The notes beneath the pieces were generated by a model. The model searched no databases, was not told the origin of the DNA, and was given only the letters and a program-made list of their open reading frames with translations. Shown here piece by piece: positions 1 through 64,000 of a stretch of DNA of 64,000 bases. The position numbers were made by a program, and so were the translations under genes. Source of the stretch: Pseudomonadota bacterium (lineage in GTDB: Bacteria > Pseudomonadota > Gammaproteobacteria > Xanthomonadales > Rhodanobacteraceae); the NCBI GenBank assembly GCA_029561145.1, contig JAKQJM010000057.1, forward strand, positions 155,707-219,706, read 5' to 3'. Every line of letters starts with the position of its first letter. The first letter of the stretch is position 1.

Positions 1-14
1 GATCGTGTTCGCGA

Positions 15-1424
15 TTGGGGTCTGTCATGATTTCGCCCGGGTCTGACGCCGCCGAGGCATTCTCGAGAGCGGCTCGAGCGATTTGGGAACACGGGCGCAT
101 GCGCATTTTTTCACTGGAAGGGAAACTCGCCGCGGCCCTGCTGCTGTGGTCGATCCTGACCGCGCTCGGCGTGGTCCTGCTCAATCGCTGGCTGGATTCC
201 CTGCAGCTCGCTGCAGCCGCCGGCGTTGCCGCGCTGTGTCTTCCGGCGCTGCTGTTTGCGCGTCGCCTTGCACGACCCGTCGCGAGCCTCATCCGCGCCT
301 TGTCGGGCAGCGTGTCGGCATTTGGCGACGGGGATTTCAGTTTCTCGATCCGCAATACGCGCCGCGATGAGGTCGGCGACCTGGTCGACGCGCACAACGA
401 ACTGGGCAGGGTGTTGCGCGAGCAGCGCCAGAACCTCTTCCAGCGCGAACTGCTGCTCGACACGGTCGTTCAGAACACGCCGAACGCGATGGTCCTGGTC
501 GAACCGGGCGGTCACGTCGTCTACGCCAATCTTGCCGCGCGCGCATTGCTCAACGGCGGGCGTGCGATGAACGGGTCGCGGATCGATACGGTGATCGCCG
601 AAGCGCCACGCGAACTGGCCGAGGCATTGTCGGGCAGCGAGGACGCCTTGTTCAGCGTCGAGCTGAACCACGAAGAGGAAACCTTCCACCTGTCGCAGCG
701 CAGTTTCAAGCTGCAGGGACGCACCCATCGCATGATCATCCTGCGACGGATGACGCGCGAACTCTCGCGGCAGGAAGTGGCGACGTGGAAGAAGGTCATA
801 CGCGTCGTCAGCCATGAACTCAACAATTCGCTGGCGCCGATTCGCTCGCTCTCGCATTCGGGGCGACAACTGGCCAAGCGCGGCGAACTCGATCGGCTGC
901 AGCTCGTCTTCGACACGATCGAGGAGCGCGCCTCGCATCTCGGCGGGTTCGTCCAGGGCTATGCGCATTTCGCCAAATTGCCGACGCCCCAGCCCGCTGC
1001 CGTGGAATGGCAGTCGTTTCTCGTCGCGCTGGGTCAGCACAGCCGCTTCCGTCTCGACGGAGCGCCGCCGGAGGGTGCTGCGTGGTTCGACCGGGCGCAG
1101 GTCGAACAGTTGCTGATCAATGTCCTGAAGAACGCCCATGAATCGGGCAGCCCGATCGACGATGTCGAACTCGCCGTTGCCTTGCGCGGTCGCGACCTGC
1201 GCATCGAAGTGCGCGACCGCGGGCCGGGCATGAGCGAGACGGTGCTGGCCAACGCGTTGTTGCCGTTCTACTCGACCAAGCGCAGCGGCACCGGCCTTGG
1301 CCTTGCCCTGTCGCGCGAAATCGCAGAAGCGCATGGCGGACGCCTGCATCTGGCCAACCGTCCTGGTGGCGGGCTGGTCATCACCCTGAGTCTGCCGCAA
1401 TCCGATGCCATGGCTGCATCCTGA
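15..1424 (+). CDS. Sensor histidine kinase (TM, HAMP, PAS, HATPase; NtrY-like)
   Basis: N-terminal hydrophobic segments, H-box VVSHELNNSLAPI, N-box LLINVLKNAHES, G-box DRGPGMS / GTGLGLALS. Confidence 0.9.
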   Translation: MGSVMISPGSDAAEAFSRAARAIWEHGRMRIFSLEGKLAAALLLWSILTALGVVLLNRWLDSLQLAAAAGVAALCLPALLFARRLARPVASLIRALSGSVSAFGDGDFSFSIRNTRRDEVGDLVDAHNELGRVLREQRQNLFQRELLLDTVVQNTPNAMVLVEPGGHVVYANLAARALLNGGRAMNGSRIDTVIAEAPRELAEALSGSEDALFSVELNHEEETFHLSQRSFKLQGRTHRMIILRRMTRELSRQEVATWKKVIRVVSHELNNSLAPIRSLSHSGRQLAKRGELDRLQLVFDTIEERASHLGGFVQGYAHFAKLPTPQPAAVEWQSFLVALGQHSRFRLDGAPPEGAAWFDRAQVEQLLINVLKNAHESGSPIDDVELAVALRGRDLRIEVRDRGPGMSETVLANALLPFYSTKRSGTGLGLALSREIAEAHGGRLHLANRPGGGLVITLSLPQSDAMAAS

Positions 1425-1487
1425 AATTCCGTTGTCGGCCCGCTCCTGCTAGATTGGCGGGACACGAAACTTCGCGGGGAAAGCGAA

Positions 1488-2450
1488 ATGTCCGGATTCA
1501 TCGGTCTTGTTATTGTCGTACTTGTCTTCATTGCGCTTGCCAAGCTCGTGCGCATCGTGCCGCAGGGCTATGAATGGACAGTGCAGCGCTGGGGCAAATA
1601 CACCCACACGCTGACCCCGGGCTTCCACCTGCTCGTGCCGGTCGTGCAAAGCGTCGGCCACAAGATCAACATGATGGAGCAGGTGCTCGACGTGCCATCG
1701 CAGGAAGTCATCACCAAGGACAATGCCGTCGTGCGTGTCGACGGCGTGGTTTTCTACCAGGTCCTCGATGCCGCCAAGGCAGCCTACGAGGTTTCCAACC
1801 TCGAACAGGCGTCGCTGGCCCTGATCATGACCAATATCCGCACCGTGCTCGGTTCGATGGATCTCGATGAATCGCTGAGCAAGCGTGACGAGATCAATGC
1901 CAAGCTGCTGATGGTCGTCGACCTGGCGACCCATCCCTGGGGCGTGAAGGTCACCCGCATCGAGATCAAGGACATTTCGCCACCGCGCGATCTGGTCGAT
2001 TCGATGGCGCGACAGATGAAGGCCGAACGCGAGAAGCGCGCCAACATCCTCGAGGCGGAAGGCTTCCGTCAGGCGGCGATCCTCAAGGCGGACGGCGAAA
2101 AGCAGGCGGCGATCCTCGAAGCGGAAGGCAAGCGCGAAGCCGCCTACCGCGAAGCGGAAGCGCGCGAACGTCTCGCCGAAGCCGAGGCCAAGGCGACGAC
2201 GATGGTGTCCGATGCGATTGCCGGTGGCGACATCAATGCGATCAACTATTTCGTAGCCAACAAGTATGTCGAGGCGCTCAAGGAAATGGCGCATTCGCCA
2301 AACCAGAAAGTGCTGATGCTTCCATTCGAAGCGACCGGTATCCTCGGCTCGCTGGCCGGCATCGCCGAGATCGCCAAGAGCGCGTTCGACAAATCGGCGG
2401 CAAACCCGCCGCCACCGCCTTCGCGCGCTCCTCCACCGGTCATGCGTTGA
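1488..2450 (+). CDS. SPFH/band 7 (stomatin/paraslipin-like) membrane protein
   Basis: N-terminal [26 protein letters not shown] and coiled-coil AE-rich C-terminus typical of SPFH proteins; followed by an NfeD gene. Confidence 0.9.
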
Positions 2451-2462
2451 ACAGGAATCGCC

Positions 2463-2918
2463 ATGAGTGATGTGATTTCCCGCCTTCTCGACAGCTACGG
2501 CTGGTGGTTGCTGGCCCTGCTGCTGATTGCCGCCGAGCTCGTCGCGCCCGGCTACTTCCTGCTCTGGATCGGCCTCGCCGCGGCGATCATGGGCTTGGTC
2601 ATGCTGGTCTTCCCGGGCCTCGTGTTCGTCGGCCAGGCCGTGTTGTTCGCGCTGCTGGCGATCACGGTATGCGTCATCTACTGGAAGTTCATCCGTCCCG
2701 CCGCAGAACTGCGCGACGACCAGCCGCTGCTCAACCGCAAGGGCGAACGCATGATCGGCCGGCGGGTCACCGTGGTCGAGCCGGTCGTCAATGGACGCGG
2801 CAAGGCAAAGGTCGGCGATTCGGTCTGGTTGATCGAAGGACCGGACTGCGCCATCGGCACATACGTCGAAGTCGTGGGCGTCGAAGGCACGACGCTCAAG
2901 GTCGCCCTCGCTGGCTGA
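2463..2918 (+). CDS. NfeD family membrane protein
   Basis: TM segments followed by a small beta-rich (OB-like) C-terminal domain; adjacent to the SPFH gene. Confidence 0.85.
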   Translation: MSDVISRLLDSYGWWLLALLLIAAELVAPGYFLLWIGLAAAIMGLVMLVFPGLVFVGQAVLFALLAITVCVIYWKFIRPAAELRDDQPLLNRKGERMIGRRVTVVEPVVNGRGKAKVGDSVWLIEGPDCAIGTYVEVVGVEGTTLKVALAG

Positions 2919-3015
2919 TCTCGCCTGGAGCGTTCGCCCGGAGTCGCGCGTGGCAGTGGCCCACATCGAGTGGCGCCATTGCCTATAATCCGCGCTTCCC
3001 CGCAAGGCGATCGAC

Positions 3016-4098
3016 ATGACCCGCAAGACCATACTCAACGAAGCCCACCGCACCCTCGGCGCAAAGATGGTCGATTTCGGCGGATGGGACATGCCGCTGA
3101 ACTACGGATCGCAGATCGAGGAACATCACGCCGTGCGCCGCGATGCCGGCATGTTCGATGTGTCCCACATGACGGTCGTCGACCTGAAGGGGCCGCGCAC
3201 CCGCGAGTTCCTGCGCCATCTGTTCGCGAACAACATCGACAAGCTCAAGGCGCCGGGCAAGGCACTCTATTCCTGCATGCTCAACGAGCAGGGCGGTGTC
3301 ATCGATGACCTGATCGTCTATTACGTCACCGACGATTTCTTCCGCACTGTCGTCAATGCGTCGACGCGCGACAAGGATCTCGCCTGGATCACCCGGCACG
3401 CTGCCGATTTCGACGTGCAGGTAAGCGAGCGCGCCGATCTCGCGATGATCGCCGTGCAGGGTCCGCGAGCGCGCGAGAAAGCCGCCTCCGTGCTGTCGGC
3501 AAGCGTTGCTGCCGCGGCGCTCAAGCTCGGCAAGTTCATGGCCATGCAGGATGATGGGCTGTTCATCGCGCGCACTGGCTACACCGGCGAGGACGGCTTC
3601 GAGATCATGGTTGCTGATGCATTGGCGCCGGCGCTGTGGAGTCGGCTTGCCGCAGCAGGCGTTGCCCCGGCCGGGCTCGGCGCGCGTGACACCTTGCGCC
3701 TTGAGGCAGGCATGAACCTGTACGGACAGGACATGGACGAATCGATCTCGCCGTGGGAGGCAGGCCTCGCCTGGACCGTCGCACTCGACGAAGGGCGCGA
3801 CTTCATCGGGCGCAAGTCCCTGGAGTCGCAACGGGACGCCGGCATCGGCCGGGTCATGGTCGGTCTTGTCATGGACGAGAAGGGCGTTCTCCGCCATGGT
3901 CAGGCCGTGGTCACCGACAAGGGCGTGGGTGAAGTGCTTTCCGGAACGTTCTCGCCATCGCTTGGCAAGGCCATCGCGTTCGCGCGCATTCCGGCCGGTG
4001 TCGTTGGTGATGTGCGCGTCGATATCCGCGGACGCGAGGTGCCGGTGCGCGTGGTCAAGTACCCGTTCGTGCGCGACGGACAGGCAATCAGCGCCTGA
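3016..4098 (+). CDS. gcvT: Glycine cleavage system aminomethyltransferase (T protein)
   Basis: [35 protein letters not shown] and [10 protein letters not shown] motifs; gcvH downstream. Confidence 0.96.
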
Positions 4099-4176
4099 GC
4101 CCATCCTGTTCCCGTGGACTGCTAGAATCCCGTCTGTTCCTTCTCCGCCAACGACACCTCATCCAGGGCTTCAGCC

Positions 4177-4572
4177 ATGAAAGAAATTCCAGGCGATCTG
4201 ATGTTTCTCAAGTCACACGAGTGGGTGCGTGTCGAAGACAACGGCACGGCGACGATCGGCATCTCCGATCACGCGCAGGACCTGCTCGGCGATCTCGTCT
4301 ACGTGGAGTTGCCGAATGTCGGCGATACCGCGCAGGCTGGCACCGCTGCGGCGGTTGTCGAGTCGGTCAAGGCGGCCTCAGATGTCTACTCGCCGGTCAG
4401 CGGCGAGATCATCTCGGTGAACGATGCGCTGGCCGACAAGCCCGAGACGATCAACGAGGATGCCTACGGCGACGGCTGGATTTTCGTGGTCAAGCTTTCG
4501 GATCGCGACGAGCTCCAGGAGCTGCTTGATCCGGACGCCTACGCCGAGCAGATCGAGAACGAAGAGGACTGA
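4177..4572 (+). CDS. gcvH: Glycine cleavage system H protein
   Basis: [34 protein letters not shown] and lipoyl-lysine motif [18 protein letters not shown]. Confidence 0.97.
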
Positions 4573-4614
4573 TCGCGATCCGCTGCGCAACGCAGCAGGT
4601 CTTGCAGTTCACGA

Positions 4615-4644
4615 CGGGCCGGGTATCCGGCCCGTTTTTTTTTT
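4615..4644 (+). terminator. Rho-independent terminator after gcvH
   Basis: GGGCCGG-gtat-CCGGCCC stem-loop (4616-4633) followed by g and ten T (4635-4644). Confidence 0.93.
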
Positions 4645-5060
4645 GCGCCGTCTTCCACGTTCGCGCTGACGGATCCTCGGCCATCGATCACCGTTGGTTG
4701 GATCGCTCGACGTCGTGCGCCGAATGGGCCGCGCATCCGTATCGCGATCGCTTTTTTCACCATCACGATGCTTCATGTCGATGCCGCGAACCTCGAATCG
4801 GGTCGCGGATAGTCGCTCGAAGTTGCGGAGCGAACCGGGTCCGGAAGTCCGGAACGGGTCGATTTTGGTTCCGCCGATGAAATTATTTTTCGCGCGTTGT
4901 GCCCGCGTTATGGTTGGAATGACGGCTTGAGGGATGTGCCTGGAGCGCGAATTCCGCGAGCATGATGACATGCGGTTCGCGCGCAGCGCGCAGCAGCGTG
5001 ACCGCGTCGATCGCCCTGCATGCCGCATATTTGCTGTGTTTCACGGCAAATGGATTGAAT

Positions 5061-5092
5061 AAAAGTATGGACGTATGGACGTATGGACGTCC
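5061..5092 (+). promoter_or_regulatory. Putative tandem met-box array
   Basis: Contiguous 8-mers AAAAGTAT GGACGTAT GGACGTAT GGACGTCC; the last three each match 6/8 of the E. coli met box AGACGTCT; upstream of a MetJ-like ORF. Confidence 0.65.
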
Positions 5093-5191
5093 AAAAATGA
5101 TTCAACCATACTGGCTTCGATGGCCTGAAAAGACGTGAAATCGGGGTTGCGACGACCGCTTTTTTGCCGGGCGTTTCCTGTCAGAAATTTG

Positions 5192-5220
5192 TTGACACGC
5201 GCATCCGACAGGAATAATTT
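5192..5220 (+). promoter_or_regulatory. Putative sigma70 promoter for the MetJ-like gene
   Basis: TTGACA (5192-5197), 17-nt spacer, TAATTT (5215-5220), 36 nt before the ATG. Confidence 0.5.
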
Positions 5221-5256
5221 TCGCGACAGCAACACAACGGAAACAAAAAAGGAATC

Positions 5257-5706
5257 ATGGCTGCATCCAGATTCGTCGATCCCTACATCGAACACGGCCT
5301 GAAATCATCGGCCGTAAGAAAAATTACGGTATCGATTCCACTGCACATACTTCGACTACTGTCCGACGAACGGACCCGGCGCCAGGTCGCCAACCTGCGC
5401 CACGCCACAAACAGCAATCTGCTGTGCGAAGCATTTCTTCACGCTTTTACTGGGCAACCACTGCCAACTGACGAGGAGTTAAGACGCGATATGGCCACCA
5501 AGAAAGCAACTGCAAAGAAGAAACCTGCTGCAAAGAAGCCCGCTGCCAAGAAGGCCGCGAAGAAAGTGGTAGCCAAGAAGGCTCCCGCAAAGAAGAAGAC
5601 GGCCAAGGCGAAAAGCGCCACGGCCGTGAAGAAGGCTCCGGCGAAGAAAGCTGCTGCCAAGAAGGCGCCAGCCAAGAAGGCTGCAAAGAAAGCTGCGAAG
5701 AAGTAA
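5257..5706 (+). CDS. metJ: MetJ-like ribbon-helix-helix repressor with C-terminal histone H1-like lysine/alanine tail
   Basis: [59 protein letters not shown] closely matches remembered E. coli MetJ; residues ~79-149 are AAKK/PAKK repeats; RBS-like aaggaa before ATG. Confidence 0.88.
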
Positions 5707-5719
5707 ATCGCTTCATCCC

Positions 5720-5750
5720 CGGCCGGAAGCCTGCTGGCGACCGGCCGTTT
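5720..5750 (+). terminator. Possible terminator after the MetJ-H1 fusion
   Basis: CGGCCGG (5720-5726) / CCGGCCG (5741-5747) inverted repeat followed by TTT. Confidence 0.45.
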
Positions 5751-5850
5751 ACTGGACGCCGCGCATCCCTTTCTTGATGCAACGTAGTACAGAGTCACTG
5801 CACAGTTAGGTGCAGGTAAAAAAGCTTCAACTGATCCAGCAACCGGACTG

Positions 5851-5882
5851 CTCTCCCTGCGGTATGCCCAGCGCAGGGAGAG
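5851..5882. other. Strong intergenic stem-loop
   Basis: Perfect 11-bp inverted repeat CTCTCCCTGCG-gtatgcccag-CGCAGGGAGAG. Confidence 0.7.
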
Positions 5883-6060
5883 ATTTCGCAAACTGGATCG
5901 AAGCTTGCAACTGCCGGAGCCGGCTGCGATTGGCAATCGCAGCGCTCCGCCCGATCCGGGCACACCCGTTTCCCGAAGCCGCTGAAATGTGACGCCCCTC
6001 GACATGCCGGGGACAGCGTCTTGCTAGCGTGTGCCCGGACACTCCCCTGGAATCGCGCCG

Positions 6061-7782
6061 ATGCGTACTGCGCTGTTCGTGTTGATGCTTTCATGCGGCA
6101 TTGGCCATTCGATCCAGGGTTTCGCGGCGACCATCGGCGTAAGTGTCGACATCTCGTCCGATCGGCATCCGATCAGTCCGGACATCCTCGGTGTCAGCGG
6201 CGCTCCCGACCTGGATCAACTTGCCTATCCGCTGGTGCGCTGGGGTGGCAACTCGACGACCCGCTACAACTGGCAGGCCGATGTGCACAACGCGGCATCC
6301 GACTGGTTCTTCATGAATATTCCGGATGGCAACGGGACTCCGGCATCGTCCTCGACCGAGGCGCTGATCGCTGCTGTGATAGCGGCAGGCTCGCGACCGC
6401 TGGTGACCCTGAGCACGATAGGCTGGGTACCAAAGCCGGTGCAGCAGAAGCGTTGGGGATACTCGGTGCTGAAGTACGGCGTGCAGACGATGACCGAATG
6501 CAGCTACTTCGGATCGAACCCGCCGTCGTGGTGCACGGCGGACGCGGGCAACGGTCGCTGCAATCCGGCGCAGAACCAGACGATGTACTGCAATGCGGCC
6601 GGATATATCGTCGACAACGATCCACTGGATACCTCGGACGTCGCCACGCCGCAGACCGCTACGGCGTGGATGGCGCACCTGCAACAACGCTTCGGCAGCG
6701 CGAACAGCGGCGGGATTCGCTACTACGCGCTCGACAACGAGCCGATGCTGTGGAATTCGACGCATCGTGACGTGCATCCGCAGCCACTGACATACGACGA
6801 AATCTGGCAACGCACGGTCGAGTATGCAACTGCGATCAAGGTGCGCGATCCCGCGGCCAAGGTGTTCGGGCCTGTCACCTGGGGCTACTGCGACCTGTTC
6901 GGTTCGGCAGCGGACAATTGTCTGGACGGCGCCGATCGTGCAGCGCATGGCGGCACACCCTTCGTGAAGTGGTATCTGCAGCAGGTGTGCAGCTATCAGG
7001 CATCGCATGGCATCCGGCTGGTCGACTATCTCGACCTGCACTATTACCCGCAGGGTGACGGTGTCGTCGATTTCTCCGATCCGCCGAATGGATCGGAGAC
7101 GGCGGCTGCATCGGCACGTCGCCTGCGCTCGCTGAAGGAACTCTACGATCCGGACTGGGATTCGGAATCCTGGCTGTCCGATCTCGGCAACACGACGCCG
7201 TGGCACTACAGTCGCCCGCAATTGCTTCGACGCGTGCGTGCCTGGATCGACGAGTCCTGCCCCGGCACGGGCCTGGCGATCACCGAATACAACTGGGGTT
7301 CCGACAACGGAGCGAGCAGTGCGCTCGCGCAAGCCGAAGCGCTCGCGATTTTTGCGCGCGAGCGCGTCGATGTGGCGGCGCGCTGGGTGGCTCCTGCCTC
7401 GGGCTCGCTGGTCGAGCGCGCTTTCCGCCTGTTTCTCGATTTCGACGGAGCCGGCGGCAGGATCGAAGGCTTCAGTACGCGTGCGATCAGCGCCGACATC
7501 GATTCGCTGGGCGCCTACGCCGTGCATGCGCCCGGCCAGCGGATGATGCTGCTGCTGTTCAACAAGGCGACCACGACGACGACGGCGGCAATCAACCTCG
7601 GCCGTTCGTTCAATGGCGCATGGAAGCTGTATCAGTTCACCGGCACGAGCAACCTCGCGCAGGTCGGTGCCGGAACGATCAATGGCGCGGCGATCAACCT
7701 GTCCGGCTTGCCGGCTCGCTCCGCAAGCCTGCTTGTCCTGCCGGAGAGCGACGTGATCTACGCCAATGGCTTCGACTTCTGA
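6061..7782 (+). CDS. Secreted glycoside hydrolase, family 44-like
   Basis: Signal peptide from MRTALFVLML; LVRWGGNSTTRYNWQADVHNAASDWFFMN, DLHYYPQG, ITEYNW motifs; ends DVIYANGFDF. Confidence 0.85.
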   Translation: MRTALFVLMLSCGIGHSIQGFAATIGVSVDISSDRHPISPDILGVSGAPDLDQLAYPLVRWGGNSTTRYNWQADVHNAASDWFFMNIPDGNGTPASSSTEALIAAVIAAGSRPLVTLSTIGWVPKPVQQKRWGYSVLKYGVQTMTECSYFGSNPPSWCTADAGNGRCNPAQNQTMYCNAAGYIVDNDPLDTSDVATPQTATAWMAHLQQRFGSANSGGIRYYALDNEPMLWNSTHRDVHPQPLTYDEIWQRTVEYATAIKVRDPAAKVFGPVTWGYCDLFGSAADNCLDGADRAAHGGTPFVKWYLQQVCSYQASHGIRLVDYLDLHYYPQGDGVVDFSDPPNGSETAAASARRLRSLKELYDPDWDSESWLSDLGNTTPWHYSRPQLLRRVRAWIDESCPGTGLAITEYNWGSDNGASSALAQAEALAIFARERVDVAARWVAPASGSLVERAFRLFLDFDGAGGRIEGFSTRAISADIDSLGAYAVHAPGQRMMLLLFNKATTTTTAAINLGRSFNGAWKLYQFTGTSNLAQVGAGTINGAAINLSGLPARSASLLVLPESDVIYANGFDF

Positions 7783-8102
7783 TCCGCTCGGGTTCGACCG
7801 GACGTCGCTTCGTCGCTGAATTGTCGACGCCCGAACAGCGCCGCCAATGCGATCGAGCCGATGGATGAGCGCACGACCATCATCGTGATGTTCACGGTTG
7901 TCGCGACGGCGCGCGCCGCGCGTGAAATACGCAGACGACCCAGCAGGCCTCCGGCCGCAAGGCCTGCGCCGACGACCAGCGCGGGCCGCCATGCCGCGAT
8001 GTCGGCGCCGAGATCATTTTCCGATCTGCGATAGCGCCGCTGTCGAAGCAGCAGCTTGCTGGCCGCTGCGTTTGCCATTTCGCGGTCTGCGCGCAACGTC
8101 AC
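7758..8102 (-). CDS. Small protein with one hydrophobic segment, possibly YqjK-like
   Basis: ORF overlaps the upstream holin-like gene by 4 nt; central hydrophobic stretch; order DUF883 / holin-like / this gene resembles E. coli yqjD-yqjE-yqjK. Confidence 0.55.
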   Translation of the reverse strand: MTLRADREMANAAASKLLLRQRRYRRSENDLGADIAAWRPALVVGAGLAAGGLLGRLRISRAARAVATTVNITMMVVRSSIGSIALAALFGRRQFSDEATSGRTRADQKSKPLA

Positions 8103-8587
8103 GGCGTCGCCCCCGGTGACGATGGCTTGTTCGGCAGCCCGTCGCGAACAACCGGCTGCTTGCCCAGCAATGCGCGCGTGCGGGGCAGGGACATGTCACG
8201 CCAGCAGCGGCGCATCGAGCGGACGACGAGGACCGCCCCTGCCAGATTGCCAAGCGCTACGGCACCGATTCCGACAAAGAGATTCCCGCTCAGCTGATAG
8301 ATGGCTGCGGCAATCGATGCGGTGGCTGCCAGCCAGGCGCCAGCGCCGAGAAAGATCAATGCAAAACCCAGCCACAGGATCGTCATGGCGCTGCTGCGTG
8401 CGAGCTTGAGCTCGGCACGCAGCAAAGCAAGGGATGCTTCGGCGACATGCAGGGCGCCGCGCAACACATCCTGCGCCGCTTCGACCAGGGACGGCTCGGA
8501 CGGTCCGTTGCTCGCCGCCTTCGATTCCTCGTCAACGGTCACGTTGGCCGGCTCAGCGACGACGTAGCAGGCGGCTCGCAACCACAC
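8099..8587 (-). CDS. Phage holin-superfamily / YqjE-like membrane protein
   Basis: Two TM segments (MTILWLGFALIFLGAGAWLAA, LFVGIGAVALGNLAGAVLVV) after an amphipathic N-terminus. Confidence 0.7.
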   Translation of the reverse strand: MWLRAACYVVAEPANVTVDEESKAASNGPSEPSLVEAAQDVLRGALHVAEASLALLRAELKLARSSAMTILWLGFALIFLGAGAWLAATASIAAAIYQLSGNLFVGIGAVALGNLAGAVLVVRSMRRCWRDMSLPRTRALLGKQPVVRDGLPNKPSSPGATP

Positions 8588-8861
8588 CCACGGCTACGGC
8601 GATGCCAAAGGCAGCCAGTGGATGCGCGCGGATCTGCTCGGCAGCAACGTCGCCAAGGCGTTTGGCGCCGTCACCGAAACGCTCGCCGGCTGCGGAGAGT
8701 TCATCCTGCAGTGCCGCTCCGTTGCTGCGCAGGCGCTCACCGAATCGCGAAGCGGATCGTGCTGCTTCATCGAGGCCATCGCTGATCTTTCCGGCGACCT
8801 TGCCGGCCGCTTCGGTTGCGTCGTCGATCGAATTTCGAACGTCTCGGGATGCGTTGCTCAT
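8553..8861 (-). CDS. DUF883 / YqjD-ElaB-like membrane-anchored protein
   Basis: Coiled-coil N-terminus and C-terminal IRAHPLAAFGIAVAVGVVASRLLRRR. Confidence 0.8.
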   Translation of the reverse strand: MSNASRDVRNSIDDATEAAGKVAGKISDGLDEAARSASRFGERLRSNGAALQDELSAAGERFGDGAKRLGDVAAEQIRAHPLAAFGIAVAVGVVASRLLRRR

Positions 8862-9481
8862 GGTCTGATCCTCTCTGCAATGGATTGCTGCTGGCAAGTA
8901 CGCGCAACAGCGCGAGGAGACTCGCGTTGAAGATGCTGGCATGCCAAGCCTGAAGCCCGCATGGATGGCAGCGCGTCCGACCGGCTGCGGAATTGCGCAC
9001 CCGGTCGGCACGAGCCAGTCAGCGGACGCCAGAATGTTGAGTTGTGACAGCCGTTGTCGGTTCGATCAAGCCGGGGCGTTCGTGTTCCCTGCCAGGCGCG
9101 GCATTCGCCGGATCGGGATGAATACGCATCCAATACTCCTTGCAACGGAACCGGCAACGCAAGCCGATCGACCGCGCAGGGTTCGGCTTGTGCGTGGACG
9201 GCTGCGGGATGTGACACGTGTCGCGACAATGCGTTATCGTTGGGCGGTCCGTTCGCTGAGGGATGCTGACGGCAGGGGATTGCAATGGCCTTGCTTGCCA
9301 AGAGGTCGAGGGAACGAAGAACGCACGCGTTTTTGCAGCGCCTGTCATCCGCCGGACTGCCGCCGATACATTGGCAGGTTTCATGCATGCCAGTTCTCGT
9401 GATGTTCCATCGATTCCGCTGCGGACACGTCACTCGTGAAAGTGATTGTCCCGTCCAGTCAATACGGAGCGCCCCGCTGCA

Positions 9482-10489
9482 ATGAATACTTCCCGATTTC
9501 CCGAGCGTTTCGCACGTGGTTCAGCCGCGCCCAAGATCCTTGTTGGCGTGCTCGTGCTCGCTGCTGCTGCGGGCGGCGCCTGGTGGTTCCTGAACAAGCC
9601 AGGTGCGGTGGCGCCGACCGCGACATCGCCGATTGCGAGCACCGCCCAGGCGCCTGGTGCCGAGGCTGCGGTCGCAGCCGTTTCGCCGGCGGTCGAGGAG
9701 CTGACCATCGATCAACTGTATCGGGAAGCGCGCAAGGCCATGTCGGAACAGCGCCTGGTGGCGCCTGCCGGCAACAACGCCCTTGAGTTCTATCTGGGGA
9801 TCCTCGGCAAGGATCCGACCAACTCCGGCGCGCTCGACGCGCTGCGCGAACTGTTTCCGTTCGCGAGTGGTACCGCTGAACAGGAAATCAATCAAGGCAA
9901 TCTCGACGAGGCGGGCCGGATCATCGCGTCGCTGGCCAAGTCCGATCCCAGCAACTACACATTGACCATTCTTCGCAGCAAGCTCGAAGCGAAGAAAAAG
10001 CAGGAAGAACTGCTCGCTGCACAGGCGGCGGCTGCCGCTGCCGCACCGACGCCGGTGCCGAAGCCGGCGGTCGAGATCGGTTCGAACGAAGCGACGGCAA
10101 CCTCGGCACCCGCCACGACTGCCGGGACCGCGCCAGCCGCCGCTGCCCCTCCGGCCGCCGTAGCCAGTCAGCCGGCTCCAGCTCCGGCACCCGCACCCGC
10201 TGCGCCGCAGGGCGAGTCGCGTGATGTCCAGGGAGTGACTCCGATAGCGCCGACCTATCCGGCGCAGGCGGCGCGAAACAAGCAGGAAGGCTGGGTCGAG
10301 GTCGAGTTCACGGTGACCGCCGATGGCAGGGTCGAGAACGCGAGAGTGTCCGCGTCCGAACCGCAGCGCGTGTTCGATCGTGAAGCGATCCGCTCGATCG
10401 AGCGGACCAAGTTCAATCCGCGCCTCGAAAACGGTGTTCCGGTCAACGCGACGGTGCGTCGACGCATCGAGTTCAAGCTCGGACGCTGA
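9482..10489 (+). CDS. TonB-family protein (energy transducer TonB-like C-terminus)
   Basis: N-terminal TM, Ala/Pro-rich linker, C-terminal PTYPAQAARNKQEGWVEVEFTVTADGRVENARV...FNPRLENGVPVNATVRRRIEFKL. Confidence 0.85.
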   Translation: MNTSRFPERFARGSAAPKILVGVLVLAAAAGGAWWFLNKPGAVAPTATSPIASTAQAPGAEAAVAAVSPAVEELTIDQLYREARKAMSEQRLVAPAGNNALEFYLGILGKDPTNSGALDALRELFPFASGTAEQEINQGNLDEAGRIIASLAKSDPSNYTLTILRSKLEAKKKQEELLAAQAAAAAAAPTPVPKPAVEIGSNEATATSAPATTAGTAPAAAAPPAAVASQPAPAPAPAPAAPQGESRDVQGVTPIAPTYPAQAARNKQEGWVEVEFTVTADGRVENARVSASEPQRVFDREAIRSIERTKFNPRLENGVPVNATVRRRIEFKLGR

Positions 10490-10521
10490 TTGGCAACAAC
10501 GGTGGCGCCGCGCGTTTTCGC

Positions 10522-11226
10522 TCAGCCGAGCAGACAGCGGCGCATTTCGATCAGCATTTCGTGATCGGGGCTGTGCTCCGACTGCTCGCGCGCGAGATGA
10601 AGCAGGCGCTGCGCAGCGACCTCATGGAATTCGCCCGCGAGACTGGTCGACAACTGGCCAGCCATGTCCGTCAGCACGAGCAGTCCGAGTCCACGCAGTA
10701 CGGTGATGCCGTGCGTCGAATCCCGGTTCAACTGGGCGATCGCTTCGTTGCGCGCCTGCCATGAACGCAGTGGAAAACGGAGCGCGCTCCACGGCAGCCA
10801 GGACGCGCGCACGCGATGCAGGACGTCGCGGCGGAACAGGCTTTCGAGCAGGTGCAGGCTGATCGGATTGAGCCGCGCGACCAGCAGTTCGATGGCCGCG
10901 TTGAGTGGCAGGCCGTTGACGGGTCCGGCGAGTACCTGAGCTGCTGCCGCAACCTGCGGATGCGTCGTGGGCAACATGGCCTCGATCGCGACGTGGCCGC
11001 GCTTGAAGCGCAGGCGGCGCTGTTCGGCCAGGTCAAGAATCAATGCTGCGGCCGCCAGCGTGTTGATATCGGCGTGACTTCGAGTGGTCTCGAAATCGCC
11101 GCGCTCGGGGTTGATGCACAACAACATCAATTGCTCGGCTATCAGCACGCTGGGCTCCTCGCTTGGGTGCCGGGCCGATTCGGGCTGCCAGGCCACGACC
11201 GTCGGCCGGGCGCCATGGTACGACAT
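10522..11226 (-). CDS. GPP34 (GOLPH3/Vps74-like) family protein
   Basis: LIAEQLMLLCINPERGDFE...LAAAALILDLAEQRRLRFKRGHV resembles bacterial GPP34 proteins. Confidence 0.6.
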   Translation of the reverse strand: MSYHGARPTVVAWQPESARHPSEEPSVLIAEQLMLLCINPERGDFETTRSHADINTLAAAALILDLAEQRRLRFKRGHVAIEAMLPTTHPQVAAAAQVLAGPVNGLPLNAAIELLVARLNPISLHLLESLFRRDVLHRVRASWLPWSALRFPLRSWQARNEAIAQLNRDSTHGITVLRGLGLLVLTDMAGQLSTSLAGEFHEVAAQRLLHLAREQSEHSPDHEMLIEMRRCLLG

Positions 11227-11287
11227 GGCGCGGGTCCGGGCGTGTACCGAAAGTCGCTTCGGGTCGATCCGCGATCGACCATTGGCC

Positions 11288-12589
11288 TTACTCGATATCG
11301 CCGCCGCTGGAAATGTGCTGGTTGTCCGGGCCGAGGCCGGCCCAATCGACAGCGGGCAAGCCGAGGTAGCGGTCGAACAGCATCGGCATCAGGCCGCTCG
11401 GTGCTGCCGATTCGCAGTTCCAAAGCATGATGAGACCGAAGCGGCGCTTGGGCAGGAAGCCGATCATCGCGCGATAGCCCTGTACCGCACCGGCGTGGAA
11501 CACGAGGGGTTCGCCCGAATATTGGTAGACGCGCCAACCCAGTGCGTAGTGCGCGTCGAGCAGCCGTCCGCGCCGCCAGGGGGACGAGCGCAGGTCGTGC
11601 GGTGTATCGATCAGTGGTGCGTGCAGCGTGTCGAGCAATTCGGCGGACAAGACTTCGGGTCGGCCACCCATCTGCGCGATCAGCCACTGTTCCATGTCGC
11701 GCAGGCTCGCGTTGACGCCGGCTGCCGGCGGCATCCGGTAGTAGGTTTCATTTGGCATGAAAGCCGTCCATCCGTGCGGCGCACGACGGTGCGGCCGCGC
11801 CCAGTGCTCGGAATCCTCAAGCGCGTCACGCCCGTAGGTTGCGGTGCGCATGCCTAGCGGATGGAAGATCCGCTTCTCGACTTCGTGGCTGAAGAAATCT
11901 CCGGTCAACGCATACGTGACATCGCCGATCAGGCTGAACGCGATGTTCTGGTAGGCATAGCACTCGCCTGGCGGGCACGCGATCGGCACTTCGCCGAGGC
12001 GCTCGACCAGCAACGGATACGGCTGATCCTGCTCGAGCAGGTTGTCGTAGGTATTGTGCGGAAGTCCGACGCGATGACTCAGGATATCGCCGACGGTCAG
12101 TTTCCGGCTGCTGTCGACATTGGCAAGCGTGAAGGTCGGCAGGACTTCGGCGATGCGCGTATCCCAGCCCATCGTGCCGTCGCGTACCAGCAGCCCGGTC
12201 AAGGTCGTCGCGAAGGCCTTGGACAACGAGGCGAGCCGGAAAACCGTATCGGGCCCGATCGCCTCACCGCTCGACCAATCGGCATAACCGATGCTGCGTT
12301 CCAGCAATACCTGATCGTCCTTGATCACCGCAACGGCCAGTCCCGAAACCTGGCCTGAGCCTTCCAGTCGTCCGATCCAGCGATCGAATTCGGTTGCCAC
12401 GGGCCGTGCGTCCGGGGCGATCGCGTTCGCATCGACGCGTGGCGGAACGGCGGGCACCACGGTCGCCGCATGCCGTGTCGCATGACGGGGACGCTTGTGT
12501 GTTGCCGCAGCCGCATCGCCCGAGACGACAAGCATCGGCGCGATCACGAGGAACAGGAGGATGCCGGGCAGTTTCAATGAAGGTGACAT
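11288..12589 (-). CDS. Serine hydrolase, class C beta-lactamase/PBP-like, exported
   Basis: Signal peptide at MSPSLKLPGILLFLV; SLSK motif in FRLASLSKAFATTLTGLLV, YQNIAFSLIGDV, FHAGAVQGY. Confidence 0.87.
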   Translation of the reverse strand: MSPSLKLPGILLFLVIAPMLVVSGDAAAATHKRPRHATRHAATVVPAVPPRVDANAIAPDARPVATEFDRWIGRLEGSGQVSGLAVAVIKDDQVLLERSIGYADWSSGEAIGPDTVFRLASLSKAFATTLTGLLVRDGTMGWDTRIAEVLPTFTLANVDSSRKLTVGDILSHRVGLPHNTYDNLLEQDQPYPLLVERLGEVPIACPPGECYAYQNIAFSLIGDVTYALTGDFFSHEVEKRIFHPLGMRTATYGRDALEDSEHWARPHRRAPHGWTAFMPNETYYRMPPAAGVNASLRDMEQWLIAQMGGRPEVLSAELLDTLHAPLIDTPHDLRSSPWRRGRLLDAHYALGWRVYQYSGEPLVFHAGAVQGYRAMIGFLPKRRFGLIMLWNCESAAPSGLMPMLFDRYLGLPAVDWAGLGPDNQHISSGGDIE

Positions 12590-12657
12590 GGACGCCTGCA
12601 AGCACATGTTATGCTCAAAATCATACGGCGAATCTCGCATCGGCGGAGGGAAAAAAG

Positions 12658-13245
12658 ATGACTATCCTGGTACTTCTGGCTGTCATTGTTGTGTTCGCTC
12701 TCTACGCGGTCGGAATCTACAACGGCCTCGTGACGCAGCGAAACGGCTACAAGAATGCCTTTGCCCAGATCGATGTCCAGCTGACGCGGCGTTACGACCT
12801 GATTCCGAATCTGGTCGAAACGGCCAAAGGCTACATGAAGCACGAGCGCGAGACGCTGGAGGCAGTCATCCAGGCGCGCAATTCGGCAGTCTCCGGGCTG
12901 TCTGCGGCGAAAGCCAACCCGGGCGATCCGCAGGCGATGCAGCAGTTGTCGGGCGCCGAGAATACCTTGACCCAGTCGTTGGGGCGATTGTTCGCGTTGT
13001 CCGAGGCGTATCCCGACCTGAAGGCCAACCAGAACATGATGCAGCTCAGCGAAGAGCTGACTTCGACCGAGAACAAGGTCGCTTTCGCGCGCCAGGCGTA
13101 CAACGACTCGGTGATGGGCTACAACAACGCGCGCGAAGTGTTCCCGAGTTCGATCGTCGCCAACATGTTCGCCTTTCAGGCAGCCCAACTGCTTGAGATC
13201 GATGCGCCCGAGAAGCGTGAAGCCGTGAAGGTATCGTTTACTTGA
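12658..13245 (+). CDS. lemA: LemA family protein
   Basis: N-terminal TM; YNGLVTQRNGYKNAFAQIDVQLTRRYDLIPNLVETAKGYMKHE; FPSSIVANMFAF. Confidence 0.93.
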   Translation: MTILVLLAVIVVFALYAVGIYNGLVTQRNGYKNAFAQIDVQLTRRYDLIPNLVETAKGYMKHERETLEAVIQARNSAVSGLSAAKANPGDPQAMQQLSGAENTLTQSLGRLFALSEAYPDLKANQNMMQLSEELTSTENKVAFARQAYNDSVMGYNNAREVFPSSIVANMFAFQAAQLLEIDAPEKREAVKVSFT

Positions 13246-13310
13246 GCCCCGTTGCGTGCCGTTTGCCGGACTCGGCAAGCTGCCGCGATGCGTTGTCCTG
13301 AGGTCCCTCG

Positions 13311-15266
13311 GTGAACTTCTTCGCCCATCAGGAGCTTGCCCGCAAGCAGACGCGGCGCATGGTCGTGCTGTTCACGATTGCGGTGATCTGTATCGTCATC
13401 GCGGTTGATTTCGTGGTCATGGTTGCATTCGGGATTGCCGGCGAGGTTCGACGAGGGTCCGCCGGAACAGGAACCGGTGTCGTCGTCGCGACCAGCGTAG
13501 GCGTGCTCGCGGTCATTGGCCTGGCGACGCTCTACCGGATCTCGACGCTGCGCGCCGGCGGCAGCGCGGTTGCCCTGCAGCTCGGCGCGACGCCCGTTCC
13601 GGTCGACACCACCGACTTCGCCTATCGGCGCCTGCGCAACGTGATCGAGGAGATCGCGATCGCTTCCGGCGTGCCCGTGCCGGAAATCTTCGTGCTCGAG
13701 GACGAAGTCGCGATCAACGCGTTTGCATCGGGTTATTCGCCAGCCGATGCCGCCGTGACCGTCACGCGCGGTTGCCTCGACAAGCTGACCCGGGAAGAGT
13801 TGCAGGGAGTCATCGCCCACGAATTCAGCCACGTGCTGAACGGAGACATGCGCCTGAACATCCGGCTCGTGGGCGTCGCATTTGGCATCCTCGTCCTGGC
13901 CATCGTCGGACGCAAGATTGCCGAGGCTTCGGGTCGCGCGCGCAGTCGTGACAGCGGCGGCATCGTCGTACTCGGGATTGCCCTGCTCGTTGTCGGCTAT
14001 ATCGGCGTGTTCTTTGCGCGCATCATCAAGGCATCGATCTCGCGCCAGCGCGAATACCTGGCTGACGCTTCCGCGGTCCAGTTCACGCGTCAGACCGAAG
14101 GCATCGCCGGCGCACTGAAGAAGATCGGCGGATTGTCCGAAGGTTCGAAACTGACCAGTCACGACGGCGAGGAAGTCGCCCACATGCTGTTCGGCGATGG
14201 CGTCGGTTATTCGGCGCTGTTCGCCACACACCCCGCACTGACCGAGCGTATCAGGCGCCTGCAGCCGCAGTTCAATCCTGCGGAGTTCGCGGAAATTGCG
14301 GCCGCCTGGTCGCAACCGCGCCGGGTAGGCGAGGTCGATGATCCGGATGCCTCCCTGGCCGGATTCGCTCCGTCACGTTCCTCCCAGCGAGCCTCGTCTG
14401 TCGCCCGGCGTGCTGTGCTGCCTGCGGTTTCGCAGGAAATGCGTCTGTCGGCCAACGCCGTGGCGAATCAGGTCGGGCATCCGGATACGGGCGACTACGC
14501 CGCTGCCGCTGCATTGAACATGACGATCCCCGAGGCGTTGAGCGCCGCGGCTCACGGACGCGAGCAGTCGATGGCGGTGGTGTATGCATTGCTGTTGAAT
14601 GCCGACCCGTTGGTGCGCAAGCAGCAGATCGAAATGATCGAGCACCATCACGATCCGGGTACGGCGGCCGAGGTGGTGGCGCTGGCGGAGCAAACGAAGT
14701 CCATCCACCCGATGCAGAGACTGCCTCTGGCTGCGCTCGCATTCCCCGCCCTGCGTCGCCATCCACGATCGAAATTGCAGATATTCGTGATTGCCCTCAC
14801 GCAGCTGATCAAGGCCGATGGGCGCGTCAGTCTCGACGAATACTGCCTGGCCAAACTCGTCGGCGTGCAGGTGATCGATGCCTTGAATCCGGCGGCCACA
14901 CGGGTCATGGGCCGGGTCAAGCTCGGTGAGACGGCGATGGAACTGTGCGACCTGTTTGCCGTGATGGCCGAGTACGGTCACGACGACATCGATGGCGCGC
15001 GGCGCGCCTATGCGCTCGGTCTCAACGAGGTGCTGCCCGATATCAAGCCTGTCTACACGGCGCCGCAGGATTGGGCCCTGGCGCTTGACCGGGCCTTGCC
15101 CCGGCTCGACGCACTCGCGCCGGCGGGCAAGGAACTCGTGGTGCGGGGACTCACCCATGCGATCAGCGCAGATGGCGTGGTCAGCGTGAACGAGGCGGAA
15201 TTGCTGCGTACGGTTTGCGCCGCCCTGCATTGCCCGCTACCACCCATCCTGCAGCAGACCGCTTGA
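13311..15266 (+). CDS. M48 (HtpX-like) metalloprotease with C-terminal TerB-like region
   Basis: HEFSHVLNGDMRLN zinc motif, multiple TMs; C-terminal KADGRVSLDEYCL and SADGVVSVNEAEL TerB-like motifs. Confidence 0.88.
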   Translation: MNFFAHQELARKQTRRMVVLFTIAVICIVIAVDFVVMVAFGIAGEVRRGSAGTGTGVVVATSVGVLAVIGLATLYRISTLRAGGSAVALQLGATPVPVDTTDFAYRRLRNVIEEIAIASGVPVPEIFVLEDEVAINAFASGYSPADAAVTVTRGCLDKLTREELQGVIAHEFSHVLNGDMRLNIRLVGVAFGILVLAIVGRKIAEASGRARSRDSGGIVVLGIALLVVGYIGVFFARIIKASISRQREYLADASAVQFTRQTEGIAGALKKIGGLSEGSKLTSHDGEEVAHMLFGDGVGYSALFATHPALTERIRRLQPQFNPAEFAEIAAAWSQPRRVGEVDDPDASLAGFAPSRSSQRASSVARRAVLPAVSQEMRLSANAVANQVGHPDTGDYAAAAALNMTIPEALSAAAHGREQSMAVVYALLLNADPLVRKQQIEMIEHHHDPGTAAEVVALAEQTKSIHPMQRLPLAALAFPALRRHPRSKLQIFVIALTQLIKADGRVSLDEYCLAKLVGVQVIDALNPAATRVMGRVKLGETAMELCDLFAVMAEYGHDDIDGARRAYALGLNEVLPDIKPVYTAPQDWALALDRALPRLDALAPAGKELVVRGLTHAISADGVVSVNEAELLRTVCAALHCPLPPILQQTA

Positions 15267-15398
15267 GCGACCGGTCCACGGCCGGTCCGCTGCTATCGGT
15301 GCCGGCTCGCGAGCGCGGCGAGGACAGCCCGGCACGGATACGTTGCGAACCCCGTGCGGCTCGTGGAGCATAGCGGCCCCGCCGCGCCTGCGAACCCC

Positions 15399-15950
15399 AT
15401 GAGCCGAGATTCCGAATCCGTCGACGCGCGTTTGCAGCAGGTGCTGGACGATTTCGGTGCCCGCCTCGGCGTCCTGATGCGCACGTACCGGCTCGATCGT
15501 CATGGCATTGACCCGGCCGATGTCGAGCAGGAAGTGCGCATCCGGCTCTGGAAAGCCATCGCACGTGACCGGTCCGGGGCCTTTCATGCGTCCTATGTGC
15601 AGAGGGTGGTAGCGACCACCGTGATCGATGCGTTGCGCAGGGCCGAGGTGCGAGCTGCCGAGCCCCTGCCGGAAGACGATGACGAGCCCGGCCAATTGCC
15701 GGAGGAAGGCATCGGACCCGAGCAATCAGCCAGTGATGGCGAGCGCATGAGCGGTTTGAAGCAGTGCCTTGCCGAGATTCCTGAACGCAGGCGCCTGCCG
15801 ATCACGATGCATTTGCAGGGGTTTTCCCTGCAGGAAATTGCCGATGTGGCCGGAGTCTCGGCCGAAGCGGCGAGAAAACTGGTTACCCGCGGGCTCGATG
15901 GCTTGAAATCGCGCCTGCGTGAATTGGGATATGGTGATTTCGATGATTGA
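15399..15950 (+). CDS. ECF-type RNA polymerase sigma factor
   Basis: DPADVEQEVRIRLWKA region 2 and SLQEIADVAGVSAEAARKLVTRGLDGLKSRL region 4. Confidence 0.82.
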   Translation: MSRDSESVDARLQQVLDDFGARLGVLMRTYRLDRHGIDPADVEQEVRIRLWKAIARDRSGAFHASYVQRVVATTVIDALRRAEVRAAEPLPEDDDEPGQLPEEGIGPEQSASDGERMSGLKQCLAEIPERRRLPITMHLQGFSLQEIADVAGVSAEAARKLVTRGLDGLKSRLRELGYGDFDD

Positions 15951-16476
15951 ACGCAGCTTGTCCAACCTGTACCGCCGCCTCGGTGCCGAGGCATCGGGTT
16001 CGACTGACCTGATGGACGCCGAAACCCTGGTTGCCGCTTCGGCGGGCACCCTCAAGGGCGATCGCCGTGACGAGGTCGCCGCGCGGCTGTCGCGCTCACC
16101 GCTGCAGACCGATCTGGTACGCATGTTGCGTGAACTGGCCCCGGCTGCGGATTCGCTGGTCGGCGCGCTCGATGCGCGTGGCGCGTATTCGCATGTTCGA
16201 AATGCGCGTGGACTGCGTCATGCAGCTCGTTCGTCCGCGCGCCGGCAATTGCGCTGGAGTGCCATCGCCGCCAGCATGATGCTGGTCTTCGGCGCGCTGT
16301 TCTGGACGGTCAAGGTCGATCAACTGGAAGGCACGGCAATGACAACCGGCGAGACCGACACCGTCAAGCCCGACCGCATCTTCACGAGTGAGGACAGGAT
16401 TTTCGCGATGGTCGACGAGCGCGCAATGCCGGCCACGACCGATGCGCTGTTCCAGACGGATTTCAACGGCGGCTGA
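15943..16476 (+). CDS. Single-TM protein, probable anti-sigma factor
   Basis: Overlaps the sigma gene by 8 nt; N-terminal cytoplasmic region then LRWSAIAASMMLVFGALFWTV. Confidence 0.65.
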   Translation: MIERSLSNLYRRLGAEASGSTDLMDAETLVAASAGTLKGDRRDEVAARLSRSPLQTDLVRMLRELAPAADSLVGALDARGAYSHVRNARGLRHAARSSARRQLRWSAIAASMMLVFGALFWTVKVDQLEGTAMTTGETDTVKPDRIFTSEDRIFAMVDERAMPATTDALFQTDFNGG

Positions 16477-16498
16477 CTACCGGACAGCGGCACGGGAA

Positions 16499-16524
16499 AC
16501 GCCCGGATCTGTGCCGGGCGTTTT
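16499..16524 (+). terminator. Rho-independent terminator
   Basis: ACGCCCGG-atctgtg-CCGGGCG followed by TTTT. Confidence 0.75.
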
Positions 16525-16538
16525 CGTTCTTGCCGGGG

Positions 16539-18140
16539 TCAGTTCACCAGGGCGGCCGCATGCTCCCGCGTCGCCGCGAAATGCACATCCGGCCAGCGTT
16601 CCACGGTGAGCTGCAGGTTGACGCGGCTGGGCGCGATATAGACGAGTTCGCCAGCGGCGTCGAGAGCGAGGTTCTGTGCCGCCTTCTCGCGGAATTCGGC
16701 GAGCTTCTTCGGGTTGTCGCAGTGCACCCATCGCGCGGTGACGACAGCAACGTTCTCGAAAGCGCACTCGACGCCGTATTCATCCTTCAAGCGGTAGGCG
16801 ACCACTTCGAACTGGAGTACGCCGACCGCACCAAGGATCAGGTCATTTGACATCAGCGGGCGGAAGAACTGGGTGGCCCCTTCCTCGGAGAGCTGGGCCA
16901 GCCCTTTCTGCAACTGCTTCATCTTGAGCGGATCCTTCAATCGCGCGCGACGGAACAGTTCGGGCGCGAAGCTCGGGATGCCGGTGAAACTCAGCTGCTC
17001 GCCTTCCGAGAACGTGTCGCCGATCGAGATCGTGCCGTGATTGTGGATGCCGATGACATCCCCGGCAAACGCGACGTCGACGATTTCGCGATCGGAGGCC
17101 ATGAAGCTCAATGCGTTGGCGAGCTTCACTTCCTTGCCGGTGCGCGCATGCAGGGCTTTCATGCCGCCGGTGAAGGTGCCTGAGCAGATGCGCATGAAGG
17201 CGACACGATCGCGGTGCATGGGATCCATGTTGGCCTGGATCTTGAACACGAAGCCGCTCATGCGCGGCTCATCGGCGCGAACCGTCCGCGTCGTTGTCTC
17301 GTGCGATTTCGGCGGCGGCGCGTGCTCGACGAAGAAATCGAGCAGGAGTTGCACGCCGAAATTGTTGACTGCGGAACCGAAGAAGACCGGCGTCAGCTTG
17401 CCCGCAAGATAGGCTTCCTTGTCGAACGGATGCGATGCGCCGCGGACGAGTTCAAGCTCGTCGTTGAGGTCGTTCCACGCTTCGTCGCCGATGCGCTCGC
17501 GCAGGCCCGGCTCGTCGAGCCCCTTGAAGATCGTCGAGTCCTGGCGCGTGAAGTTCCTGCCTTGTTCAAAGACATGCACCTCGTCGAGCAGCAGGTGGTA
17601 GACCCCCTTCAGACGTGAACCCATGCCGATCGGCCAGGTGATTGGCGCGCAGGCAATTCCGAGCACGGATTCGACTTCATCGAGCAACTCGATCGGGGCG
17701 CGGCCCTCGCGATCGAGCTTGTTGATGAAGCTCATGATCGGTGTGTCGCGCAGCCGACAGACTTCCATCAGCTTGATCGTGCGTTCCTCGACGCCCTTCG
17801 CACAGTCGATGACCATGAGCGCCGAATCCACGGCGGTCAGCACGCGATAGGTGTCCTCCGAGAAATCGGCATGGCCCGGCGTATCGAGAAGGTTGACCAC
17901 GCATTCGGCATACGGGAACTGCATGACCGAACTGGTGACCGAAATGCCGCGTTCCTTTTCGAGGGCCATCCAGTCCGAGGTCGCATGGCGGGCCGCCTTG
18001 CGTGACTTGACCGAGCCGGCCATCTGGATCGCGCCGCCGAACAGCAGCAGCTTCTCGGTCAGCGTGGTCTTGCCCGCGTCGGGATGGGAAATGATCGCGA
18101 AAGTGCGCCGCCGGCGCATTTCGCTGACAGGATTGCTCAT
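16539..18140 (-). CDS. prfC: Peptide chain release factor 3
   Basis: [82 protein letters not shown]. Confidence 0.97.
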
Positions 18141-18225
18141 GGGTGAACCTGGGATCCGTCGTGGACTCGGCGCGGGGCCGCTTGCGGGCGCGCATTGTAC
18201 GTGGTGCGGGCGCGATCTTCAGTGT

Positions 18226-18747
18226 TCAGTCAACCGAAAATGCCTGCAACTCGACACCGATGAATACCCAGGCGAACAGGTGGAAGTCGCCGCTGCCGGT
18301 GCGTGAATCGATGTAGGTGTAGTAATCGCGGTCCGGCAGGAGGGCTTCCTGCACGTGCAGGCGCACCATGCCAGTCGGGAGCACGGTCGTTTCGGATGCA
18401 ACGCAGGTGGTGCCGTCATTCTCGCTCGCCAGCACGTAGATCACCGGCGCAAAGCCGGGTTCGGGCGTCAGGTTGAAATCGATATGATTGCCGATGCCCT
18501 GCAAGCCGGTGCGAAAGACATAGACGACTTCACCGCCTGGAACACTTGTCAGGCCGGGGCAGGCCGCGGCCGAAACGGACGCCACGTTGTTTGGAGCGCC
18601 CGACGTGCCGTTGTCGAAGTCCATCGGCAGCGAGGTGATGGGGATCGCGGCGCTGCCGGTCAGGGCGAACTCATGTGCGAAGGCCGGAAGCACGGCAGCG
18701 GCGAACAGGCAGGCGAGGAGCGGGCGAGCAGGCATTGCATTACCCAA
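18226..18747 (-). CDS. Hypothetical exported protein
   Basis: Signal peptide MPARPLLACLFAAAVLPAFA; no recognised domain. Confidence 0.6.
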   Translation of the reverse strand: MGNAMPARPLLACLFAAAVLPAFAHEFALTGSAAIPITSLPMDFDNGTSGAPNNVASVSAAACPGLTSVPGGEVVYVFRTGLQGIGNHIDFNLTPEPGFAPVIYVLASENDGTTCVASETTVLPTGMVRLHVQEALLPDRDYYTYIDSRTGSGDFHLFAWVFIGVELQAFSVD

Positions 18748-18814
18748 CGGCGGTGATCACTGCCTTGACTGTCGTCGATCCGTGCTGCGCAGTCCAGTCC
18801 AGCAGGCCAGGACG

Positions 18815-19720
18815 CTACTCGCGGCGGATATTGATGTCGCCGCTGAAGGTCTCGATCGTGACCCGCGCGCCGCCACTGCCGACGGTGGCATCGAGCGAGC
18901 GGCCTGGACCGTGCTCGGGCTCGTCGACGGTGCCGAAGTCGCTGCGGATGCGGCCGCTGAAGGTCTCCGCACTGACGCGTGCCGAGACGCTGGTCGGAAA
19001 GTCGACGCGGATGTCGCCGCTCATCGTGTCGACGTCAAGACGCGCATCCGCGGTGGGGGAGCCGGTCAGACTGATGTCGCCCGAAACCGAACTGCCCGAG
19101 AACTCGCGATAGCTTGCAGTGGCGACGGTGATGTTGCCCGACACGGTTTCGAGCTTGAGCTTGTCGCGGTTCGAGCGCATGTCGATGTCGCCGGACACGG
19201 TTTCGACGTGTGCCCGCTCACCCTGGCCACTGATTTCGATGGTGCCGCTGATGCTGCCGATTTCGAGTTCGCGCGCCGTGCTGTCGAGGCGGATCTTGCC
19301 GCTGACGCTGTCGACATCGAGCAGGCGTCCGGCGGTGCCGTTGACGCTTACCTCGGCGCTGACCGTCTCGATCTTGAGCTCGGCTTCCCTTGGCACGCGT
19401 ATGTCGAGGATCGAATCCTCCATGCGCGAACTGGAGCCCCAGTTGAACCAGCCGGATTGCTCCGGTGCTTCGACCTTGACCACGAGTCGCGGGCCTTCTC
19501 CGGTGACGCTGAGTCCCTTGCTGCCGGTGCCGAGCGTGCCGGTGATCTCGACGCGGTTCTGATCCCAGCCACTGATCGTCACCGAGCCGCGAACATTCGA
19601 GATATCGATGCGCGCGGTTGCATCGACACTGCGTGTCTCGCTGATCGGAGAACCGGCCAAGGCGGCGCCTGTACCGACAAGCAGCGCGACGCCGAAAAAC
19701 GGGATGGACATGGAATTCAT
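18815..19720 (-). CDS. DUF4097-type exported beta-repeat protein
   Basis: Signal peptide; repeated VSGDI/VSGNI/MSGDIRV/FSGRI strands typical of DUF4097. Confidence 0.85.
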   Translation of the reverse strand: MNSMSIPFFGVALLVGTGAALAGSPISETRSVDATARIDISNVRGSVTISGWDQNRVEITGTLGTGSKGLSVTGEGPRLVVKVEAPEQSGWFNWGSSSRMEDSILDIRVPREAELKIETVSAEVSVNGTAGRLLDVDSVSGKIRLDSTARELEIGSISGTIEISGQGERAHVETVSGDIDMRSNRDKLKLETVSGNITVATASYREFSGSSVSGDISLTGSPTADARLDVDTMSGDIRVDFPTSVSARVSAETFSGRIRSDFGTVDEPEHGPGRSLDATVGSGGARVTIETFSGDINIRRE

Positions 19721-19730
19721 CGTGAGTCCT

Positions 19731-20198
19731 CTAGCCGGCTTCCAGGCCGAGACGGGCAAGCCTGCGACGTTGCGCGTGCGTGCGATTGATCAGCCCGACG
19801 AGAAAAGTCGCGTCGGGGCGTTGTTGAAGGGCCAATTCGAGCTCGCCACTGGCTGAATCGAGGACGACTTCAGGAGCGGCCAGGCGCGGATCGCCGGTCG
19901 AGGCAAGCTCGCGTGCCCGTTCGATCTGTTCGCGTACGCTCAAGTCGTTCCGGGATTCCGCGAGGGCCGATCCGGCTCCGCCATCCCGATGTTGCAGGGC
20001 GAGCGAGAAGATCGCGCTGCTGACGGCCAGCGCGATACCGGCGGCAAGCGCCAGCGGCCAACGCCTGTGGCGTGCTTCTGCCGGGACGAGGGGGCTTGCT
20101 CCAGCGATCTGGCGCGCAATCTGCGGCCACAAATCCCGGTCGGGTTCGTGCGGACCGCGCAGTTCACGCAATTGGCGACGCAGTTCGAAGTCGGTCAT
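19731..20198 (-). CDS. Single-TM protein, probable anti-sigma/sigma-associated
   Basis: 4-nt overlap with upstream ECF sigma gene; TM WPLALAAGIALAVSSAIFSLAL. Confidence 0.7.
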   Translation of the reverse strand: MTDFELRRQLRELRGPHEPDRDLWPQIARQIAGASPLVPAEARHRRWPLALAAGIALAVSSAIFSLALQHRDGGAGSALAESRNDLSVREQIERARELASTGDPRLAAPEVVLDSASGELELALQQRPDATFLVGLINRTHAQRRRLARLGLEAG

Positions 20199-20776
20199 GA
20201 CTGTTCTCCAAGCGCTCGCTTGAGCAGGCCGCGTGCGCGATGCAACTGGGCTTTCGAGGATCCGACCGCCATGCCCAGCTCATGACTGATCTCTTCGTGC
20301 TTCCAGCCTTCGACGTCGTGCAGGACGAGGACGGCCCTGGCGCGCGGCGGCAGGTTCGCCACGGCGCGTTCGAGATCGCCGCGCTCCCCGGCACAAAACG
20401 GCCGGACCGGTTCGCTGGCCAATTCCAGCGCGGCGTGATCAACATTGTCTTCGGGGTCGCGGCGGCGCAGGTCCATCAAGGCGACATTCACCGCAAGGCG
20501 ATGCAACCAGGTGCTGAAGGCGCTTTCGAATCGAAAACTGTCGAGCTTCTGCCAGGCGCGGATGAACGCTTCCTGGGTCAATTCCTCGGCGCGCGCCGGA
20601 TTCATGCCGGACAGGCGCCAGACCGCGCCATGCACGCGTCCGCTGTGACGGCGATAAAGCTGTTCGAATGCAGCGACTTCGCCGGCAGCAGCACGTCGGA
20701 CCAGGTCGCCATCCTCGGGTTCGGTCCGTGGCGCATCAGTCATCGGCAGGGGCATGGCAAGGCAGGCGGTACTCAT
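20195..20776 (-). CDS. ECF-type RNA polymerase sigma factor
   Basis: ARAEELTQEAFIRAWQKLDSFRFESAFSTWLHRLAVNVALMDLRRR; region 4 WKHEEISHELGMAVGSSKAQLHRARGLLKRAL. Confidence 0.93.
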   Translation of the reverse strand: MSTACLAMPLPMTDAPRTEPEDGDLVRRAAAGEVAAFEQLYRRHSGRVHGAVWRLSGMNPARAEELTQEAFIRAWQKLDSFRFESAFSTWLHRLAVNVALMDLRRRDPEDNVDHAALELASEPVRPFCAGERGDLERAVANLPPRARAVLVLHDVEGWKHEEISHELGMAVGSSKAQLHRARGLLKRALGEQS

Positions 20777-20884
20777 GGTGCCAGCTTGGATGCCGGCGTG
20801 CGTGCCATGGTTTAAGGGCAGCCCTGATCCACGGCCGGATTCATCGGGGCCGCCGGGCGAGCCGGCGGATCCGTCGCCAGAGGT

Positions 20885-22669
20885 TCAGCCGCTCGCGGCG
20901 CGCGCGGTTGCGAGTGGCGCCATCTCCAGTGCGTCGGCGATATGGCGCTGCTCGCGCTTCAGGCGCTCCGGCATGCGCTCGCCGAAACCGTCGAGATACT
21001 CGCCGATCGCGGCGATTTCTCCGCGCCAGGCCTTGGCATCGACCGCGAGAAGTTCGCGCTTGGCCACACTCGGGAGATCGAGTTCGTCGAGGTTGAGGTC
21101 GCCTGCATCTGGAACGAAACCGATCGGAGTTTCCCGTGCGCCGGCGCTGCCGGCGCAGCGCCCGAGAATCCACTCAAGCACGCGCAGGTTTTCACCGAAG
21201 CCTGGCCACAGGAATCGGCCTTCCGCGTTCTTGCGGAACCAGTTGACGTGGAAGATCTTCGGCAGCTTCGCGCCGGGCTTGTCGAATGACAGCCAATGAG
21301 AGAAATAGTCGGCGAAGTTGTAGCCACAAAACGGCTTCATCGCCATCGAGTCGCGACGCAGCACACCGACTGCGCCGGTTGCCGCGGCAGTCGTTTCCGA
21401 TCCCATCGCGGCACCGACGAGTACGCCATGCGTCCAGTCCTTGGCCTCGAACACGAGCGGAACCAGCGAAGGGCGGCGACCGCCGAAAATGATCGCGCTG
21501 ATGGGCACGCCCTGGGCGGCTTCGGCGTGTTCGGACCAGCTCGGGCATTGTCGCGCCGAAACCGTGAAGCGTGCGTTCGGATGCGCGGCCGGTCCGTTGG
21601 CTGGATCGTAGTCGCGACCTTGCCAGTCGGTTGCCGGGCGCCCTTCGCTGAGTCCCTCCCACCACGGTTGGTTGTCGGCGGTGACACCGACGTTCGTGTA
21701 GATCGTGTCGTGCTGGATCATGTCCAGCGCGTTCGGATTGGTGGTTGTGTCGGTGCCCGGAGCGACACCGAAATACCCGGCTTCGGGATTGATCGCCCAC
21801 AGTCGCCCATCCGCGCCGGGTTTCATCCAGCAGATGTCATCGCCGACCGTCCAAACCTTCCAGCCCGCCTTGCGGTAACTCTCAGGGGGAATCAGCATGG
21901 CCAGGTTGGTCTTGCCACAGGCCGAAGGAAATGCCGCCGCGACATAGCGGATTTCGCCCTGCGGATTCTCGATGCCGACGATCAACATGTGCTCGGCCAG
22001 CCAGCCCTCGCTGCGTGCCTGCCACGAGCCGATGCGCAGGGCATGACATTTCTTGCCGAGCAAGGCATTGCCGCCGTAGCCGGAGCCGATCGACTTGATC
22101 GAGAGCTCTTCCGGGAAATGCATGATGAAACGCCTGTCCGGATCGAGTTCGCCGATCGAGTGCAGGCCCTTTACGAAACCGCCATCGCGCTCGATGCGGC
22201 TCAAGGCGGCTGCGCCCATGCGCGTCATGATGCGCATGTTGGCGACAACGTAGGGCGAATCGGTGATCTCGACGCCGCAGCGCGAGATCGGGGAATCGAT
22301 CGGACCCATGCAGTACGGCACCACGTACATCGTGCGGCCGCGCATGCAGCCGGCAAACAGGTGGTCGACCTTCGCGTGCGCCTCGGCCGGCGCCATCCAG
22401 TGGTTGTTCGGCCCCGCATCGTCACGGTTGCGCGTGCAGATGTAGGTAAGGTGCTCGACACGGGCCACGTCGGTCGGGTTCGACCGATGCAGGGTGCAGC
22501 CGGGATGGGTATCGGGATTCAGTGCATGCAGATCGCCGCTGGCGAGCATTTTCTCGGTCAGCAGGCGATATTCACCGTCCGATCCGTTGCACCAGTGGAT
22601 TTCTGCCGGCTCGGTCAAACGAGCGACCTCCTCGACCCAGCGGTTCAAGGATTCGAGCGAACTTGCCAT
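20885..22669 (-). CDS. pckG: Phosphoenolpyruvate carboxykinase (GTP)
   Basis: AAAFPSACGKTNLAMLIPP and FGGRRPSLVPLVFEA; PEPCK-GTP N-terminus. Confidence 0.97.
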   Translation of the reverse strand: MASSLESLNRWVEEVARLTEPAEIHWCNGSDGEYRLLTEKMLASGDLHALNPDTHPGCTLHRSNPTDVARVEHLTYICTRNRDDAGPNNHWMAPAEAHAKVDHLFAGCMRGRTMYVVPYCMGPIDSPISRCGVEITDSPYVVANMRIMTRMGAAALSRIERDGGFVKGLHSIGELDPDRRFIMHFPEELSIKSIGSGYGGNALLGKKCHALRIGSWQARSEGWLAEHMLIVGIENPQGEIRYVAAAFPSACGKTNLAMLIPPESYRKAGWKVWTVGDDICWMKPGADGRLWAINPEAGYFGVAPGTDTTTNPNALDMIQHDTIYTNVGVTADNQPWWEGLSEGRPATDWQGRDYDPANGPAAHPNARFTVSARQCPSWSEHAEAAQGVPISAIIFGGRRPSLVPLVFEAKDWTHGVLVGAAMGSETTAAATGAVGVLRRDSMAMKPFCGYNFADYFSHWLSFDKPGAKLPKIFHVNWFRKNAEGRFLWPGFGENLRVLEWILGRCAGSAGARETPIGFVPDAGDLNLDELDLPSVAKRELLAVDAKAWRGEIAAIGEYLDGFGERMPERLKREQRHIADALEMAPLATARAASG

Positions 22670-22775
22670 GTTGTCCCTCTGCGCGGGCCGAAGCCGGCGT
22701 CTTCAATGAGAATTTGCTGGGAAGTTAGCTGCCGGGGCGGGCCTTGGCAAGGTGAAGCGCGTCATTGAGGCCGGC

Positions 22776-23360
22776 TCAGGCCGGCACGAGGGTCGTGATC
22801 ACGTGATCGACGTAGGCCTCGTATTCCTCGTGATCCATGCGCGGCATGCCATGGCGCTGGTTGAGCTGGAGGAAGCCGCTGTAGGCGGTATAAGCCAGCC
22901 TGGCGCGATGGGCGGCGTCGCGCGCCGCGAAGCCGGCTTCACGATAGGCGTCGGTCAGCAGCGCCAGGCGCCGCCTCGAGATGCGCTCGATCACCGGCTG
23001 CACGAGCGGATGGTCGGAGGCCTGCAGCAGGGCGGCATAGATCCGGTGCGACTGCACCTCGCGACTGACCCGATGGAACAGTTCGCGCAGACGTTCGCGC
23101 GGATCGGCAATCGGCTCGACCTGGGCGAGCACCTGGTCCTCGTCGCGCTGTTCCCAACGGTCGATCGCTGACTTGAGCAGGGCCTCGCGGGTCGGGAAGT
23201 GCCAGTAGAAGCTGCCCTTGGTGACACCGAGCGTGCGCGCCAGCGCCTCGACCGCGATGGCCGCCACGCCCGACTGGGCGAGCACATCGAGCGCTGCCTG
23301 CTCCCAATCTTCGGCAGACAGGCGTCCCCGCGGTTCGGTCCTTTGCTCTTCCTCGCTCAT
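22776..23360 (-). CDS. TetR/AcrR family transcriptional regulator
   Basis: N-terminal HTH: ALDVLAQSGVAAIAVEALARTLGVTKGSFYWHFPTREALL. Confidence 0.93.
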   Translation of the reverse strand: MSEEEQRTEPRGRLSAEDWEQAALDVLAQSGVAAIAVEALARTLGVTKGSFYWHFPTREALLKSAIDRWEQRDEDQVLAQVEPIADPRERLRELFHRVSREVQSHRIYAALLQASDHPLVQPVIERISRRRLALLTDAYREAGFAARDAAHRARLAYTAYSGFLQLNQRHGMPRMDHEEYEAYVDHVITTLVPA

Positions 23361-23459
23361 TATCGAAGTGTGCCGGAGGCTGCCCGGGATGAGAAGCTTG
23401 CCGCTTCGATGCGCCGTCGCGCCGATTCCGCGTCGCGCGATTGATTTGGCGGATCAACC

Positions 23460-23483
23460 CAACCATACTTGTGCGTATGGTTG
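23460..23483. promoter_or_regulatory. Putative TetR-family operator
   Basis: Perfect 9-bp inverted repeat CAACCATAC-ttgtgc-GTATGGTTG between the tetR-like gene and the divergent hydrolase gene. Confidence 0.65.
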
Positions 23484-24346
23484 ATGCAGAATCCAAAGCG
23501 CTCGGTTCGCGCGATATCCGGTTGGCGGCCGGCGAGGGCGTGCGACTTGCGCTCGAACGTCATGGGGACGCAACCGGCCGCCCGGTCGTGTTCGCGCACG
23601 GCTTCGGTCAGACCCGCGAAGCCTGGACGAGCTGCGCCCGCGCGACGGCGGCGGCCGGATGGGCGGCCACGACCTACGATGCGCGCGGCCATGGCCAGAG
23701 CAGTTGGCTCGAAGCGGGAAACTATTCAGTCGATCAGCTCACGGCCGACCTGCGCCGGGTCTGCGCGAATCAGGACAGCCTGCCGGTCGTGGTCGGTGCC
23801 TCGATGGGAGGACTGGTGGGCATCGCGATGGCCGGCACCGATGCGGATTCCTGCCGCGCTCTGGTGCTGGTCGATATCACGCCGCGCTGGGAGCCTGCCG
23901 GGGTCGCGCGCATCCTCGAATTCATGCGCGCCCATCCGGCCGGATTTGCCGATCTCGACGAGGCCGCCGCAGCGATCGCCGACTATCTGCCGCAGCGGAC
24001 TGCGCGCAAGTCGCCCGAGCGGCTGCGACGTCTGCTCCTGCCGTCTGGCGACGGCCGGCTGCATTGGCATTGGGATCCGCGCATGCTCACCCCGATCGCG
24101 GAGGATGGCGCGCGCCACCAGGCCGACCTGCTCGCCGCCGCAACCCGCATCCGGGTGCCGACCCTGCTGATCAGCGGCGCGGCCAGCGATGTGGTTTCGG
24201 AGAGCACGATCAATGAATTCCTGGCCCTGGTGCCACACGCGCGGCACGCGATCGTTCCGCGTGCGACGCACATGGTTGCCGGAGACGAGAACAGCCAGTT
24301 CAACGGCCTGGTTCTGGATTTTCTGGCAAGCCTGCCGGGAGTTTGA
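23477..24346 (+). CDS. Alpha/beta hydrolase
   Basis: VVFAHGFGQTREAW oxyanion region, GASMGGLVG nucleophile elbow, C-terminal His in RATHMVAGDEN. Confidence 0.9.
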   Translation: MVDAESKALGSRDIRLAAGEGVRLALERHGDATGRPVVFAHGFGQTREAWTSCARATAAAGWAATTYDARGHGQSSWLEAGNYSVDQLTADLRRVCANQDSLPVVVGASMGGLVGIAMAGTDADSCRALVLVDITPRWEPAGVARILEFMRAHPAGFADLDEAAAAIADYLPQRTARKSPERLRRLLLPSGDGRLHWHWDPRMLTPIAEDGARHQADLLAAATRIRVPTLLISGAASDVVSESTINEFLALVPHARHAIVPRATHMVAGDENSQFNGLVLDFLASLPGV

Positions 24347-24504
24347 CTGCGGCTTGAAACCGGCGGATCGTTGCCGGTCGAGACGCGGTTCCAAGGTCTT
24401 CCTGCTGAAAAGTCGGGGACTGCAATTTGCCGCCAATGCCATCCGGCCTGCATCAGAGGTCGCCTGGCTGCAGCAAGGCCGTATCGAGAAGAGGAGTCAC
24501 GAAC

Positions 24505-26976
24505 ATGTTGCATTGGATCCCGTTGCTTGCCGCATTGCTGGTATCGCTGACCTGCGCTTACCAGCGGGTCGGATTGCGTGCCTGGACGATCGCCACGGCG
24601 GTCGCGATCCTCGGCTCGGGTTGGCTCGCCGGCTCGCACTGGCTCGCGATCGCGCTGCCGATGCTGGTTTTCGCGGCGATCACGCTGCCGCTCAATGTGC
24701 CGGCGTTCCGTCGCGCACGATTGAGCGCGCCGCTGCTCGCGATCTATCGCAAGATCACGCCGAAACTCTCGCCGACCGAACAGATCGCGCTGGAAGCCGG
24801 CACGGTCGGCTTCGAGGGCCAGCTTTTCAGCGGCAAGCCGCAATGGTCGGAGTTGCTCGCCCAGCCCAGGCCCGAGCTGAGTATCGAGGAGCGCGCCTTC
24901 CTCGACGGTCCTGTCGAGCAGCTTTGCGCGCAGATCAACGACTGGCAGATCACCCATGAACTGGCCGACTTGCCCGAAGAGATGTGGAAGTTCATCAAGG
25001 ACAACAAGTTCTTCGGCATGATCATTCCGAAGCAGTACGGCGGCCTGCAGTTTTCCGCGCTTGCGCACTCGGCCGTGTTGCAGAAGATCGCCAGCATGTC
25101 GGCGACGGTGTCCTCGACCGTCGCCGTGCCGAATTCGCTGGGCCCGGCCGAGCTGCTGCTCCACTACGGCAGCGAGGAGCAGAAAAATCACTACCTGCCG
25201 CGCCTCGCCGACGGACGCGAAGTGCCATGTTTCGCCCTGACCGGGCCCTACGCGGGCTCCGACGCCACGTCGTTGCCGGACTACGGCATCGTCTGCAAGG
25301 GCGAGTGGGAAGGTGGCAACGTGCTCGGCGTGCGGCTGACCTTCGACAAGCGTTACATCACGCTGGCGCCGGTGGCGACGATCGTCGGTCTCGCGTTCCG
25401 CATGCTCGATCCCGATCATCTGCTCAGTGACGAGGAAGATCGCGGCATCACCCTGGCACTGATTCCGCGCGACACGCACGGACTCGAGATCGGCCGGCGC
25501 CACTTCCCGCTCAACGTGCCTTTCCAGAACGGACCGGTGCGTGGCAAGGATGTGTTCGTGCCATTGTCGCGACTGATTGGCGGACCCGACATGGCCGGGC
25601 AGGGCTGGCGCATGCTGGTCGAATGCCTGTCGGTCGGTCGTGCCATCTCGCTGCCATCGAGTGCGACGGGCGGATCCTGCGCGGGCGTCGCGGCGACCGG
25701 CGCCTACGCGCGCATCCGCAAGCAGTTCGGCCTCGCGATCGGACGCTTCGAAGGCGTCGAGGAAGCGCTCGCGCGCATCGGAGGCCTGACCTACGCGGTC
25801 ACCGCGCTGTCGCGTGCGACCGCCGCTGCCGTCGATCGCGGCGAGAAGCCGGCCGTGCCTTCGGCGATCGCGAAATACCACGCCACCGAATGGGGCCGCC
25901 AGATCTGCCAGGACGCGATGGACGTGCACGGCGGCAAGGGTGTCATCCTCGGACCGGGCAACTACCTCGGGCGATCGTGGCAAGGCGTGCCGATCATGAT
26001 CACGGTCGAAGGCGCCAATATCATGACGCGCAGCCTGATGATCTTCGGACAGGGCGCGATCCGCTGCCATCCGTACGTGCTCGAGGAAATGCAGGCGGCG
26101 GCGCTGCCTGACTACGGTGATCGTCTGCGCAGGTTCGATGACGTGCTGTTCAAGCACATCGGCTTCGGTTTTTCGAACGGCGTGCGCAGCTTCGTGCTCG
26201 GACTCAGCCACGCGAAGATCGGTTCCGCTCCGGGCGATGCCTACACGCGTCGCTACTATCGGAAACTCAACCGCTATTCGGCGGCGCTCGCCCTCGTCGC
26301 CGATACCTCGATGCTCGTTCTCGGCGGGAAGCTCAAGTTCAAGGAGAAGATCTCGGCGCGCCTCGGTGATGTGCTTTCCTACCTGTACATCGCATCGAGC
26401 ATGCTCAAGCGCTACGAAGACGAGGGCCGACCGGCCGGCGATCAACCGCTGCTGGCCTGGGCCTTCCATGAATGCGTCTGGCGCATGCAGATGGCCCTCG
26501 ATGGCGTGATCCGCAACTTTCCGGTACGCCCGGTGGCATGGCTGCTGCGTGCGCTGGTGTTTCCGTTCGGTCGGCGCGAGGTGCCGCCTTCCGATCGACT
26601 CGGGCGCCGCGTTGCGGCAATCCTGACCGCGCCGAACGAAGCCCGTACGCGGCTGATGTCCGGAGCCTACCTGACGCCATCCGCAAACAACCCGGTTGGG
26701 CGCATGAATGCCTTGTTGCCGGATGTCATCGCGGCCGAGCCGGTCGAACGCAAGTTCCTCAAGGCGGTCAAGTCCGGCGAACTGGATGGGCTCGACTACG
26801 ATGCGCAGATGGCCCAGGCGGAGCAGAAGGGCATTCTGAGTCCGGCCGAACGCCGCCTGCTTGCGCGCGTACGCACTGCGAGTTTCGAGTTCATTTCGGT
26901 CGACGATTTCGCACCCGAGGAAATGCGCGCGGCGGTCACCAAGAAGTCGCAGGCCGCCTTGCGCAGCGTCGCCTGA
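24505..26976 (+). CDS. fadE: FadE-type acyl-CoA dehydrogenase
   Basis: ~820 aa with N-terminal TMs, ACDH core (FALTGPYAGSDATSLPDYG; DAMDVHGGKGVILGPGNYLGRSWQGVPI) and extended C-terminus. Confidence 0.93.
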   Translation: MLHWIPLLAALLVSLTCAYQRVGLRAWTIATAVAILGSGWLAGSHWLAIALPMLVFAAITLPLNVPAFRRARLSAPLLAIYRKITPKLSPTEQIALEAGTVGFEGQLFSGKPQWSELLAQPRPELSIEERAFLDGPVEQLCAQINDWQITHELADLPEEMWKFIKDNKFFGMIIPKQYGGLQFSALAHSAVLQKIASMSATVSSTVAVPNSLGPAELLLHYGSEEQKNHYLPRLADGREVPCFALTGPYAGSDATSLPDYGIVCKGEWEGGNVLGVRLTFDKRYITLAPVATIVGLAFRMLDPDHLLSDEEDRGITLALIPRDTHGLEIGRRHFPLNVPFQNGPVRGKDVFVPLSRLIGGPDMAGQGWRMLVECLSVGRAISLPSSATGGSCAGVAATGAYARIRKQFGLAIGRFEGVEEALARIGGLTYAVTALSRATAAAVDRGEKPAVPSAIAKYHATEWGRQICQDAMDVHGGKGVILGPGNYLGRSWQGVPIMITVEGANIMTRSLMIFGQGAIRCHPYVLEEMQAAALPDYGDRLRRFDDVLFKHIGFGFSNGVRSFVLGLSHAKIGSAPGDAYTRRYYRKLNRYSAALALVADTSMLVLGGKLKFKEKISARLGDVLSYLYIASSMLKRYEDEGRPAGDQPLLAWAFHECVWRMQMALDGVIRNFPVRPVAWLLRALVFPFGRREVPPSDRLGRRVAAILTAPNEARTRLMSGAYLTPSANNPVGRMNALLPDVIAAEPVERKFLKAVKSGELDGLDYDAQMAQAEQKGILSPAERRLLARVRTASFEFISVDDFAPEEMRAAVTKKSQAALRSVA

Positions 26977-26981
26977 TCGCG

Positions 26982-27443
26982 ATGCCGGCGAATGCATTGA
27001 CGATGTTCCGGCGGCTCGGCGGATCTGCGCCGGGTCGCTGGTTGTTCTCGCGGATCATCTGCTGGAAAGCGCCGTATTTCGGTTCGATAGCACCGCGCAT
27101 CGAAATACTGGAGCCCGGCCGATGTGTCGTGCGGCTGCGTCAGCGCCGTGCAATCCAGAACCACATCGGCACCGTGCATGCGATCGCGATGTGCAATGCC
27201 GCCGAACTGGCCGGGGGCATGGCCACCGAAGTGACGATTCCCGATTCGATGCGCTGGATCCCGAAGGGCATGAGCGTGCGCTATCGGAAAAAGGCGCTCG
27301 GCGTGCTGCACGCCAGTGCGCGGGTCGAGCAGGTCAGCGACGACACGGCCGGGCAGGAGCTGCATGTTCTCGTTGAAGTGCGCGACAGCGCCGACGAGCT
27401 CGTTTTCGATGCCGACATCACGATGTGGGTTTCACCGCGATAG
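26982..27443 (+). CDS. Hotdog-fold DUF4442-type thioesterase-like protein
   Basis: RAIQNHIGTVHAIAMCNAAELAGGMATEVTIPDSMRWIPKGMSVRYRKKA pattern. Confidence 0.75.
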   Translation: MPANALTMFRRLGGSAPGRWLFSRIICWKAPYFGSIAPRIEILEPGRCVVRLRQRRAIQNHIGTVHAIAMCNAAELAGGMATEVTIPDSMRWIPKGMSVRYRKKALGVLHASARVEQVSDDTAGQELHVLVEVRDSADELVFDADITMWVSPR

Positions 27444-27453
27444 TCGACTCGAC

Positions 27454-28314
27454 TCAGGCCTGCAAGAGCCTGGCGTGATGCATCAGGTGATCGGCGACGA
27501 AGGACTGGATGAACCAGTAGCTGTGGTCGTAGCCCGGCTGCATGCGCAACTCGAGTGCCTGGCCGGCTTCCCTGCAGGCGGAGGCCAGCAGTTCCGGTCG
27601 CAACTGGTTCGCCAGGAACGGATCGACTTCACCCTGGTCGATCAGGATCTCGCCATCGAACCGATGGCCGCTCCGGATCAGCTCGACACTGTCGTGAGCC
27701 TTCCACGCATCGCGGTCCCCGCCGAGATAGCGTGGCAGCGCCTTCTGCCCCCAGGGCACCTGGCTGGGCGCGACGATCGGTGCGAATGCCGACACCGATC
27801 GGTACCTGCCCGGATTGCGCAGTGCGATGGTCAAGGCGCCATGTCCGCCCATCGAATGGCCGAGGATGCCGCAGCGGTCGGTAGCGCCGCCGAAATGCGC
27901 CGCGATCAGTGCGGGCAACTCGTGGACAATGTAGGAATACATGCGAAAGCGCGACGCATACGGCGCCTTGTCCGCATCGAGATAGAAACCGGCACCTTCG
28001 CCGAATTCCCAATCGCCCGTTGCGTCTTCGATACCGCTATTGCGTGGACTCGTATCGGGAGTGACCAGGATCAGGCCCAGCTCGGATGCACGGCGTTGCG
28101 CGCCGGCCTTGATCGCGAAGGTTTCCTCGGTACAGGTGAGGCCTGCAAGGCAATACAGCACCGGGGTCATCGCGGTGCTGCCGAGGCCCGGTCGGAAAAC
28201 GCCGAACTTCATCGTTCCGCCGGTTTCCGTCGAGGCATGCCGGTAGAAACCCTGGATGCCGCCGAAGCAGCGCTGTTCGGAAATCGTCTCGATCATCATG
28301 GTGAAATCAAACAC
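27454..28314 (-). CDS. fghA: S-formylglutathione hydrolase
   Basis: VLYCLAGLTCTEETFAIKAGAQRRASELGLILVTPDTSPR; GHSMGGHGAL. Confidence 0.94.
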   Translation of the reverse strand: MFDFTMMIETISEQRCFGGIQGFYRHASTETGGTMKFGVFRPGLGSTAMTPVLYCLAGLTCTEETFAIKAGAQRRASELGLILVTPDTSPRNSGIEDATGDWEFGEGAGFYLDADKAPYASRFRMYSYIVHELPALIAAHFGGATDRCGILGHSMGGHGALTIALRNPGRYRSVSAFAPIVAPSQVPWGQKALPRYLGGDRDAWKAHDSVELIRSGHRFDGEILIDQGEVDPFLANQLRPELLASACREAGQALELRMQPGYDHSYWFIQSFVADHLMHHARLLQA

Positions 28315-28496
28315 CTGGCGGATGGGGCCGGCGGTACGGGGCCGCCATCATTCTCGGGCCGGCGAGTGGGTTTGACCAGCCGCAGGCCGCGCCGCTTGCC
28401 CGCGCCTGCAGCGGGCTGTCACGAAACGTCGATTGCAGCGCGCGTGCCGGCTCGCTACCGTGCGCAGATGATTGCGACGCCGACGATGGATGCAGG

Positions 28497-29843
28497 ATGA
28501 ACCCAGCTGACCGTTCGGCCGCCAACCCGGGACGATTCCGCGCGGCACTGCGCGAATCCCCACCCCTGCTCTGGGCGTTCCTGTATTTCTTCTGCCTGCT
28601 GAGCGGCTACTACGTGTTGCGCCCGGTCCGCGAAGCGATGGGCGCGTCGGCCGATGTGCAGGCGGTATTCCCGCCGTGGATGATCGATTTCTTCACGCGG
28701 CACGGTCTTTCGATGGGAGATTTCACGCTGCAGGTCCTGTTCACCTGCACGTTCGTCATCATGCTGCTGCTCCAGCCTGCCTACGGCGCCTTGGTCAGCC
28801 GTTATCCGCGCCGCGTGTTCCTGCCGGCCGTTTACGGATTCTTCATCGCCACCCTGCTGGTGTTCTACTTCGCCTTCGACAGCGGCATGCCGGGTCGCGG
28901 CATGGCCTTCTTCCTCTGGATCGCGGTATTCAACCTGTTTGCCGTCGCCGTGTTCTGGAGTTTCATGGCCGACGTGTTCGACAACGTCGAAGCGCGCGCC
29001 TACTACGGCTACATCGGCGCGGCAGGAACGCTCGGTGCCTTTCTCGGCCCGCTGCTGACGCGTGTGCTGGTCGAGCGGATCGGAATTGCCAACCTCATGC
29101 TGGTTGCCGCCTCGTTCCTGCTTGCATGCCTGGGTTGCCAGATGCGTCTGCGGCGCTGGGCAGTGGAGCGGGAGCAGGCGCGGGGCTTGCGCAGCGGCGA
29201 GACACCGATGGGCGGCGGCGTGCTCGCTGGATTGACCCTGATCCTGCGCGAGCCGCTGATGCGCTGGATGGCCGCGACCGTCGTGCTGGGAGTCGGTGTC
29301 GGGACGCTGCTGTACAACGAGCAGGCCGAGATCGTGCGGCGGTCGTATGCGGATGCGCGGGCTGCGACCGCCTACTACGCCAACATCGACCTGGCGATCA
29401 ATGCGCTGACCCTTTTCGTGCAGGTCTTCGTGACGCGCTGGCTGTTGTCGCGCTTCGGCATCCGGCCGGCCTTGCTGCTGCCGGCCCTGGGAGTCTTCCT
29501 TGGCTATGCCGCACTCGCCGCCTCGCCACTGCCTGTGCTCGTGGCCATCGTCCAGGTCATCACGCGCAGCAGCGAGTTCTGCCTCAGCAAGCCGGCTCGC
29601 GAGACGATCTACACGCAGGTTCCGCGCGAGTGGCGATACAAGGCCGGCGCGGCAATCGACACCGTGGTCTATCGCGGCGGTGACCTGACGTTCGTCTGGG
29701 CGCACAAGGTCCTGTCGGCATTCGGCAGCACGGTCGTGTTCGGTGCCGGCATGGTGATCGCGTGCGGCTTCGGTTTCAGCGCTTTCAGCCTCTGGCGCGA
29801 GCAACGCAGGCTGCCGGCCGCACGCACTGTCGGCACGGATTGA
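28497..29843 (+). CDS. MFS-like transporter, resembling the NTP/NDP exchange transporter family
   Basis: About 12 hydrophobic segments; FLYFFCLLSGYYVLRPVREAMG N-terminus. Confidence 0.7.
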   Translation: MNPADRSAANPGRFRAALRESPPLLWAFLYFFCLLSGYYVLRPVREAMGASADVQAVFPPWMIDFFTRHGLSMGDFTLQVLFTCTFVIMLLLQPAYGALVSRYPRRVFLPAVYGFFIATLLVFYFAFDSGMPGRGMAFFLWIAVFNLFAVAVFWSFMADVFDNVEARAYYGYIGAAGTLGAFLGPLLTRVLVERIGIANLMLVAASFLLACLGCQMRLRRWAVEREQARGLRSGETPMGGGVLAGLTLILREPLMRWMAATVVLGVGVGTLLYNEQAEIVRRSYADARAATAYYANIDLAINALTLFVQVFVTRWLLSRFGIRPALLLPALGVFLGYAALAASPLPVLVAIVQVITRSSEFCLSKPARETIYTQVPREWRYKAGAAIDTVVYRGGDLTFVWAHKVLSAFGSTVVFGAGMVIACGFGFSAFSLWREQRRLPAARTVGTD

Positions 29844-29895
29844 GCGGGTCGCGGATCGCGCTCCGGTCGCGCAGGTTTCGCGGCATACTCGGCCG

Positions 29896-30696
29896 ATGCC
29901 GACGTTGTCAGCGATCCATATCTTCCCGGTCAAGTCCTGTGCGCCGCTGGCGCCGCTCGAGGCCGTGGTCGAACGGCGCGGACTCCGCCACGATCGACGC
30001 TGGATCGTCGTCGATGCGCAAGGCAGGTTCATGACTGCGCGCAAGCATCCGCGCATGACGCGCGTGATTGCTACGATCGACGGCGATGCGTTGCGCGTCG
30101 AGGCGCCGGGGATGTCGCCGATCGAGGTGCACCTCGAACCCGATGCCGACGCGCGCGTCGACGTCGTGGTCTGGGACAGTGCACTGTCGGGCCGCCGCGC
30201 CGATCGACAATCCGAACGATGGATCAGCGAATACCTCGGGCAACCTGCATGCTTTGTTTTCATGGACGAGCCTGCACGACGTGCGGTCGACCCGAACTAC
30301 GCGCGAGTCGGCGACGAGGTCAGCTTCGCCGATGGTTTTCCGTTGCTGCTGATCTCGCAGTCCGCGCTCGATGCGCTCAACGAGCGGCTGCAAGCGCCCG
30401 TGCCGATGCTGCGCTTCCGGCCGAATCTCGTGGTTGCAGGCACGCCGGCGCACGCCGAGGACGGATGGCGCTCGATCCGCGTCGGCTCGGTTGCGTTCGA
30501 TATCGTCAAGCCCTGCAGTCGTTGCGTGTTGACTACGGTGGAGCCGGAAACCGGAAGTTTTGATCCCAGCGGCGAACCCTTGCGAACCTTGATCAGCTAT
30601 CGCCGCACGCCCGCCGGCGTAATGTTCGGCCAGAACCTGATCCCACGCAGCACCGGCACGATCGCGCTGGGCGATGCGGTGGTTGTCGACGCCTGA
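29896..30696 (+). CDS. MOSC domain-containing protein (YcbX/mARC-like)
   Basis: HIFPVKSCAPLAPLEAVVERRGLRHDRRWIVVDAQGRFMTARKHPRM; CSRCVLTTVEPETG; LISYRRTPAGVMFGQNLIP. Confidence 0.9.
   Translation: MPTLSAIHIFPVKSCAPLAPLEAVVERRGLRHDRRWIVVDAQGRFMTARKHPRMTRVIATIDGDALRVEAPGMSPIEVHLEPDADARVDVVVWDSALSGRRADRQSERWISEYLGQPACFVFMDEPARRAVDPNYARVGDEVSFADGFPLLLISQSALDALNERLQAPVPMLRFRPNLVVAGTPAHAEDGWRSIRVGSVAFDIVKPCSRCVLTTVEPETGSFDPSGEPLRTLISYRRTPAGVMFGQNLIPRSTGTIALGDAVVVDA
30622..30696 (+). repeat. Direct repeat copy 1: 3' end of the MOSC gene
   Basis: 75 nt encoding MFGQNLIPRSTGTIALGDAVVVDA-stop; ~77% identical (17 mismatches by hand) to 38581-38655. Confidence 0.85.
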
Positions 30697-30774
30697 TCGG
30701 TTTTCGGAGAGATCGTCCTTGGGTCGCTCTGTGGAATACACACCGTTCGTGTTCAGCGGCGTGCAGCAACTGAT

Positions 30775-32337
30775 CTACTCAAGCTCGAAATCGTCGCGGA
30801 AAATCAAATCTCCCAATGAGAACTGGCTGGTGTGTCCTTGCGCGTCGGTGGCGGTCGCGACCAGCGGCAGCCCGCCGCCTGGAGGCAAGGGCATAACGAC
30901 GGTTCTCGACGTTTGCGCTGCCGCTGCCGGATATTCGTCGCTGCCAAGATAGTCGTCGCCTTCCTCTCCGTCGCTGCTGCGGTAGAAGTCCGCGCGCAGC
31001 GGGTAGTCCGCATTGGCGACCGCCGTGTCGATCCGGTAGGTGATCTCAAGCTCCGTTCCGCTTGACGACAAGACAGCGGACTCGATGACGGGCGTATTCT
31101 GGAATCGATTGGGGCCCTCGTCGACGTCGTTCGGGTCGTTGGGCATCGAGGTGCTGGCGCGCCGTAGTCGGATGCCGGAACCCGTGTTGTAAGCCAGCGA
31201 ATTGCCAAGGATTTCGAGCGAACCGATGACCGTGCCTGCGGTGACGTCCCAGCCAATGCCGCCGCCGCGATTGAATGCGATCAGGTTGCCTGCGCCAGGT
31301 GCGCTGCCGCCGACAACAACCAAACCGAGCGTAAGCCCACTTACATCGATGCCACTCGCCGCTGCGCCTGAGCAACCGCCTATCGGGCATCCGCTGCCGT
31401 TCGGCAGTGCATGGACGCCGTTGGCATCGGTACCAATGTAGTTGCCCTGGATCAGCAGCCCATCGACACAGCCGGCCTGCACCGCAAAGGTGCAAGCAAT
31501 GCGAATTGCGGAGTTGAACCCGGCGGCAAACACGTTGCGCGACGCCGTTGCGGTGCCGCCAACACGCAGGTCTTGCAAGGTCGCCGTGCTTGCCGCACGC
31601 ACATGCAGCGCATAGCCCCCGCCGCCACTGCCGTTGCCTATCGCGGCGATGCCGTTTGCCGAGGTGCCAAACAGGTTGCCTTCAACGATCGAGCCACTCG
31701 CCGAGGCGGTGTGCAGCTGGATTGCATCATTGGAGTGGCCCGCAAAAAGGTTGCGCTGCATGGGAGTTTGTCCACCGACGCGAACACGCCCTTGGCTCAC
31801 GAACAATCCTCTTTGCCCGGCGGGTGCATAGGCGGCATTACCACTCGCATCGGTGCCGAAAATGCAGCCTTCAATGCTTGCGACAGTGCTTGTTCCAGCG
31901 ACCGAAACGCCCGCCGAGTTGCCGAAGCCGGAAATCACCAGCCCGCGCAAGGTGACTTCACCCGCAGCGATGCGGATCGCGCTCGGTGCGGACGAGCTCG
32001 CTGTCGGCACCAGCATGACCTTCAGCAAGCCATTCAAGCCACCTTGCTCGGGGGTCTGTGAATTTGCGATTGCGCCCGCTTGGCTCAGGCCGTCGATCAT
32101 CAGCGGACCGACTGAATCCAGCGCCGAGGTCTGCAACGCGATGACATGCGGGCCGCTGCCGGGAATCGCGAAGGTGACCACATCTGCACCGGGCGCTGCG
32201 TTTGCGTCGAGCACGGCCTGGCGCAACGAGCCGATACCGCTGTTGGCGGTATTGGTCACGCTGAAAGTCGCGGCCGCAGCGGGGGACGCCGCCAGCCAAA
32301 CCGCGATGCAGCAGGGTATTGCTATGCATCGGATCAT
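30775..32337 (-). CDS. Exported right-handed parallel beta-helix protein
   Basis: Signal peptide; VTNTANSGIGSLRQAVLDANAAPG domain; NxIGT beta-helix repeats; ends GDLIFRDDFELE. Confidence 0.82.
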   Translation of the reverse strand: MIRCIAIPCCIAVWLAASPAAAATFSVTNTANSGIGSLRQAVLDANAAPGADVVTFAIPGSGPHVIALQTSALDSVGPLMIDGLSQAGAIANSQTPEQGGLNGLLKVMLVPTASSSAPSAIRIAAGEVTLRGLVISGFGNSAGVSVAGTSTVASIEGCIFGTDASGNAAYAPAGQRGLFVSQGRVRVGGQTPMQRNLFAGHSNDAIQLHTASASGSIVEGNLFGTSANGIAAIGNGSGGGGYALHVRAASTATLQDLRVGGTATASRNVFAAGFNSAIRIACTFAVQAGCVDGLLIQGNYIGTDANGVHALPNGSGCPIGGCSGAAASGIDVSGLTLGLVVVGGSAPGAGNLIAFNRGGGIGWDVTAGTVIGSLEILGNSLAYNTGSGIRLRRASTSMPNDPNDVDEGPNRFQNTPVIESAVLSSSGTELEITYRIDTAVANADYPLRADFYRSSDGEEGDDYLGSDEYPAAAAQTSRTVVMPLPPGGGLPLVATATDAQGHTSQFSLGDLIFRDDFELE

Positions 32338-32518
32338 TTGCGGCTCCTTGTTCGGGCCGCCAAAGAACGTGAAACGGCGATCACAGGGGACAGGGTCCTG
32401 TACCGACTTCAGATTCCGGCAGGTCGGTATTCAAGCTGCGGATGGAGTCGGATTTGCAATGTCCCGTGGAATCGCCAAATCACGTTTTGTGGCAACCCTG
32501 GTGAATTGTGAGGCGACA

Positions 32519-35062
32519 ATGAGAACGACTGTGTCCATCCTGCTATGTGTGTTGGTGACGATCATCGGCCGGCCAGCGACCGCTGCCATCGATGCGTGTG
32601 TGTCGAGCGCTGCCGAACTCTCGCAGCAGTTCCAGTTGGCCATCGTCTCGAGCCAGGACATCACGCTCAAGGTCGTGCGCGGCAGCTACGACATCACCGG
32701 TACCCAGCTGGTCTCATCAGGCATGCAGCGCGTGCCCGCAGTCTCGTTGATCGGGGGTTACGCCCCAGGCTGCGCCTCACGCGTGATTGACCCCGCCAAC
32801 ACCCTATTCACCGCCAGCGGAACCGGCCACATCTATTGGCGCACGTTCGGTAGCCGCATCTCGATCGAGGGCATCACCTTCGAAGGCAATGGCTCAGGCC
32901 TGCATCTGGCCAATTATCCTTTCATCGCGGACGCGGTCAGCTTGATCCTGCGGCGGAACGTGTTTCGCGGCTTCATCGGAGACGTCGACGAAGATTCTCG
33001 CGTTGAGCTGTATACCTATCTGTCGGAATCCTCGGGCAATCGAGTGATCGTCGAGAACAACCTGTTCCATGCCAATTCCGCTCGCACGATTCTAGGCATC
33101 ACTGGCGACGGCGAAGCTGATTCGTTCGTGCCGCTCGATACCCGCGTGGTCAACAATACCATCGCCAACAACCTGGCCAACACCGGACTGTGCGTGATGT
33201 CTGCATCGATCCCGGTACTGGCCAACAACATCGTGCGCGACAACGGCGCCGATATTTCCACTTGGTGCGGCTTTGGGCCGGTCGTCATCGCGGCGCCTGC
33301 AAGCTCGTACAACAACAGCTTTCAGACCCGCAACACGCCGCTGCCGATGTTCGAGGTCGGCACCTCGACTGCGGACCCGGCCTTTATTGATCCGGGGGTG
33401 AACTTCCGCTTGCGCAATGATTCGCCGGCCCTCAACACCGGCAGCACATCTGCCCTGATCAGCCTGCCTGCAACTGACATCGAAGGAAACGTGCGCTTCC
33501 AGGGTTCCGCACCGGATCGCGGTGCCTACGAAAGCGCAAACACGGGCAGCTTCGTGCAGACCGTTACCAATGTGAACGACAATGGGTCCGGTTCACTGCG
33601 TCAGGCGATCCTGGGCGCGAACGGAACACCTGGATTGAACCTCATCTTTTTCGACATCCCCGGCACCTGCCCGCGCACGATCAACCTCAGCTCGGCCTTG
33701 CCCGTTGTTACCGAAAGTCTGCGCATTGATGCCGCCACCCAGCCGGGATCGGCAAGCAACACATCGGCGTCCGCAGACAATGCGACGCGCTGCGTGATTG
33801 TCCGGCCCGCAACGGTGAACGCGATCGGGCGTGGCCTTGCCACCAACACGGTGTCCGGCAGCGGTGTACAGCTGGGCATCAACGGCATCGCCATGGGTGG
33901 TTTCAGCGACGCGGCGATCTACCTCCTTGGCGGTGGCGCGCACTACGTGCAGGGCAGCCAGTTCGGTGGCAGCGTGGGGGGCGTCGCACTGCCCGCCAGT
34001 GCGACCCATGTGCTGGTCGGGGCCAGTGCGGGCGCGCGCGTTGGTGGGCCCAACGATTCGCAACGCAACATCATAGGCGGGGCCACGGTGGCCGGCGTAT
34101 CGCTTGAACTGGCAAGCAATAGCAGCATCGAGAACAATCTGATCGGTGTGGACGTGAACGGCCGCTTCGCCAGCCCGAATGCAATCGGCGTACGCCTCAA
34201 TGCGGCCAGCGGAAACCGCATCATCGACAACGTGATCTCGGGCAACGGCAACGGCATAGTTCTGCTTGAGCCCGGGGGCTTCAACTCCAGAAACAACACG
34301 ATCAATGGCAATCGCATCGGACTGCGTGCAGTGCCCCTGATCACCCAGGGCGGGGTCTCGGACTATCGTCTCGGCAACGATTTCAACGGCGTTCTGATTT
34401 ACGGCAGTGACAACGTTCTTGGTGCCTGCCGTCACATCGAAGCAGGGCAACTCGTGTTCGGAGGAGCCGAGAACACGATTGCCTACAACGGAACCTCCAC
34501 CGGCGCGGCAGGCATCAACGTGCGCAGCGGTCGCGGGGTATGCATCGCTGGAAATCGCGTGTACGGCAACAATGGATCGAGCGGGCAGCAGGTTGACATC
34601 GGCGCTCTGGGTATCGACCCGGTCGACAACGACAGTGCCGCCGGCAGCGATGCGCTCAGCAACCGAGGGCTCAACGCGCCTACGCTGCTTGCGGCTGGCG
34701 GTTCGGACACGCGCGGCAACCTGCGCGTGCGCCTGCAATCGCGCAACGGCATCTATCGCGTGTTGGCCTATTCGCGCGCCGGTGGGTGTAGTGGCACGCA
34801 GGGCGAGGCCGATGTCGACCATACCGATCCCTACGTTGCTTACAGCATTTCCAACGCGAGTGCCGGAAACGACGGCTTCGTGGAATTGGACCTTCCGGTG
34901 GCCACCGTTGGATCGCAGAGTACGCTGGTCGGTCGCGGTTTCGTCACGCAGGTGCAGCGCATACCCAATCCGGTCAGCGAACCGCCCGATACGTCGGAGC
35001 TTGGCGGTTGTAGGGTGTACGCGTTCGACGACGTCATCTTTGCCGACGGGTTTGATCCGTAG
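32519..35062 (+). CDS. Exported right-handed parallel beta-helix protein
   Basis: Signal peptide MRTTVSILLCVLVTIIGRPATA; VTNVNDNGSGSLRQAILGANGTPG domain; beta-helix turns; ends DDVIFADGFDP. Confidence 0.82.
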   Translation: MRTTVSILLCVLVTIIGRPATAAIDACVSSAAELSQQFQLAIVSSQDITLKVVRGSYDITGTQLVSSGMQRVPAVSLIGGYAPGCASRVIDPANTLFTASGTGHIYWRTFGSRISIEGITFEGNGSGLHLANYPFIADAVSLILRRNVFRGFIGDVDEDSRVELYTYLSESSGNRVIVENNLFHANSARTILGITGDGEADSFVPLDTRVVNNTIANNLANTGLCVMSASIPVLANNIVRDNGADISTWCGFGPVVIAAPASSYNNSFQTRNTPLPMFEVGTSTADPAFIDPGVNFRLRNDSPALNTGSTSALISLPATDIEGNVRFQGSAPDRGAYESANTGSFVQTVTNVNDNGSGSLRQAILGANGTPGLNLIFFDIPGTCPRTINLSSALPVVTESLRIDAATQPGSASNTSASADNATRCVIVRPATVNAIGRGLATNTVSGSGVQLGINGIAMGGFSDAAIYLLGGGAHYVQGSQFGGSVGGVALPASATHVLVGASAGARVGGPNDSQRNIIGGATVAGVSLELASNSSIENNLIGVDVNGRFASPNAIGVRLNAASGNRIIDNVISGNGNGIVLLEPGGFNSRNNTINGNRIGLRAVPLITQGGVSDYRLGNDFNGVLIYGSDNVLGACRHIEAGQLVFGGAENTIAYNGTSTGAAGINVRSGRGVCIAGNRVYGNNGSSGQQVDIGALGIDPVDNDSAAGSDALSNRGLNAPTLLAAGGSDTRGNLRVRLQSRNGIYRVLAYSRAGGCSGTQGEADVDHTDPYVAYSISNASAGNDGFVELDLPVATVGSQSTLVGRGFVTQVQRIPNPVSEPPDTSELGGCRVYAFDDVIFADGFDP

Positions 35063-35171
35063 ACGCTGGCTGATCGCCTTCGGCTGCCGCGCGCAAAGCG
35101 CAACGTGCCTATGATGAGGATGTTGCGCAGCGGGGCTGTGCGTCGCGCTGAGCAGCGGATCATGAGCCCGG

Positions 35172-37949
35172 CTATTTCGGTCGCATCGATTCCATTGCGG
35201 CGAGGCGAGGATCGGCACGGGCCGAGCGCTCGAAGAATGGAATCGAGGTGGCGGCCGCCGCCGCTGCTGCATTGGCATCGCCATTTGCGCCGCGCTTGCG
35301 CAGATCGAGCGCGAGCTCTGCGTTGGCGTACGCGAGCCCTACTTCGCCCAGCACGCCGTCTGCACGAGCCAGCGCGAGCGCTTCCTCGTGCAGCGTGATC
35401 GCGCGATCAAGCGAGCCAGCCTCACGCTCGATGGCACCCATCAACAGACCCGCTTCGAATTGCTCGACACCACGCGCCCCTTCGCTCGCGCCGAGCGCGG
35501 TGAACGTGGCGCGCAAGGCTTCCATCGAGTTCCCTCGCGGGTCGGAGCGTCGGAGCGCTTCGGCATGCAGAAGTTTTGCCCACAACGCATGCCTGGACAT
35601 CGCGCTGGCACCCGGATAGGCCTCAAGCGATAGCCGCAGCGCATCCACTGCTTCCGCAGTCTGGCCACGTTCAAGCAGGATGCGACCGAGATTTCGCTGC
35701 GCCGCACCGCGCATGGTCATGGTCGGTTCGCCAGTAAGCGCAATGCGCGCGTGATGCTCTGCCGCGTCCAGGCGGTATTCGTACAGGGCAACACGCGCCA
35801 GCACGCTGTTTGCGGCTGGACGCAACGAGGCCTGTGCCGCTGCATTGTCAGCGCTGCGTTCCAGCACGAGTTCGGCGTTCGTGCGTGCCTCATCAAGGCG
35901 GCCTTGTTCGAGGTGGATGGCAGCCAGCGCATGCAGGACGGTTAGCGTGCGCAGGTGACGTGCACCCAGTAGCTCACTGAGCAGGGCTTGCGAGCGGCGC
36001 AGAGCCTGCTCCGCATCCGCGTAGCGGCCGAGCGCGATCAGCGATGTGGACAGGTTCATCAGATCCATCGCGTAATCGGGGTCACGTTCTCCGGACAGTG
36101 CGCGTCGTTCGCTGAGGATTTGTTCCCGCAATTGCAATGCCGAAGTGAGGTCGCCACGCATATTGGCATTGCGCGCCAGTCCAGTGGCTACGCTGATCAG
36201 CTCGCGTCTGCGGTCATCGGCGGCGGCGCGGTAGATCGCTTGCGCCTGCATCAGATGAGTGCGCGCGTCGTCAGATTTGCCGAGGTCATTTTCAGCGTAG
36301 CCAATATAGAGCAGCGCTTTGGCATGCAAGATCGGATCGGCGGCAGGAATGCGGGCGATCGAATCGAGCGCGGTGCGATAGGCGGCGTGCGCCGAGTTGC
36401 GGCGTCCGGCGACGCGCAGTCCGCTGCCGATTTCCAGCAGCAATTCAGCCTGCACTTCCGGTTCGTCGGCCAACTCGTTGATCAGGCGATCTGGAGTGGA
36501 TTCGAGCAGCTCGACGACCGTCTTCTCGCCATGATTCGCCGTGCTGAACGCGTCGGCGCGATCGAACATCGACACTAGAAACTGCTTGGAGAGTTCGGCA
36601 CGTCGGGCCGATGCCCGTGCGGCTTCGGCGTTGGCGATGGCAGCGCGGCGTTGCACGATGGATACAGACAATGCAGCAAGCACGACGGCGAGCGCCACGC
36701 CGCCGAGCACCACCGCGAGGCGATTGCGCGCAACAAACTTGGCAACACGATAGCCGAGCGTTGCTGGTCGTGCGCGAATTGGTCGCCGCTCGAGCCAACT
36801 GCACAGGTCCTCCGCGAGAGCGGCGGCGCTTGGATAGCGGGCCTCCGGCGAGCTGCGCAGCGCCTGCAACACGATCAAATCGAGTTCGCGATCGATACCG
36901 GGCAATACCTGTCCTTGAGCCTCGGCACCTCGGTGCCACATGCGCCCCAGCGTGCTCGGAGCCTCGGTCGCATCGCGTGACACATCGGCAACCACCTGGG
37001 ACAAACTCTGGTGCCCGCGCCCGTGCGGCAGCACTCCCGACAGCAGTTCGTAGAGAAGCAGGCCGATGGCGTAGACGTCGGTAGCGATCGCGATCGGCTC
37101 GCCGAGCAGTTGCTCGGGTGATGCGTAGGCCGGCGACATCACGCGTGATCCGGTTTCCGTCGCACCCACGTTCGATGATTCATCCAGAACCCGCGCGATT
37201 CCAAAATCAAGAACCTTGAGGACACCTTCATCCGTCACCAACGTGTTTGCGGGTTTGAGGTCACGGTGAACTACTAGATGACGGTGTGCGTAGTCCACCG
37301 CGGAACACAACGCAATGACCAGTCGCACGCGACTGCGCACGTCAAGCTGATGGGTGCGCGCGAACTGGTCGATGGGAACTCCGCGAATGCACTCCATCGC
37401 GAAGTAGGGCAGGCCAGCCGCAGTCATGCCGCCGTCCAGCAAGCGGGCGATTCCGGGATGTTCGAGACGGGCAAGGATCTGCCGTTCGCGCTGAAAGCGG
37501 TGCAGCACGCCATCGGAGTCCATGCCACGCTTGAGCAGTTTGACGGCGACCTGTTGCTCGAATTGCCCGTCGTTGCGCGAAGCCAGCCATACTTCGCCCA
37601 TGCCGCCACGCCCCAGCATTTCCTTGAGGCGCCATGGTCCGATCATGTCGTTGGCCGAGTGGGCTTCCTTCTCCATGCGACCGGATGCAAGCTGGTGCAG
37701 CGCGGCGGGTGCCAGCGCCGCGAGTCCGGCTTCGAGCACGCCATGTTCGCGCGCATCGGCGGCAAGCAGTTTGGCTACGCGCGCGGCGAGCGCCGGCTCG
37801 CGGGAGTGCAAATCATGCAGGTGTTGCCGGCGCGCATCCGGATCGAGGTCAGCAAACTGCTCGAAACACGCGATGGCTCGCTGTAGCAGCTTGGCATCCT
37901 CAATCGCGTCAGGCTCGCTCATCGTTGAGGATGTCGTAGAGGAATGCAC
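35172..37949 (-). CDS. Serine/threonine protein kinase with C-terminal TPR region
   Basis: MLGRGGMGEVWLASRNDGQFEQQVAVKLLKRG, VHRDLKPANTLV, DFGIARVL; TM LAVVLGGVALAVVLAALSVSIV; long helical repeats. Start may be the internal Met at 37922. Confidence 0.94.
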   Translation of the reverse strand: MHSSTTSSTMSEPDAIEDAKLLQRAIACFEQFADLDPDARRQHLHDLHSREPALAARVAKLLAADAREHGVLEAGLAALAPAALHQLASGRMEKEAHSANDMIGPWRLKEMLGRGGMGEVWLASRNDGQFEQQVAVKLLKRGMDSDGVLHRFQRERQILARLEHPGIARLLDGGMTAAGLPYFAMECIRGVPIDQFARTHQLDVRSRVRLVIALCSAVDYAHRHLVVHRDLKPANTLVTDEGVLKVLDFGIARVLDESSNVGATETGSRVMSPAYASPEQLLGEPIAIATDVYAIGLLLYELLSGVLPHGRGHQSLSQVVADVSRDATEAPSTLGRMWHRGAEAQGQVLPGIDRELDLIVLQALRSSPEARYPSAAALAEDLCSWLERRPIRARPATLGYRVAKFVARNRLAVVLGGVALAVVLAALSVSIVQRRAAIANAEAARASARRAELSKQFLVSMFDRADAFSTANHGEKTVVELLESTPDRLINELADEPEVQAELLLEIGSGLRVAGRRNSAHAAYRTALDSIARIPAADPILHAKALLYIGYAENDLGKSDDARTHLMQAQAIYRAAADDRRRELISVATGLARNANMRGDLTSALQLREQILSERRALSGERDPDYAMDLMNLSTSLIALGRYADAEQALRRSQALLSELLGARHLRTLTVLHALAAIHLEQGRLDEARTNAELVLERSADNAAAQASLRPAANSVLARVALYEYRLDAAEHHARIALTGEPTMTMRGAAQRNLGRILLERGQTAEAVDALRLSLEAYPGASAMSRHALWAKLLHAEALRRSDPRGNSMEALRATFTALGASEGARGVEQFEAGLLMGAIEREAGSLDRAITLHEEALALARADGVLGEVGLAYANAELALDLRKRGANGDANAAAAAAATSIPFFERSARADPRLAAMESMRPK

Positions 37950-38478
37950 GGGCGACGCGCCAGTCGCGCTTCAGTGTGCGAGTGCCGACACCGAGTAGCG
38001 GCTCGATGTCCTCAAGGTCGAGGCCGCCAAAGAAGCGAAGTTCGACAATCTGGGCCATGCGCGGATTGAACTCTGCAAGTCGATCGAGTGCTTCGTCGAG
38101 GGCAACGACCTGATCTGAGTCTTCCGGCAACTGCGCACCTGCGAGTTGTTCCTGGAGTTCGAGTGGTTTGATGCCGCCGCCGCGCTTCTGGGTCAATGCC
38201 GTACGCGCATGATCAACCGCGATCTGGCGCATTGCGCGGGCAGCGACTGCGAACAGATGGCGGCGATCTCGAAACGGCAGGGCACTGGCACCGACCAGAC
38301 GCAGGCAGGCTTCATTCACCAGCGAGGTGGTCTGCAGTCGCGCCGGTGCACTGGCACCGACATGACGCCTGGCCAACGCGCGAAGGTCGTCGTAAATCAG
38401 CGTGAACAGCGCATTCGACGCGGCCTGATCGCCGTGTCGGGTGGCTTCCAATAGATCGGTCACACTTTCCACTGTCAC
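37909..38478 (-). CDS. ECF-type sigma factor adjacent to Ser/Thr kinase (ECF43-like)
   Basis: LLEATRHGDQAASNALFTLIYDDLRALARRHVG; LVNEACLRLVG; RDRRHLFAVAARAMRQIAVDHAR; LDLEDIEPLLGVGTRTLKRDWRVARAFL. Confidence 0.88.
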   Translation of the reverse strand: MTVESVTDLLEATRHGDQAASNALFTLIYDDLRALARRHVGASAPARLQTTSLVNEACLRLVGASALPFRDRRHLFAVAARAMRQIAVDHARTALTQKRGGGIKPLELQEQLAGAQLPEDSDQVVALDEALDRLAEFNPRMAQIVELRFFGGLDLEDIEPLLGVGTRTLKRDWRVARAFLYDILNDERA

Positions 38479-38580
38479 TCCGACACGGATGCTGGCTGGA
38501 TGGTGTCATACGCCCGAAGCACGGGCAATTGCAGATCGATACCGGCTCCAAGCGCAAGAAGTGCAAGAAGTGCAAGGCAG

Positions 38581-38655
38581 ATGTTCGGTCGAAACCTGAT
38601 CCCGCGCTCAACCGGCATGATCGCGCTGGGCGATGTGGTCGAGATCATTGCGTGA
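38581..38655 (+). pseudogene. Remnant of a MOSC gene 3' end; direct repeat copy 2
   Basis: Encodes MFGRNLIPRSTGMIALGDVVEIIA-stop, colinear with the last 24 codons and stop of the MOSC CDS; no MOSC homology seen upstream. Confidence 0.75.
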
Positions 38656-38672
38656 CCTGCCAATGGGTCCGA

Positions 38673-38696
38673 TGTAGATCGGGCTTCGGCCCGACA
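38673..38696 (+). repeat. Single GTAG-type REP-like palindrome
   Basis: tGTAGa-TCGGGC-ttcg-GCCCGA-ca; GTAG head plus stem-loop. Confidence 0.5.
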
Positions 38697-38772
38697 TGAG
38701 ATCCAACCATGCCAGCACGATTGGAGCATGTGCTCTAGCATCGCCGACTAGGGTCGGACGATTCACTCGCAC

Positions 38773-40380
38773 ATGCATTCCGCAATGACCTATGACCATG
38801 TGATTGTCGGTGCCGGTTCGGCCGGTTGCGTGCTGGCCGATCGGCTCAGTGCCAATCCGGCGACCCGCGTGCTCCTGCTTGAAGCCGGTGGGCGTGACTG
38901 GCACCCGTTCATCCACATGCCGGCCGGCATCGGCAAGCTCGCATCGAATCCGCGCCACAACTGGAATTACACGACCGAGCCGCAAGCCAACCTCGAAGGG
39001 CGTCGACTGTGGTGGCCGCGCGGCAAGGTGCTCGGTGGCTCCAGTTCGATCAATGCGATGTGCTACATCCGCGGAGTCAGGGGCGACTACGACGATTGGG
39101 CACGCCGGACCGGTGATCCACGCTGGGCCTGGGACAATGTGCTCGGCTACTTCCGGCGTTCCGAAGCCAATGCGCGCGGTGCCGATGCGCTGCACGGTGC
39201 CGACGGTCCGCTCAGCGTATCCGATCTGCGCCATCGCAATCCGCTGTCGCAGGTCTTCCTCGATGCGGCTTCGGCAGCAGGATTCCCGCGCAATCCCGAT
39301 TTCAACGGCGCCGCGCAAGAGGGTTTCGGCTTCTATCAGGTCACCCAGCGCAATGGCGCGCGCTGTTCGACGGCCGCGTCGTTCCTGCGCGAGGCGAGAG
39401 GCAGGCCAAACCTCACCGTGCGCACGCATGCCACGGTCCAGCAATTGCTGTTCTCCGGCGCGCGTGCGATCGGCGTCGACTATCGCCACCACGGCCGGCT
39501 CAAGCGCGCCGAGGCAGGCGAGGTGCTGCTCGCCGGTGGTGCGCTCAACTCGCCGCAGTTGCTGATGCTGTCGGGAATCGGCCCGGCCGATCATCTGCGC
39601 GAGCAGGGCATCGGCGTGCGCCACGCACTGGCCGGGGTCGGCAGCAACCTGCAGGATCATCTCGATATCTGCTCGCTGACCCATTGCAACGAGGCGATCA
39701 CCTACGACAAGGTCAATGACGTCGCGGTCGCACTCGAATTCCTGTTCAAGCGTTCGGGTATCGGCACCTCGAACATCGCCGAGTGCGGCGGCTTCCTGCG
39801 CTCGCGCCATGCCGAGGACGAGCGCTGCGACCTGCAGTTCCATTTTGTGCCGGCCATGCTCGATGATCATGGTCGCAACAAGCTCGAAGGCCATGGCTAC
39901 ACCCTGCATGCCTGCATGCTGCGGCCGAAATCACGAGGATCGCTGCGCCTCAAGTCGAACGATCCGCAACAGCCGATCGCGATCCACGCAAACTACCTGA
40001 GTGACGTTGACGGCTACGACCTGAAGATGCTGGTCGAAGCCACCCGCCTCTCGCATGCGATTTTTGCCCAGGCCCCATTCGACCGATACCGCGGTGCCAC
40101 GATTTTCCCGGACATCGATATCGCCGACGATCGCGCGGTCGAGGCCTTCATCCGGCACAAGGCGGAAACCGTCTACCACCCGGTCGGCACCTGCCGCATG
40201 GGAAACGACGACGGCGCGGTCGTCGACAGCGAACTGCGCGTGCACGGCATCACCGGCCTGCGTGTCGTCGATGCCTCGGTGATGCCCGATCTGCCGACCG
40301 GCAACACCAACGCACCGACGATCATGATCGCGGAGCGGGCTTCGGATCTCATCCTGGGCCGTAACCCACTTCAACGATAG
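38773..40380 (+). CDS. GMC-family FAD oxidoreductase (choline/alcohol dehydrogenase-like)
   Basis: [49 protein letters not shown]-terminal [11 protein letters not shown]...[28 protein letters not shown]. Confidence 0.95.
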
Positions 40381-40444
40381 AGCCTGCAGGCTTTCGGTAA
40401 TTTTATTCAAAGTTCCCGCAAGCCTTGCCCAGCCCCAAGACGCG

Positions 40445-40906
40445 TCAGACGTGTTGGCCTGACGCCTGCCCACTCAGATCGTCGAGGATCGGGCAGTCGG
40501 GCCGTGCATCCCCGTGGCAACGCCGCGCCAGGTCTTCAAGCGTGCGCTGCATCGCCTGCATTTCGGCAATGCGGAGGCCCAACCCGTCGGCGTGCTGCAT
40601 TGCCAATCGCTTGACCTCCGCGCTCGCACGCGAACGGTCGGACCAGAGCTGCAGGAGCATTTCGATCTGCTTCATCGAAAACCCCAGCGTCCGCGCACGC
40701 TTGATGAAGCGCAGGCGATGGACGTCGGCATCCCGGTAGAGCCGGTAGCCTGCCATCGTCCTTGCCGCCTCGGGGATGAGAGCGATGCTTTCGTAATGCC
40801 GGATCATTTTTGCCGAGACGCCGGACAGTCCGGCCGCCTCGCCGATGTTGTGCAGGCCTTGCTCACGGGCTTCGCCGAGCTCGGGGCGCTGGATCCTGAT
40901 GGGCAT
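40445..40906 (-). CDS. cueR: MerR-family Cu(I)-responsive regulator (CueR-like)
   Basis: [40 protein letters not shown] and C-terminal [15 protein letters not shown] metal loop; adjacent to copA. Confidence 0.88.
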
Positions 40907-43343
40907 GGTTCACCTCCTGACTGGTTTTCCGAATCGCCGGGCGCCATCGCTTCAGCAGCAGGGTATTGCCTAGAACGCTCAGTGACGAGAGCGCCATCGC
41001 GGCACCGGCGAACACGGGATTGAGGAAGCCGAAGGCTGCCAGTGGAATGCCGACGACGTTGTAGCCGAATGCCCAGAACAGGTTTTGCCGGATCGTGCGT
41101 GTGGTACGCCGGGAGATCTCGATGGCGTCGGCAACGAGCTCGATATCCGGGCGCATGAGCGTGATGGCCGCCGCGTGCATCGCCACGTCGGTGCCCGAGC
41201 CCATGGCAATGCCGACGTCACTTGCGGCAAGCGCCGGCGCATCGTTGATGCCATCGCCAACCATGGCGACAACGCCATCGCGCTTGAGGTCACGGATGGC
41301 ATCGAGCTTCAGCGCGGGGCGCACATTGGCATGCACTTCGTCGATGCCCAGGCGGCTCGCAATGCTGCGCGCGGCGCCTTCGTTGTCGCCGGAAATCATC
41401 ACGGTCCGCATGCCAAGACGGTGCAGGCGCTCCACCGCGCCGCGGGCGCCAGCGCGGGGCTCGTCCCGAAAGGCAAGCAGTCCCCGCAACAAGAGCCCTT
41501 GCTGCTCGCGCGTGGCCAGCCAGGACAGCGTGTGACCCTGTCCGCTCAAGTCGAGCGCAACCGATTCAAGTGCGGCGGTGTCGGCACCGATCTCCTGCAT
41601 CAGGGCCTGGTTGCCCAGCCACGCTTCGCGCCCGCCGATGGTGCCCAGCACGCCACGCCCCGGCAGCGCGCGGATTTCGGTAGCCGCGGTCGTGGACGTC
41701 ACTTCGCGCAGGACGGCGCGCGCCAACGGATGCTCGCTGCTCGCTTGCAGGGCCGCTGCCAGCGCAATCAACCCGGCACGATCGCCATCGGTGGCAAGCG
41801 CCTCGACCAGGCGCGGCTCGCCCGCGGTAAGCGTTCCGGTCTTGTCGAATGCAACGATCCGCACCTTGTGCGCAAGCTCGAGGGCTTCTGCATCCTTGAT
41901 GAGGATGCCGGCGCGAGCGGCCACACCCGTTCCGGCCATGATCGCCGTCGGTGTTGCGAGTCCAAGCGCGCACGGGCATGCGATCACGAGCACCGCCACC
42001 GCATTGAGTATCGCGGTGTTCCAGTCGCCGGTCGCAAGAGTCCAGCCCACCAGGGCGAGCAGGGCGAGCGCGATGACGACCGGCACGAAAACCGCGCTGA
42101 TCCGGTCGACCGTCTTCTGGATCGGGGCCTTCTTGGCCTGCGCGTCCTCGACCAGACGGATGATCCGGGCGAGCGCCGTCTCGCTGCCGATTGCCTGCGT
42201 CTCGACGACGACGGCACCTTCGCCATTCACGGCACCGCCGGTGACGCGGTCACCGGTCTCCTTGGAGACAGGGATCGACTCGCCCGTTATCAGCGACTCA
42301 TCCGCGTGGGTCCTGCCTTCGCGTACCGTGCCGTCGACCGGGAAACGCTCGCCGGGACGAACAACGACGAAGTCACCAACACGGACCTGCTCGACGGGCA
42401 CGTCGACATCGGCATCGTTTCGGCGCACGCGGGCTGTCGACGGCTTGAGGGCCTGCAGTGCCCGGATCGCTTCGGTGGTCTGGCGCTTGGCGCGCGCCTC
42501 AAGCAACTTGCCGAGCAGGATCAGCGTGATGATCGCCGCGGAGGCCTCGAAATAGAGATGGGCCGGAGCGTGATGGGTCGGACCCTGGAACAGGTGATAG
42601 AGGCTCAGCCCATATCCGGCCGAAGTGCCCAATGCCACCAGCAGATCCATGTTGCCGGTTCGCGCACGCAACGCATGCCACGCAGCGCGATAGAAGCGCG
42701 CACCCAGCCAGAACTGGACCGGTGTTGCCAGCAGCAACTGCATCCAGCCCGGCAGCATCCAGTGCTGACCGAAGAGCATGCCTGCCATCGGCAGAACCAG
42801 CGGTGCGGTGAGCAGTGCCGCGATCAACAGGTGCCGGGCTTCCCGGGAGGTGCTGGACCTGCTGGCTGCGGGCGTCCGGGTGTCTCCATCAACGGGTACG
42901 GACTGCGGCCTCCGGGCCCGGTAGCCGGCACTTTCAACAGCAGCGATGAGCGTATCGAGCGCTGCAGTCCCGGCCGTTCTGAGCCGCGCGCGCTCGGTCG
43001 CCAGGTTGACGCTTGCCTCGATCACGCCAGGTACGCGCATGAGGGCACGTTCGACACGCCCGACGCAGGACGCGCAGGTCATGCCCTCGATCGAGAGCTC
43101 GACCTCATCCGTGGTCAGGTGATAGCCCGCCGCCTCGATCGCCTGCGCAATCCCGGCGATCGGAGGGAGAGCAGCGCCCTGGATCTCGGCGGTCCCGGTC
43201 GCCACGTTCACGGTAGCGTCGTCAATGCCGGGGAGCTTCTTCAAGGCGCGTTCGATCCGGCCCGCACACGAAGCGCAGGTCATGCCTTCGACCGGGAAGC
43301 GAAGGGTGGAAGAGTTAGCCGGGGCTGTGCTTTGTCTGTTCAT
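40863..43343 (-). CDS. copA: Copper-translocating P-type ATPase with two HMA domains
   Basis: Two GMTCASC motifs, CPC ([13 protein letters not shown]), [18 protein letters not shown]. Confidence 0.96.
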
Positions 43344-43350
43344 GGGATGC

Positions 43351-43381
43351 AGCATGGGCCTTCCCATTGTAGGAAGGTCAA
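43351..43381 (-). promoter_or_regulatory. CueR-type promoter/operator for copA
   Basis: On minus strand TTGACC, 19-nt spacer, CATGCT; palindrome CCTTCC-N7-GGAAGG (43359-43377) resembles the E. coli copA promoter. Confidence 0.78.
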
Positions 43382-43419
43382 GCGATGAAACGATCATGAG
43401 CCGATTCCTGCCGGTAGAG

Positions 43420-43450
43420 TTGACCTTCCCACAGGGGTAAGCCCGATGCT
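43420..43450 (+). promoter_or_regulatory. Second CueR-like promoter, for the HMA-protein gene
   Basis: TTGACC (43420-43425), 19-nt spacer, GATGCT (43445-43450); right half-site GTAAGC matches 4/6 of GGAAGG. Confidence 0.55.
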
Positions 43451-43488
43451 GCCAGCAAACCGGGATAGGCCCGGTGCGGAGATCAACA

Positions 43489-43719
43489 ATGCGACTTGAT
43501 GTTCAAGGCATGACCTGTGCGCACTGCGCGCGCGCGATCCAGCAGGCACTGGCAGCCCTCGGTGGCACGGCCGAAGTGGATGTGGCTGGCGGCACGGTCG
43601 AGGTGACCGGCATCGACGATGCAGCGACCGTGCGGCAAGCCATCGAGGCCGAGGGCTACACCGTGGTCTCGAACCCCGTCGCGACCACCCCTTCGGGTTG
43701 CTGCGGCGCCAGGCGCTGA
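43489..43719 (+). CDS. Heavy-metal-associated (CopZ-like) protein
   Basis: [24 protein letters not shown] motif; C-terminal GCCGARR. Confidence 0.88.
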
Positions 43720-43911
43720 CCGGAATGCCCGCCATGCAGCGATTCATCGCGGCGACGGAGCAGCAGATCGCGCTGATGCAGCGATGGCTCGCGCTCAGCG
43801 AAATCTGCCTTTGTGAAAACAGGTTCCACCAGCGCCTGATGGCGGAGCGCAAGCGGGCGGCTTCGACTACACTTTGCTGTGCGCTGGCGTTGCGGCCGGC
43901 AGGGGAAAACC

Positions 43912-45036
43912 ATGCACGACGAGGATGTCATCGAGGCGCTGCCTCCGCTGCCGGCGCCGCCTGCGCTTGATCTGCCAGCCTGGCCGGCACGCCAGTTGCG
44001 ACCACCGCCGATCGAACATCGATTCGTGTTCGATGGTCGTGCCGGCGAGTATTTCCGCATCTGGATCGTCAACCTGGCGCTGAGCATCCTTAGCCTCGGC
44101 ATCTTCTCGGCCTGGGCCAAGGTGCGCACGCAGCGTTACTTCTACGGCAACACGCGCCTGGCAGGCGTGCCGTTCGAATATCTGGCCAAGCCCTTGCCGA
44201 TCCTCAAGGGACGCATCATCGCGGTGCTGCTGTTTTCGGGTTACGTGCTGGCCGGCCAGGTCAGCATCGGCCTGCAGCTTGGCCTTGCCCTGCTGATCGC
44301 CGTGCTGACGCCCTGGCTGGTCGTGCGCGGTGCCGCATTCCGGGCGCGCTACTCGGCCTGGCGCGGGCTCACCTTCCGCTTCGTGCCCGACTATGGCGAG
44401 GCCTACATCCGCTTTCTCGTGCTCGGCATTCCGCTGATTCTCACCCTCGGCCTGTTGTATCCGTGGATCAAGGGCAAGCAGAAGGAATTCATCGTCGAGC
44501 ATCATCGCTACGGTGGCGACTGGTTTCGTTTCCTGATCACGCCTGGGCAGTTCTATCCGCCTTACCTGATCGCCTGGGGAGTGATCATGGCCTGGATGTT
44601 CGTGGCCAGCTTTCTCATGGTCGGGATCGTGTTCGCCGGCATCGCCGCGGGCGGTGGCGGCAGCGGTCCGCCGCCGTGGATGGTGATCGCCATCATGGTC
44701 GTGATGTATTCGGGATACTTCGTCGTGCTTGCCTTCCTCGCTGCCGCGATCGCCAATCTGATCTTCAACAACATCGACATCGGCGGGCGGCGTTTCCGCT
44801 CGACGCTCAAGGGGCAGCACCTGTTGTGGATCTATTTCAGCAACACGATCGCGGTGCTGGCCAGCGTCGGCCTGCTGATTCCATGGGCGATGGTTCGTCT
44901 CGCCCGCTATCGCGCCGAGCGCCTGAGCCTGCTCGCCAGCGATGACTTCAATGGCATGCGCGCCGAAAGCGCCGCCAGCATTGATGCCATAGCCGCGGAG
45001 GTGGATGGTCTGTTCGACATCGACATCGGCCTGTGA
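43912..45036 (+). CDS. DUF898 (YjgN-like) membrane protein
   Basis: HRFVFDGRAGEYFRIWIVNLALSILSLGIFSAWAKVRTQRYFYGNTRLAG; multiple TMs. Confidence 0.9.
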   Translation: MHDEDVIEALPPLPAPPALDLPAWPARQLRPPPIEHRFVFDGRAGEYFRIWIVNLALSILSLGIFSAWAKVRTQRYFYGNTRLAGVPFEYLAKPLPILKGRIIAVLLFSGYVLAGQVSIGLQLGLALLIAVLTPWLVVRGAAFRARYSAWRGLTFRFVPDYGEAYIRFLVLGIPLILTLGLLYPWIKGKQKEFIVEHHRYGGDWFRFLITPGQFYPPYLIAWGVIMAWMFVASFLMVGIVFAGIAAGGGGSGPPPWMVIAIMVVMYSGYFVVLAFLAAAIANLIFNNIDIGGRRFRSTLKGQHLLWIYFSNTIAVLASVGLLIPWAMVRLARYRAERLSLLASDDFNGMRAESAASIDAIAAEVDGLFDIDIGL

Positions 45037-46268
45037 ACGCATTCAAGGCCCACTATTTCGATGGCCAGACCAGTCGTGCGCACGAGGTCGAGGTGCAGCG
45101 CGGCGATGCGACGAATGTGCGCGTGAGCGGCGATGGCATCGATCGTTTCGCGGAACTCGCGTCGCTGCGCATCTCGCCACGGCTCGCGCGCACCGCACGC
45201 ACGATCGAATTCGCCGATGGCGCACGCCTGCTTGTCGACGATCATGTCCTGCTCGATCAATGGTTCCCGAACGAGGATCGCCTGCAGCGCTGGGTCGACC
45301 GCATGGAGCGGCATGCCTATGCGATCGCCTCTTCGGTGCTGATCTGCCTGGCCATGGGCGTGGTCACTTTCGTCTGGGGCGTGCCGTGGTTGTCCGACCG
45401 CATTGCCGACCAGGTGCCGGCGGGCGTCGAAGCCACGCTTGGCGACGAAGTGCTCGACCAGCTTGATCGCTATCTAGGGTTCGCTGCGAGCACGCTCGAG
45501 AGTTCGCGCCAGGCCGAGCTCTCGGCGCGCTTTGCGGCCTTGACGTCGGATCTGCCGGGCAGCGAACGCTACCGCTTGGTCTTTCGCGACGCGCCCGGTG
45601 TCGGCGCGAATGCGCTGGCCGTGCCGGGTGGCAGCATTGTCGTCACCGATCAACTGGTTGCGCTGCTCGAAGACGACCGCGAGTTCGATGCCGTCGTTGC
45701 GCATGAACTGGGTCATCAGCAACACCGCCATGCGTTGCGCCAGACCCTGCGCAGTTCCTTCGTGCTGGTGATTGCCGCGCTGTTCACCGGCGATGTCAGT
45801 TCCGCCAGCACGGTCGTGGTCGCGGTCCCGGCGTTCCTGTTGCAGAGCCACTACTCACGCGGCTTCGAGGAGGAAGCCGACGGTTTTGCGTTCACCACGC
45901 TCGCTGCGCACCGGATCTCGCCGGCCTGGTTTGCATCGGCCATGCGCAAGCTCGACGCCGACCACGATCCGGACCAGGACGGCACTGGCGGCGTCGCGTA
46001 TCTGTCCAGTCATCCGAGCAGTTCCGCGCGCATTGCCGCCGCGGAAATCTCGGGAGCGGAATTCACCGCCGCCCACCCCGAACTGGCGCGCGAGAACCCC
46101 GGCTACGATGCCTGCCTCGAAGAAGGAATCTGTGCGGACGATGAGGAAACCGACGACGGCGGGGAATGCCTCGATCCCGACGAAGTGGAAGCAATCGGCG
46201 AACCCGACATGCTGCCCGATGTCGACTGGTGCGACGATCCGGAAACCGAGGACGGTCCGGATTCCTGA
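45033..46268 (+). CDS. M48-family metallopeptidase
   Basis: VVAHELGHQQHRHALRQ zinc motif; GTG start overlapping the DUF898 stop (GTGA). Confidence 0.9.
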   Translation: MNAFKAHYFDGQTSRAHEVEVQRGDATNVRVSGDGIDRFAELASLRISPRLARTARTIEFADGARLLVDDHVLLDQWFPNEDRLQRWVDRMERHAYAIASSVLICLAMGVVTFVWGVPWLSDRIADQVPAGVEATLGDEVLDQLDRYLGFAASTLESSRQAELSARFAALTSDLPGSERYRLVFRDAPGVGANALAVPGGSIVVTDQLVALLEDDREFDAVVAHELGHQQHRHALRQTLRSSFVLVIAALFTGDVSSASTVVVAVPAFLLQSHYSRGFEEEADGFAFTTLAAHRISPAWFASAMRKLDADHDPDQDGTGGVAYLSSHPSSSARIAAAEISGAEFTAAHPELARENPGYDACLEEGICADDEETDDGGECLDPDEVEAIGEPDMLPDVDWCDDPETEDGPDS

Positions 46269-46316
46269 CTCGGGCAATACGATACGGGTGACGAGGCCTG
46301 TGGTGCCTACCTGCGA

Positions 46317-47267
46317 CTATGTTGCAAGCGCGGCTTCGAGCTCCGGAACGATCTTGAAAAGGTCACCGACCAGGCCGTAGTCGGCGATCTCGAAAATCGG
46401 CGCTTCGGCATCCTTGTTGATCGCGACGATCGTGCCGGCATCCTTGATGCCGGTGAGATGCTGGATCGCACCGGAAATACCGATCGCCACATACAGCTCG
46501 GGGGCGATGATCTTGCCGGTCTGGCCGACCTGCAGGTCGCTCGGTACGTAACCTGCGTCGACCGCGGCGCGCGAGGCACCGACGGCGGCGCCGATCCGGT
46601 CGGCGAGCTTGTAGATGATCTCGAAGCTCTCCGCCGAGCCAAGCGCCCGTCCGCCCGAGATGACCTTGCTCGCACCCTGCAGATCGGGACGGTCGCTCTT
46701 GCCCTGGCTGAGTTCGACGAAACGCGTGTGCGTCGGCAGGCTGACATCGGCGTTCGCGGCTTCGATCGGTGCGCTCGCCGCGCCGTTCGCGGCCGCAGGC
46801 CAGGAGGCCGTGCGGATCGTCGCGACGACGATGCCCGACGCGGGTGCTTCGACCGTGATGATCGCGTTGCCTGCATAGATCGGCCGCTGGAACGTGCGTG
46901 CCGCTTGCACGGTCATGATGTCGGAGACCTGGGCCACGCCGAGCAGGGCGGCGACGCGCGGTGCCAGGTCCTTGCCAAAGGTCGTCGACGGTGCGAATAC
47001 GTGGCTGTAGCCGTTGCCGGCGATGGCGGCAATCTGTGGCGCGAGGATCGCGGCGAGTGCGTGAGCGTTCTCGGTGCGGCTCAGGGTCAGCACCTTGCTG
47101 ACACCTTCGATACGCGCCGCGTCGCTGGCGATCGATGCGGCATCGGCAGCGAGCACGAGCACGTCGATCGAATCGGGCTTTGCGGCGATCGCCGCGCTGA
47201 CGCAGCGCGCGGTGCTGGAGTTCAGCTTGCCGTCCAGATGTTCGGCGATGATGAGGATCTTCGACAT
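46317..47267 (-). CDS. etfA: Electron transfer flavoprotein subunit alpha
   Basis: [85 protein letters not shown]. Confidence 0.97.
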
Positions 47268-47324
47268 CGGTGTTCCTTGATGAATGCGGGGGTGTGCGCG
47301 CTGCGCCGGATCGCTCAGGATCGC

Positions 47325-48071
47325 TCAGACCAGGCCCTTGGCGCGCAGCGCGGCGACGAGTTCGCCGACGTCCTTGACCATCACGCCCTTGCTGCGCTTG
47401 GCGGGTGCCTCGTGCCGGGTGGTTTTCAGATGGTCGCCCGATTCGACGCCAAGATCGGCGAATGCGATCGTCTCGAGCGGCTTGGATTTGGCTTTCATGA
47501 TGTCGGGCAACTTGATGAAGCGCGGCTCGTTGAGGCGCAGGTCCGTCGTGATCACGGCCGGAAGATCGACCTCGATCGTCTCGAGACCCGCATCGACCTC
47601 GCGCGTGACCCTTGCGACGTTGGCGCTGATCTCGATTTTCGAGGCAAAGGTCGCCTGCGGTCGATCCCACAACGCTGCCAGCATCTGGCCGGTCTGGTTG
47701 CAGTCATCGTCGATGGCCTGCTTGCCGAGGATGACGATGCCGGGTTGTTCCTTGTCGACCAGCTTGAGCATCGCGCGTGCCGCCGTCAGTGGCTGGATCG
47801 CGTCCTCGGTGACGACGTGGATCGCGCGGTTGGCACCCATCGCGAGGCCATTGCGGATATGCGCCTGTGCATTGGCCGGTCCGATCGTGACGACGACGAC
47901 TTCACTGGCGATGCCCTTCTCGCGCAAGCGCAGCGCTTCTTCGAGCGCAATGTCGTCGAACGGGTTCGCCGACAGCTTGACACCATCGGTGACCACGCCG
48001 GAGCCGTCAGGCTTGACCTGGATGCGCACGTTGTAGTCGACGACGCGCTTGTAACCGACCAGGATCTTCAT
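47325..48071 (-). CDS. etfB: Electron transfer flavoprotein subunit beta
   Basis: MKILVGYKRVVDYNVRIQVKPDG; NPFDDIALEEALRLREKG; directly upstream of etfA. Confidence 0.97.
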   Translation of the reverse strand: MKILVGYKRVVDYNVRIQVKPDGSGVVTDGVKLSANPFDDIALEEALRLREKGIASEVVVVTIGPANAQAHIRNGLAMGANRAIHVVTEDAIQPLTAARAMLKLVDKEQPGIVILGKQAIDDDCNQTGQMLAALWDRPQATFASKIEISANVARVTREVDAGLETIEVDLPAVITTDLRLNEPRFIKLPDIMKAKSKPLETIAFADLGVESGDHLKTTRHEAPAKRSKGVMVKDVGELVAALRAKGLV

Positions 48072-48312
48072 CGTTGCGGGATTCCTTTGCAGGGAAGCAG
48101 AACGGCGCGATTGTAACGTAGCAACGAAAAGCTGCGGCGATCCGCCCGCCCGGGCGCGGGCGAAAGCGGACACGGTCCGACGCGGTTTATCCACAGTCGG
48201 CGTGGACAGGCCTGTGGACAAGATCTGTATGAAGGCGCGCAGGCCCGCATGGCGACTGGCGCCCGGGTCGGTTTGGGCAATCCGTGAGCAGGTTCCGCGG
48301 CGTCGGCCCCGG

Positions 48313-49218
48313 TCAGGCTTTCGCGTTCTCGCCGCAGCGCGCAAGCAGGCATGCGGCGAATCGCTGCGCCGAGCCGGCGCCATGCAGGAAAAACAGCGAC
48401 GGTTCGGTCAGCTCGAGTTCGAGCAGGACCGGCGTGCCATCGGCGGCGCGGATCAGGTCGACGCGCGCATAGGCGACGCTGTCGGCAAACGGAAGGGCGG
48501 CGAGTACCGCGCCCGCCAACGCATGCTCGTCTGCGCCAGGCGTGCGCGCGACGATTGTTTCTGGCGCATAGAGTGCGTCGGTAGGACCTTCGCCCGGCAG
48601 CAGCAGCGCGCCCTTGCGGATGGCATGACTGTAGCGGCCGTCGAAATGGATCAAGGCGGTCTCGCCGGCTTGATCGACGCGGTCGAGGTAGGGCTGCAGC
48701 AGCACGCTGCGCCCGGCGCCAAGCAGGCGCCCGACATGTGCGGTGATTGCGCCGAGGTTGTCGCGCGCGTGCCGCTGGGTATCGCGTGAACCGGCGCCGA
48801 TTGCCGGCTTGACGACAAGCTCGGCGCATTCGCGATGATCCTCGAAGAAAGCGTCCAGTGCTGCAACGGCATCGGATTCCGGTTCGATGAACCGGCTCGG
48901 CACGATCGCGATGCCCTTGCGTTCGAGTTCGGCAAGGTAGTGCTTGTCGGTGTTCCAGCGGACGATGTCGAACGGATTGACCAGGCGGGTCTGCCGGCTG
49001 ATGCGCTCGGCCCAGATCAGGAATTCCACATGCCGCTCGGTATAGTCCCAGCACGACCTCAGCACGGTCAGGTCGAACTGCGACCAGTCGAGCGAGGCTG
49101 CATCCCAGTCGACGATCGAAACCTGCGCGCCTGCATTGCGCAGTGCCGACTCGAGCGGCGCCAGGTCCTCATCGGTGGCGCGGGCAGCCTGGGCGGTGAC
49201 GAGGGCGATGTGTGGCAT
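48313..49218 (-). CDS. ATP-grasp-type protein (RimK/glutathione synthetase-like)
   Basis: NPFDIVRWNTDKHYLAELERKGIAIVPS, LVVKPAIGAGSRDTQRH, LLQPYLDRVDQAGETALIHFDGRYSHAIRK. Confidence 0.78.
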   Translation of the reverse strand: MPHIALVTAQAARATDEDLAPLESALRNAGAQVSIVDWDAASLDWSQFDLTVLRSCWDYTERHVEFLIWAERISRQTRLVNPFDIVRWNTDKHYLAELERKGIAIVPSRFIEPESDAVAALDAFFEDHRECAELVVKPAIGAGSRDTQRHARDNLGAITAHVGRLLGAGRSVLLQPYLDRVDQAGETALIHFDGRYSHAIRKGALLLPGEGPTDALYAPETIVARTPGADEHALAGAVLAALPFADSVAYARVDLIRAADGTPVLLELELTEPSLFFLHGAGSAQRFAACLLARCGENAKA

Positions 49219-49346
49219 GCGGGCGGCTCCGAATCCTGGCGATCATCCTGCCCGCGCTGCCGGGTTTGCTCAAGCCCCGCCCGCGATGCGCCCGACGATG
49301 AAATCTTGCGTATGCTCGCGTGGGTCGGTGCAGAGGACGATCACGC

Positions 49347-50285
49347 ATGAACCACGGCAGCCACGACTACGTCGATGATCCGCGCAATCGCGACATCCTG
49401 ATCTACGTCAACGGGACCCTGAAACGGCGCGAGGAAGCGACCGTATCGGTGTTCGACTCCGGCTTCATCCTTGGTGATGGGGTATGGGAAGGGCTGCGCA
49501 TCGTCGATGGCCAGCCCGCGTTCCTCGACGCGCATCTGGATCGCCTCTACGAAGGCGCGAAGGCGATCGCGATGGACATCGGCCTCGGTCGCGATGCACT
49601 CGCTGCGGCGATCGAGGCGACACTCGCGGCCAATGGCATGCGCGACGGCGTGCATGTGCGGCTCATGGTCACGCGCGGGCTCAAGCGCACGCCGTACCAG
49701 GATCCGCGCGTCGTCATCGGGCCGGCGACCATCGTCATCATTCCCGAGTACAAGAATCCGCTGCCCGAAACACTGATCCGCGGGCTCAAGCTGTTCACCG
49801 TGCACGTGCGCCGTGGCTATCCCGACGTGCAGGACCAGAAGCTCAACAGCCACAGCAAGCTCAATTGCGTGACCGCCTGCATCCAGGCCTACACGGCCGG
49901 CGCGGACGAAGGCCTGATGCTCGATCCACACGGTTTCGTCGCGACCTGCAATTCCACGCATTTCTTCATCGTGCGCAAGGGTGAAGTCTGGACCTCGACC
50001 GGACAGTACTGTCTCGGCGGCATCACGCGCGCGAACGTGCTCACGGTCTGCCGTGAAGCGGGCATTCCCGCGATCGAGAAATCCTTCAGCCTGACCGATG
50101 TCTACGGTGCCGATGAAGCCTTCGTCACCGGAACCTTCGCCGGGGTCGTCCCGGTGCGCGAGATCGACGGGCGTGTCCTCAACGAGGGAACACGCGGACC
50201 GATGGTCGAGCGCATCCAGTCGCTGTACAAGGCGCATGTGGCGCGCGATATCGCGGCGCGCAAGACACGGGTGGCCACGACGTGA
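49347..50285 (+). CDS. Class IV PLP aminotransferase (branched-chain/D-amino acid type)
   Basis: ILIYVNGTLKRREEATVSVFDSGFILGDGVWEGLRIVDGQPAFLDAHLDRL; KLNSHSKLNCVTACI; LMLDPHGFVATCNSTHFFI. Confidence 0.93.
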   Translation: MNHGSHDYVDDPRNRDILIYVNGTLKRREEATVSVFDSGFILGDGVWEGLRIVDGQPAFLDAHLDRLYEGAKAIAMDIGLGRDALAAAIEATLAANGMRDGVHVRLMVTRGLKRTPYQDPRVVIGPATIVIIPEYKNPLPETLIRGLKLFTVHVRRGYPDVQDQKLNSHSKLNCVTACIQAYTAGADEGLMLDPHGFVATCNSTHFFIVRKGEVWTSTGQYCLGGITRANVLTVCREAGIPAIEKSFSLTDVYGADEAFVTGTFAGVVPVREIDGRVLNEGTRGPMVERIQSLYKAHVARDIAARKTRVATT

Positions 50286-51025
50286 AGCCTGGCGACGGAT
50301 CGCTGCGCATCGCCATGTGGTCAGGCCCGCGCAATCTTTCGACGGCGATGATGCGCGCCTGGGAGAACCGCGGGGATTGCGCGGTCAGCGATGAACCGTT
50401 CTATGCGCACTACCTCGCCGAAACCGGACTCGACCATCCGGCGCGCGACGAGGTGATCGCTGCCGGCGAGACCGACTGGCGCAAGGTCGCGCTGTCGATG
50501 GTCGGCGAGGTTCCCGGTGGCCAGCCCGTGTGGTACCAGAAGCACATGTGCCATCACATGCTCGCCCACATCGACCACGACTGGATGGATGGGCTGGCCC
50601 ATGCGTTCCTGATCCGGGATCCGTCCGAGGTCGTGGCCTCGTATCTGCGCTCGCGTTCGACAGTCACCGAGGACGACATCGGATTGCCGCAGGAAGTACG
50701 CCTGTTCGATGAGGTCTGCGATCGTTTTGGCCATGCACCTCCGGTGATCGACGCCGATGATTTCCTGCTCGATCCCGAGGCGCATCTGCGTGCGTTGTGT
50801 GCGCATTTCGGCATTCCATTTCGTGCCGGGATGTTGAGCTGGCCAGTCGGGCCGCGCGACAGTGACGGCATCTGGGCGCCGTACTGGTATGCCGCGGTGT
50901 GGAATTCGACAGGCTTCGAACCTCCCCATCCGCGCGAAATCCATCTCGAAGGCGACGCCGCGCGCGTCGCCGATGCGACCCGCCCGCTGTACGAGAAGCT
51001 GTACCGCCATCGCCTGCGCGCGTGA
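50282..51025 (+). CDS. Sulfotransferase-like protein
   Basis: GTG start overlapping the aminotransferase stop (GTGA); MWSGPRNLSTAMMRAWENRGDCAVSDEPFYAHYL and FLIRDPSEVVASYL resemble 5'-PSB and 3'-PB regions. Confidence 0.72.
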   Translation: MKPGDGSLRIAMWSGPRNLSTAMMRAWENRGDCAVSDEPFYAHYLAETGLDHPARDEVIAAGETDWRKVALSMVGEVPGGQPVWYQKHMCHHMLAHIDHDWMDGLAHAFLIRDPSEVVASYLRSRSTVTEDDIGLPQEVRLFDEVCDRFGHAPPVIDADDFLLDPEAHLRALCAHFGIPFRAGMLSWPVGPRDSDGIWAPYWYAAVWNSTGFEPPHPREIHLEGDAARVADATRPLYEKLYRHRLRA

Positions 51026-51143
51026 TGGCGCAGGGCGCAGCCGGGCGCGTTGGCGATCGCGTCGGGCAGCGATGGCGTGACGAACGCGCTGCCTTGCCGC
51101 TGGCGGCACAATATCCGGCGCGCTCATGCGTCTGCAGCGTCGT

Positions 51144-51722
51144 ATGCAGGCAATCACGGACATCACAGTCGCCATGGCCAGGCAGGACCGGTCGATAGCC
51201 GACACGTTCGAGCGCGAACACGGGCGCCTGCGCGGCTTCATTCGCCGTTACGTCCCGAACCTGGCCGATGCGGAAGACATCTTGCAGGAAGTGTTCTTCG
51301 AATTCGTCGAGGCGGCACGCCTGCTCAAGCCGATCGAACAGGCCGGTGCCTGGCTGTTCCGGGTTGCGCGCAACCGGATCAGCGATCGCTTCCGCAGGCG
51401 ACGATTCGAACCCGGCGATCCGCCCGGCCTCGCTGCGCTCGATGCCGACGCGCTTTCGCTCATCGAGCTGCTGCCTGATCCCGATGCCTCGCCCGAGGCG
51501 GCGTTCGCGCGCTTCTTCCTGCTCGACGAACTCGACGCTGCGCTCGACGAGTTGCCCGAAGAGCAGCGCAGCGTGTTCGTCGCGCACGAGCTCGAGGGTC
51601 GAAGTTTCAAGGCGCTGTCCGCCGAGAGCGGAATCGGCATCAACACGTTGCTGTCACGCAAGCGCTATGCGGTGCTGTTCCTGCGCCGGCGCCTGCAATC
51701 GATCCATGAGGAAATCCAGTGA
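51144..51722 (+). CDS. ECF-type RNA polymerase sigma factor
   Basis: NLADAEDILQEVFFEFVEAARLLKPIEQAGAWLFRVARNRISDRFRRRR; FKALSAESGIGINTLLSRKRYAVLFLRRRL. Confidence 0.92.
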   Translation: MQAITDITVAMARQDRSIADTFEREHGRLRGFIRRYVPNLADAEDILQEVFFEFVEAARLLKPIEQAGAWLFRVARNRISDRFRRRRFEPGDPPGLAALDADALSLIELLPDPDASPEAAFARFFLLDELDAALDELPEEQRSVFVAHELEGRSFKALSAESGIGINTLLSRKRYAVLFLRRRLQSIHEEIQ

Positions 51723-52093
51723 TGCTCAAGGAGCACGACATGAACATGAAGAAATATCGTACGCGGCGGTTCGTGAAATTCGCGATCCTCGCCATCCTCG
51801 TGATTCCACTGTTCGGCTTTATCGTGATGGGACTGTGGAACTGGCTGATGCCCGATCTGTTCGGCTTGCCGCGCATCGGCTTCTGGCAGGCCTGGGGCTT
51901 GTTCGTGCTCGGCAAGATCCTGTTCGGCAGCTTCCGCGGCCAACCCGGCGGGCATCACCGCGCGCGCATGGGCGAGCGTTGGGCGCAGATGTCCGACGAC
52001 GAACGTGAAGCGTTTCGACGCGGCATCTGGCGACATCGCGAACACCCGCACGCCGAAGGCAGCGACACACATGACGATGCTGCGAGGTCCTGA
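51722..52093 (+). CDS. Small membrane protein coupled to the sigma factor gene
   Basis: Start overlaps the sigma-factor stop; TM FVKFAILAILVIPLFGFIVMGLW; charged C-terminus. Confidence 0.65.
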   Translation: MLKEHDMNMKKYRTRRFVKFAILAILVIPLFGFIVMGLWNWLMPDLFGLPRIGFWQAWGLFVLGKILFGSFRGQPGGHHRARMGERWAQMSDDEREAFRRGIWRHREHPHAEGSDTHDDAARS

Positions 52094-52200
52094 CCGCCAG
52101 CCTGTCGCCATCGTCGCTGCACCGACGCGCGGTCCCCTGATCAACCTTGAAAACCGGTCCGGATGAAACCGCGGCGACCAGCAGTTACGGGCGACGCGCT

Positions 52201-53013
52201 TCACAGTGAAAGCGGCAATTCCAGATGCGCGGCATAGATCATGTCGCGATGCTCGATCAGGGTGGCATCGAGCGCGTCCCGGGTCGGTGCATCGAGCGAC
52301 TCGAATGCCGCGCGTATCGCCGGATCCATCGCACATTGCACGGACGGCAGCGGACAGAACATCCCGATTGCCGCAGCGCTGTAGATATCGAGCGCGCTGA
52401 GCTGGCTGCCAATGTAATAGCGGCTTCCGGCATCGCGAGCTTCGCGCAAGCGATTTGCCAGCATGGCCAGCAATTCGACGACCCTTGGCCCATGGGAGTC
52501 TCCGGCTTCCGGGTCATAGCCGTATTTGGCGGCCAGGTACTTCGCGATCCGTTCCGGAAATCCACCGTCGCCGCGCAGGCCCGCGTGCACGAGCTGCAGG
52601 CGACGCGACCAGCCCAGTCCTCCCACGCCGCAGATGTCGTCGGAAAGCGCGAGAACGACGTCGCGCGCGCGCTCGTCGAGCGGAAGCAGGGCGGGTGCAG
52701 CCGCCAATCGCTCGGCCCGCAACAGGATGTCCTTCCATCCCGACAGCGGCGCTTCGTCGTCGACCACGAGCACCGGCCCGCTGCGCTGTCCGGCCCAGTC
52801 CTTCAGGGCATCGCTGTCATGGACCAGACGCACGGCCGCCCAATCGAGGTGCTTGACGTGGAGGATGCCCTTGGCGGCTTCGCCCCAAAGGCTCGGTACA
52901 TTACCGACAACGACCATGCGCAATCCGCTCCGCGCGATCGCCTCGTCCACACTCACGTATTCAAACGCCATCGGAATTCCTGCGGAAAACGAATCGAAGG
53001 ATGGAAGCGCCAT
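52201..53013 (-). CDS. Glutathione S-transferase-like protein
   Basis: Thioredoxin-like N-terminus and SRYYIGSQLSALDIYSAAAIGMF typical of GST C-terminal domains. Confidence 0.65.
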   Translation of the reverse strand: MALPSFDSFSAGIPMAFEYVSVDEAIARSGLRMVVVGNVPSLWGEAAKGILHVKHLDWAAVRLVHDSDALKDWAGQRSGPVLVVDDEAPLSGWKDILLRAERLAAAPALLPLDERARDVVLALSDDICGVGGLGWSRRLQLVHAGLRGDGGFPERIAKYLAAKYGYDPEAGDSHGPRVVELLAMLANRLREARDAGSRYYIGSQLSALDIYSAAAIGMFCPLPSVQCAMDPAIRAAFESLDAPTRDALDATLIEHRDMIYAAHLELPLSL

Positions 53014-53270
53014 CGAAGATGACCCAGGCGACCAACAGGGTAGCCCGGCCCTGCATCCACTGACAGCGGCAGGCAGTCATCGACATCGCGGGCAGGGCGA
53101 CCCCGCAACGGCGGGCGGGATCGTGCAAGACGCAATTCAGCGAGGTGCGCAAGGTCTTCCCGGAATCTGCACGGGTTCTGCACAGTCGGGCGCTAGAGTG
53201 CGATCGTGCAAACCGTGTCGCGCAGTGCCGATCCGGCTCTCTCCCGCTCTCGATTCGATGGAATGCCACG

Positions 53271-54101
53271 ATGAGCGTCAAACCGCCGCTTCCGAACCTG
53301 TCGCATTCACACGCTTCGCTAGATGAAACCCTGCAGGTGCTCGGCCAGCGTCGCCGGTTGCTCAAGCTGCTCGGCGGCCTCGGTGCCGTGTCACTGCTGC
53401 CGCAAGGCGCGATCGCCTGCTCGCTGATTCCAGCGGAAACGGCTGGTCCCTATCCCGGTGACGGCACGAACGGTCCCAATGTGCTCATCCAGAGCGGCAT
53501 CGTCAGATCGGACATCCGCTCGAGTTTTGGCAGTTCCGGGACTGCCGTGGCGCCCGGCACGCCGCTCACGGTCACCTTGCAGTTCCTCAGCACGGTGGCG
53601 GGCTGTGGCCCGATCGAAGGACTCGCCGTCTATCTCTGGCATTGCAATGCCTCGGGCGGCTATTCGATGTATTCGTCGGGCGTTACCGCGCAGAACTACC
53701 TGCGCGGCGTACAGGCGACCGACGCGAACGGCCGCTGCACGTTCACGTCGATCTTTCCGGGCTGCTATGCGGGACGCTGGCCGCACATCCATTTCGAGGT
53801 GTTCGCCTCGCTGCTGGATGCAACCACCGGCAGCAATGCCGGGCGCGTTTCCCAGCTCGCGTTGCCGGAATCGGTGTCGCGCCAGGTCTACGCGCAGACC
53901 TCGCTGTATCCGAACGGCACCAGCAACCTCAACCCGCTCACCCTGGATTCCGACAACGTGTTCGGCAACGACGGCGGCATTCACCAGTTGGCCACCGTCA
54001 GCGGCGACAACGCAAGCGGTTACACGTCGTTCCTCGAAGTCGGGGTCGCGGTCGACGCGACCTCGTCCGACCTCCTCTTCGCCGACGACTTCGAGACCTG
54101 A
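53271..54101 (+). CDS. Exported intradiol ring-cleavage dioxygenase-like protein
   Basis: RRRLLKLLGGLGAVSLLPQ Tat-like signal; AETAGPYPGDG, VYLWHCNASGGYSMYSSG, FTSIFPGCYAGRWPHIHFEVF; ends DLLFADDFET. Confidence 0.83.
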   Translation: MSVKPPLPNLSHSHASLDETLQVLGQRRRLLKLLGGLGAVSLLPQGAIACSLIPAETAGPYPGDGTNGPNVLIQSGIVRSDIRSSFGSSGTAVAPGTPLTVTLQFLSTVAGCGPIEGLAVYLWHCNASGGYSMYSSGVTAQNYLRGVQATDANGRCTFTSIFPGCYAGRWPHIHFEVFASLLDATTGSNAGRVSQLALPESVSRQVYAQTSLYPNGTSNLNPLTLDSDNVFGNDGGIHQLATVSGDNASGYTSFLEVGVAVDATSSDLLFADDFET

Positions 54102-54320
54102 TCGCCGATCGCCGACAGCAATGGAATGGACGGCTGGATGCGTCGTCGCACGGCGCCGGGCCGAGTGCCACGCAGGACAGCGGGCGACATCAAACGCCTT
54201 TGGCCGAATGTTCCTGCCCGTTGGCAAGCACGCGCCGGCGTGCAGGGCGGGCCTTGCGGAAGCGAAACGGATCGGCGACTGGAGGTGTCGGAACACGTTT
54301 GATGCTGCCGGAAGCCGCCG

Positions 54321-55694
54321 TTGGCTGCGTCGCTACGTCGCATGCGGTATGCGGTGCCGCTGAGGCAAACCACCCAGAACGCGCTTGACCGCGCGAAAGT
54401 GACGTGGCCTATTGCGCGCATGTTCGCATGCGATTCCATTCATACGGCGGTTAGCTGGTCGACTCCGCGCGAATCGATCCGCGCAACGGGACTTCGGCGT
54501 TTGTTGCCGTTGTTCATCGCCGGCTCGGCCTGTACCGGCGTTTACGCGCAGGCACTGTTGCAGGCCCCGACCGAAAGCGCGAGCGAACTGGGTTACGCCG
54601 TGGCACTCGATGGCCAGCGGATCGTCACTGGTGCTCCAGGTGCACAGGCTCTTGCCGGACGTGTCTACACCTATGATTGCGTCGGCCAGAACTGCTCGGC
54701 CCCGACGGCGTTGGCGCCGGGCGACCTTGTTGCCGGCGATCGGTTCGGCGCGGCGGTCTCGGTGTCCGCGGCCACGCTTGCGATCGGCGCGCCGGGAAAG
54801 GGCGCGGTCTATGTCTACCTGCATGACGGAATCGGCTGGCTGCAGCAGCAGAAGCTCGTCGCAACCCCGGCGTTGCCGAACGAACTGTTCGGTGCCTCGG
54901 TCGCGCTGCGCGGCAATCGGCTCGCGATCGGCGCGCCCGGCGCGAACAGCGCTGCCGGGGCGATCTACGTCTTCGAGCGTTCGGGCAGCGTGTGGACCCA
55001 GAGTAGCCGGCTGCAGGCGGGCGACGCCGACCCCGGCGATGCGTTGGGCAGCAGCATCGCGCTCGATTCCGACACGATACTGGCCGGTGCGCCGTACTGG
55101 GCTGCATTGCATCCCGGGGCCTTCAGCCAGGGTGCCGCCTACGTTTTCGTGTTTGCCTCATCGATCTGGAACGAGCAGGCTCGGCTGTTGCCGGTACCGA
55201 CGATCAATGCGCAGGTGTTTGGCAAGTCAGTCAGCCTTTCCGGAAACCGGGCACTGGTCGGAGCGCCATTGGCCAATCTCCGCGCTGGCAGTGCGTACGT
55301 TTTTGAACGCGGCGGTTCGACCTGGACCCAGCAACAGCAGCTCACCCTGGCGGGTGGATTGCCAGGCGACCGTTTCGGCTGGTCGGTTGCGCTCGATGCC
55401 GACCAACTGCTGATCGGAGCGCCATTTGCCCTGGCGGGTTGCGGAGGCAGCACGCGCTTCGTGTTGACCGGCGGCACATGGAATCCGGTCGCACTGCCAT
55501 CGCTGGCGCGACCTGCTCCGGGCGGGCTGGTCGGCTGGTCGATAGCGGCCGAGGGGCAACGCTGGCTGGTCGGAACGCCTGGCTACAGCGGCGCACCCAG
55601 TCACGTGGGTGCCGCCTACTGGCGAGCCGCCAGCGATGCCATCTTCAACGACAGCTTCGATGATGCGAGTGCCGCCACTTGCGTCGTGGATTGA
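54321..55694 (+). CDS. FG-GAP repeat (integrin-like) exported protein; start uncertain
   Basis: Repeats such as ELGYAVALDGQRIVTGAPG, LFGASVALRGNRLAIGAPGAN, VFGKSVSLSGNRALVGAPLAN; ends DAIFNDSFDDASAATCVVD. Confidence 0.85.
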   Translation: MAASLRRMRYAVPLRQTTQNALDRAKVTWPIARMFACDSIHTAVSWSTPRESIRATGLRRLLPLFIAGSACTGVYAQALLQAPTESASELGYAVALDGQRIVTGAPGAQALAGRVYTYDCVGQNCSAPTALAPGDLVAGDRFGAAVSVSAATLAIGAPGKGAVYVYLHDGIGWLQQQKLVATPALPNELFGASVALRGNRLAIGAPGANSAAGAIYVFERSGSVWTQSSRLQAGDADPGDALGSSIALDSDTILAGAPYWAALHPGAFSQGAAYVFVFASSIWNEQARLLPVPTINAQVFGKSVSLSGNRALVGAPLANLRAGSAYVFERGGSTWTQQQQLTLAGGLPGDRFGWSVALDADQLLIGAPFALAGCGGSTRFVLTGGTWNPVALPSLARPAPGGLVGWSIAAEGQRWLVGTPGYSGAPSHVGAAYWRAASDAIFNDSFDDASAATCVVD

Positions 55695-55773
55695 ACGGCA
55701 GCGGTCATCGGCATCGGTCCGGTCTCGTGACGGGCAGGCAGGAGCGGAGCAGTCGTTGGTTCGAATCGCCCGC

Positions 55774-56418
55774 TCAATCCAGCAGGCCGTGCTTGACCGC
55801 ATAGCGGATCAGTTCGGCTGTATTGCGCGAGCCGAGTTTGTCCATCGCGCGAAAGCGGTGGTTCTCGGCGGTCTTGGTGCTGATCGCGAGGTGCCTTGCG
55901 ATTTCCTTCGTGGTCATGCCCTCGACGATCAGGTGGAACACCTGTCGCTCGCGCGCCGTGAGGTCGCGGTAGGGATCCTCGATGCGACTGTTCGGCTGCT
56001 TGACCTGTTGCGCCAGGACACGCGAGGCGTGGCTGCCGAAATAGCCGCGACCATTGGCCAGAGTGCGCACGGCGCTGATCAGTTCCTCGCCCGCACTGTC
56101 CTTGAGCAGGAATCCCGAGGCGCCGGAACGAACGACGTGCAACACGTATTCCTCTTCCGCGTGCATGGTCAGAACGAGGATGCGCGAGTGCTCAAGCTCC
56201 TTGCTCAAGCGGCGGATCACTTCAATGCCGTTGAGCTTGGGCATCGAGATGTCCAGCACGATGACATCGGGCTCGGTCTGCAAGGCGAGTTCGACTGCGC
56301 TCATGCCATCGGCCGCCTGGGCGACGACACGGCAATCGCCACTGGCATTGAGCAGGGCGACCAGGCCTTCGCGCAGGATCGTATGATCGTCCGCAACCAG
56401 GACGCGTATGGTCTTCAT
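55774..56418 (-). CDS. NarL/LuxR-family response regulator
   Basis: IRVLVADDHTILREGLVALL receiver; YRDLTARERQVFHLIVEGMTTKEIARHLAISTKTAENHRFRAMDKLG HTH. Confidence 0.95.
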   Translation of the reverse strand: MKTIRVLVADDHTILREGLVALLNASGDCRVVAQAADGMSAVELALQTEPDVIVLDISMPKLNGIEVIRRLSKELEHSRILVLTMHAEEEYVLHVVRSGASGFLLKDSAGEELISAVRTLANGRGYFGSHASRVLAQQVKQPNSRIEDPYRDLTARERQVFHLIVEGMTTKEIARHLAISTKTAENHRFRAMDKLGSRNTAELIRYAVKHGLLD

Positions 56419-57206
56419 GATTCGCCAGGCTCGACGGTCAGAGGCAGGCGAACGCGAAGTTGCAATCCTTCGCCGGGCTGAGAGATCAACTCGAGCTGGC
56501 CACCGAACAGGTTCACGCGTTCGCGCATGCTGGCCAGGCCCGAACTTTCGCTTTCGCTCGATCGGCGCCAGGCCCGCTCGACGTCGCAGCCGCAGCCATC
56601 GTCGACGATCAGCAGCAACAGGTGGTTCGCGCGGCGGGTCAGGCGCATGACAACATGCTTCGCCTGGGCGTGCTTGAGCGCGTTGGCCAGTGCTTCCTGG
56701 GCGACCCGGAAAATGAGGGTCGACAGCTCGCTGTCGAAATCCTCGGGAAGGTCGCCAACGTCCACCTCGATCATGCAGCCGCTGTCTTCGGAGCTGTAGC
56801 GCGCCAGCCATTGCAGGGCTGCGCTGAGTCCCAGATCGTCGAGTATCTGTGGACGCAGCATGCGCGACAGCGCGCGGACCTCGCTGATCGCCGTCTCGCA
56901 CAAGGTGGACGCCTGCTGCAGCCGCTCATCGACGCTGCACCCCGGGTTCCGCGCGAGCCCGTGCAGACGGTGGTGCAGCGCGGTCAGGTGCTGGCCGATG
57001 CCATCGTGAAGTTCGCGCGCGAGACGCCGGCGCTCGTTTTCCTGGACGCGCCATACCGATCTTGCGAGCTGCTTGAAGTGATTTTCGCCGGCCTGCAATT
57101 GCGCGAACAACCGGCTCTGCTGGTCGGACAGGCGTTGCAGTTCGTCGCGCATCTTCTGGTTCTCTTCACCGTTACGCGGCGGAAGGCCGATGGGTGGGGT
57201 CTTCAT
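56415..57206 (-). CDS. Soluble HisKA_3-type histidine kinase
   Basis: RRRLARELHDGIGQHLTALHHRLHGL, VAQEALANALKHAQAKHV, SSGLASMRERVNLFGGQLEL; no TM seen. Confidence 0.92.
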   Translation of the reverse strand: MKTPPIGLPPRNGEENQKMRDELQRLSDQQSRLFAQLQAGENHFKQLARSVWRVQENERRRLARELHDGIGQHLTALHHRLHGLARNPGCSVDERLQQASTLCETAISEVRALSRMLRPQILDDLGLSAALQWLARYSSEDSGCMIEVDVGDLPEDFDSELSTLIFRVAQEALANALKHAQAKHVVMRLTRRANHLLLLIVDDGCGCDVERAWRRSSESESSGLASMRERVNLFGGQLELISQPGEGLQLRVRLPLTVEPGES

Positions 57207-60200
57207 GGCGTCGCTTCCCGTGCGACGCCGATCGACTTCGCATAGTCGAGCAACACCTGCTGTTGCGCCGCAGGGGTCTTCCTGAGCAGATCATCCAGCG
57301 CTTCCCTGGCCAGCTTTTGCGCTTGCAGCGCAGCCGCGCTGCCGCTGGCGGAGAGTCGCGAACCGAACTGGTGGATGGCGAATGCACGACCGTACGCTGG
57401 AAGGCGCGCGAGCAGTGCACGCGCCTCCTGATAGTCGGCCAGCGCATTCGGTCCGCCCAGTTGCACCGAGGTTTCTGCCAGGCTCAGGCGCAGCGGCATG
57501 CTCGCATAGCGCAGCAAGCCGTTTTTCACGGCGCGCAACTCGGTCTGCGCGGCGTCGCGTCGTGACAGTTCGCCGAGAATGCGCACCTTGAGCAATCGCG
57601 ACAACAATTCCGCCGCGTAGCTGTGCGCACTCACCGCCTCCGCGATGGCTTCGTCGGCAGCCATGAGGGCCGCTTCGGTCTGGCCCTGGGCGAAAGTGAT
57701 TTCGGCCAGACGCCAGCGCAGGGTGCTGGCCTGCTCGGCAGCACTGGACGGGTCCAGCGCATGGATTGCCTGCGCGGCGCCGGTCCAGTCACCGAGGTCA
57801 CTTGCGATCGCGCTGCGCACCAGCATCATTTCGGTTGCGCCGCGTTGATCCTTGCGCTTGTTGAAATCGGCCAGCGCCCCATCCGACTCCTCGAGCGCGC
57901 TGCTCATCCTGCCTTCGAGCCGATCGAGATCGGCCAGGGTGGCGACACTGATCGTCCGTTCCTCTGCCATCTGCAGGGATTCGGCCGTCGCAAGGCTGTC
58001 CTCAAGCAGTTTTCTCGCCGCCGTCCAGTCGCCGCGTGCGGTCTCGGCAAGGGCCAGGCTCTGGTGGGCATGTACGAGCCCGTAGCGGTCATCGATCTTC
58101 AGATAGGTGGCTGCCGATTGTTGCCAGTAGGTCTGCGCGTTGTCGAACTCGCCGAGCTGGAAATAGGCGTAGCCGACGTTGTTGAGGCTCTCGCCGATCG
58201 AACGCTCGTCGCCGAGACTCTGGCGCATGCGCAGGCTGTCGCGGTACGCGTCCAGCGCACCGCGATAGTTGCCTCGTTCCTCGTCGAGTGCTCCCTTGGC
58301 ATTGGCCAGGTCCGCAAGGGCGCGGCTGTCGCCGAGCGCCTCGGTGATCTCGCGGGCCTGATTGAGGGCTGCTTCCGCGGGATCGAACATGCCCTGCATC
58401 GACAGGACGGTGGACAGGTTGCGAAGACTGGCGGCCTGGCCGCGGCGATCACCGAGCGCCTCGCGCTGGCTCACCGCGCGGCGCAATTGATCTGCGGCAG
58501 CCTCCATCTGGCCAAGGCGCCGATATCCGATGCCGTAGGCATGGCTGACGTCGGCGCGCATCGATTTGTCGTTCAGGCGATTGGCCAGCACCTCGGCGCG
58601 GACAAGGTACTCGTCGACTGCAAGCTTCGCGTCGCCGGCCTGGATCGAGTATTTGCCCAGCGCATACCATGCGTCGATATTGCGTGGATCGTCGCCAACC
58701 AGCGCCTGCAATTGCCTGATCGCTGCATCGTGGTTGCCAAGTTCTGCTTCGCAGCGCGCCTGCAGAAGACGTGCCGGATGGTCATTCGGAACCCGCGACG
58801 TGCGTTCCGCGAGCACGCTCAGCGCCGCGCCCGGATCGCCGAGCAGGGTCTGTGCATAGGCAAGGGTGCGGCGCGCATCCGTTGAATCGTTCGCCTTCAT
58901 GTCATCGCGCGCGGCTCCGGCCAGGTCGATGGCTTCGGCACTGCGACCACCGCGATCAAGCCGGTACAGCAATTGCCACCAGAGTTCCGGGTTGTGGAAG
59001 CGCTGTGCTTCGGTGCGCAGGGCATCGACATCGACCGTTGCGACATCAAGGTGGCTAGCGCTGCCGAGCGCGCGGAGTTCTTCTGCGGTCGGCCAGCCGA
59101 TGTCGATCGCCGACTTGCCGAGCTGCGGACCCAGACCGGCCAGCAGGGCGGTCAGCGCAGCGGGCATGTCGCTTTCGTTCGATACATGCTTCTCGGCGCT
59201 CCACAGCGGCGTGGCCGATGCCGGGTTGACCAGGCGTGCCTTGAGCATCCAGCCGCCCGAATCACGCTTCACTTCTCCCTCGAGTGCGCGCTGCGCGCCC
59301 ATCACGTCGAGTACGCGCTGATGCTGGCGGTCGGCCGCCGACGCGTCGTAGCCCAGCTCGGCAAGCGCGCGATTGACGCGCAGGGGATCGGCGCTGCGCA
59401 ACGACGCGTCGGCACTGAGGCGTTCGCCGAGCATCTGATGAATACCGAACGCCAGCTCACGGTCGCCCGCGTCGCCGTCGCTTGCCCAGGGCAACGGCAG
59501 CAGGTCGAGCGACACGACAGCCTGGGCAGGTGCGGTCGTGCCTGCAGGGGGCAACCGGTGCTCGCGCCAGTACCAGCCGGCAACGGCGAGCGCGATCAGG
59601 GCCAGCGAGGTCGCGGCCAGGATGACCGATCGACCGCGGACGCGCGGCCTGCCGGCGAGGCTGCCGGTGTCGATCGCCTTGACGACCGCTTCGGCGGACG
59701 CGATGCGCCGGGCCACGCGCAATTCAAGCAGCCACGAACACAGCTTCACCGCAAACGGCGGCAGTCCCGGCACGATCGAGTCGGCAGGAGGCGGATCCCG
59801 GACGATGCGCTGGACCAGCATTTCCGCGGGCGTGCCGCCACGAAATGGCAGGGTGCCGGTCAGCATTTCGAACAGGATCAGCCCCAATGCGTACAGGTCG
59901 CTGCGTTCGTCCAGCGGCTCGGCGCGAGCCTGTTCGGGCGACAGGTATTCGGGCGTGCCGATGACGACGCCACTCCCGGTAATGCCGGTCTCCCCGGCGG
60001 TCCGGGCGACACCGAAATCGGTGATGCGCACTTCGCCGGATTGATCGACCAGCACATTGGCTGGTTTCAGATCGCGATGGATGACCTGGCTTCGATGGGC
60101 TGCGGCCAGGCCGAGCGCCAGTTGCCGGGTGACATCCAGGGCTCTTTCCGGAGTGAACCTGTGCTGTTCGCTGAGCAACCGCTCCAGCGAAGGACCGGCG

Positions 60201-60550
60201 ACATAGTCCATGCTGATCAGCCACGCATTCCCGTGTCGAACCAGATCATGGATGCGCACGACGTGGTGCGATGAAACCTGGCGCGCCAGCAGCAACTCCT
60301 TGCGGAAGCGCTCGAACGCATCGGGCCGGCTCGCCAGTTCGGGGCGCAGCAGCTTCAGGGCCACATCGATGTCGAGTTCGATGTCGTGCGCCTGGTAGAC
60401 GAGCCCCATGCCACCCATGCCAAGGATGCGCAGGATGCGGAAGCGGCCTGCCACGGTTTCACCGATGACGAGCTCGCGCTGCGCCATCATGCCGGTCAGC
60501 GTGGCGGGAACATCCGGATCGTGCTCGAAGTCGCGCGTACCGGAGGTCAT
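57203..60550 (-). CDS. Serine/threonine protein kinase with TM and TPR repeats
   Basis: [80 protein letters not shown], TPR-like C-terminus. Confidence 0.95.
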   Translation of the reverse strand: [1115 protein letters not shown]

Positions 60551-61500
60551 ACCGGAGATGCCTGTCGAGAGGCGGCGCTGGCATTTGACCAGTAGGGAGC
60601 CGGTCCCAGCTCGGCACTCATGCCGTCCGCGCCAACGAGAAGTGCCCGCACTTCCGCCAGATCCGCCTCCAGTTCGAGCGCGGCCACGACATTCCCGGCA
60701 TGGTCGACGAGTGCGTCCAGGAGTTGCGCATCAAGGTCGGTGTAGATGCGTTCGTTCTCGTCGGTATCCGCGTAGATGACGCCCAGCGCCCTGCCGTCAT
60801 GCACCAGTGGAAGCGCGACGAGGGCGCGAATACCCGCATCGAGCACGCTCGCCTGTTGCTGCAACCAGGCCTGGTCGCGCTGGTCGCTCAGGAAGACCGG
60901 GCGTTGCGCGCTGATCGCCCGATTGACCGCACCGCGGCTTCCCGAGAAGGCTTGCCCGGCCAACTCGTCCGGGTCGATGGCGTGGCAGGCGCGTACCCGC
61001 CAGTCGCCGTTTCGATCAGTGCAGAGCAGGAAGCCACGCTTCGCTCCAGCGACATCAACGATGCCGCTCAGCAGGTCGACGATGAGCCGTTGCGCTTCGG
61101 TGCCGTGGCGCAGGCGCGTGTTCCAGATCATCGATGAATGACGGCGACGTTCAACGTCCGCATCGCGAACCCGTTCCGAACGCGGATCGACGAATTCGAA
61201 TCGCACATAGACATCACCGATCGCGAACCACATGCTGCTGAGCAGCGGTTGAAGTCCACCGAGTGTGCGTCCGTCGATACGCGTGCCGTTCTTCGAAGCC
61301 AGGTCCTCGGCACTCCAGTGATCCCGATCGTCGCGCCGCAAGCGCAGATGCTTGCGCGAAACCGAGTGATGGGGGATGACCACATCGCACTGCGGATCCC
61401 GCCCGAGGATGACTTGGGATGCGGTGCCCAGTTCGCGGACGTGGACCGCTTCGTCCGGAACATGGATGCTGAGCCGGACCGTCACGGGCGTCGCACTCAC
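60547..61500 (-). CDS. FHA and GAF domain protein
   Basis: ILGRDPQCDVVIPHHSVSRKHLRLRRDDRDHWSAEDLASKNGTRIDGR (FHA); C-terminal GAF-like region ALVALPLVHDGRALGVIYADT. Confidence 0.9.
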   Translation of the reverse strand: MSATPVTVRLSIHVPDEAVHVRELGTASQVILGRDPQCDVVIPHHSVSRKHLRLRRDDRDHWSAEDLASKNGTRIDGRTLGGLQPLLSSMWFAIGDVYVRFEFVDPRSERVRDADVERRRHSSMIWNTRLRHGTEAQRLIVDLLSGIVDVAGAKRGFLLCTDRNGDWRVRACHAIDPDELAGQAFSGSRGAVNRAISAQRPVFLSDQRDQAWLQQQASVLDAGIRALVALPLVHDGRALGVIYADTDENERIYTDLDAQLLDALVDHAGNVVAALELEADLAEVRALLVGADGMSAELGPAPYWSNASAASRQASPV

Positions 61501-62396
61501 GGATCGCCGTTGAGGCGACCCAGAAGAAACTTCATGTGGTTGGATCGGGCAACGATATCGCCTTCGAGGTTGACCAGGTCGCGTGCACTGCGCCAGCGAT
61601 TTGGCAGGGCCGGTCCACCGAGGATGCCGCTGTGTTCGGTCAGGTCATCGAGACCTGCGATGGCTGCGCTGAAGTTGCCGGCCTCGAAGGCGGACCGGCT
61701 GACGTGGTGATCGGTGCCCAGCGTCGCGCGCGCGGTCGGGCCGACCGCTGCATCGTTGATCACGCTGGCGAGGCCTGCGAATGCCGCGATCAACTCGCTG
61801 GTGTAGTTCTGCGCCTGATCGCGCACCAGCACGAACTCGGAAAACGTTCCCCCACACCCTCGCGCGCGCACGCTGCCGGCGTCGACCACGTTGGTGATGT
61901 CCTCGAATGCGCCGCCGACCGGCGCCTTCATCAACCGATAGGGTGAGGCCGGATTGAAGACCAGGTTGGTCGCATCGAATTCGGCGTCGTACTCGTCCTC
62001 GAAGACGAGTCCGCAGCCGCTTGGTGGCTCGATGATCACGCGCAACGGCAGTGCCGGATCAACACCCTGGTTGACCGGATCCGGCAAGCGGCTCCTTACA
62101 TTGGCGATCGCCGTGGCATCGAGCACCGATACGCTGAAGCCGACGCAGGGCACCGTGAGATTCTGCAAGTCACCCGGATTGGCCGGATCGTCGTGGAATT
62201 CCAGGTCGAAGCTCATTTCGAAATCCGCCCCGCCATTCGGGTCCGGCAGGCAGATGTCGGCCTTGAACTTGCGTCCGTCGACGATGCTCGTGGTGATGTT
62301 GCAGGCGCCGCCGGCACGGGCATGTGTGCCGGCAACCAGCGCGGACAGGAGGCCCAGCGACACCGCGGCAAACAGCATGGCACGTAGTTTCAGCAT
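61497..62396 (-). CDS. Exported protein of unknown function, first gene of the signalling operon
   Basis: Signal peptide MLKLRAMLFAAVSLGLLSALVAGTHARA; 4-nt overlap with the FHA-GAF gene. Confidence 0.75.
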   Translation of the reverse strand: MLKLRAMLFAAVSLGLLSALVAGTHARAGGACNITTSIVDGRKFKADICLPDPNGGADFEMSFDLEFHDDPANPGDLQNLTVPCVGFSVSVLDATAIANVRSRLPDPVNQGVDPALPLRVIIEPPSGCGLVFEDEYDAEFDATNLVFNPASPYRLMKAPVGGAFEDITNVVDAGSVRARGCGGTFSEFVLVRDQAQNYTSELIAAFAGLASVINDAAVGPTARATLGTDHHVSRSAFEAGNFSAAIAGLDDLTEHSGILGGPALPNRWRSARDLVNLEGDIVARSNHMKFLLGRLNGDP

Positions 62397-62816
62397 GGAA
62401 CCCTCGAACCCGGCGCGATCATCTTAAACACGATGGCAACCCAAATCGAGCAACATCCGGCGGTCGATCGAAATCGCTGGTTTCCGGGTCAATTTGTCTC
62501 GGGGATGCCGGCGAGTCAATCCGGGCAAACACCCAGCGCGCAGCGTTTGCCCATCGCGGTGTTCAGGAACGGGCGGGTCCCTGCGCAGGCTTGCATCGAC
62601 CGCGCGAAACGATTTCACGGCGGACATCGCGCGCACGGCAAGCGAAATCCCCCGGCAGCACGAACCATCTGCGCCGCGCTCGAGGCTGACGCGGGATCGG
62701 CTGGGCAATCAATCCCGTGGGCACTGGGTGAAACCCCTCATGGCAGGCAGCCGCTGCGGAATCTATCGTGGCTTCGTCGCAACTGGCGGCGTCTCCCCGA
62801 CTCTCCGGAGTATTCC

Positions 62817-64000
62817 ATGAGGACAATTTCCCCCCTGCACCGCGCTGCGCTGGTACTGGCCCTTTTTGGTTCGCTGGCTGGCGAAGCGGGTGCCATCACG
62901 CTTACGCGCGAATTCACCGGTTCCTGGTATGACCCCGCGCACTCCGGACACGGTTTCAATTTTGAAGTGGTCGGCTCGGGCGCAAACAAGATCATGCTGG
63001 GTTACTGGTACACCTACGACGCAGCGGGCAAGCCGACCTGGGTGATCGGCACCGGACCAGTCACCGGCAATTCCGCGCAGTTGACCGCGTGGACCAACAG
63101 CGGCGGTGCGTTCGGCAACAGCTTCGATCCGCACAATGTGCAGACCATTCCCTGGGGGACGCTGACGGTCAGCTTCAGCAGTTGCAACCAGGGCACCCTG
63201 CAGTTCAATCCGGGCAATCCTGCGCTTGCCAGCGGCAGCATGCCGATCTCGCGCCTCACCATGCTCTACAACAGCAGTTGCACCGGCGGTATTTCGGGCG
63301 ACACCAACGCGACGTCGTTGAGCGGAGAGATTGTCCAGTTCATGGACAACACCGGCCTCGTCCCGGCCGCCCAGGGCAAGATGAAGTTCGACGAGACCGT
63401 CGCGCGCAGCGAATTCAGCGTGGAAGCCGAGGATCTGCCGGCGGGCGCCTACACGCTGTTCGTCGACAATGTGGCGCGCGGCACGATCAACGTCGTATCG
63501 GAAATCGGCGGGACCAATGGCGAGCTCGAATTCCGCAGCCCGGTCGAGCCGGGCAAGGTTCTGCTCGACTTCGATCCGCGCGGGAAATTCGTCAAGATCG
63601 TCCGCGGCAGCAGCGTATTTCTCAGCGCGACGCTGGGCACCACCGGCACGTCGACGCCTCCGGGCGGGACGGGTTCCGGATCGCCTCCATTCGGCAATGC
63701 CGAATACCGCTTGAGCGTCGAGCCCAGCGGCAACAACGGTCCGGAGCTGAAGGCCAGGCTGGAACAGCGCGCGAATCGTGTCGACTTCAATGTCGAACTC
63801 GAAGACCTGCCGGTCGGCAACTACGGATTGGTCATCGGCGGCGTCGATCACGGGAGCATCAGTGTGCGCGCAGTCGCCGGAGGAACCGAAGGCGAGATCG
63901 AATTCCGCAATCCACCGGAGCCTGGACACGCCCGGCTCGATTTCGATCCGCGCGGTCAGCACATCGATATCACTTCAGGCGGAAGCGTGGTGATCTCCGG
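62817..64000 (+). CDS. Exported protein with two internal repeats (truncated at window end)
   Basis: Signal peptide MRTISPLHRAALVLALFGSLAGEAGA; N-terminal GSWYDPAHSGHGFNFEV...GYWYTYDAAGKPTWVIG; duplicated EDLPxGxYxLxxxxVxxG...LDFDPRG unit; no stop before 64000. Confidence 0.8.
   Translation, partial: MRTISPLHRAALVLALFGSLAGEAGAITLTREFTGSWYDPAHSGHGFNFEVVGSGANKIMLGYWYTYDAAGKPTWVIGTGPVTGNSAQLTAWTNSGGAFGNSFDPHNVQTIPWGTLTVSFSSCNQGTLQFNPGNPALASGSMPISRLTMLYNSSCTGGISGDTNATSLSGEIVQFMDNTGLVPAAQGKMKFDETVARSEFSVEAEDLPAGAYTLFVDNVARGTINVVSEIGGTNGELEFRSPVEPGKVLLDFDPRGKFVKIVRGSSVFLSATLGTTGTSTPPGGTGSGSPPFGNAEYRLSVEPSGNNGPELKARLEQRANRVDFNVELEDLPVGNYGLVIGGVDHGSISVRAVAGGTEGEIEFRNPPEPGHARLDFDPRGQHIDITSGGSVVIS

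Follow-up and report, generated by a model that had tools for sequence, protein, structure and literature searches.

In this work we describe a protein tail of nine residues, with the consensus D-x-phi-F-x-[DN]-G-F-[ED], which ends dozens of unrelated exported proteins in an environmental bacterium and its relatives and is very probably a functional tag of such proteins. Genomes with such tails nearly always carry a second type II secretion system, here termed T2SS-B, and the tail may therefore be an address label for this system. We infer the reading step and put the probability that T2SS-B reads the tail as a linear signal for secretion or sorting at roughly 55%. For decades the choice of cargo by type II secretion systems has resisted explanation, since their substrates have no common linear sequence, and we know of no readable address label for this pathway found so far. 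An initial annotation of the DNA had proposed a sorting, secretion or surface-attachment tag. This is still the best reading, since the tail is portable, is found on exported proteins that differ widely in fold and behaves like an appended linear segment.

The window, i.e. the whole stretch of 64,000 nucleotides that was analyzed, contains the five near-identical tails on exported proteins that had been reported initially; the earlier end coordinates had counted the stop codons, and tail coordinates are given here without them. The GH44 family protein (6061..7782, plus strand; Pfam PF12891, E 9e-69; signal peptide MRTALFVLMLSCG...) ends with DVIYANGFDF (7750..7779, plus strand). Beta-helix protein 1 (30775..32337, minus strand; signal peptide MIRCIAIPCCIAVWLAASPAAAA), for which the Beta_helix match is weak, carries DLIFRDDFELE (30778..30810, minus strand), and beta-helix protein 2, which is choice-of-anchor Q and NosD-like (32519..35062, plus strand; NF041518, E 1e-9; PF05048; signal peptide MRTTVSILLCVLVTIIGRPATAA), carries DVIFADGFDP (35030..35059, plus strand). 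The intradiol dioxygenase-like protein (53271..54101, plus strand; PF00775, E 1e-8; RRRLLKLLGGLGAVSLLPQGAIA) ends with DLLFADDFET (54069..54098, plus strand). The tail of the FG-GAP repeat protein (54492..55694, plus strand, start approximate; PF14312, E 7e-57; signal RRLLPLFIAGSACTGVYAQ) is DAIFNDSFDDASAATCVVD (55635..55691, plus strand), in which DAIFNDSFD is followed by 10 further residues. Four of the export signals are of the Sec type and that of the dioxygenase is of the Tat type (RRRLLKLLGG...). According to Pfam and NCBIfam matches the five domains (GH44, beta-helix, NosD-like/choice-of-anchor Q, intradiol dioxygenase and FG-GAP) are mutually unrelated, as had been proposed. In a six-frame search of the 64 kb the pattern D.[ILVM][FYLI].[DNSG].[FY][DE] matched exactly five times, each time at one of these tails and 1-10 residues ahead of the stop codon. 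A looser pattern gave a single extra match in the window, in an open reading frame without coding bias, and the strict DNA form of the motif was not matched in any of 100 shuffles.

A genome-wide scan and a check for signal peptide enrichment, both suggested along with the initial annotation, came out in favor of a tag. The relaxed DNA pattern was matched 80 times in the whole genome and the reversed pattern, used as a control, not once. Within 14 residues of a stop codon lie 59 of the 80 matches, where uniform placement would lead to 3.5 on average and gave at most 13 in 20,000 simulations. Signal peptides were assigned by a strict home-made rule, which took over from a permissive rule that was barely informative; they are commoner on tailed proteins (23/49) than on others (22/189, P 2e-7). 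The N-terminal Sec or Tat signal of a T2SS substrate is present on the window proteins and enriched genome-wide. The tail is dispersed as protein and not as a DNA repeat: flanks are only 27-30% identical, all 46 of 46 tail 27-mers are distinct and the codons are diverse. Together with the lack of reversed matches this leaves a practically negligible probability for chance or for a DNA repeat translated at gene ends. A DNA repeat or mobile element is refuted by the dissimilar flanks and distinct 27-mers, and nothing was found in its favor.

More than 40 Pfam families are represented in 58 tailed proteins. The cargo includes kin of known secreted proteins, namely ExeM/NucH nuclease, LapA-type aminopeptidase and proteins with choice-of-anchor J and Q domains. 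Sixteen sugar-dehydrogenase homologues that were picked without use of the motif all have the same layout: a variable linker joins the domain to the tail, in which the second Phe is invariant. In AlphaFold models the pLDDT drops below 50 in the tail, while most of the propeller exceeds 90; as modeled, the tail is a disordered appended segment without a transmembrane helix. A minority of motif copies lies elsewhere, either internally or at the start of the mature protein. The label 'C-terminal' of the initial annotation therefore holds for most copies, as a rule and not as an absolute. One internal copy (locus L006) is followed by a transmembrane segment and an RRR end, an exception among the motif copies.

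Like the tail, the PEP-CTERM/exosortase, GlyGly-CTERM/rhombosortase, MYXO-CTERM and LPXTG systems show short C-terminal homology on many unrelated exported proteins, and some cargo domains are common to them and the tail (choice-of-anchor J and Q; matches to sortase-dependent peptidase models). Unlike these signals, the tail has no transmembrane helix, basic cluster, Gly-Gly, Cys, PEP or LPXTG, comprises only nine residues and is sometimes internal or at the mature N-terminus. The early remark that the tail lacks the transmembrane helix and the basic cluster that PEP-CTERM or LPXTG signals have was borne out in all 59 own-genome tails, which end with the motif plus 0-14 residues. The tail has no model in Pfam or NCBIfam, in agreement with the initial annotation, which knew of no named family for it, and the known tag families were rejected since no model fits. 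No tail or CTERM model matched the five window proteins (NCBIfam at E up to 10, Pfam at E up to 1), and none was among the best 25 families listed for the 58 tailed proteins, where very short models could escape. The C-terminal domain of type IX secretion, a folded domain of Bacteroidota of approximately 70-100 residues, acts in the way proposed for the tail: located at the C-terminus, it directs proteins already folded in the periplasm across the outer membrane. In contrast to that beta-sandwich, the tail is a disordered 9-mer in Gammaproteobacteria, with variable upstream sequence and low predicted order. Literature searches, both for the motif itself and for C-terminal motifs in type II secretion, brought up no description of the tail.

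The tail occurs order-wide in Lysobacterales (Marinicella, Dokdonella, Tahibacter and others), where single genomes reach as many as 110 matches to the pattern. Xanthomonas lacks it, as do 20 sampled genomes of the window's own family and, with one exception, all sampled genomes of family f2. Outside Lysobacterales no convincing tail was found among 399 genomes sampled throughout the phylum. A spread beyond the order was rejected: 13 of these genomes have single or double matches, which in the loci examined look like chance (internal, antisense, or in short or acidic open reading frames). This distribution bears on the idea that periplasmic quality-control or assembly machinery reads the tail, either PDZ proteases such as DegP or Prc or a BAM-like beta-signal pathway. 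The motif is C-terminal and aromatic, and PDZ proteases bind C-terminal peptides. However, DegP, Prc and BAM are to our knowledge near-universal, yet tails are absent from 20 genomes of family f1 and nearly all of f2, and no outer-membrane barrel family is among the best 25 cargo families listed. We regard this explanation as very improbable.

The suggested search for a co-occurring gene was answered in part: T2SS-B tracks the tail, but no processing gene was found beside tailed genes in the loci searched. At least two tails occur in 78 of the 84 genomes with T2SS-B, versus 5 of the 67 genomes without it (Fisher P 4e-29, uncorrected for phylogeny). In family f1 tails occur in 5/5 genomes with T2SS-B versus 0/20 without it, and in f2 in 1/1 versus 0/23. 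One complete f9 genome is devoid of both GspD of any kind and tails. GspG of T2SS-B is distributed in the same pattern as the tails, whereas the nearly universal Xps-type T2SS, followed by its GspD, does not track them. Exceptions are G063 (97% complete), with about eight real C-terminal tails and neither GspD-B nor GspG-B, and G097 and G122, with about three pattern matches each and no GspD-B. The incomplete genomes G048 and G059 have 15-20 tails without GspD-B. Conversely, T2SS-B is present and no tails were found in G082 and G127, where the few loci examined contained no variant tails either.

The correlation stands on only a handful of independent losses, and the tail might in truth be partnered by some other gene that disappeared from the same clades. 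Under this view the reader would be, for instance, a protease, a ligase or a sortase-like enzyme with a soluble tail as its substrate, and the T2SS-B correlation a by-product of shared ancestry. The identity of GspD-B drops with relatedness, consistent with vertical inheritance and few losses, co-loss of unrelated genes is possible, and DUF6689 has a similar partial pattern. On the other hand, the full presence/absence profile was matched by 0/8 arbitrary genes of the window's genome, a small control sample, a T2SS is a mechanistically apt partner and no conserved cleavage site was found upstream of the tail. We consider another reader unlikely. In a search for a dedicated enzyme, 63 named-genome loci (up to 8 kb each) contained no recurrent non-tailed neighbor resembling a processing enzyme. 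Somewhat less doubtful is a surface-retention or attachment tag acting after secretion, e.g. on an outer-membrane or exopolysaccharide receptor, with T2SS-B as the usual exporter or merely co-inherited. Choice-of-anchor J and Q domains, in which the cargo is rich, precede surface-anchoring tags in other bacteria, the internal and N-terminal copies are what one would expect of a binding tag, and tails persist in G063 and similar genomes that have no T2SS-B. Yet the neighboring-gene search found no receptor or processing gene adjoining tailed genes, the cargo comprises many soluble enzymes (nuclease, proteases, dehydrogenase), and co-loss with T2SS-B would need an extra explanation.

T2SS-B itself is a classical type II secretion system with the gene set gspC-D-E-F and gspG-H-I-J-K and a PDZ-bearing GspC. 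GspC-B scores 103.4 against TIGR01713 (cut-off 101.6), the secretin GspD-B 573 bits against TIGR02517 and the ATPase GspE-B 680 bits against TIGR02533. The HR and PDZ regions of GspC-B are indicated by PF11356 and PDZ matches, by a structural match to GspC-HR and by the EpsC PDZ domain as the best structural match. The system also has its own pseudopilins and GspF: GspG, GspH, J and K were found in the window's genome, GspG-K (GspJ weak) and GspF in Marinicella, and a GspI-like prepilin reading frame is visible by eye in locus L297. GspF-B was not located in G000, and GspL and GspM were not found in the loci read. GspC with HR plus PDZ, GspD, E, F and the pseudopilins are shared with the Eps/Out/Xcp/Lsp class.

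In the mechanism that we propose, tailed proteins would be exported across the inner membrane by Sec or Tat. Once they have folded in the periplasm, the disordered tail would mark them for T2SS-B, which would then take them through the outer membrane. The final place of the cargo, at the surface or in the medium, is likewise something we infer within this model. The tail would likely be read first by the GspC of T2SS-B through its PDZ domain, or else at the periplasmic gate of GspC and GspD. Secretion of VesB requires the EpsC PDZ domain (PMC12369372). Reading by the GspC PDZ domain in particular is doubtful: internal and N-terminal copies indicate that a free C-terminus is not required, a poor fit to canonical PDZ binding. 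In Dickeya and Pectobacterium pectate lyases, exposed substrate loops serve as T2SS signals (PMC7949064). Unlike T2SS substrates, which are described as lacking a common linear sequence (PMC7949064), dozens of unrelated tailed proteins have one in common. Tentatively, the nine-residue transferable signal alone might send folded, unrelated periplasmic proteins to the T2SS. Clades would then differ in dialect, with Gly, Arg or Ser at position 7, and the dialects would have evolved together with the subunit that recognises them. Such a T2SS secretion code would be the first that can be read from sequence. A whole order appears to write an address at the protein end. If so, one could predict the secretomes of hundreds of species from sequence, use a nine-residue peptide as bait in a pull-down for the receptor, and attach the short tag to enzymes of choice for export. 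In one Marinicella genome, the gene of a tailed protein lies immediately downstream of the T2SS-B locus.

A six-frame search of the whole window with the pattern D.[ILVM][FYLI].[DNSG].[FY][DE] gave five matches in total, in exact agreement with the five C-terminal tails of the initial annotation. In each case a stop codon follows 1-10 residues downstream. The carriers are unrelated, as had been claimed: one GH44 protein, one intradiol dioxygenase, one FG-GAP protein and two beta-helix proteins, of which one has a choice-of-anchor Q domain. Every one opens with a Sec- or Tat-type signal.

For the genome containing the window (G000, C141:155707-219706), a relaxed DNA pattern encoding phi-[FY]-x-[DN]-x-F-[DE] was used, and matches were placed by fetching each locus and reading its frames. 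The pattern yielded 80 matches, compared to none for the pattern read backwards. In 59 of these the stop lies at most 14 residues beyond the motif, and no motif-to-stop distance falls between 14 and 48 residues. Uniform placement would give 3.5 near-stop motifs, and the maximum in 20,000 simulations was not above 13. Under a strict home-made rule, signal peptides were more common on tailed proteins than on other ORFs of the same loci (23/49 versus 22/189, P 2e-7); a permissive rule showed little contrast. Of the tailed proteins, 58 matched 44 Pfam families, including subtilases, M12B and M28 peptidases, endonuclease I, sugar dehydrogenase, sortilin-type propellers, MAM-like domains and FG-GAP, to which NCBIfam added choice-of-anchor J and Q, ExeM/NucH nuclease and LapA-type aminopeptidase. 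Among the families listed for these 58 proteins, neither scan showed a model for the tail itself. The tag is genuine and, going by Pfam, NCBIfam and the literature searched, undescribed.

In 16 sugar-dehydrogenase homologues, picked by domain without use of the motif, the propeller is followed by a linker of variable length and the tail at the chain end. Past the propeller, the second Phe of the tail is the sole invariant residue; the first Phe is present in 15 of the 16, and the motif closes with E, D or Q. In a protein of this type, AlphaFold pLDDT is above 90 across most of the propeller and below 50 at residues 432-436. Upstream of the first Asp of the tail no conservation was seen in the aligned set, which was partly selected by pattern. 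The flanking DNA is dissimilar (27-30% pairwise), no two of the 46 tail 27-mers compared are the same and third positions differ, so selection acts on the tail as a peptide. At one locus (L009, G015:C1), the C-terminal part has recently been duplicated: two neighbouring ORFs share identical last 30 residues, in which the tail is included.

Across the order Lysobacterales the tail reads D-x-phi-F-x-[DN]-G-F-[ED]. Among 151 genomes of the order, the strict pattern was found in 81 and the Gly-containing pattern in 84, with per-genome maxima of 59 and 110, respectively, and 0-2 for the reversed control. Named carriers include Marinicella, Dokdonella, Tahibacter, Rudaea, Pseudofulvimonas and Wenzhouxiangella. 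In a phylum sample of 399 genomes, matches outside the order were few and chance-like in the loci read. Position 7, usually Gly, is Arg in genus g23 of family f10 (23 of 30 matches in G009) and often Ser in family f7; Arg/Ser-for-Gly dialects were noted in G009 and G058 (f10) and in G006 and G017 (f7).

In a search for type II secretion (T2SS) secretins, tail-positive genomes of family f1 gave two GspD types, the common one at about 470-500 bits and an additional one at 560-583 bits, while the 20 tail-negative members have the common type only. The loci read resolve into two systems, an Xps-like operon (T2SS-A) and a second, classical system (T2SS-B) consisting of gspC-gspD-gspE, followed in several genomes by gspF and ftsE-ftsX, and a separate gspG-H-I-J-K locus. 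HR and PDZ domains are present in GspC-B, which resembles EpsC, OutC and PulC, and GspD-B resembles solved T2SS secretins; GspL and GspM of T2SS-B were not located in these loci. Scored with a GspD-B query and counting draft-genome fragments, T2SS-B is present in 84 of the 151 genomes. At least two tails occur in 78 of these 84, compared to 5 of the 67 genomes without it (P 4e-29, though the genomes are related); the by-genus table of tails and T2SS-B reads 31/2/1/30. Within families, tails occur with versus without T2SS-B in 5/5 versus 0/20 (f1), 1/1 versus 0/23 (f2) and 23/23 versus 0/1 (f9) genomes. GspD-B identity declines with growing taxonomic distance, which suggests vertical descent of T2SS-B with several losses; the tail disappeared along with it in both f1 and f2 and in the f9 outlier. 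The Xps-type system occurs in almost every genome and does not follow the distribution of the tail. Genus g26 of f2 has a second T2SS, taken to be the Xanthomonas Xcs system (GspD about 45% identical across half its length), and lacks tails. None of eight arbitrary G000 genes had the presence profile of the tail across 16 genomes, and one of the eight, DUF6689, matched it partially. Among the genomes listed, the DUF6689 gene (window 61497-62396) was found in 3 of 5 tail/T2SS-B-positive and 0 of 11 negative ones; it may be another member of this gene set. In Marinicella (L214, G078), a gene for a tailed protein lies just downstream of the T2SS-B locus.

Five exceptions all belong to family f8, in which the association is weak. 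About eight true tails occur in G063, which lacks both GspD-B and GspG-B; G097 and G122 resemble it, with about three pattern matches apiece, and in G082 and G127 T2SS-B is present and tails were not found. Several f8 genomes encode two Xps-like GspD proteins each, and some have a few tails and no T2SS-B; these, G063 included, may use another exporter. G048 and G059, both incomplete genomes, have tails without GspD-B. The link between the tag and a dedicated T2SS is strong by co-occurrence, imperfect and unproven.

T2SS substrates fold in the periplasm, can use exposed loops as signals and contact GspC and GspD (PMC7949064), and Vibrio cholerae VesB requires the EpsC PDZ domain (PMC12369372). 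Most economically, the disordered tail would be a periplasmic recognition element for T2SS-B; as a further guess, the PDZ domain might bind it. The main rival is a surface-retention tag acting after export. The tag makes the question of T2SS cargo selection approachable by short direct experiments.

A minority of convincing motif copies are not C-terminal. The motif directly follows the signal peptide in a DUF1800-like protein (L188:4432), an esterase-like protein (L175:7571) and at L316, and lies between two enzyme domains at L137:1520 and inside a loop of a subtilase at L175:567; the domain names given for these copies are our own reading of the sequence and not tool output. A free C-terminus therefore seems not to be required by whatever reads the tag. 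At L006 (G000:C141:148797), the motif is followed by 94 residues closing in a TM helix and RFRRR, as if two anchoring signals had been fused. Two further genes of the window (35172-37949 and 57203-60550) each encode a large Ser/Thr protein kinase with fused tetratricopeptide repeats.
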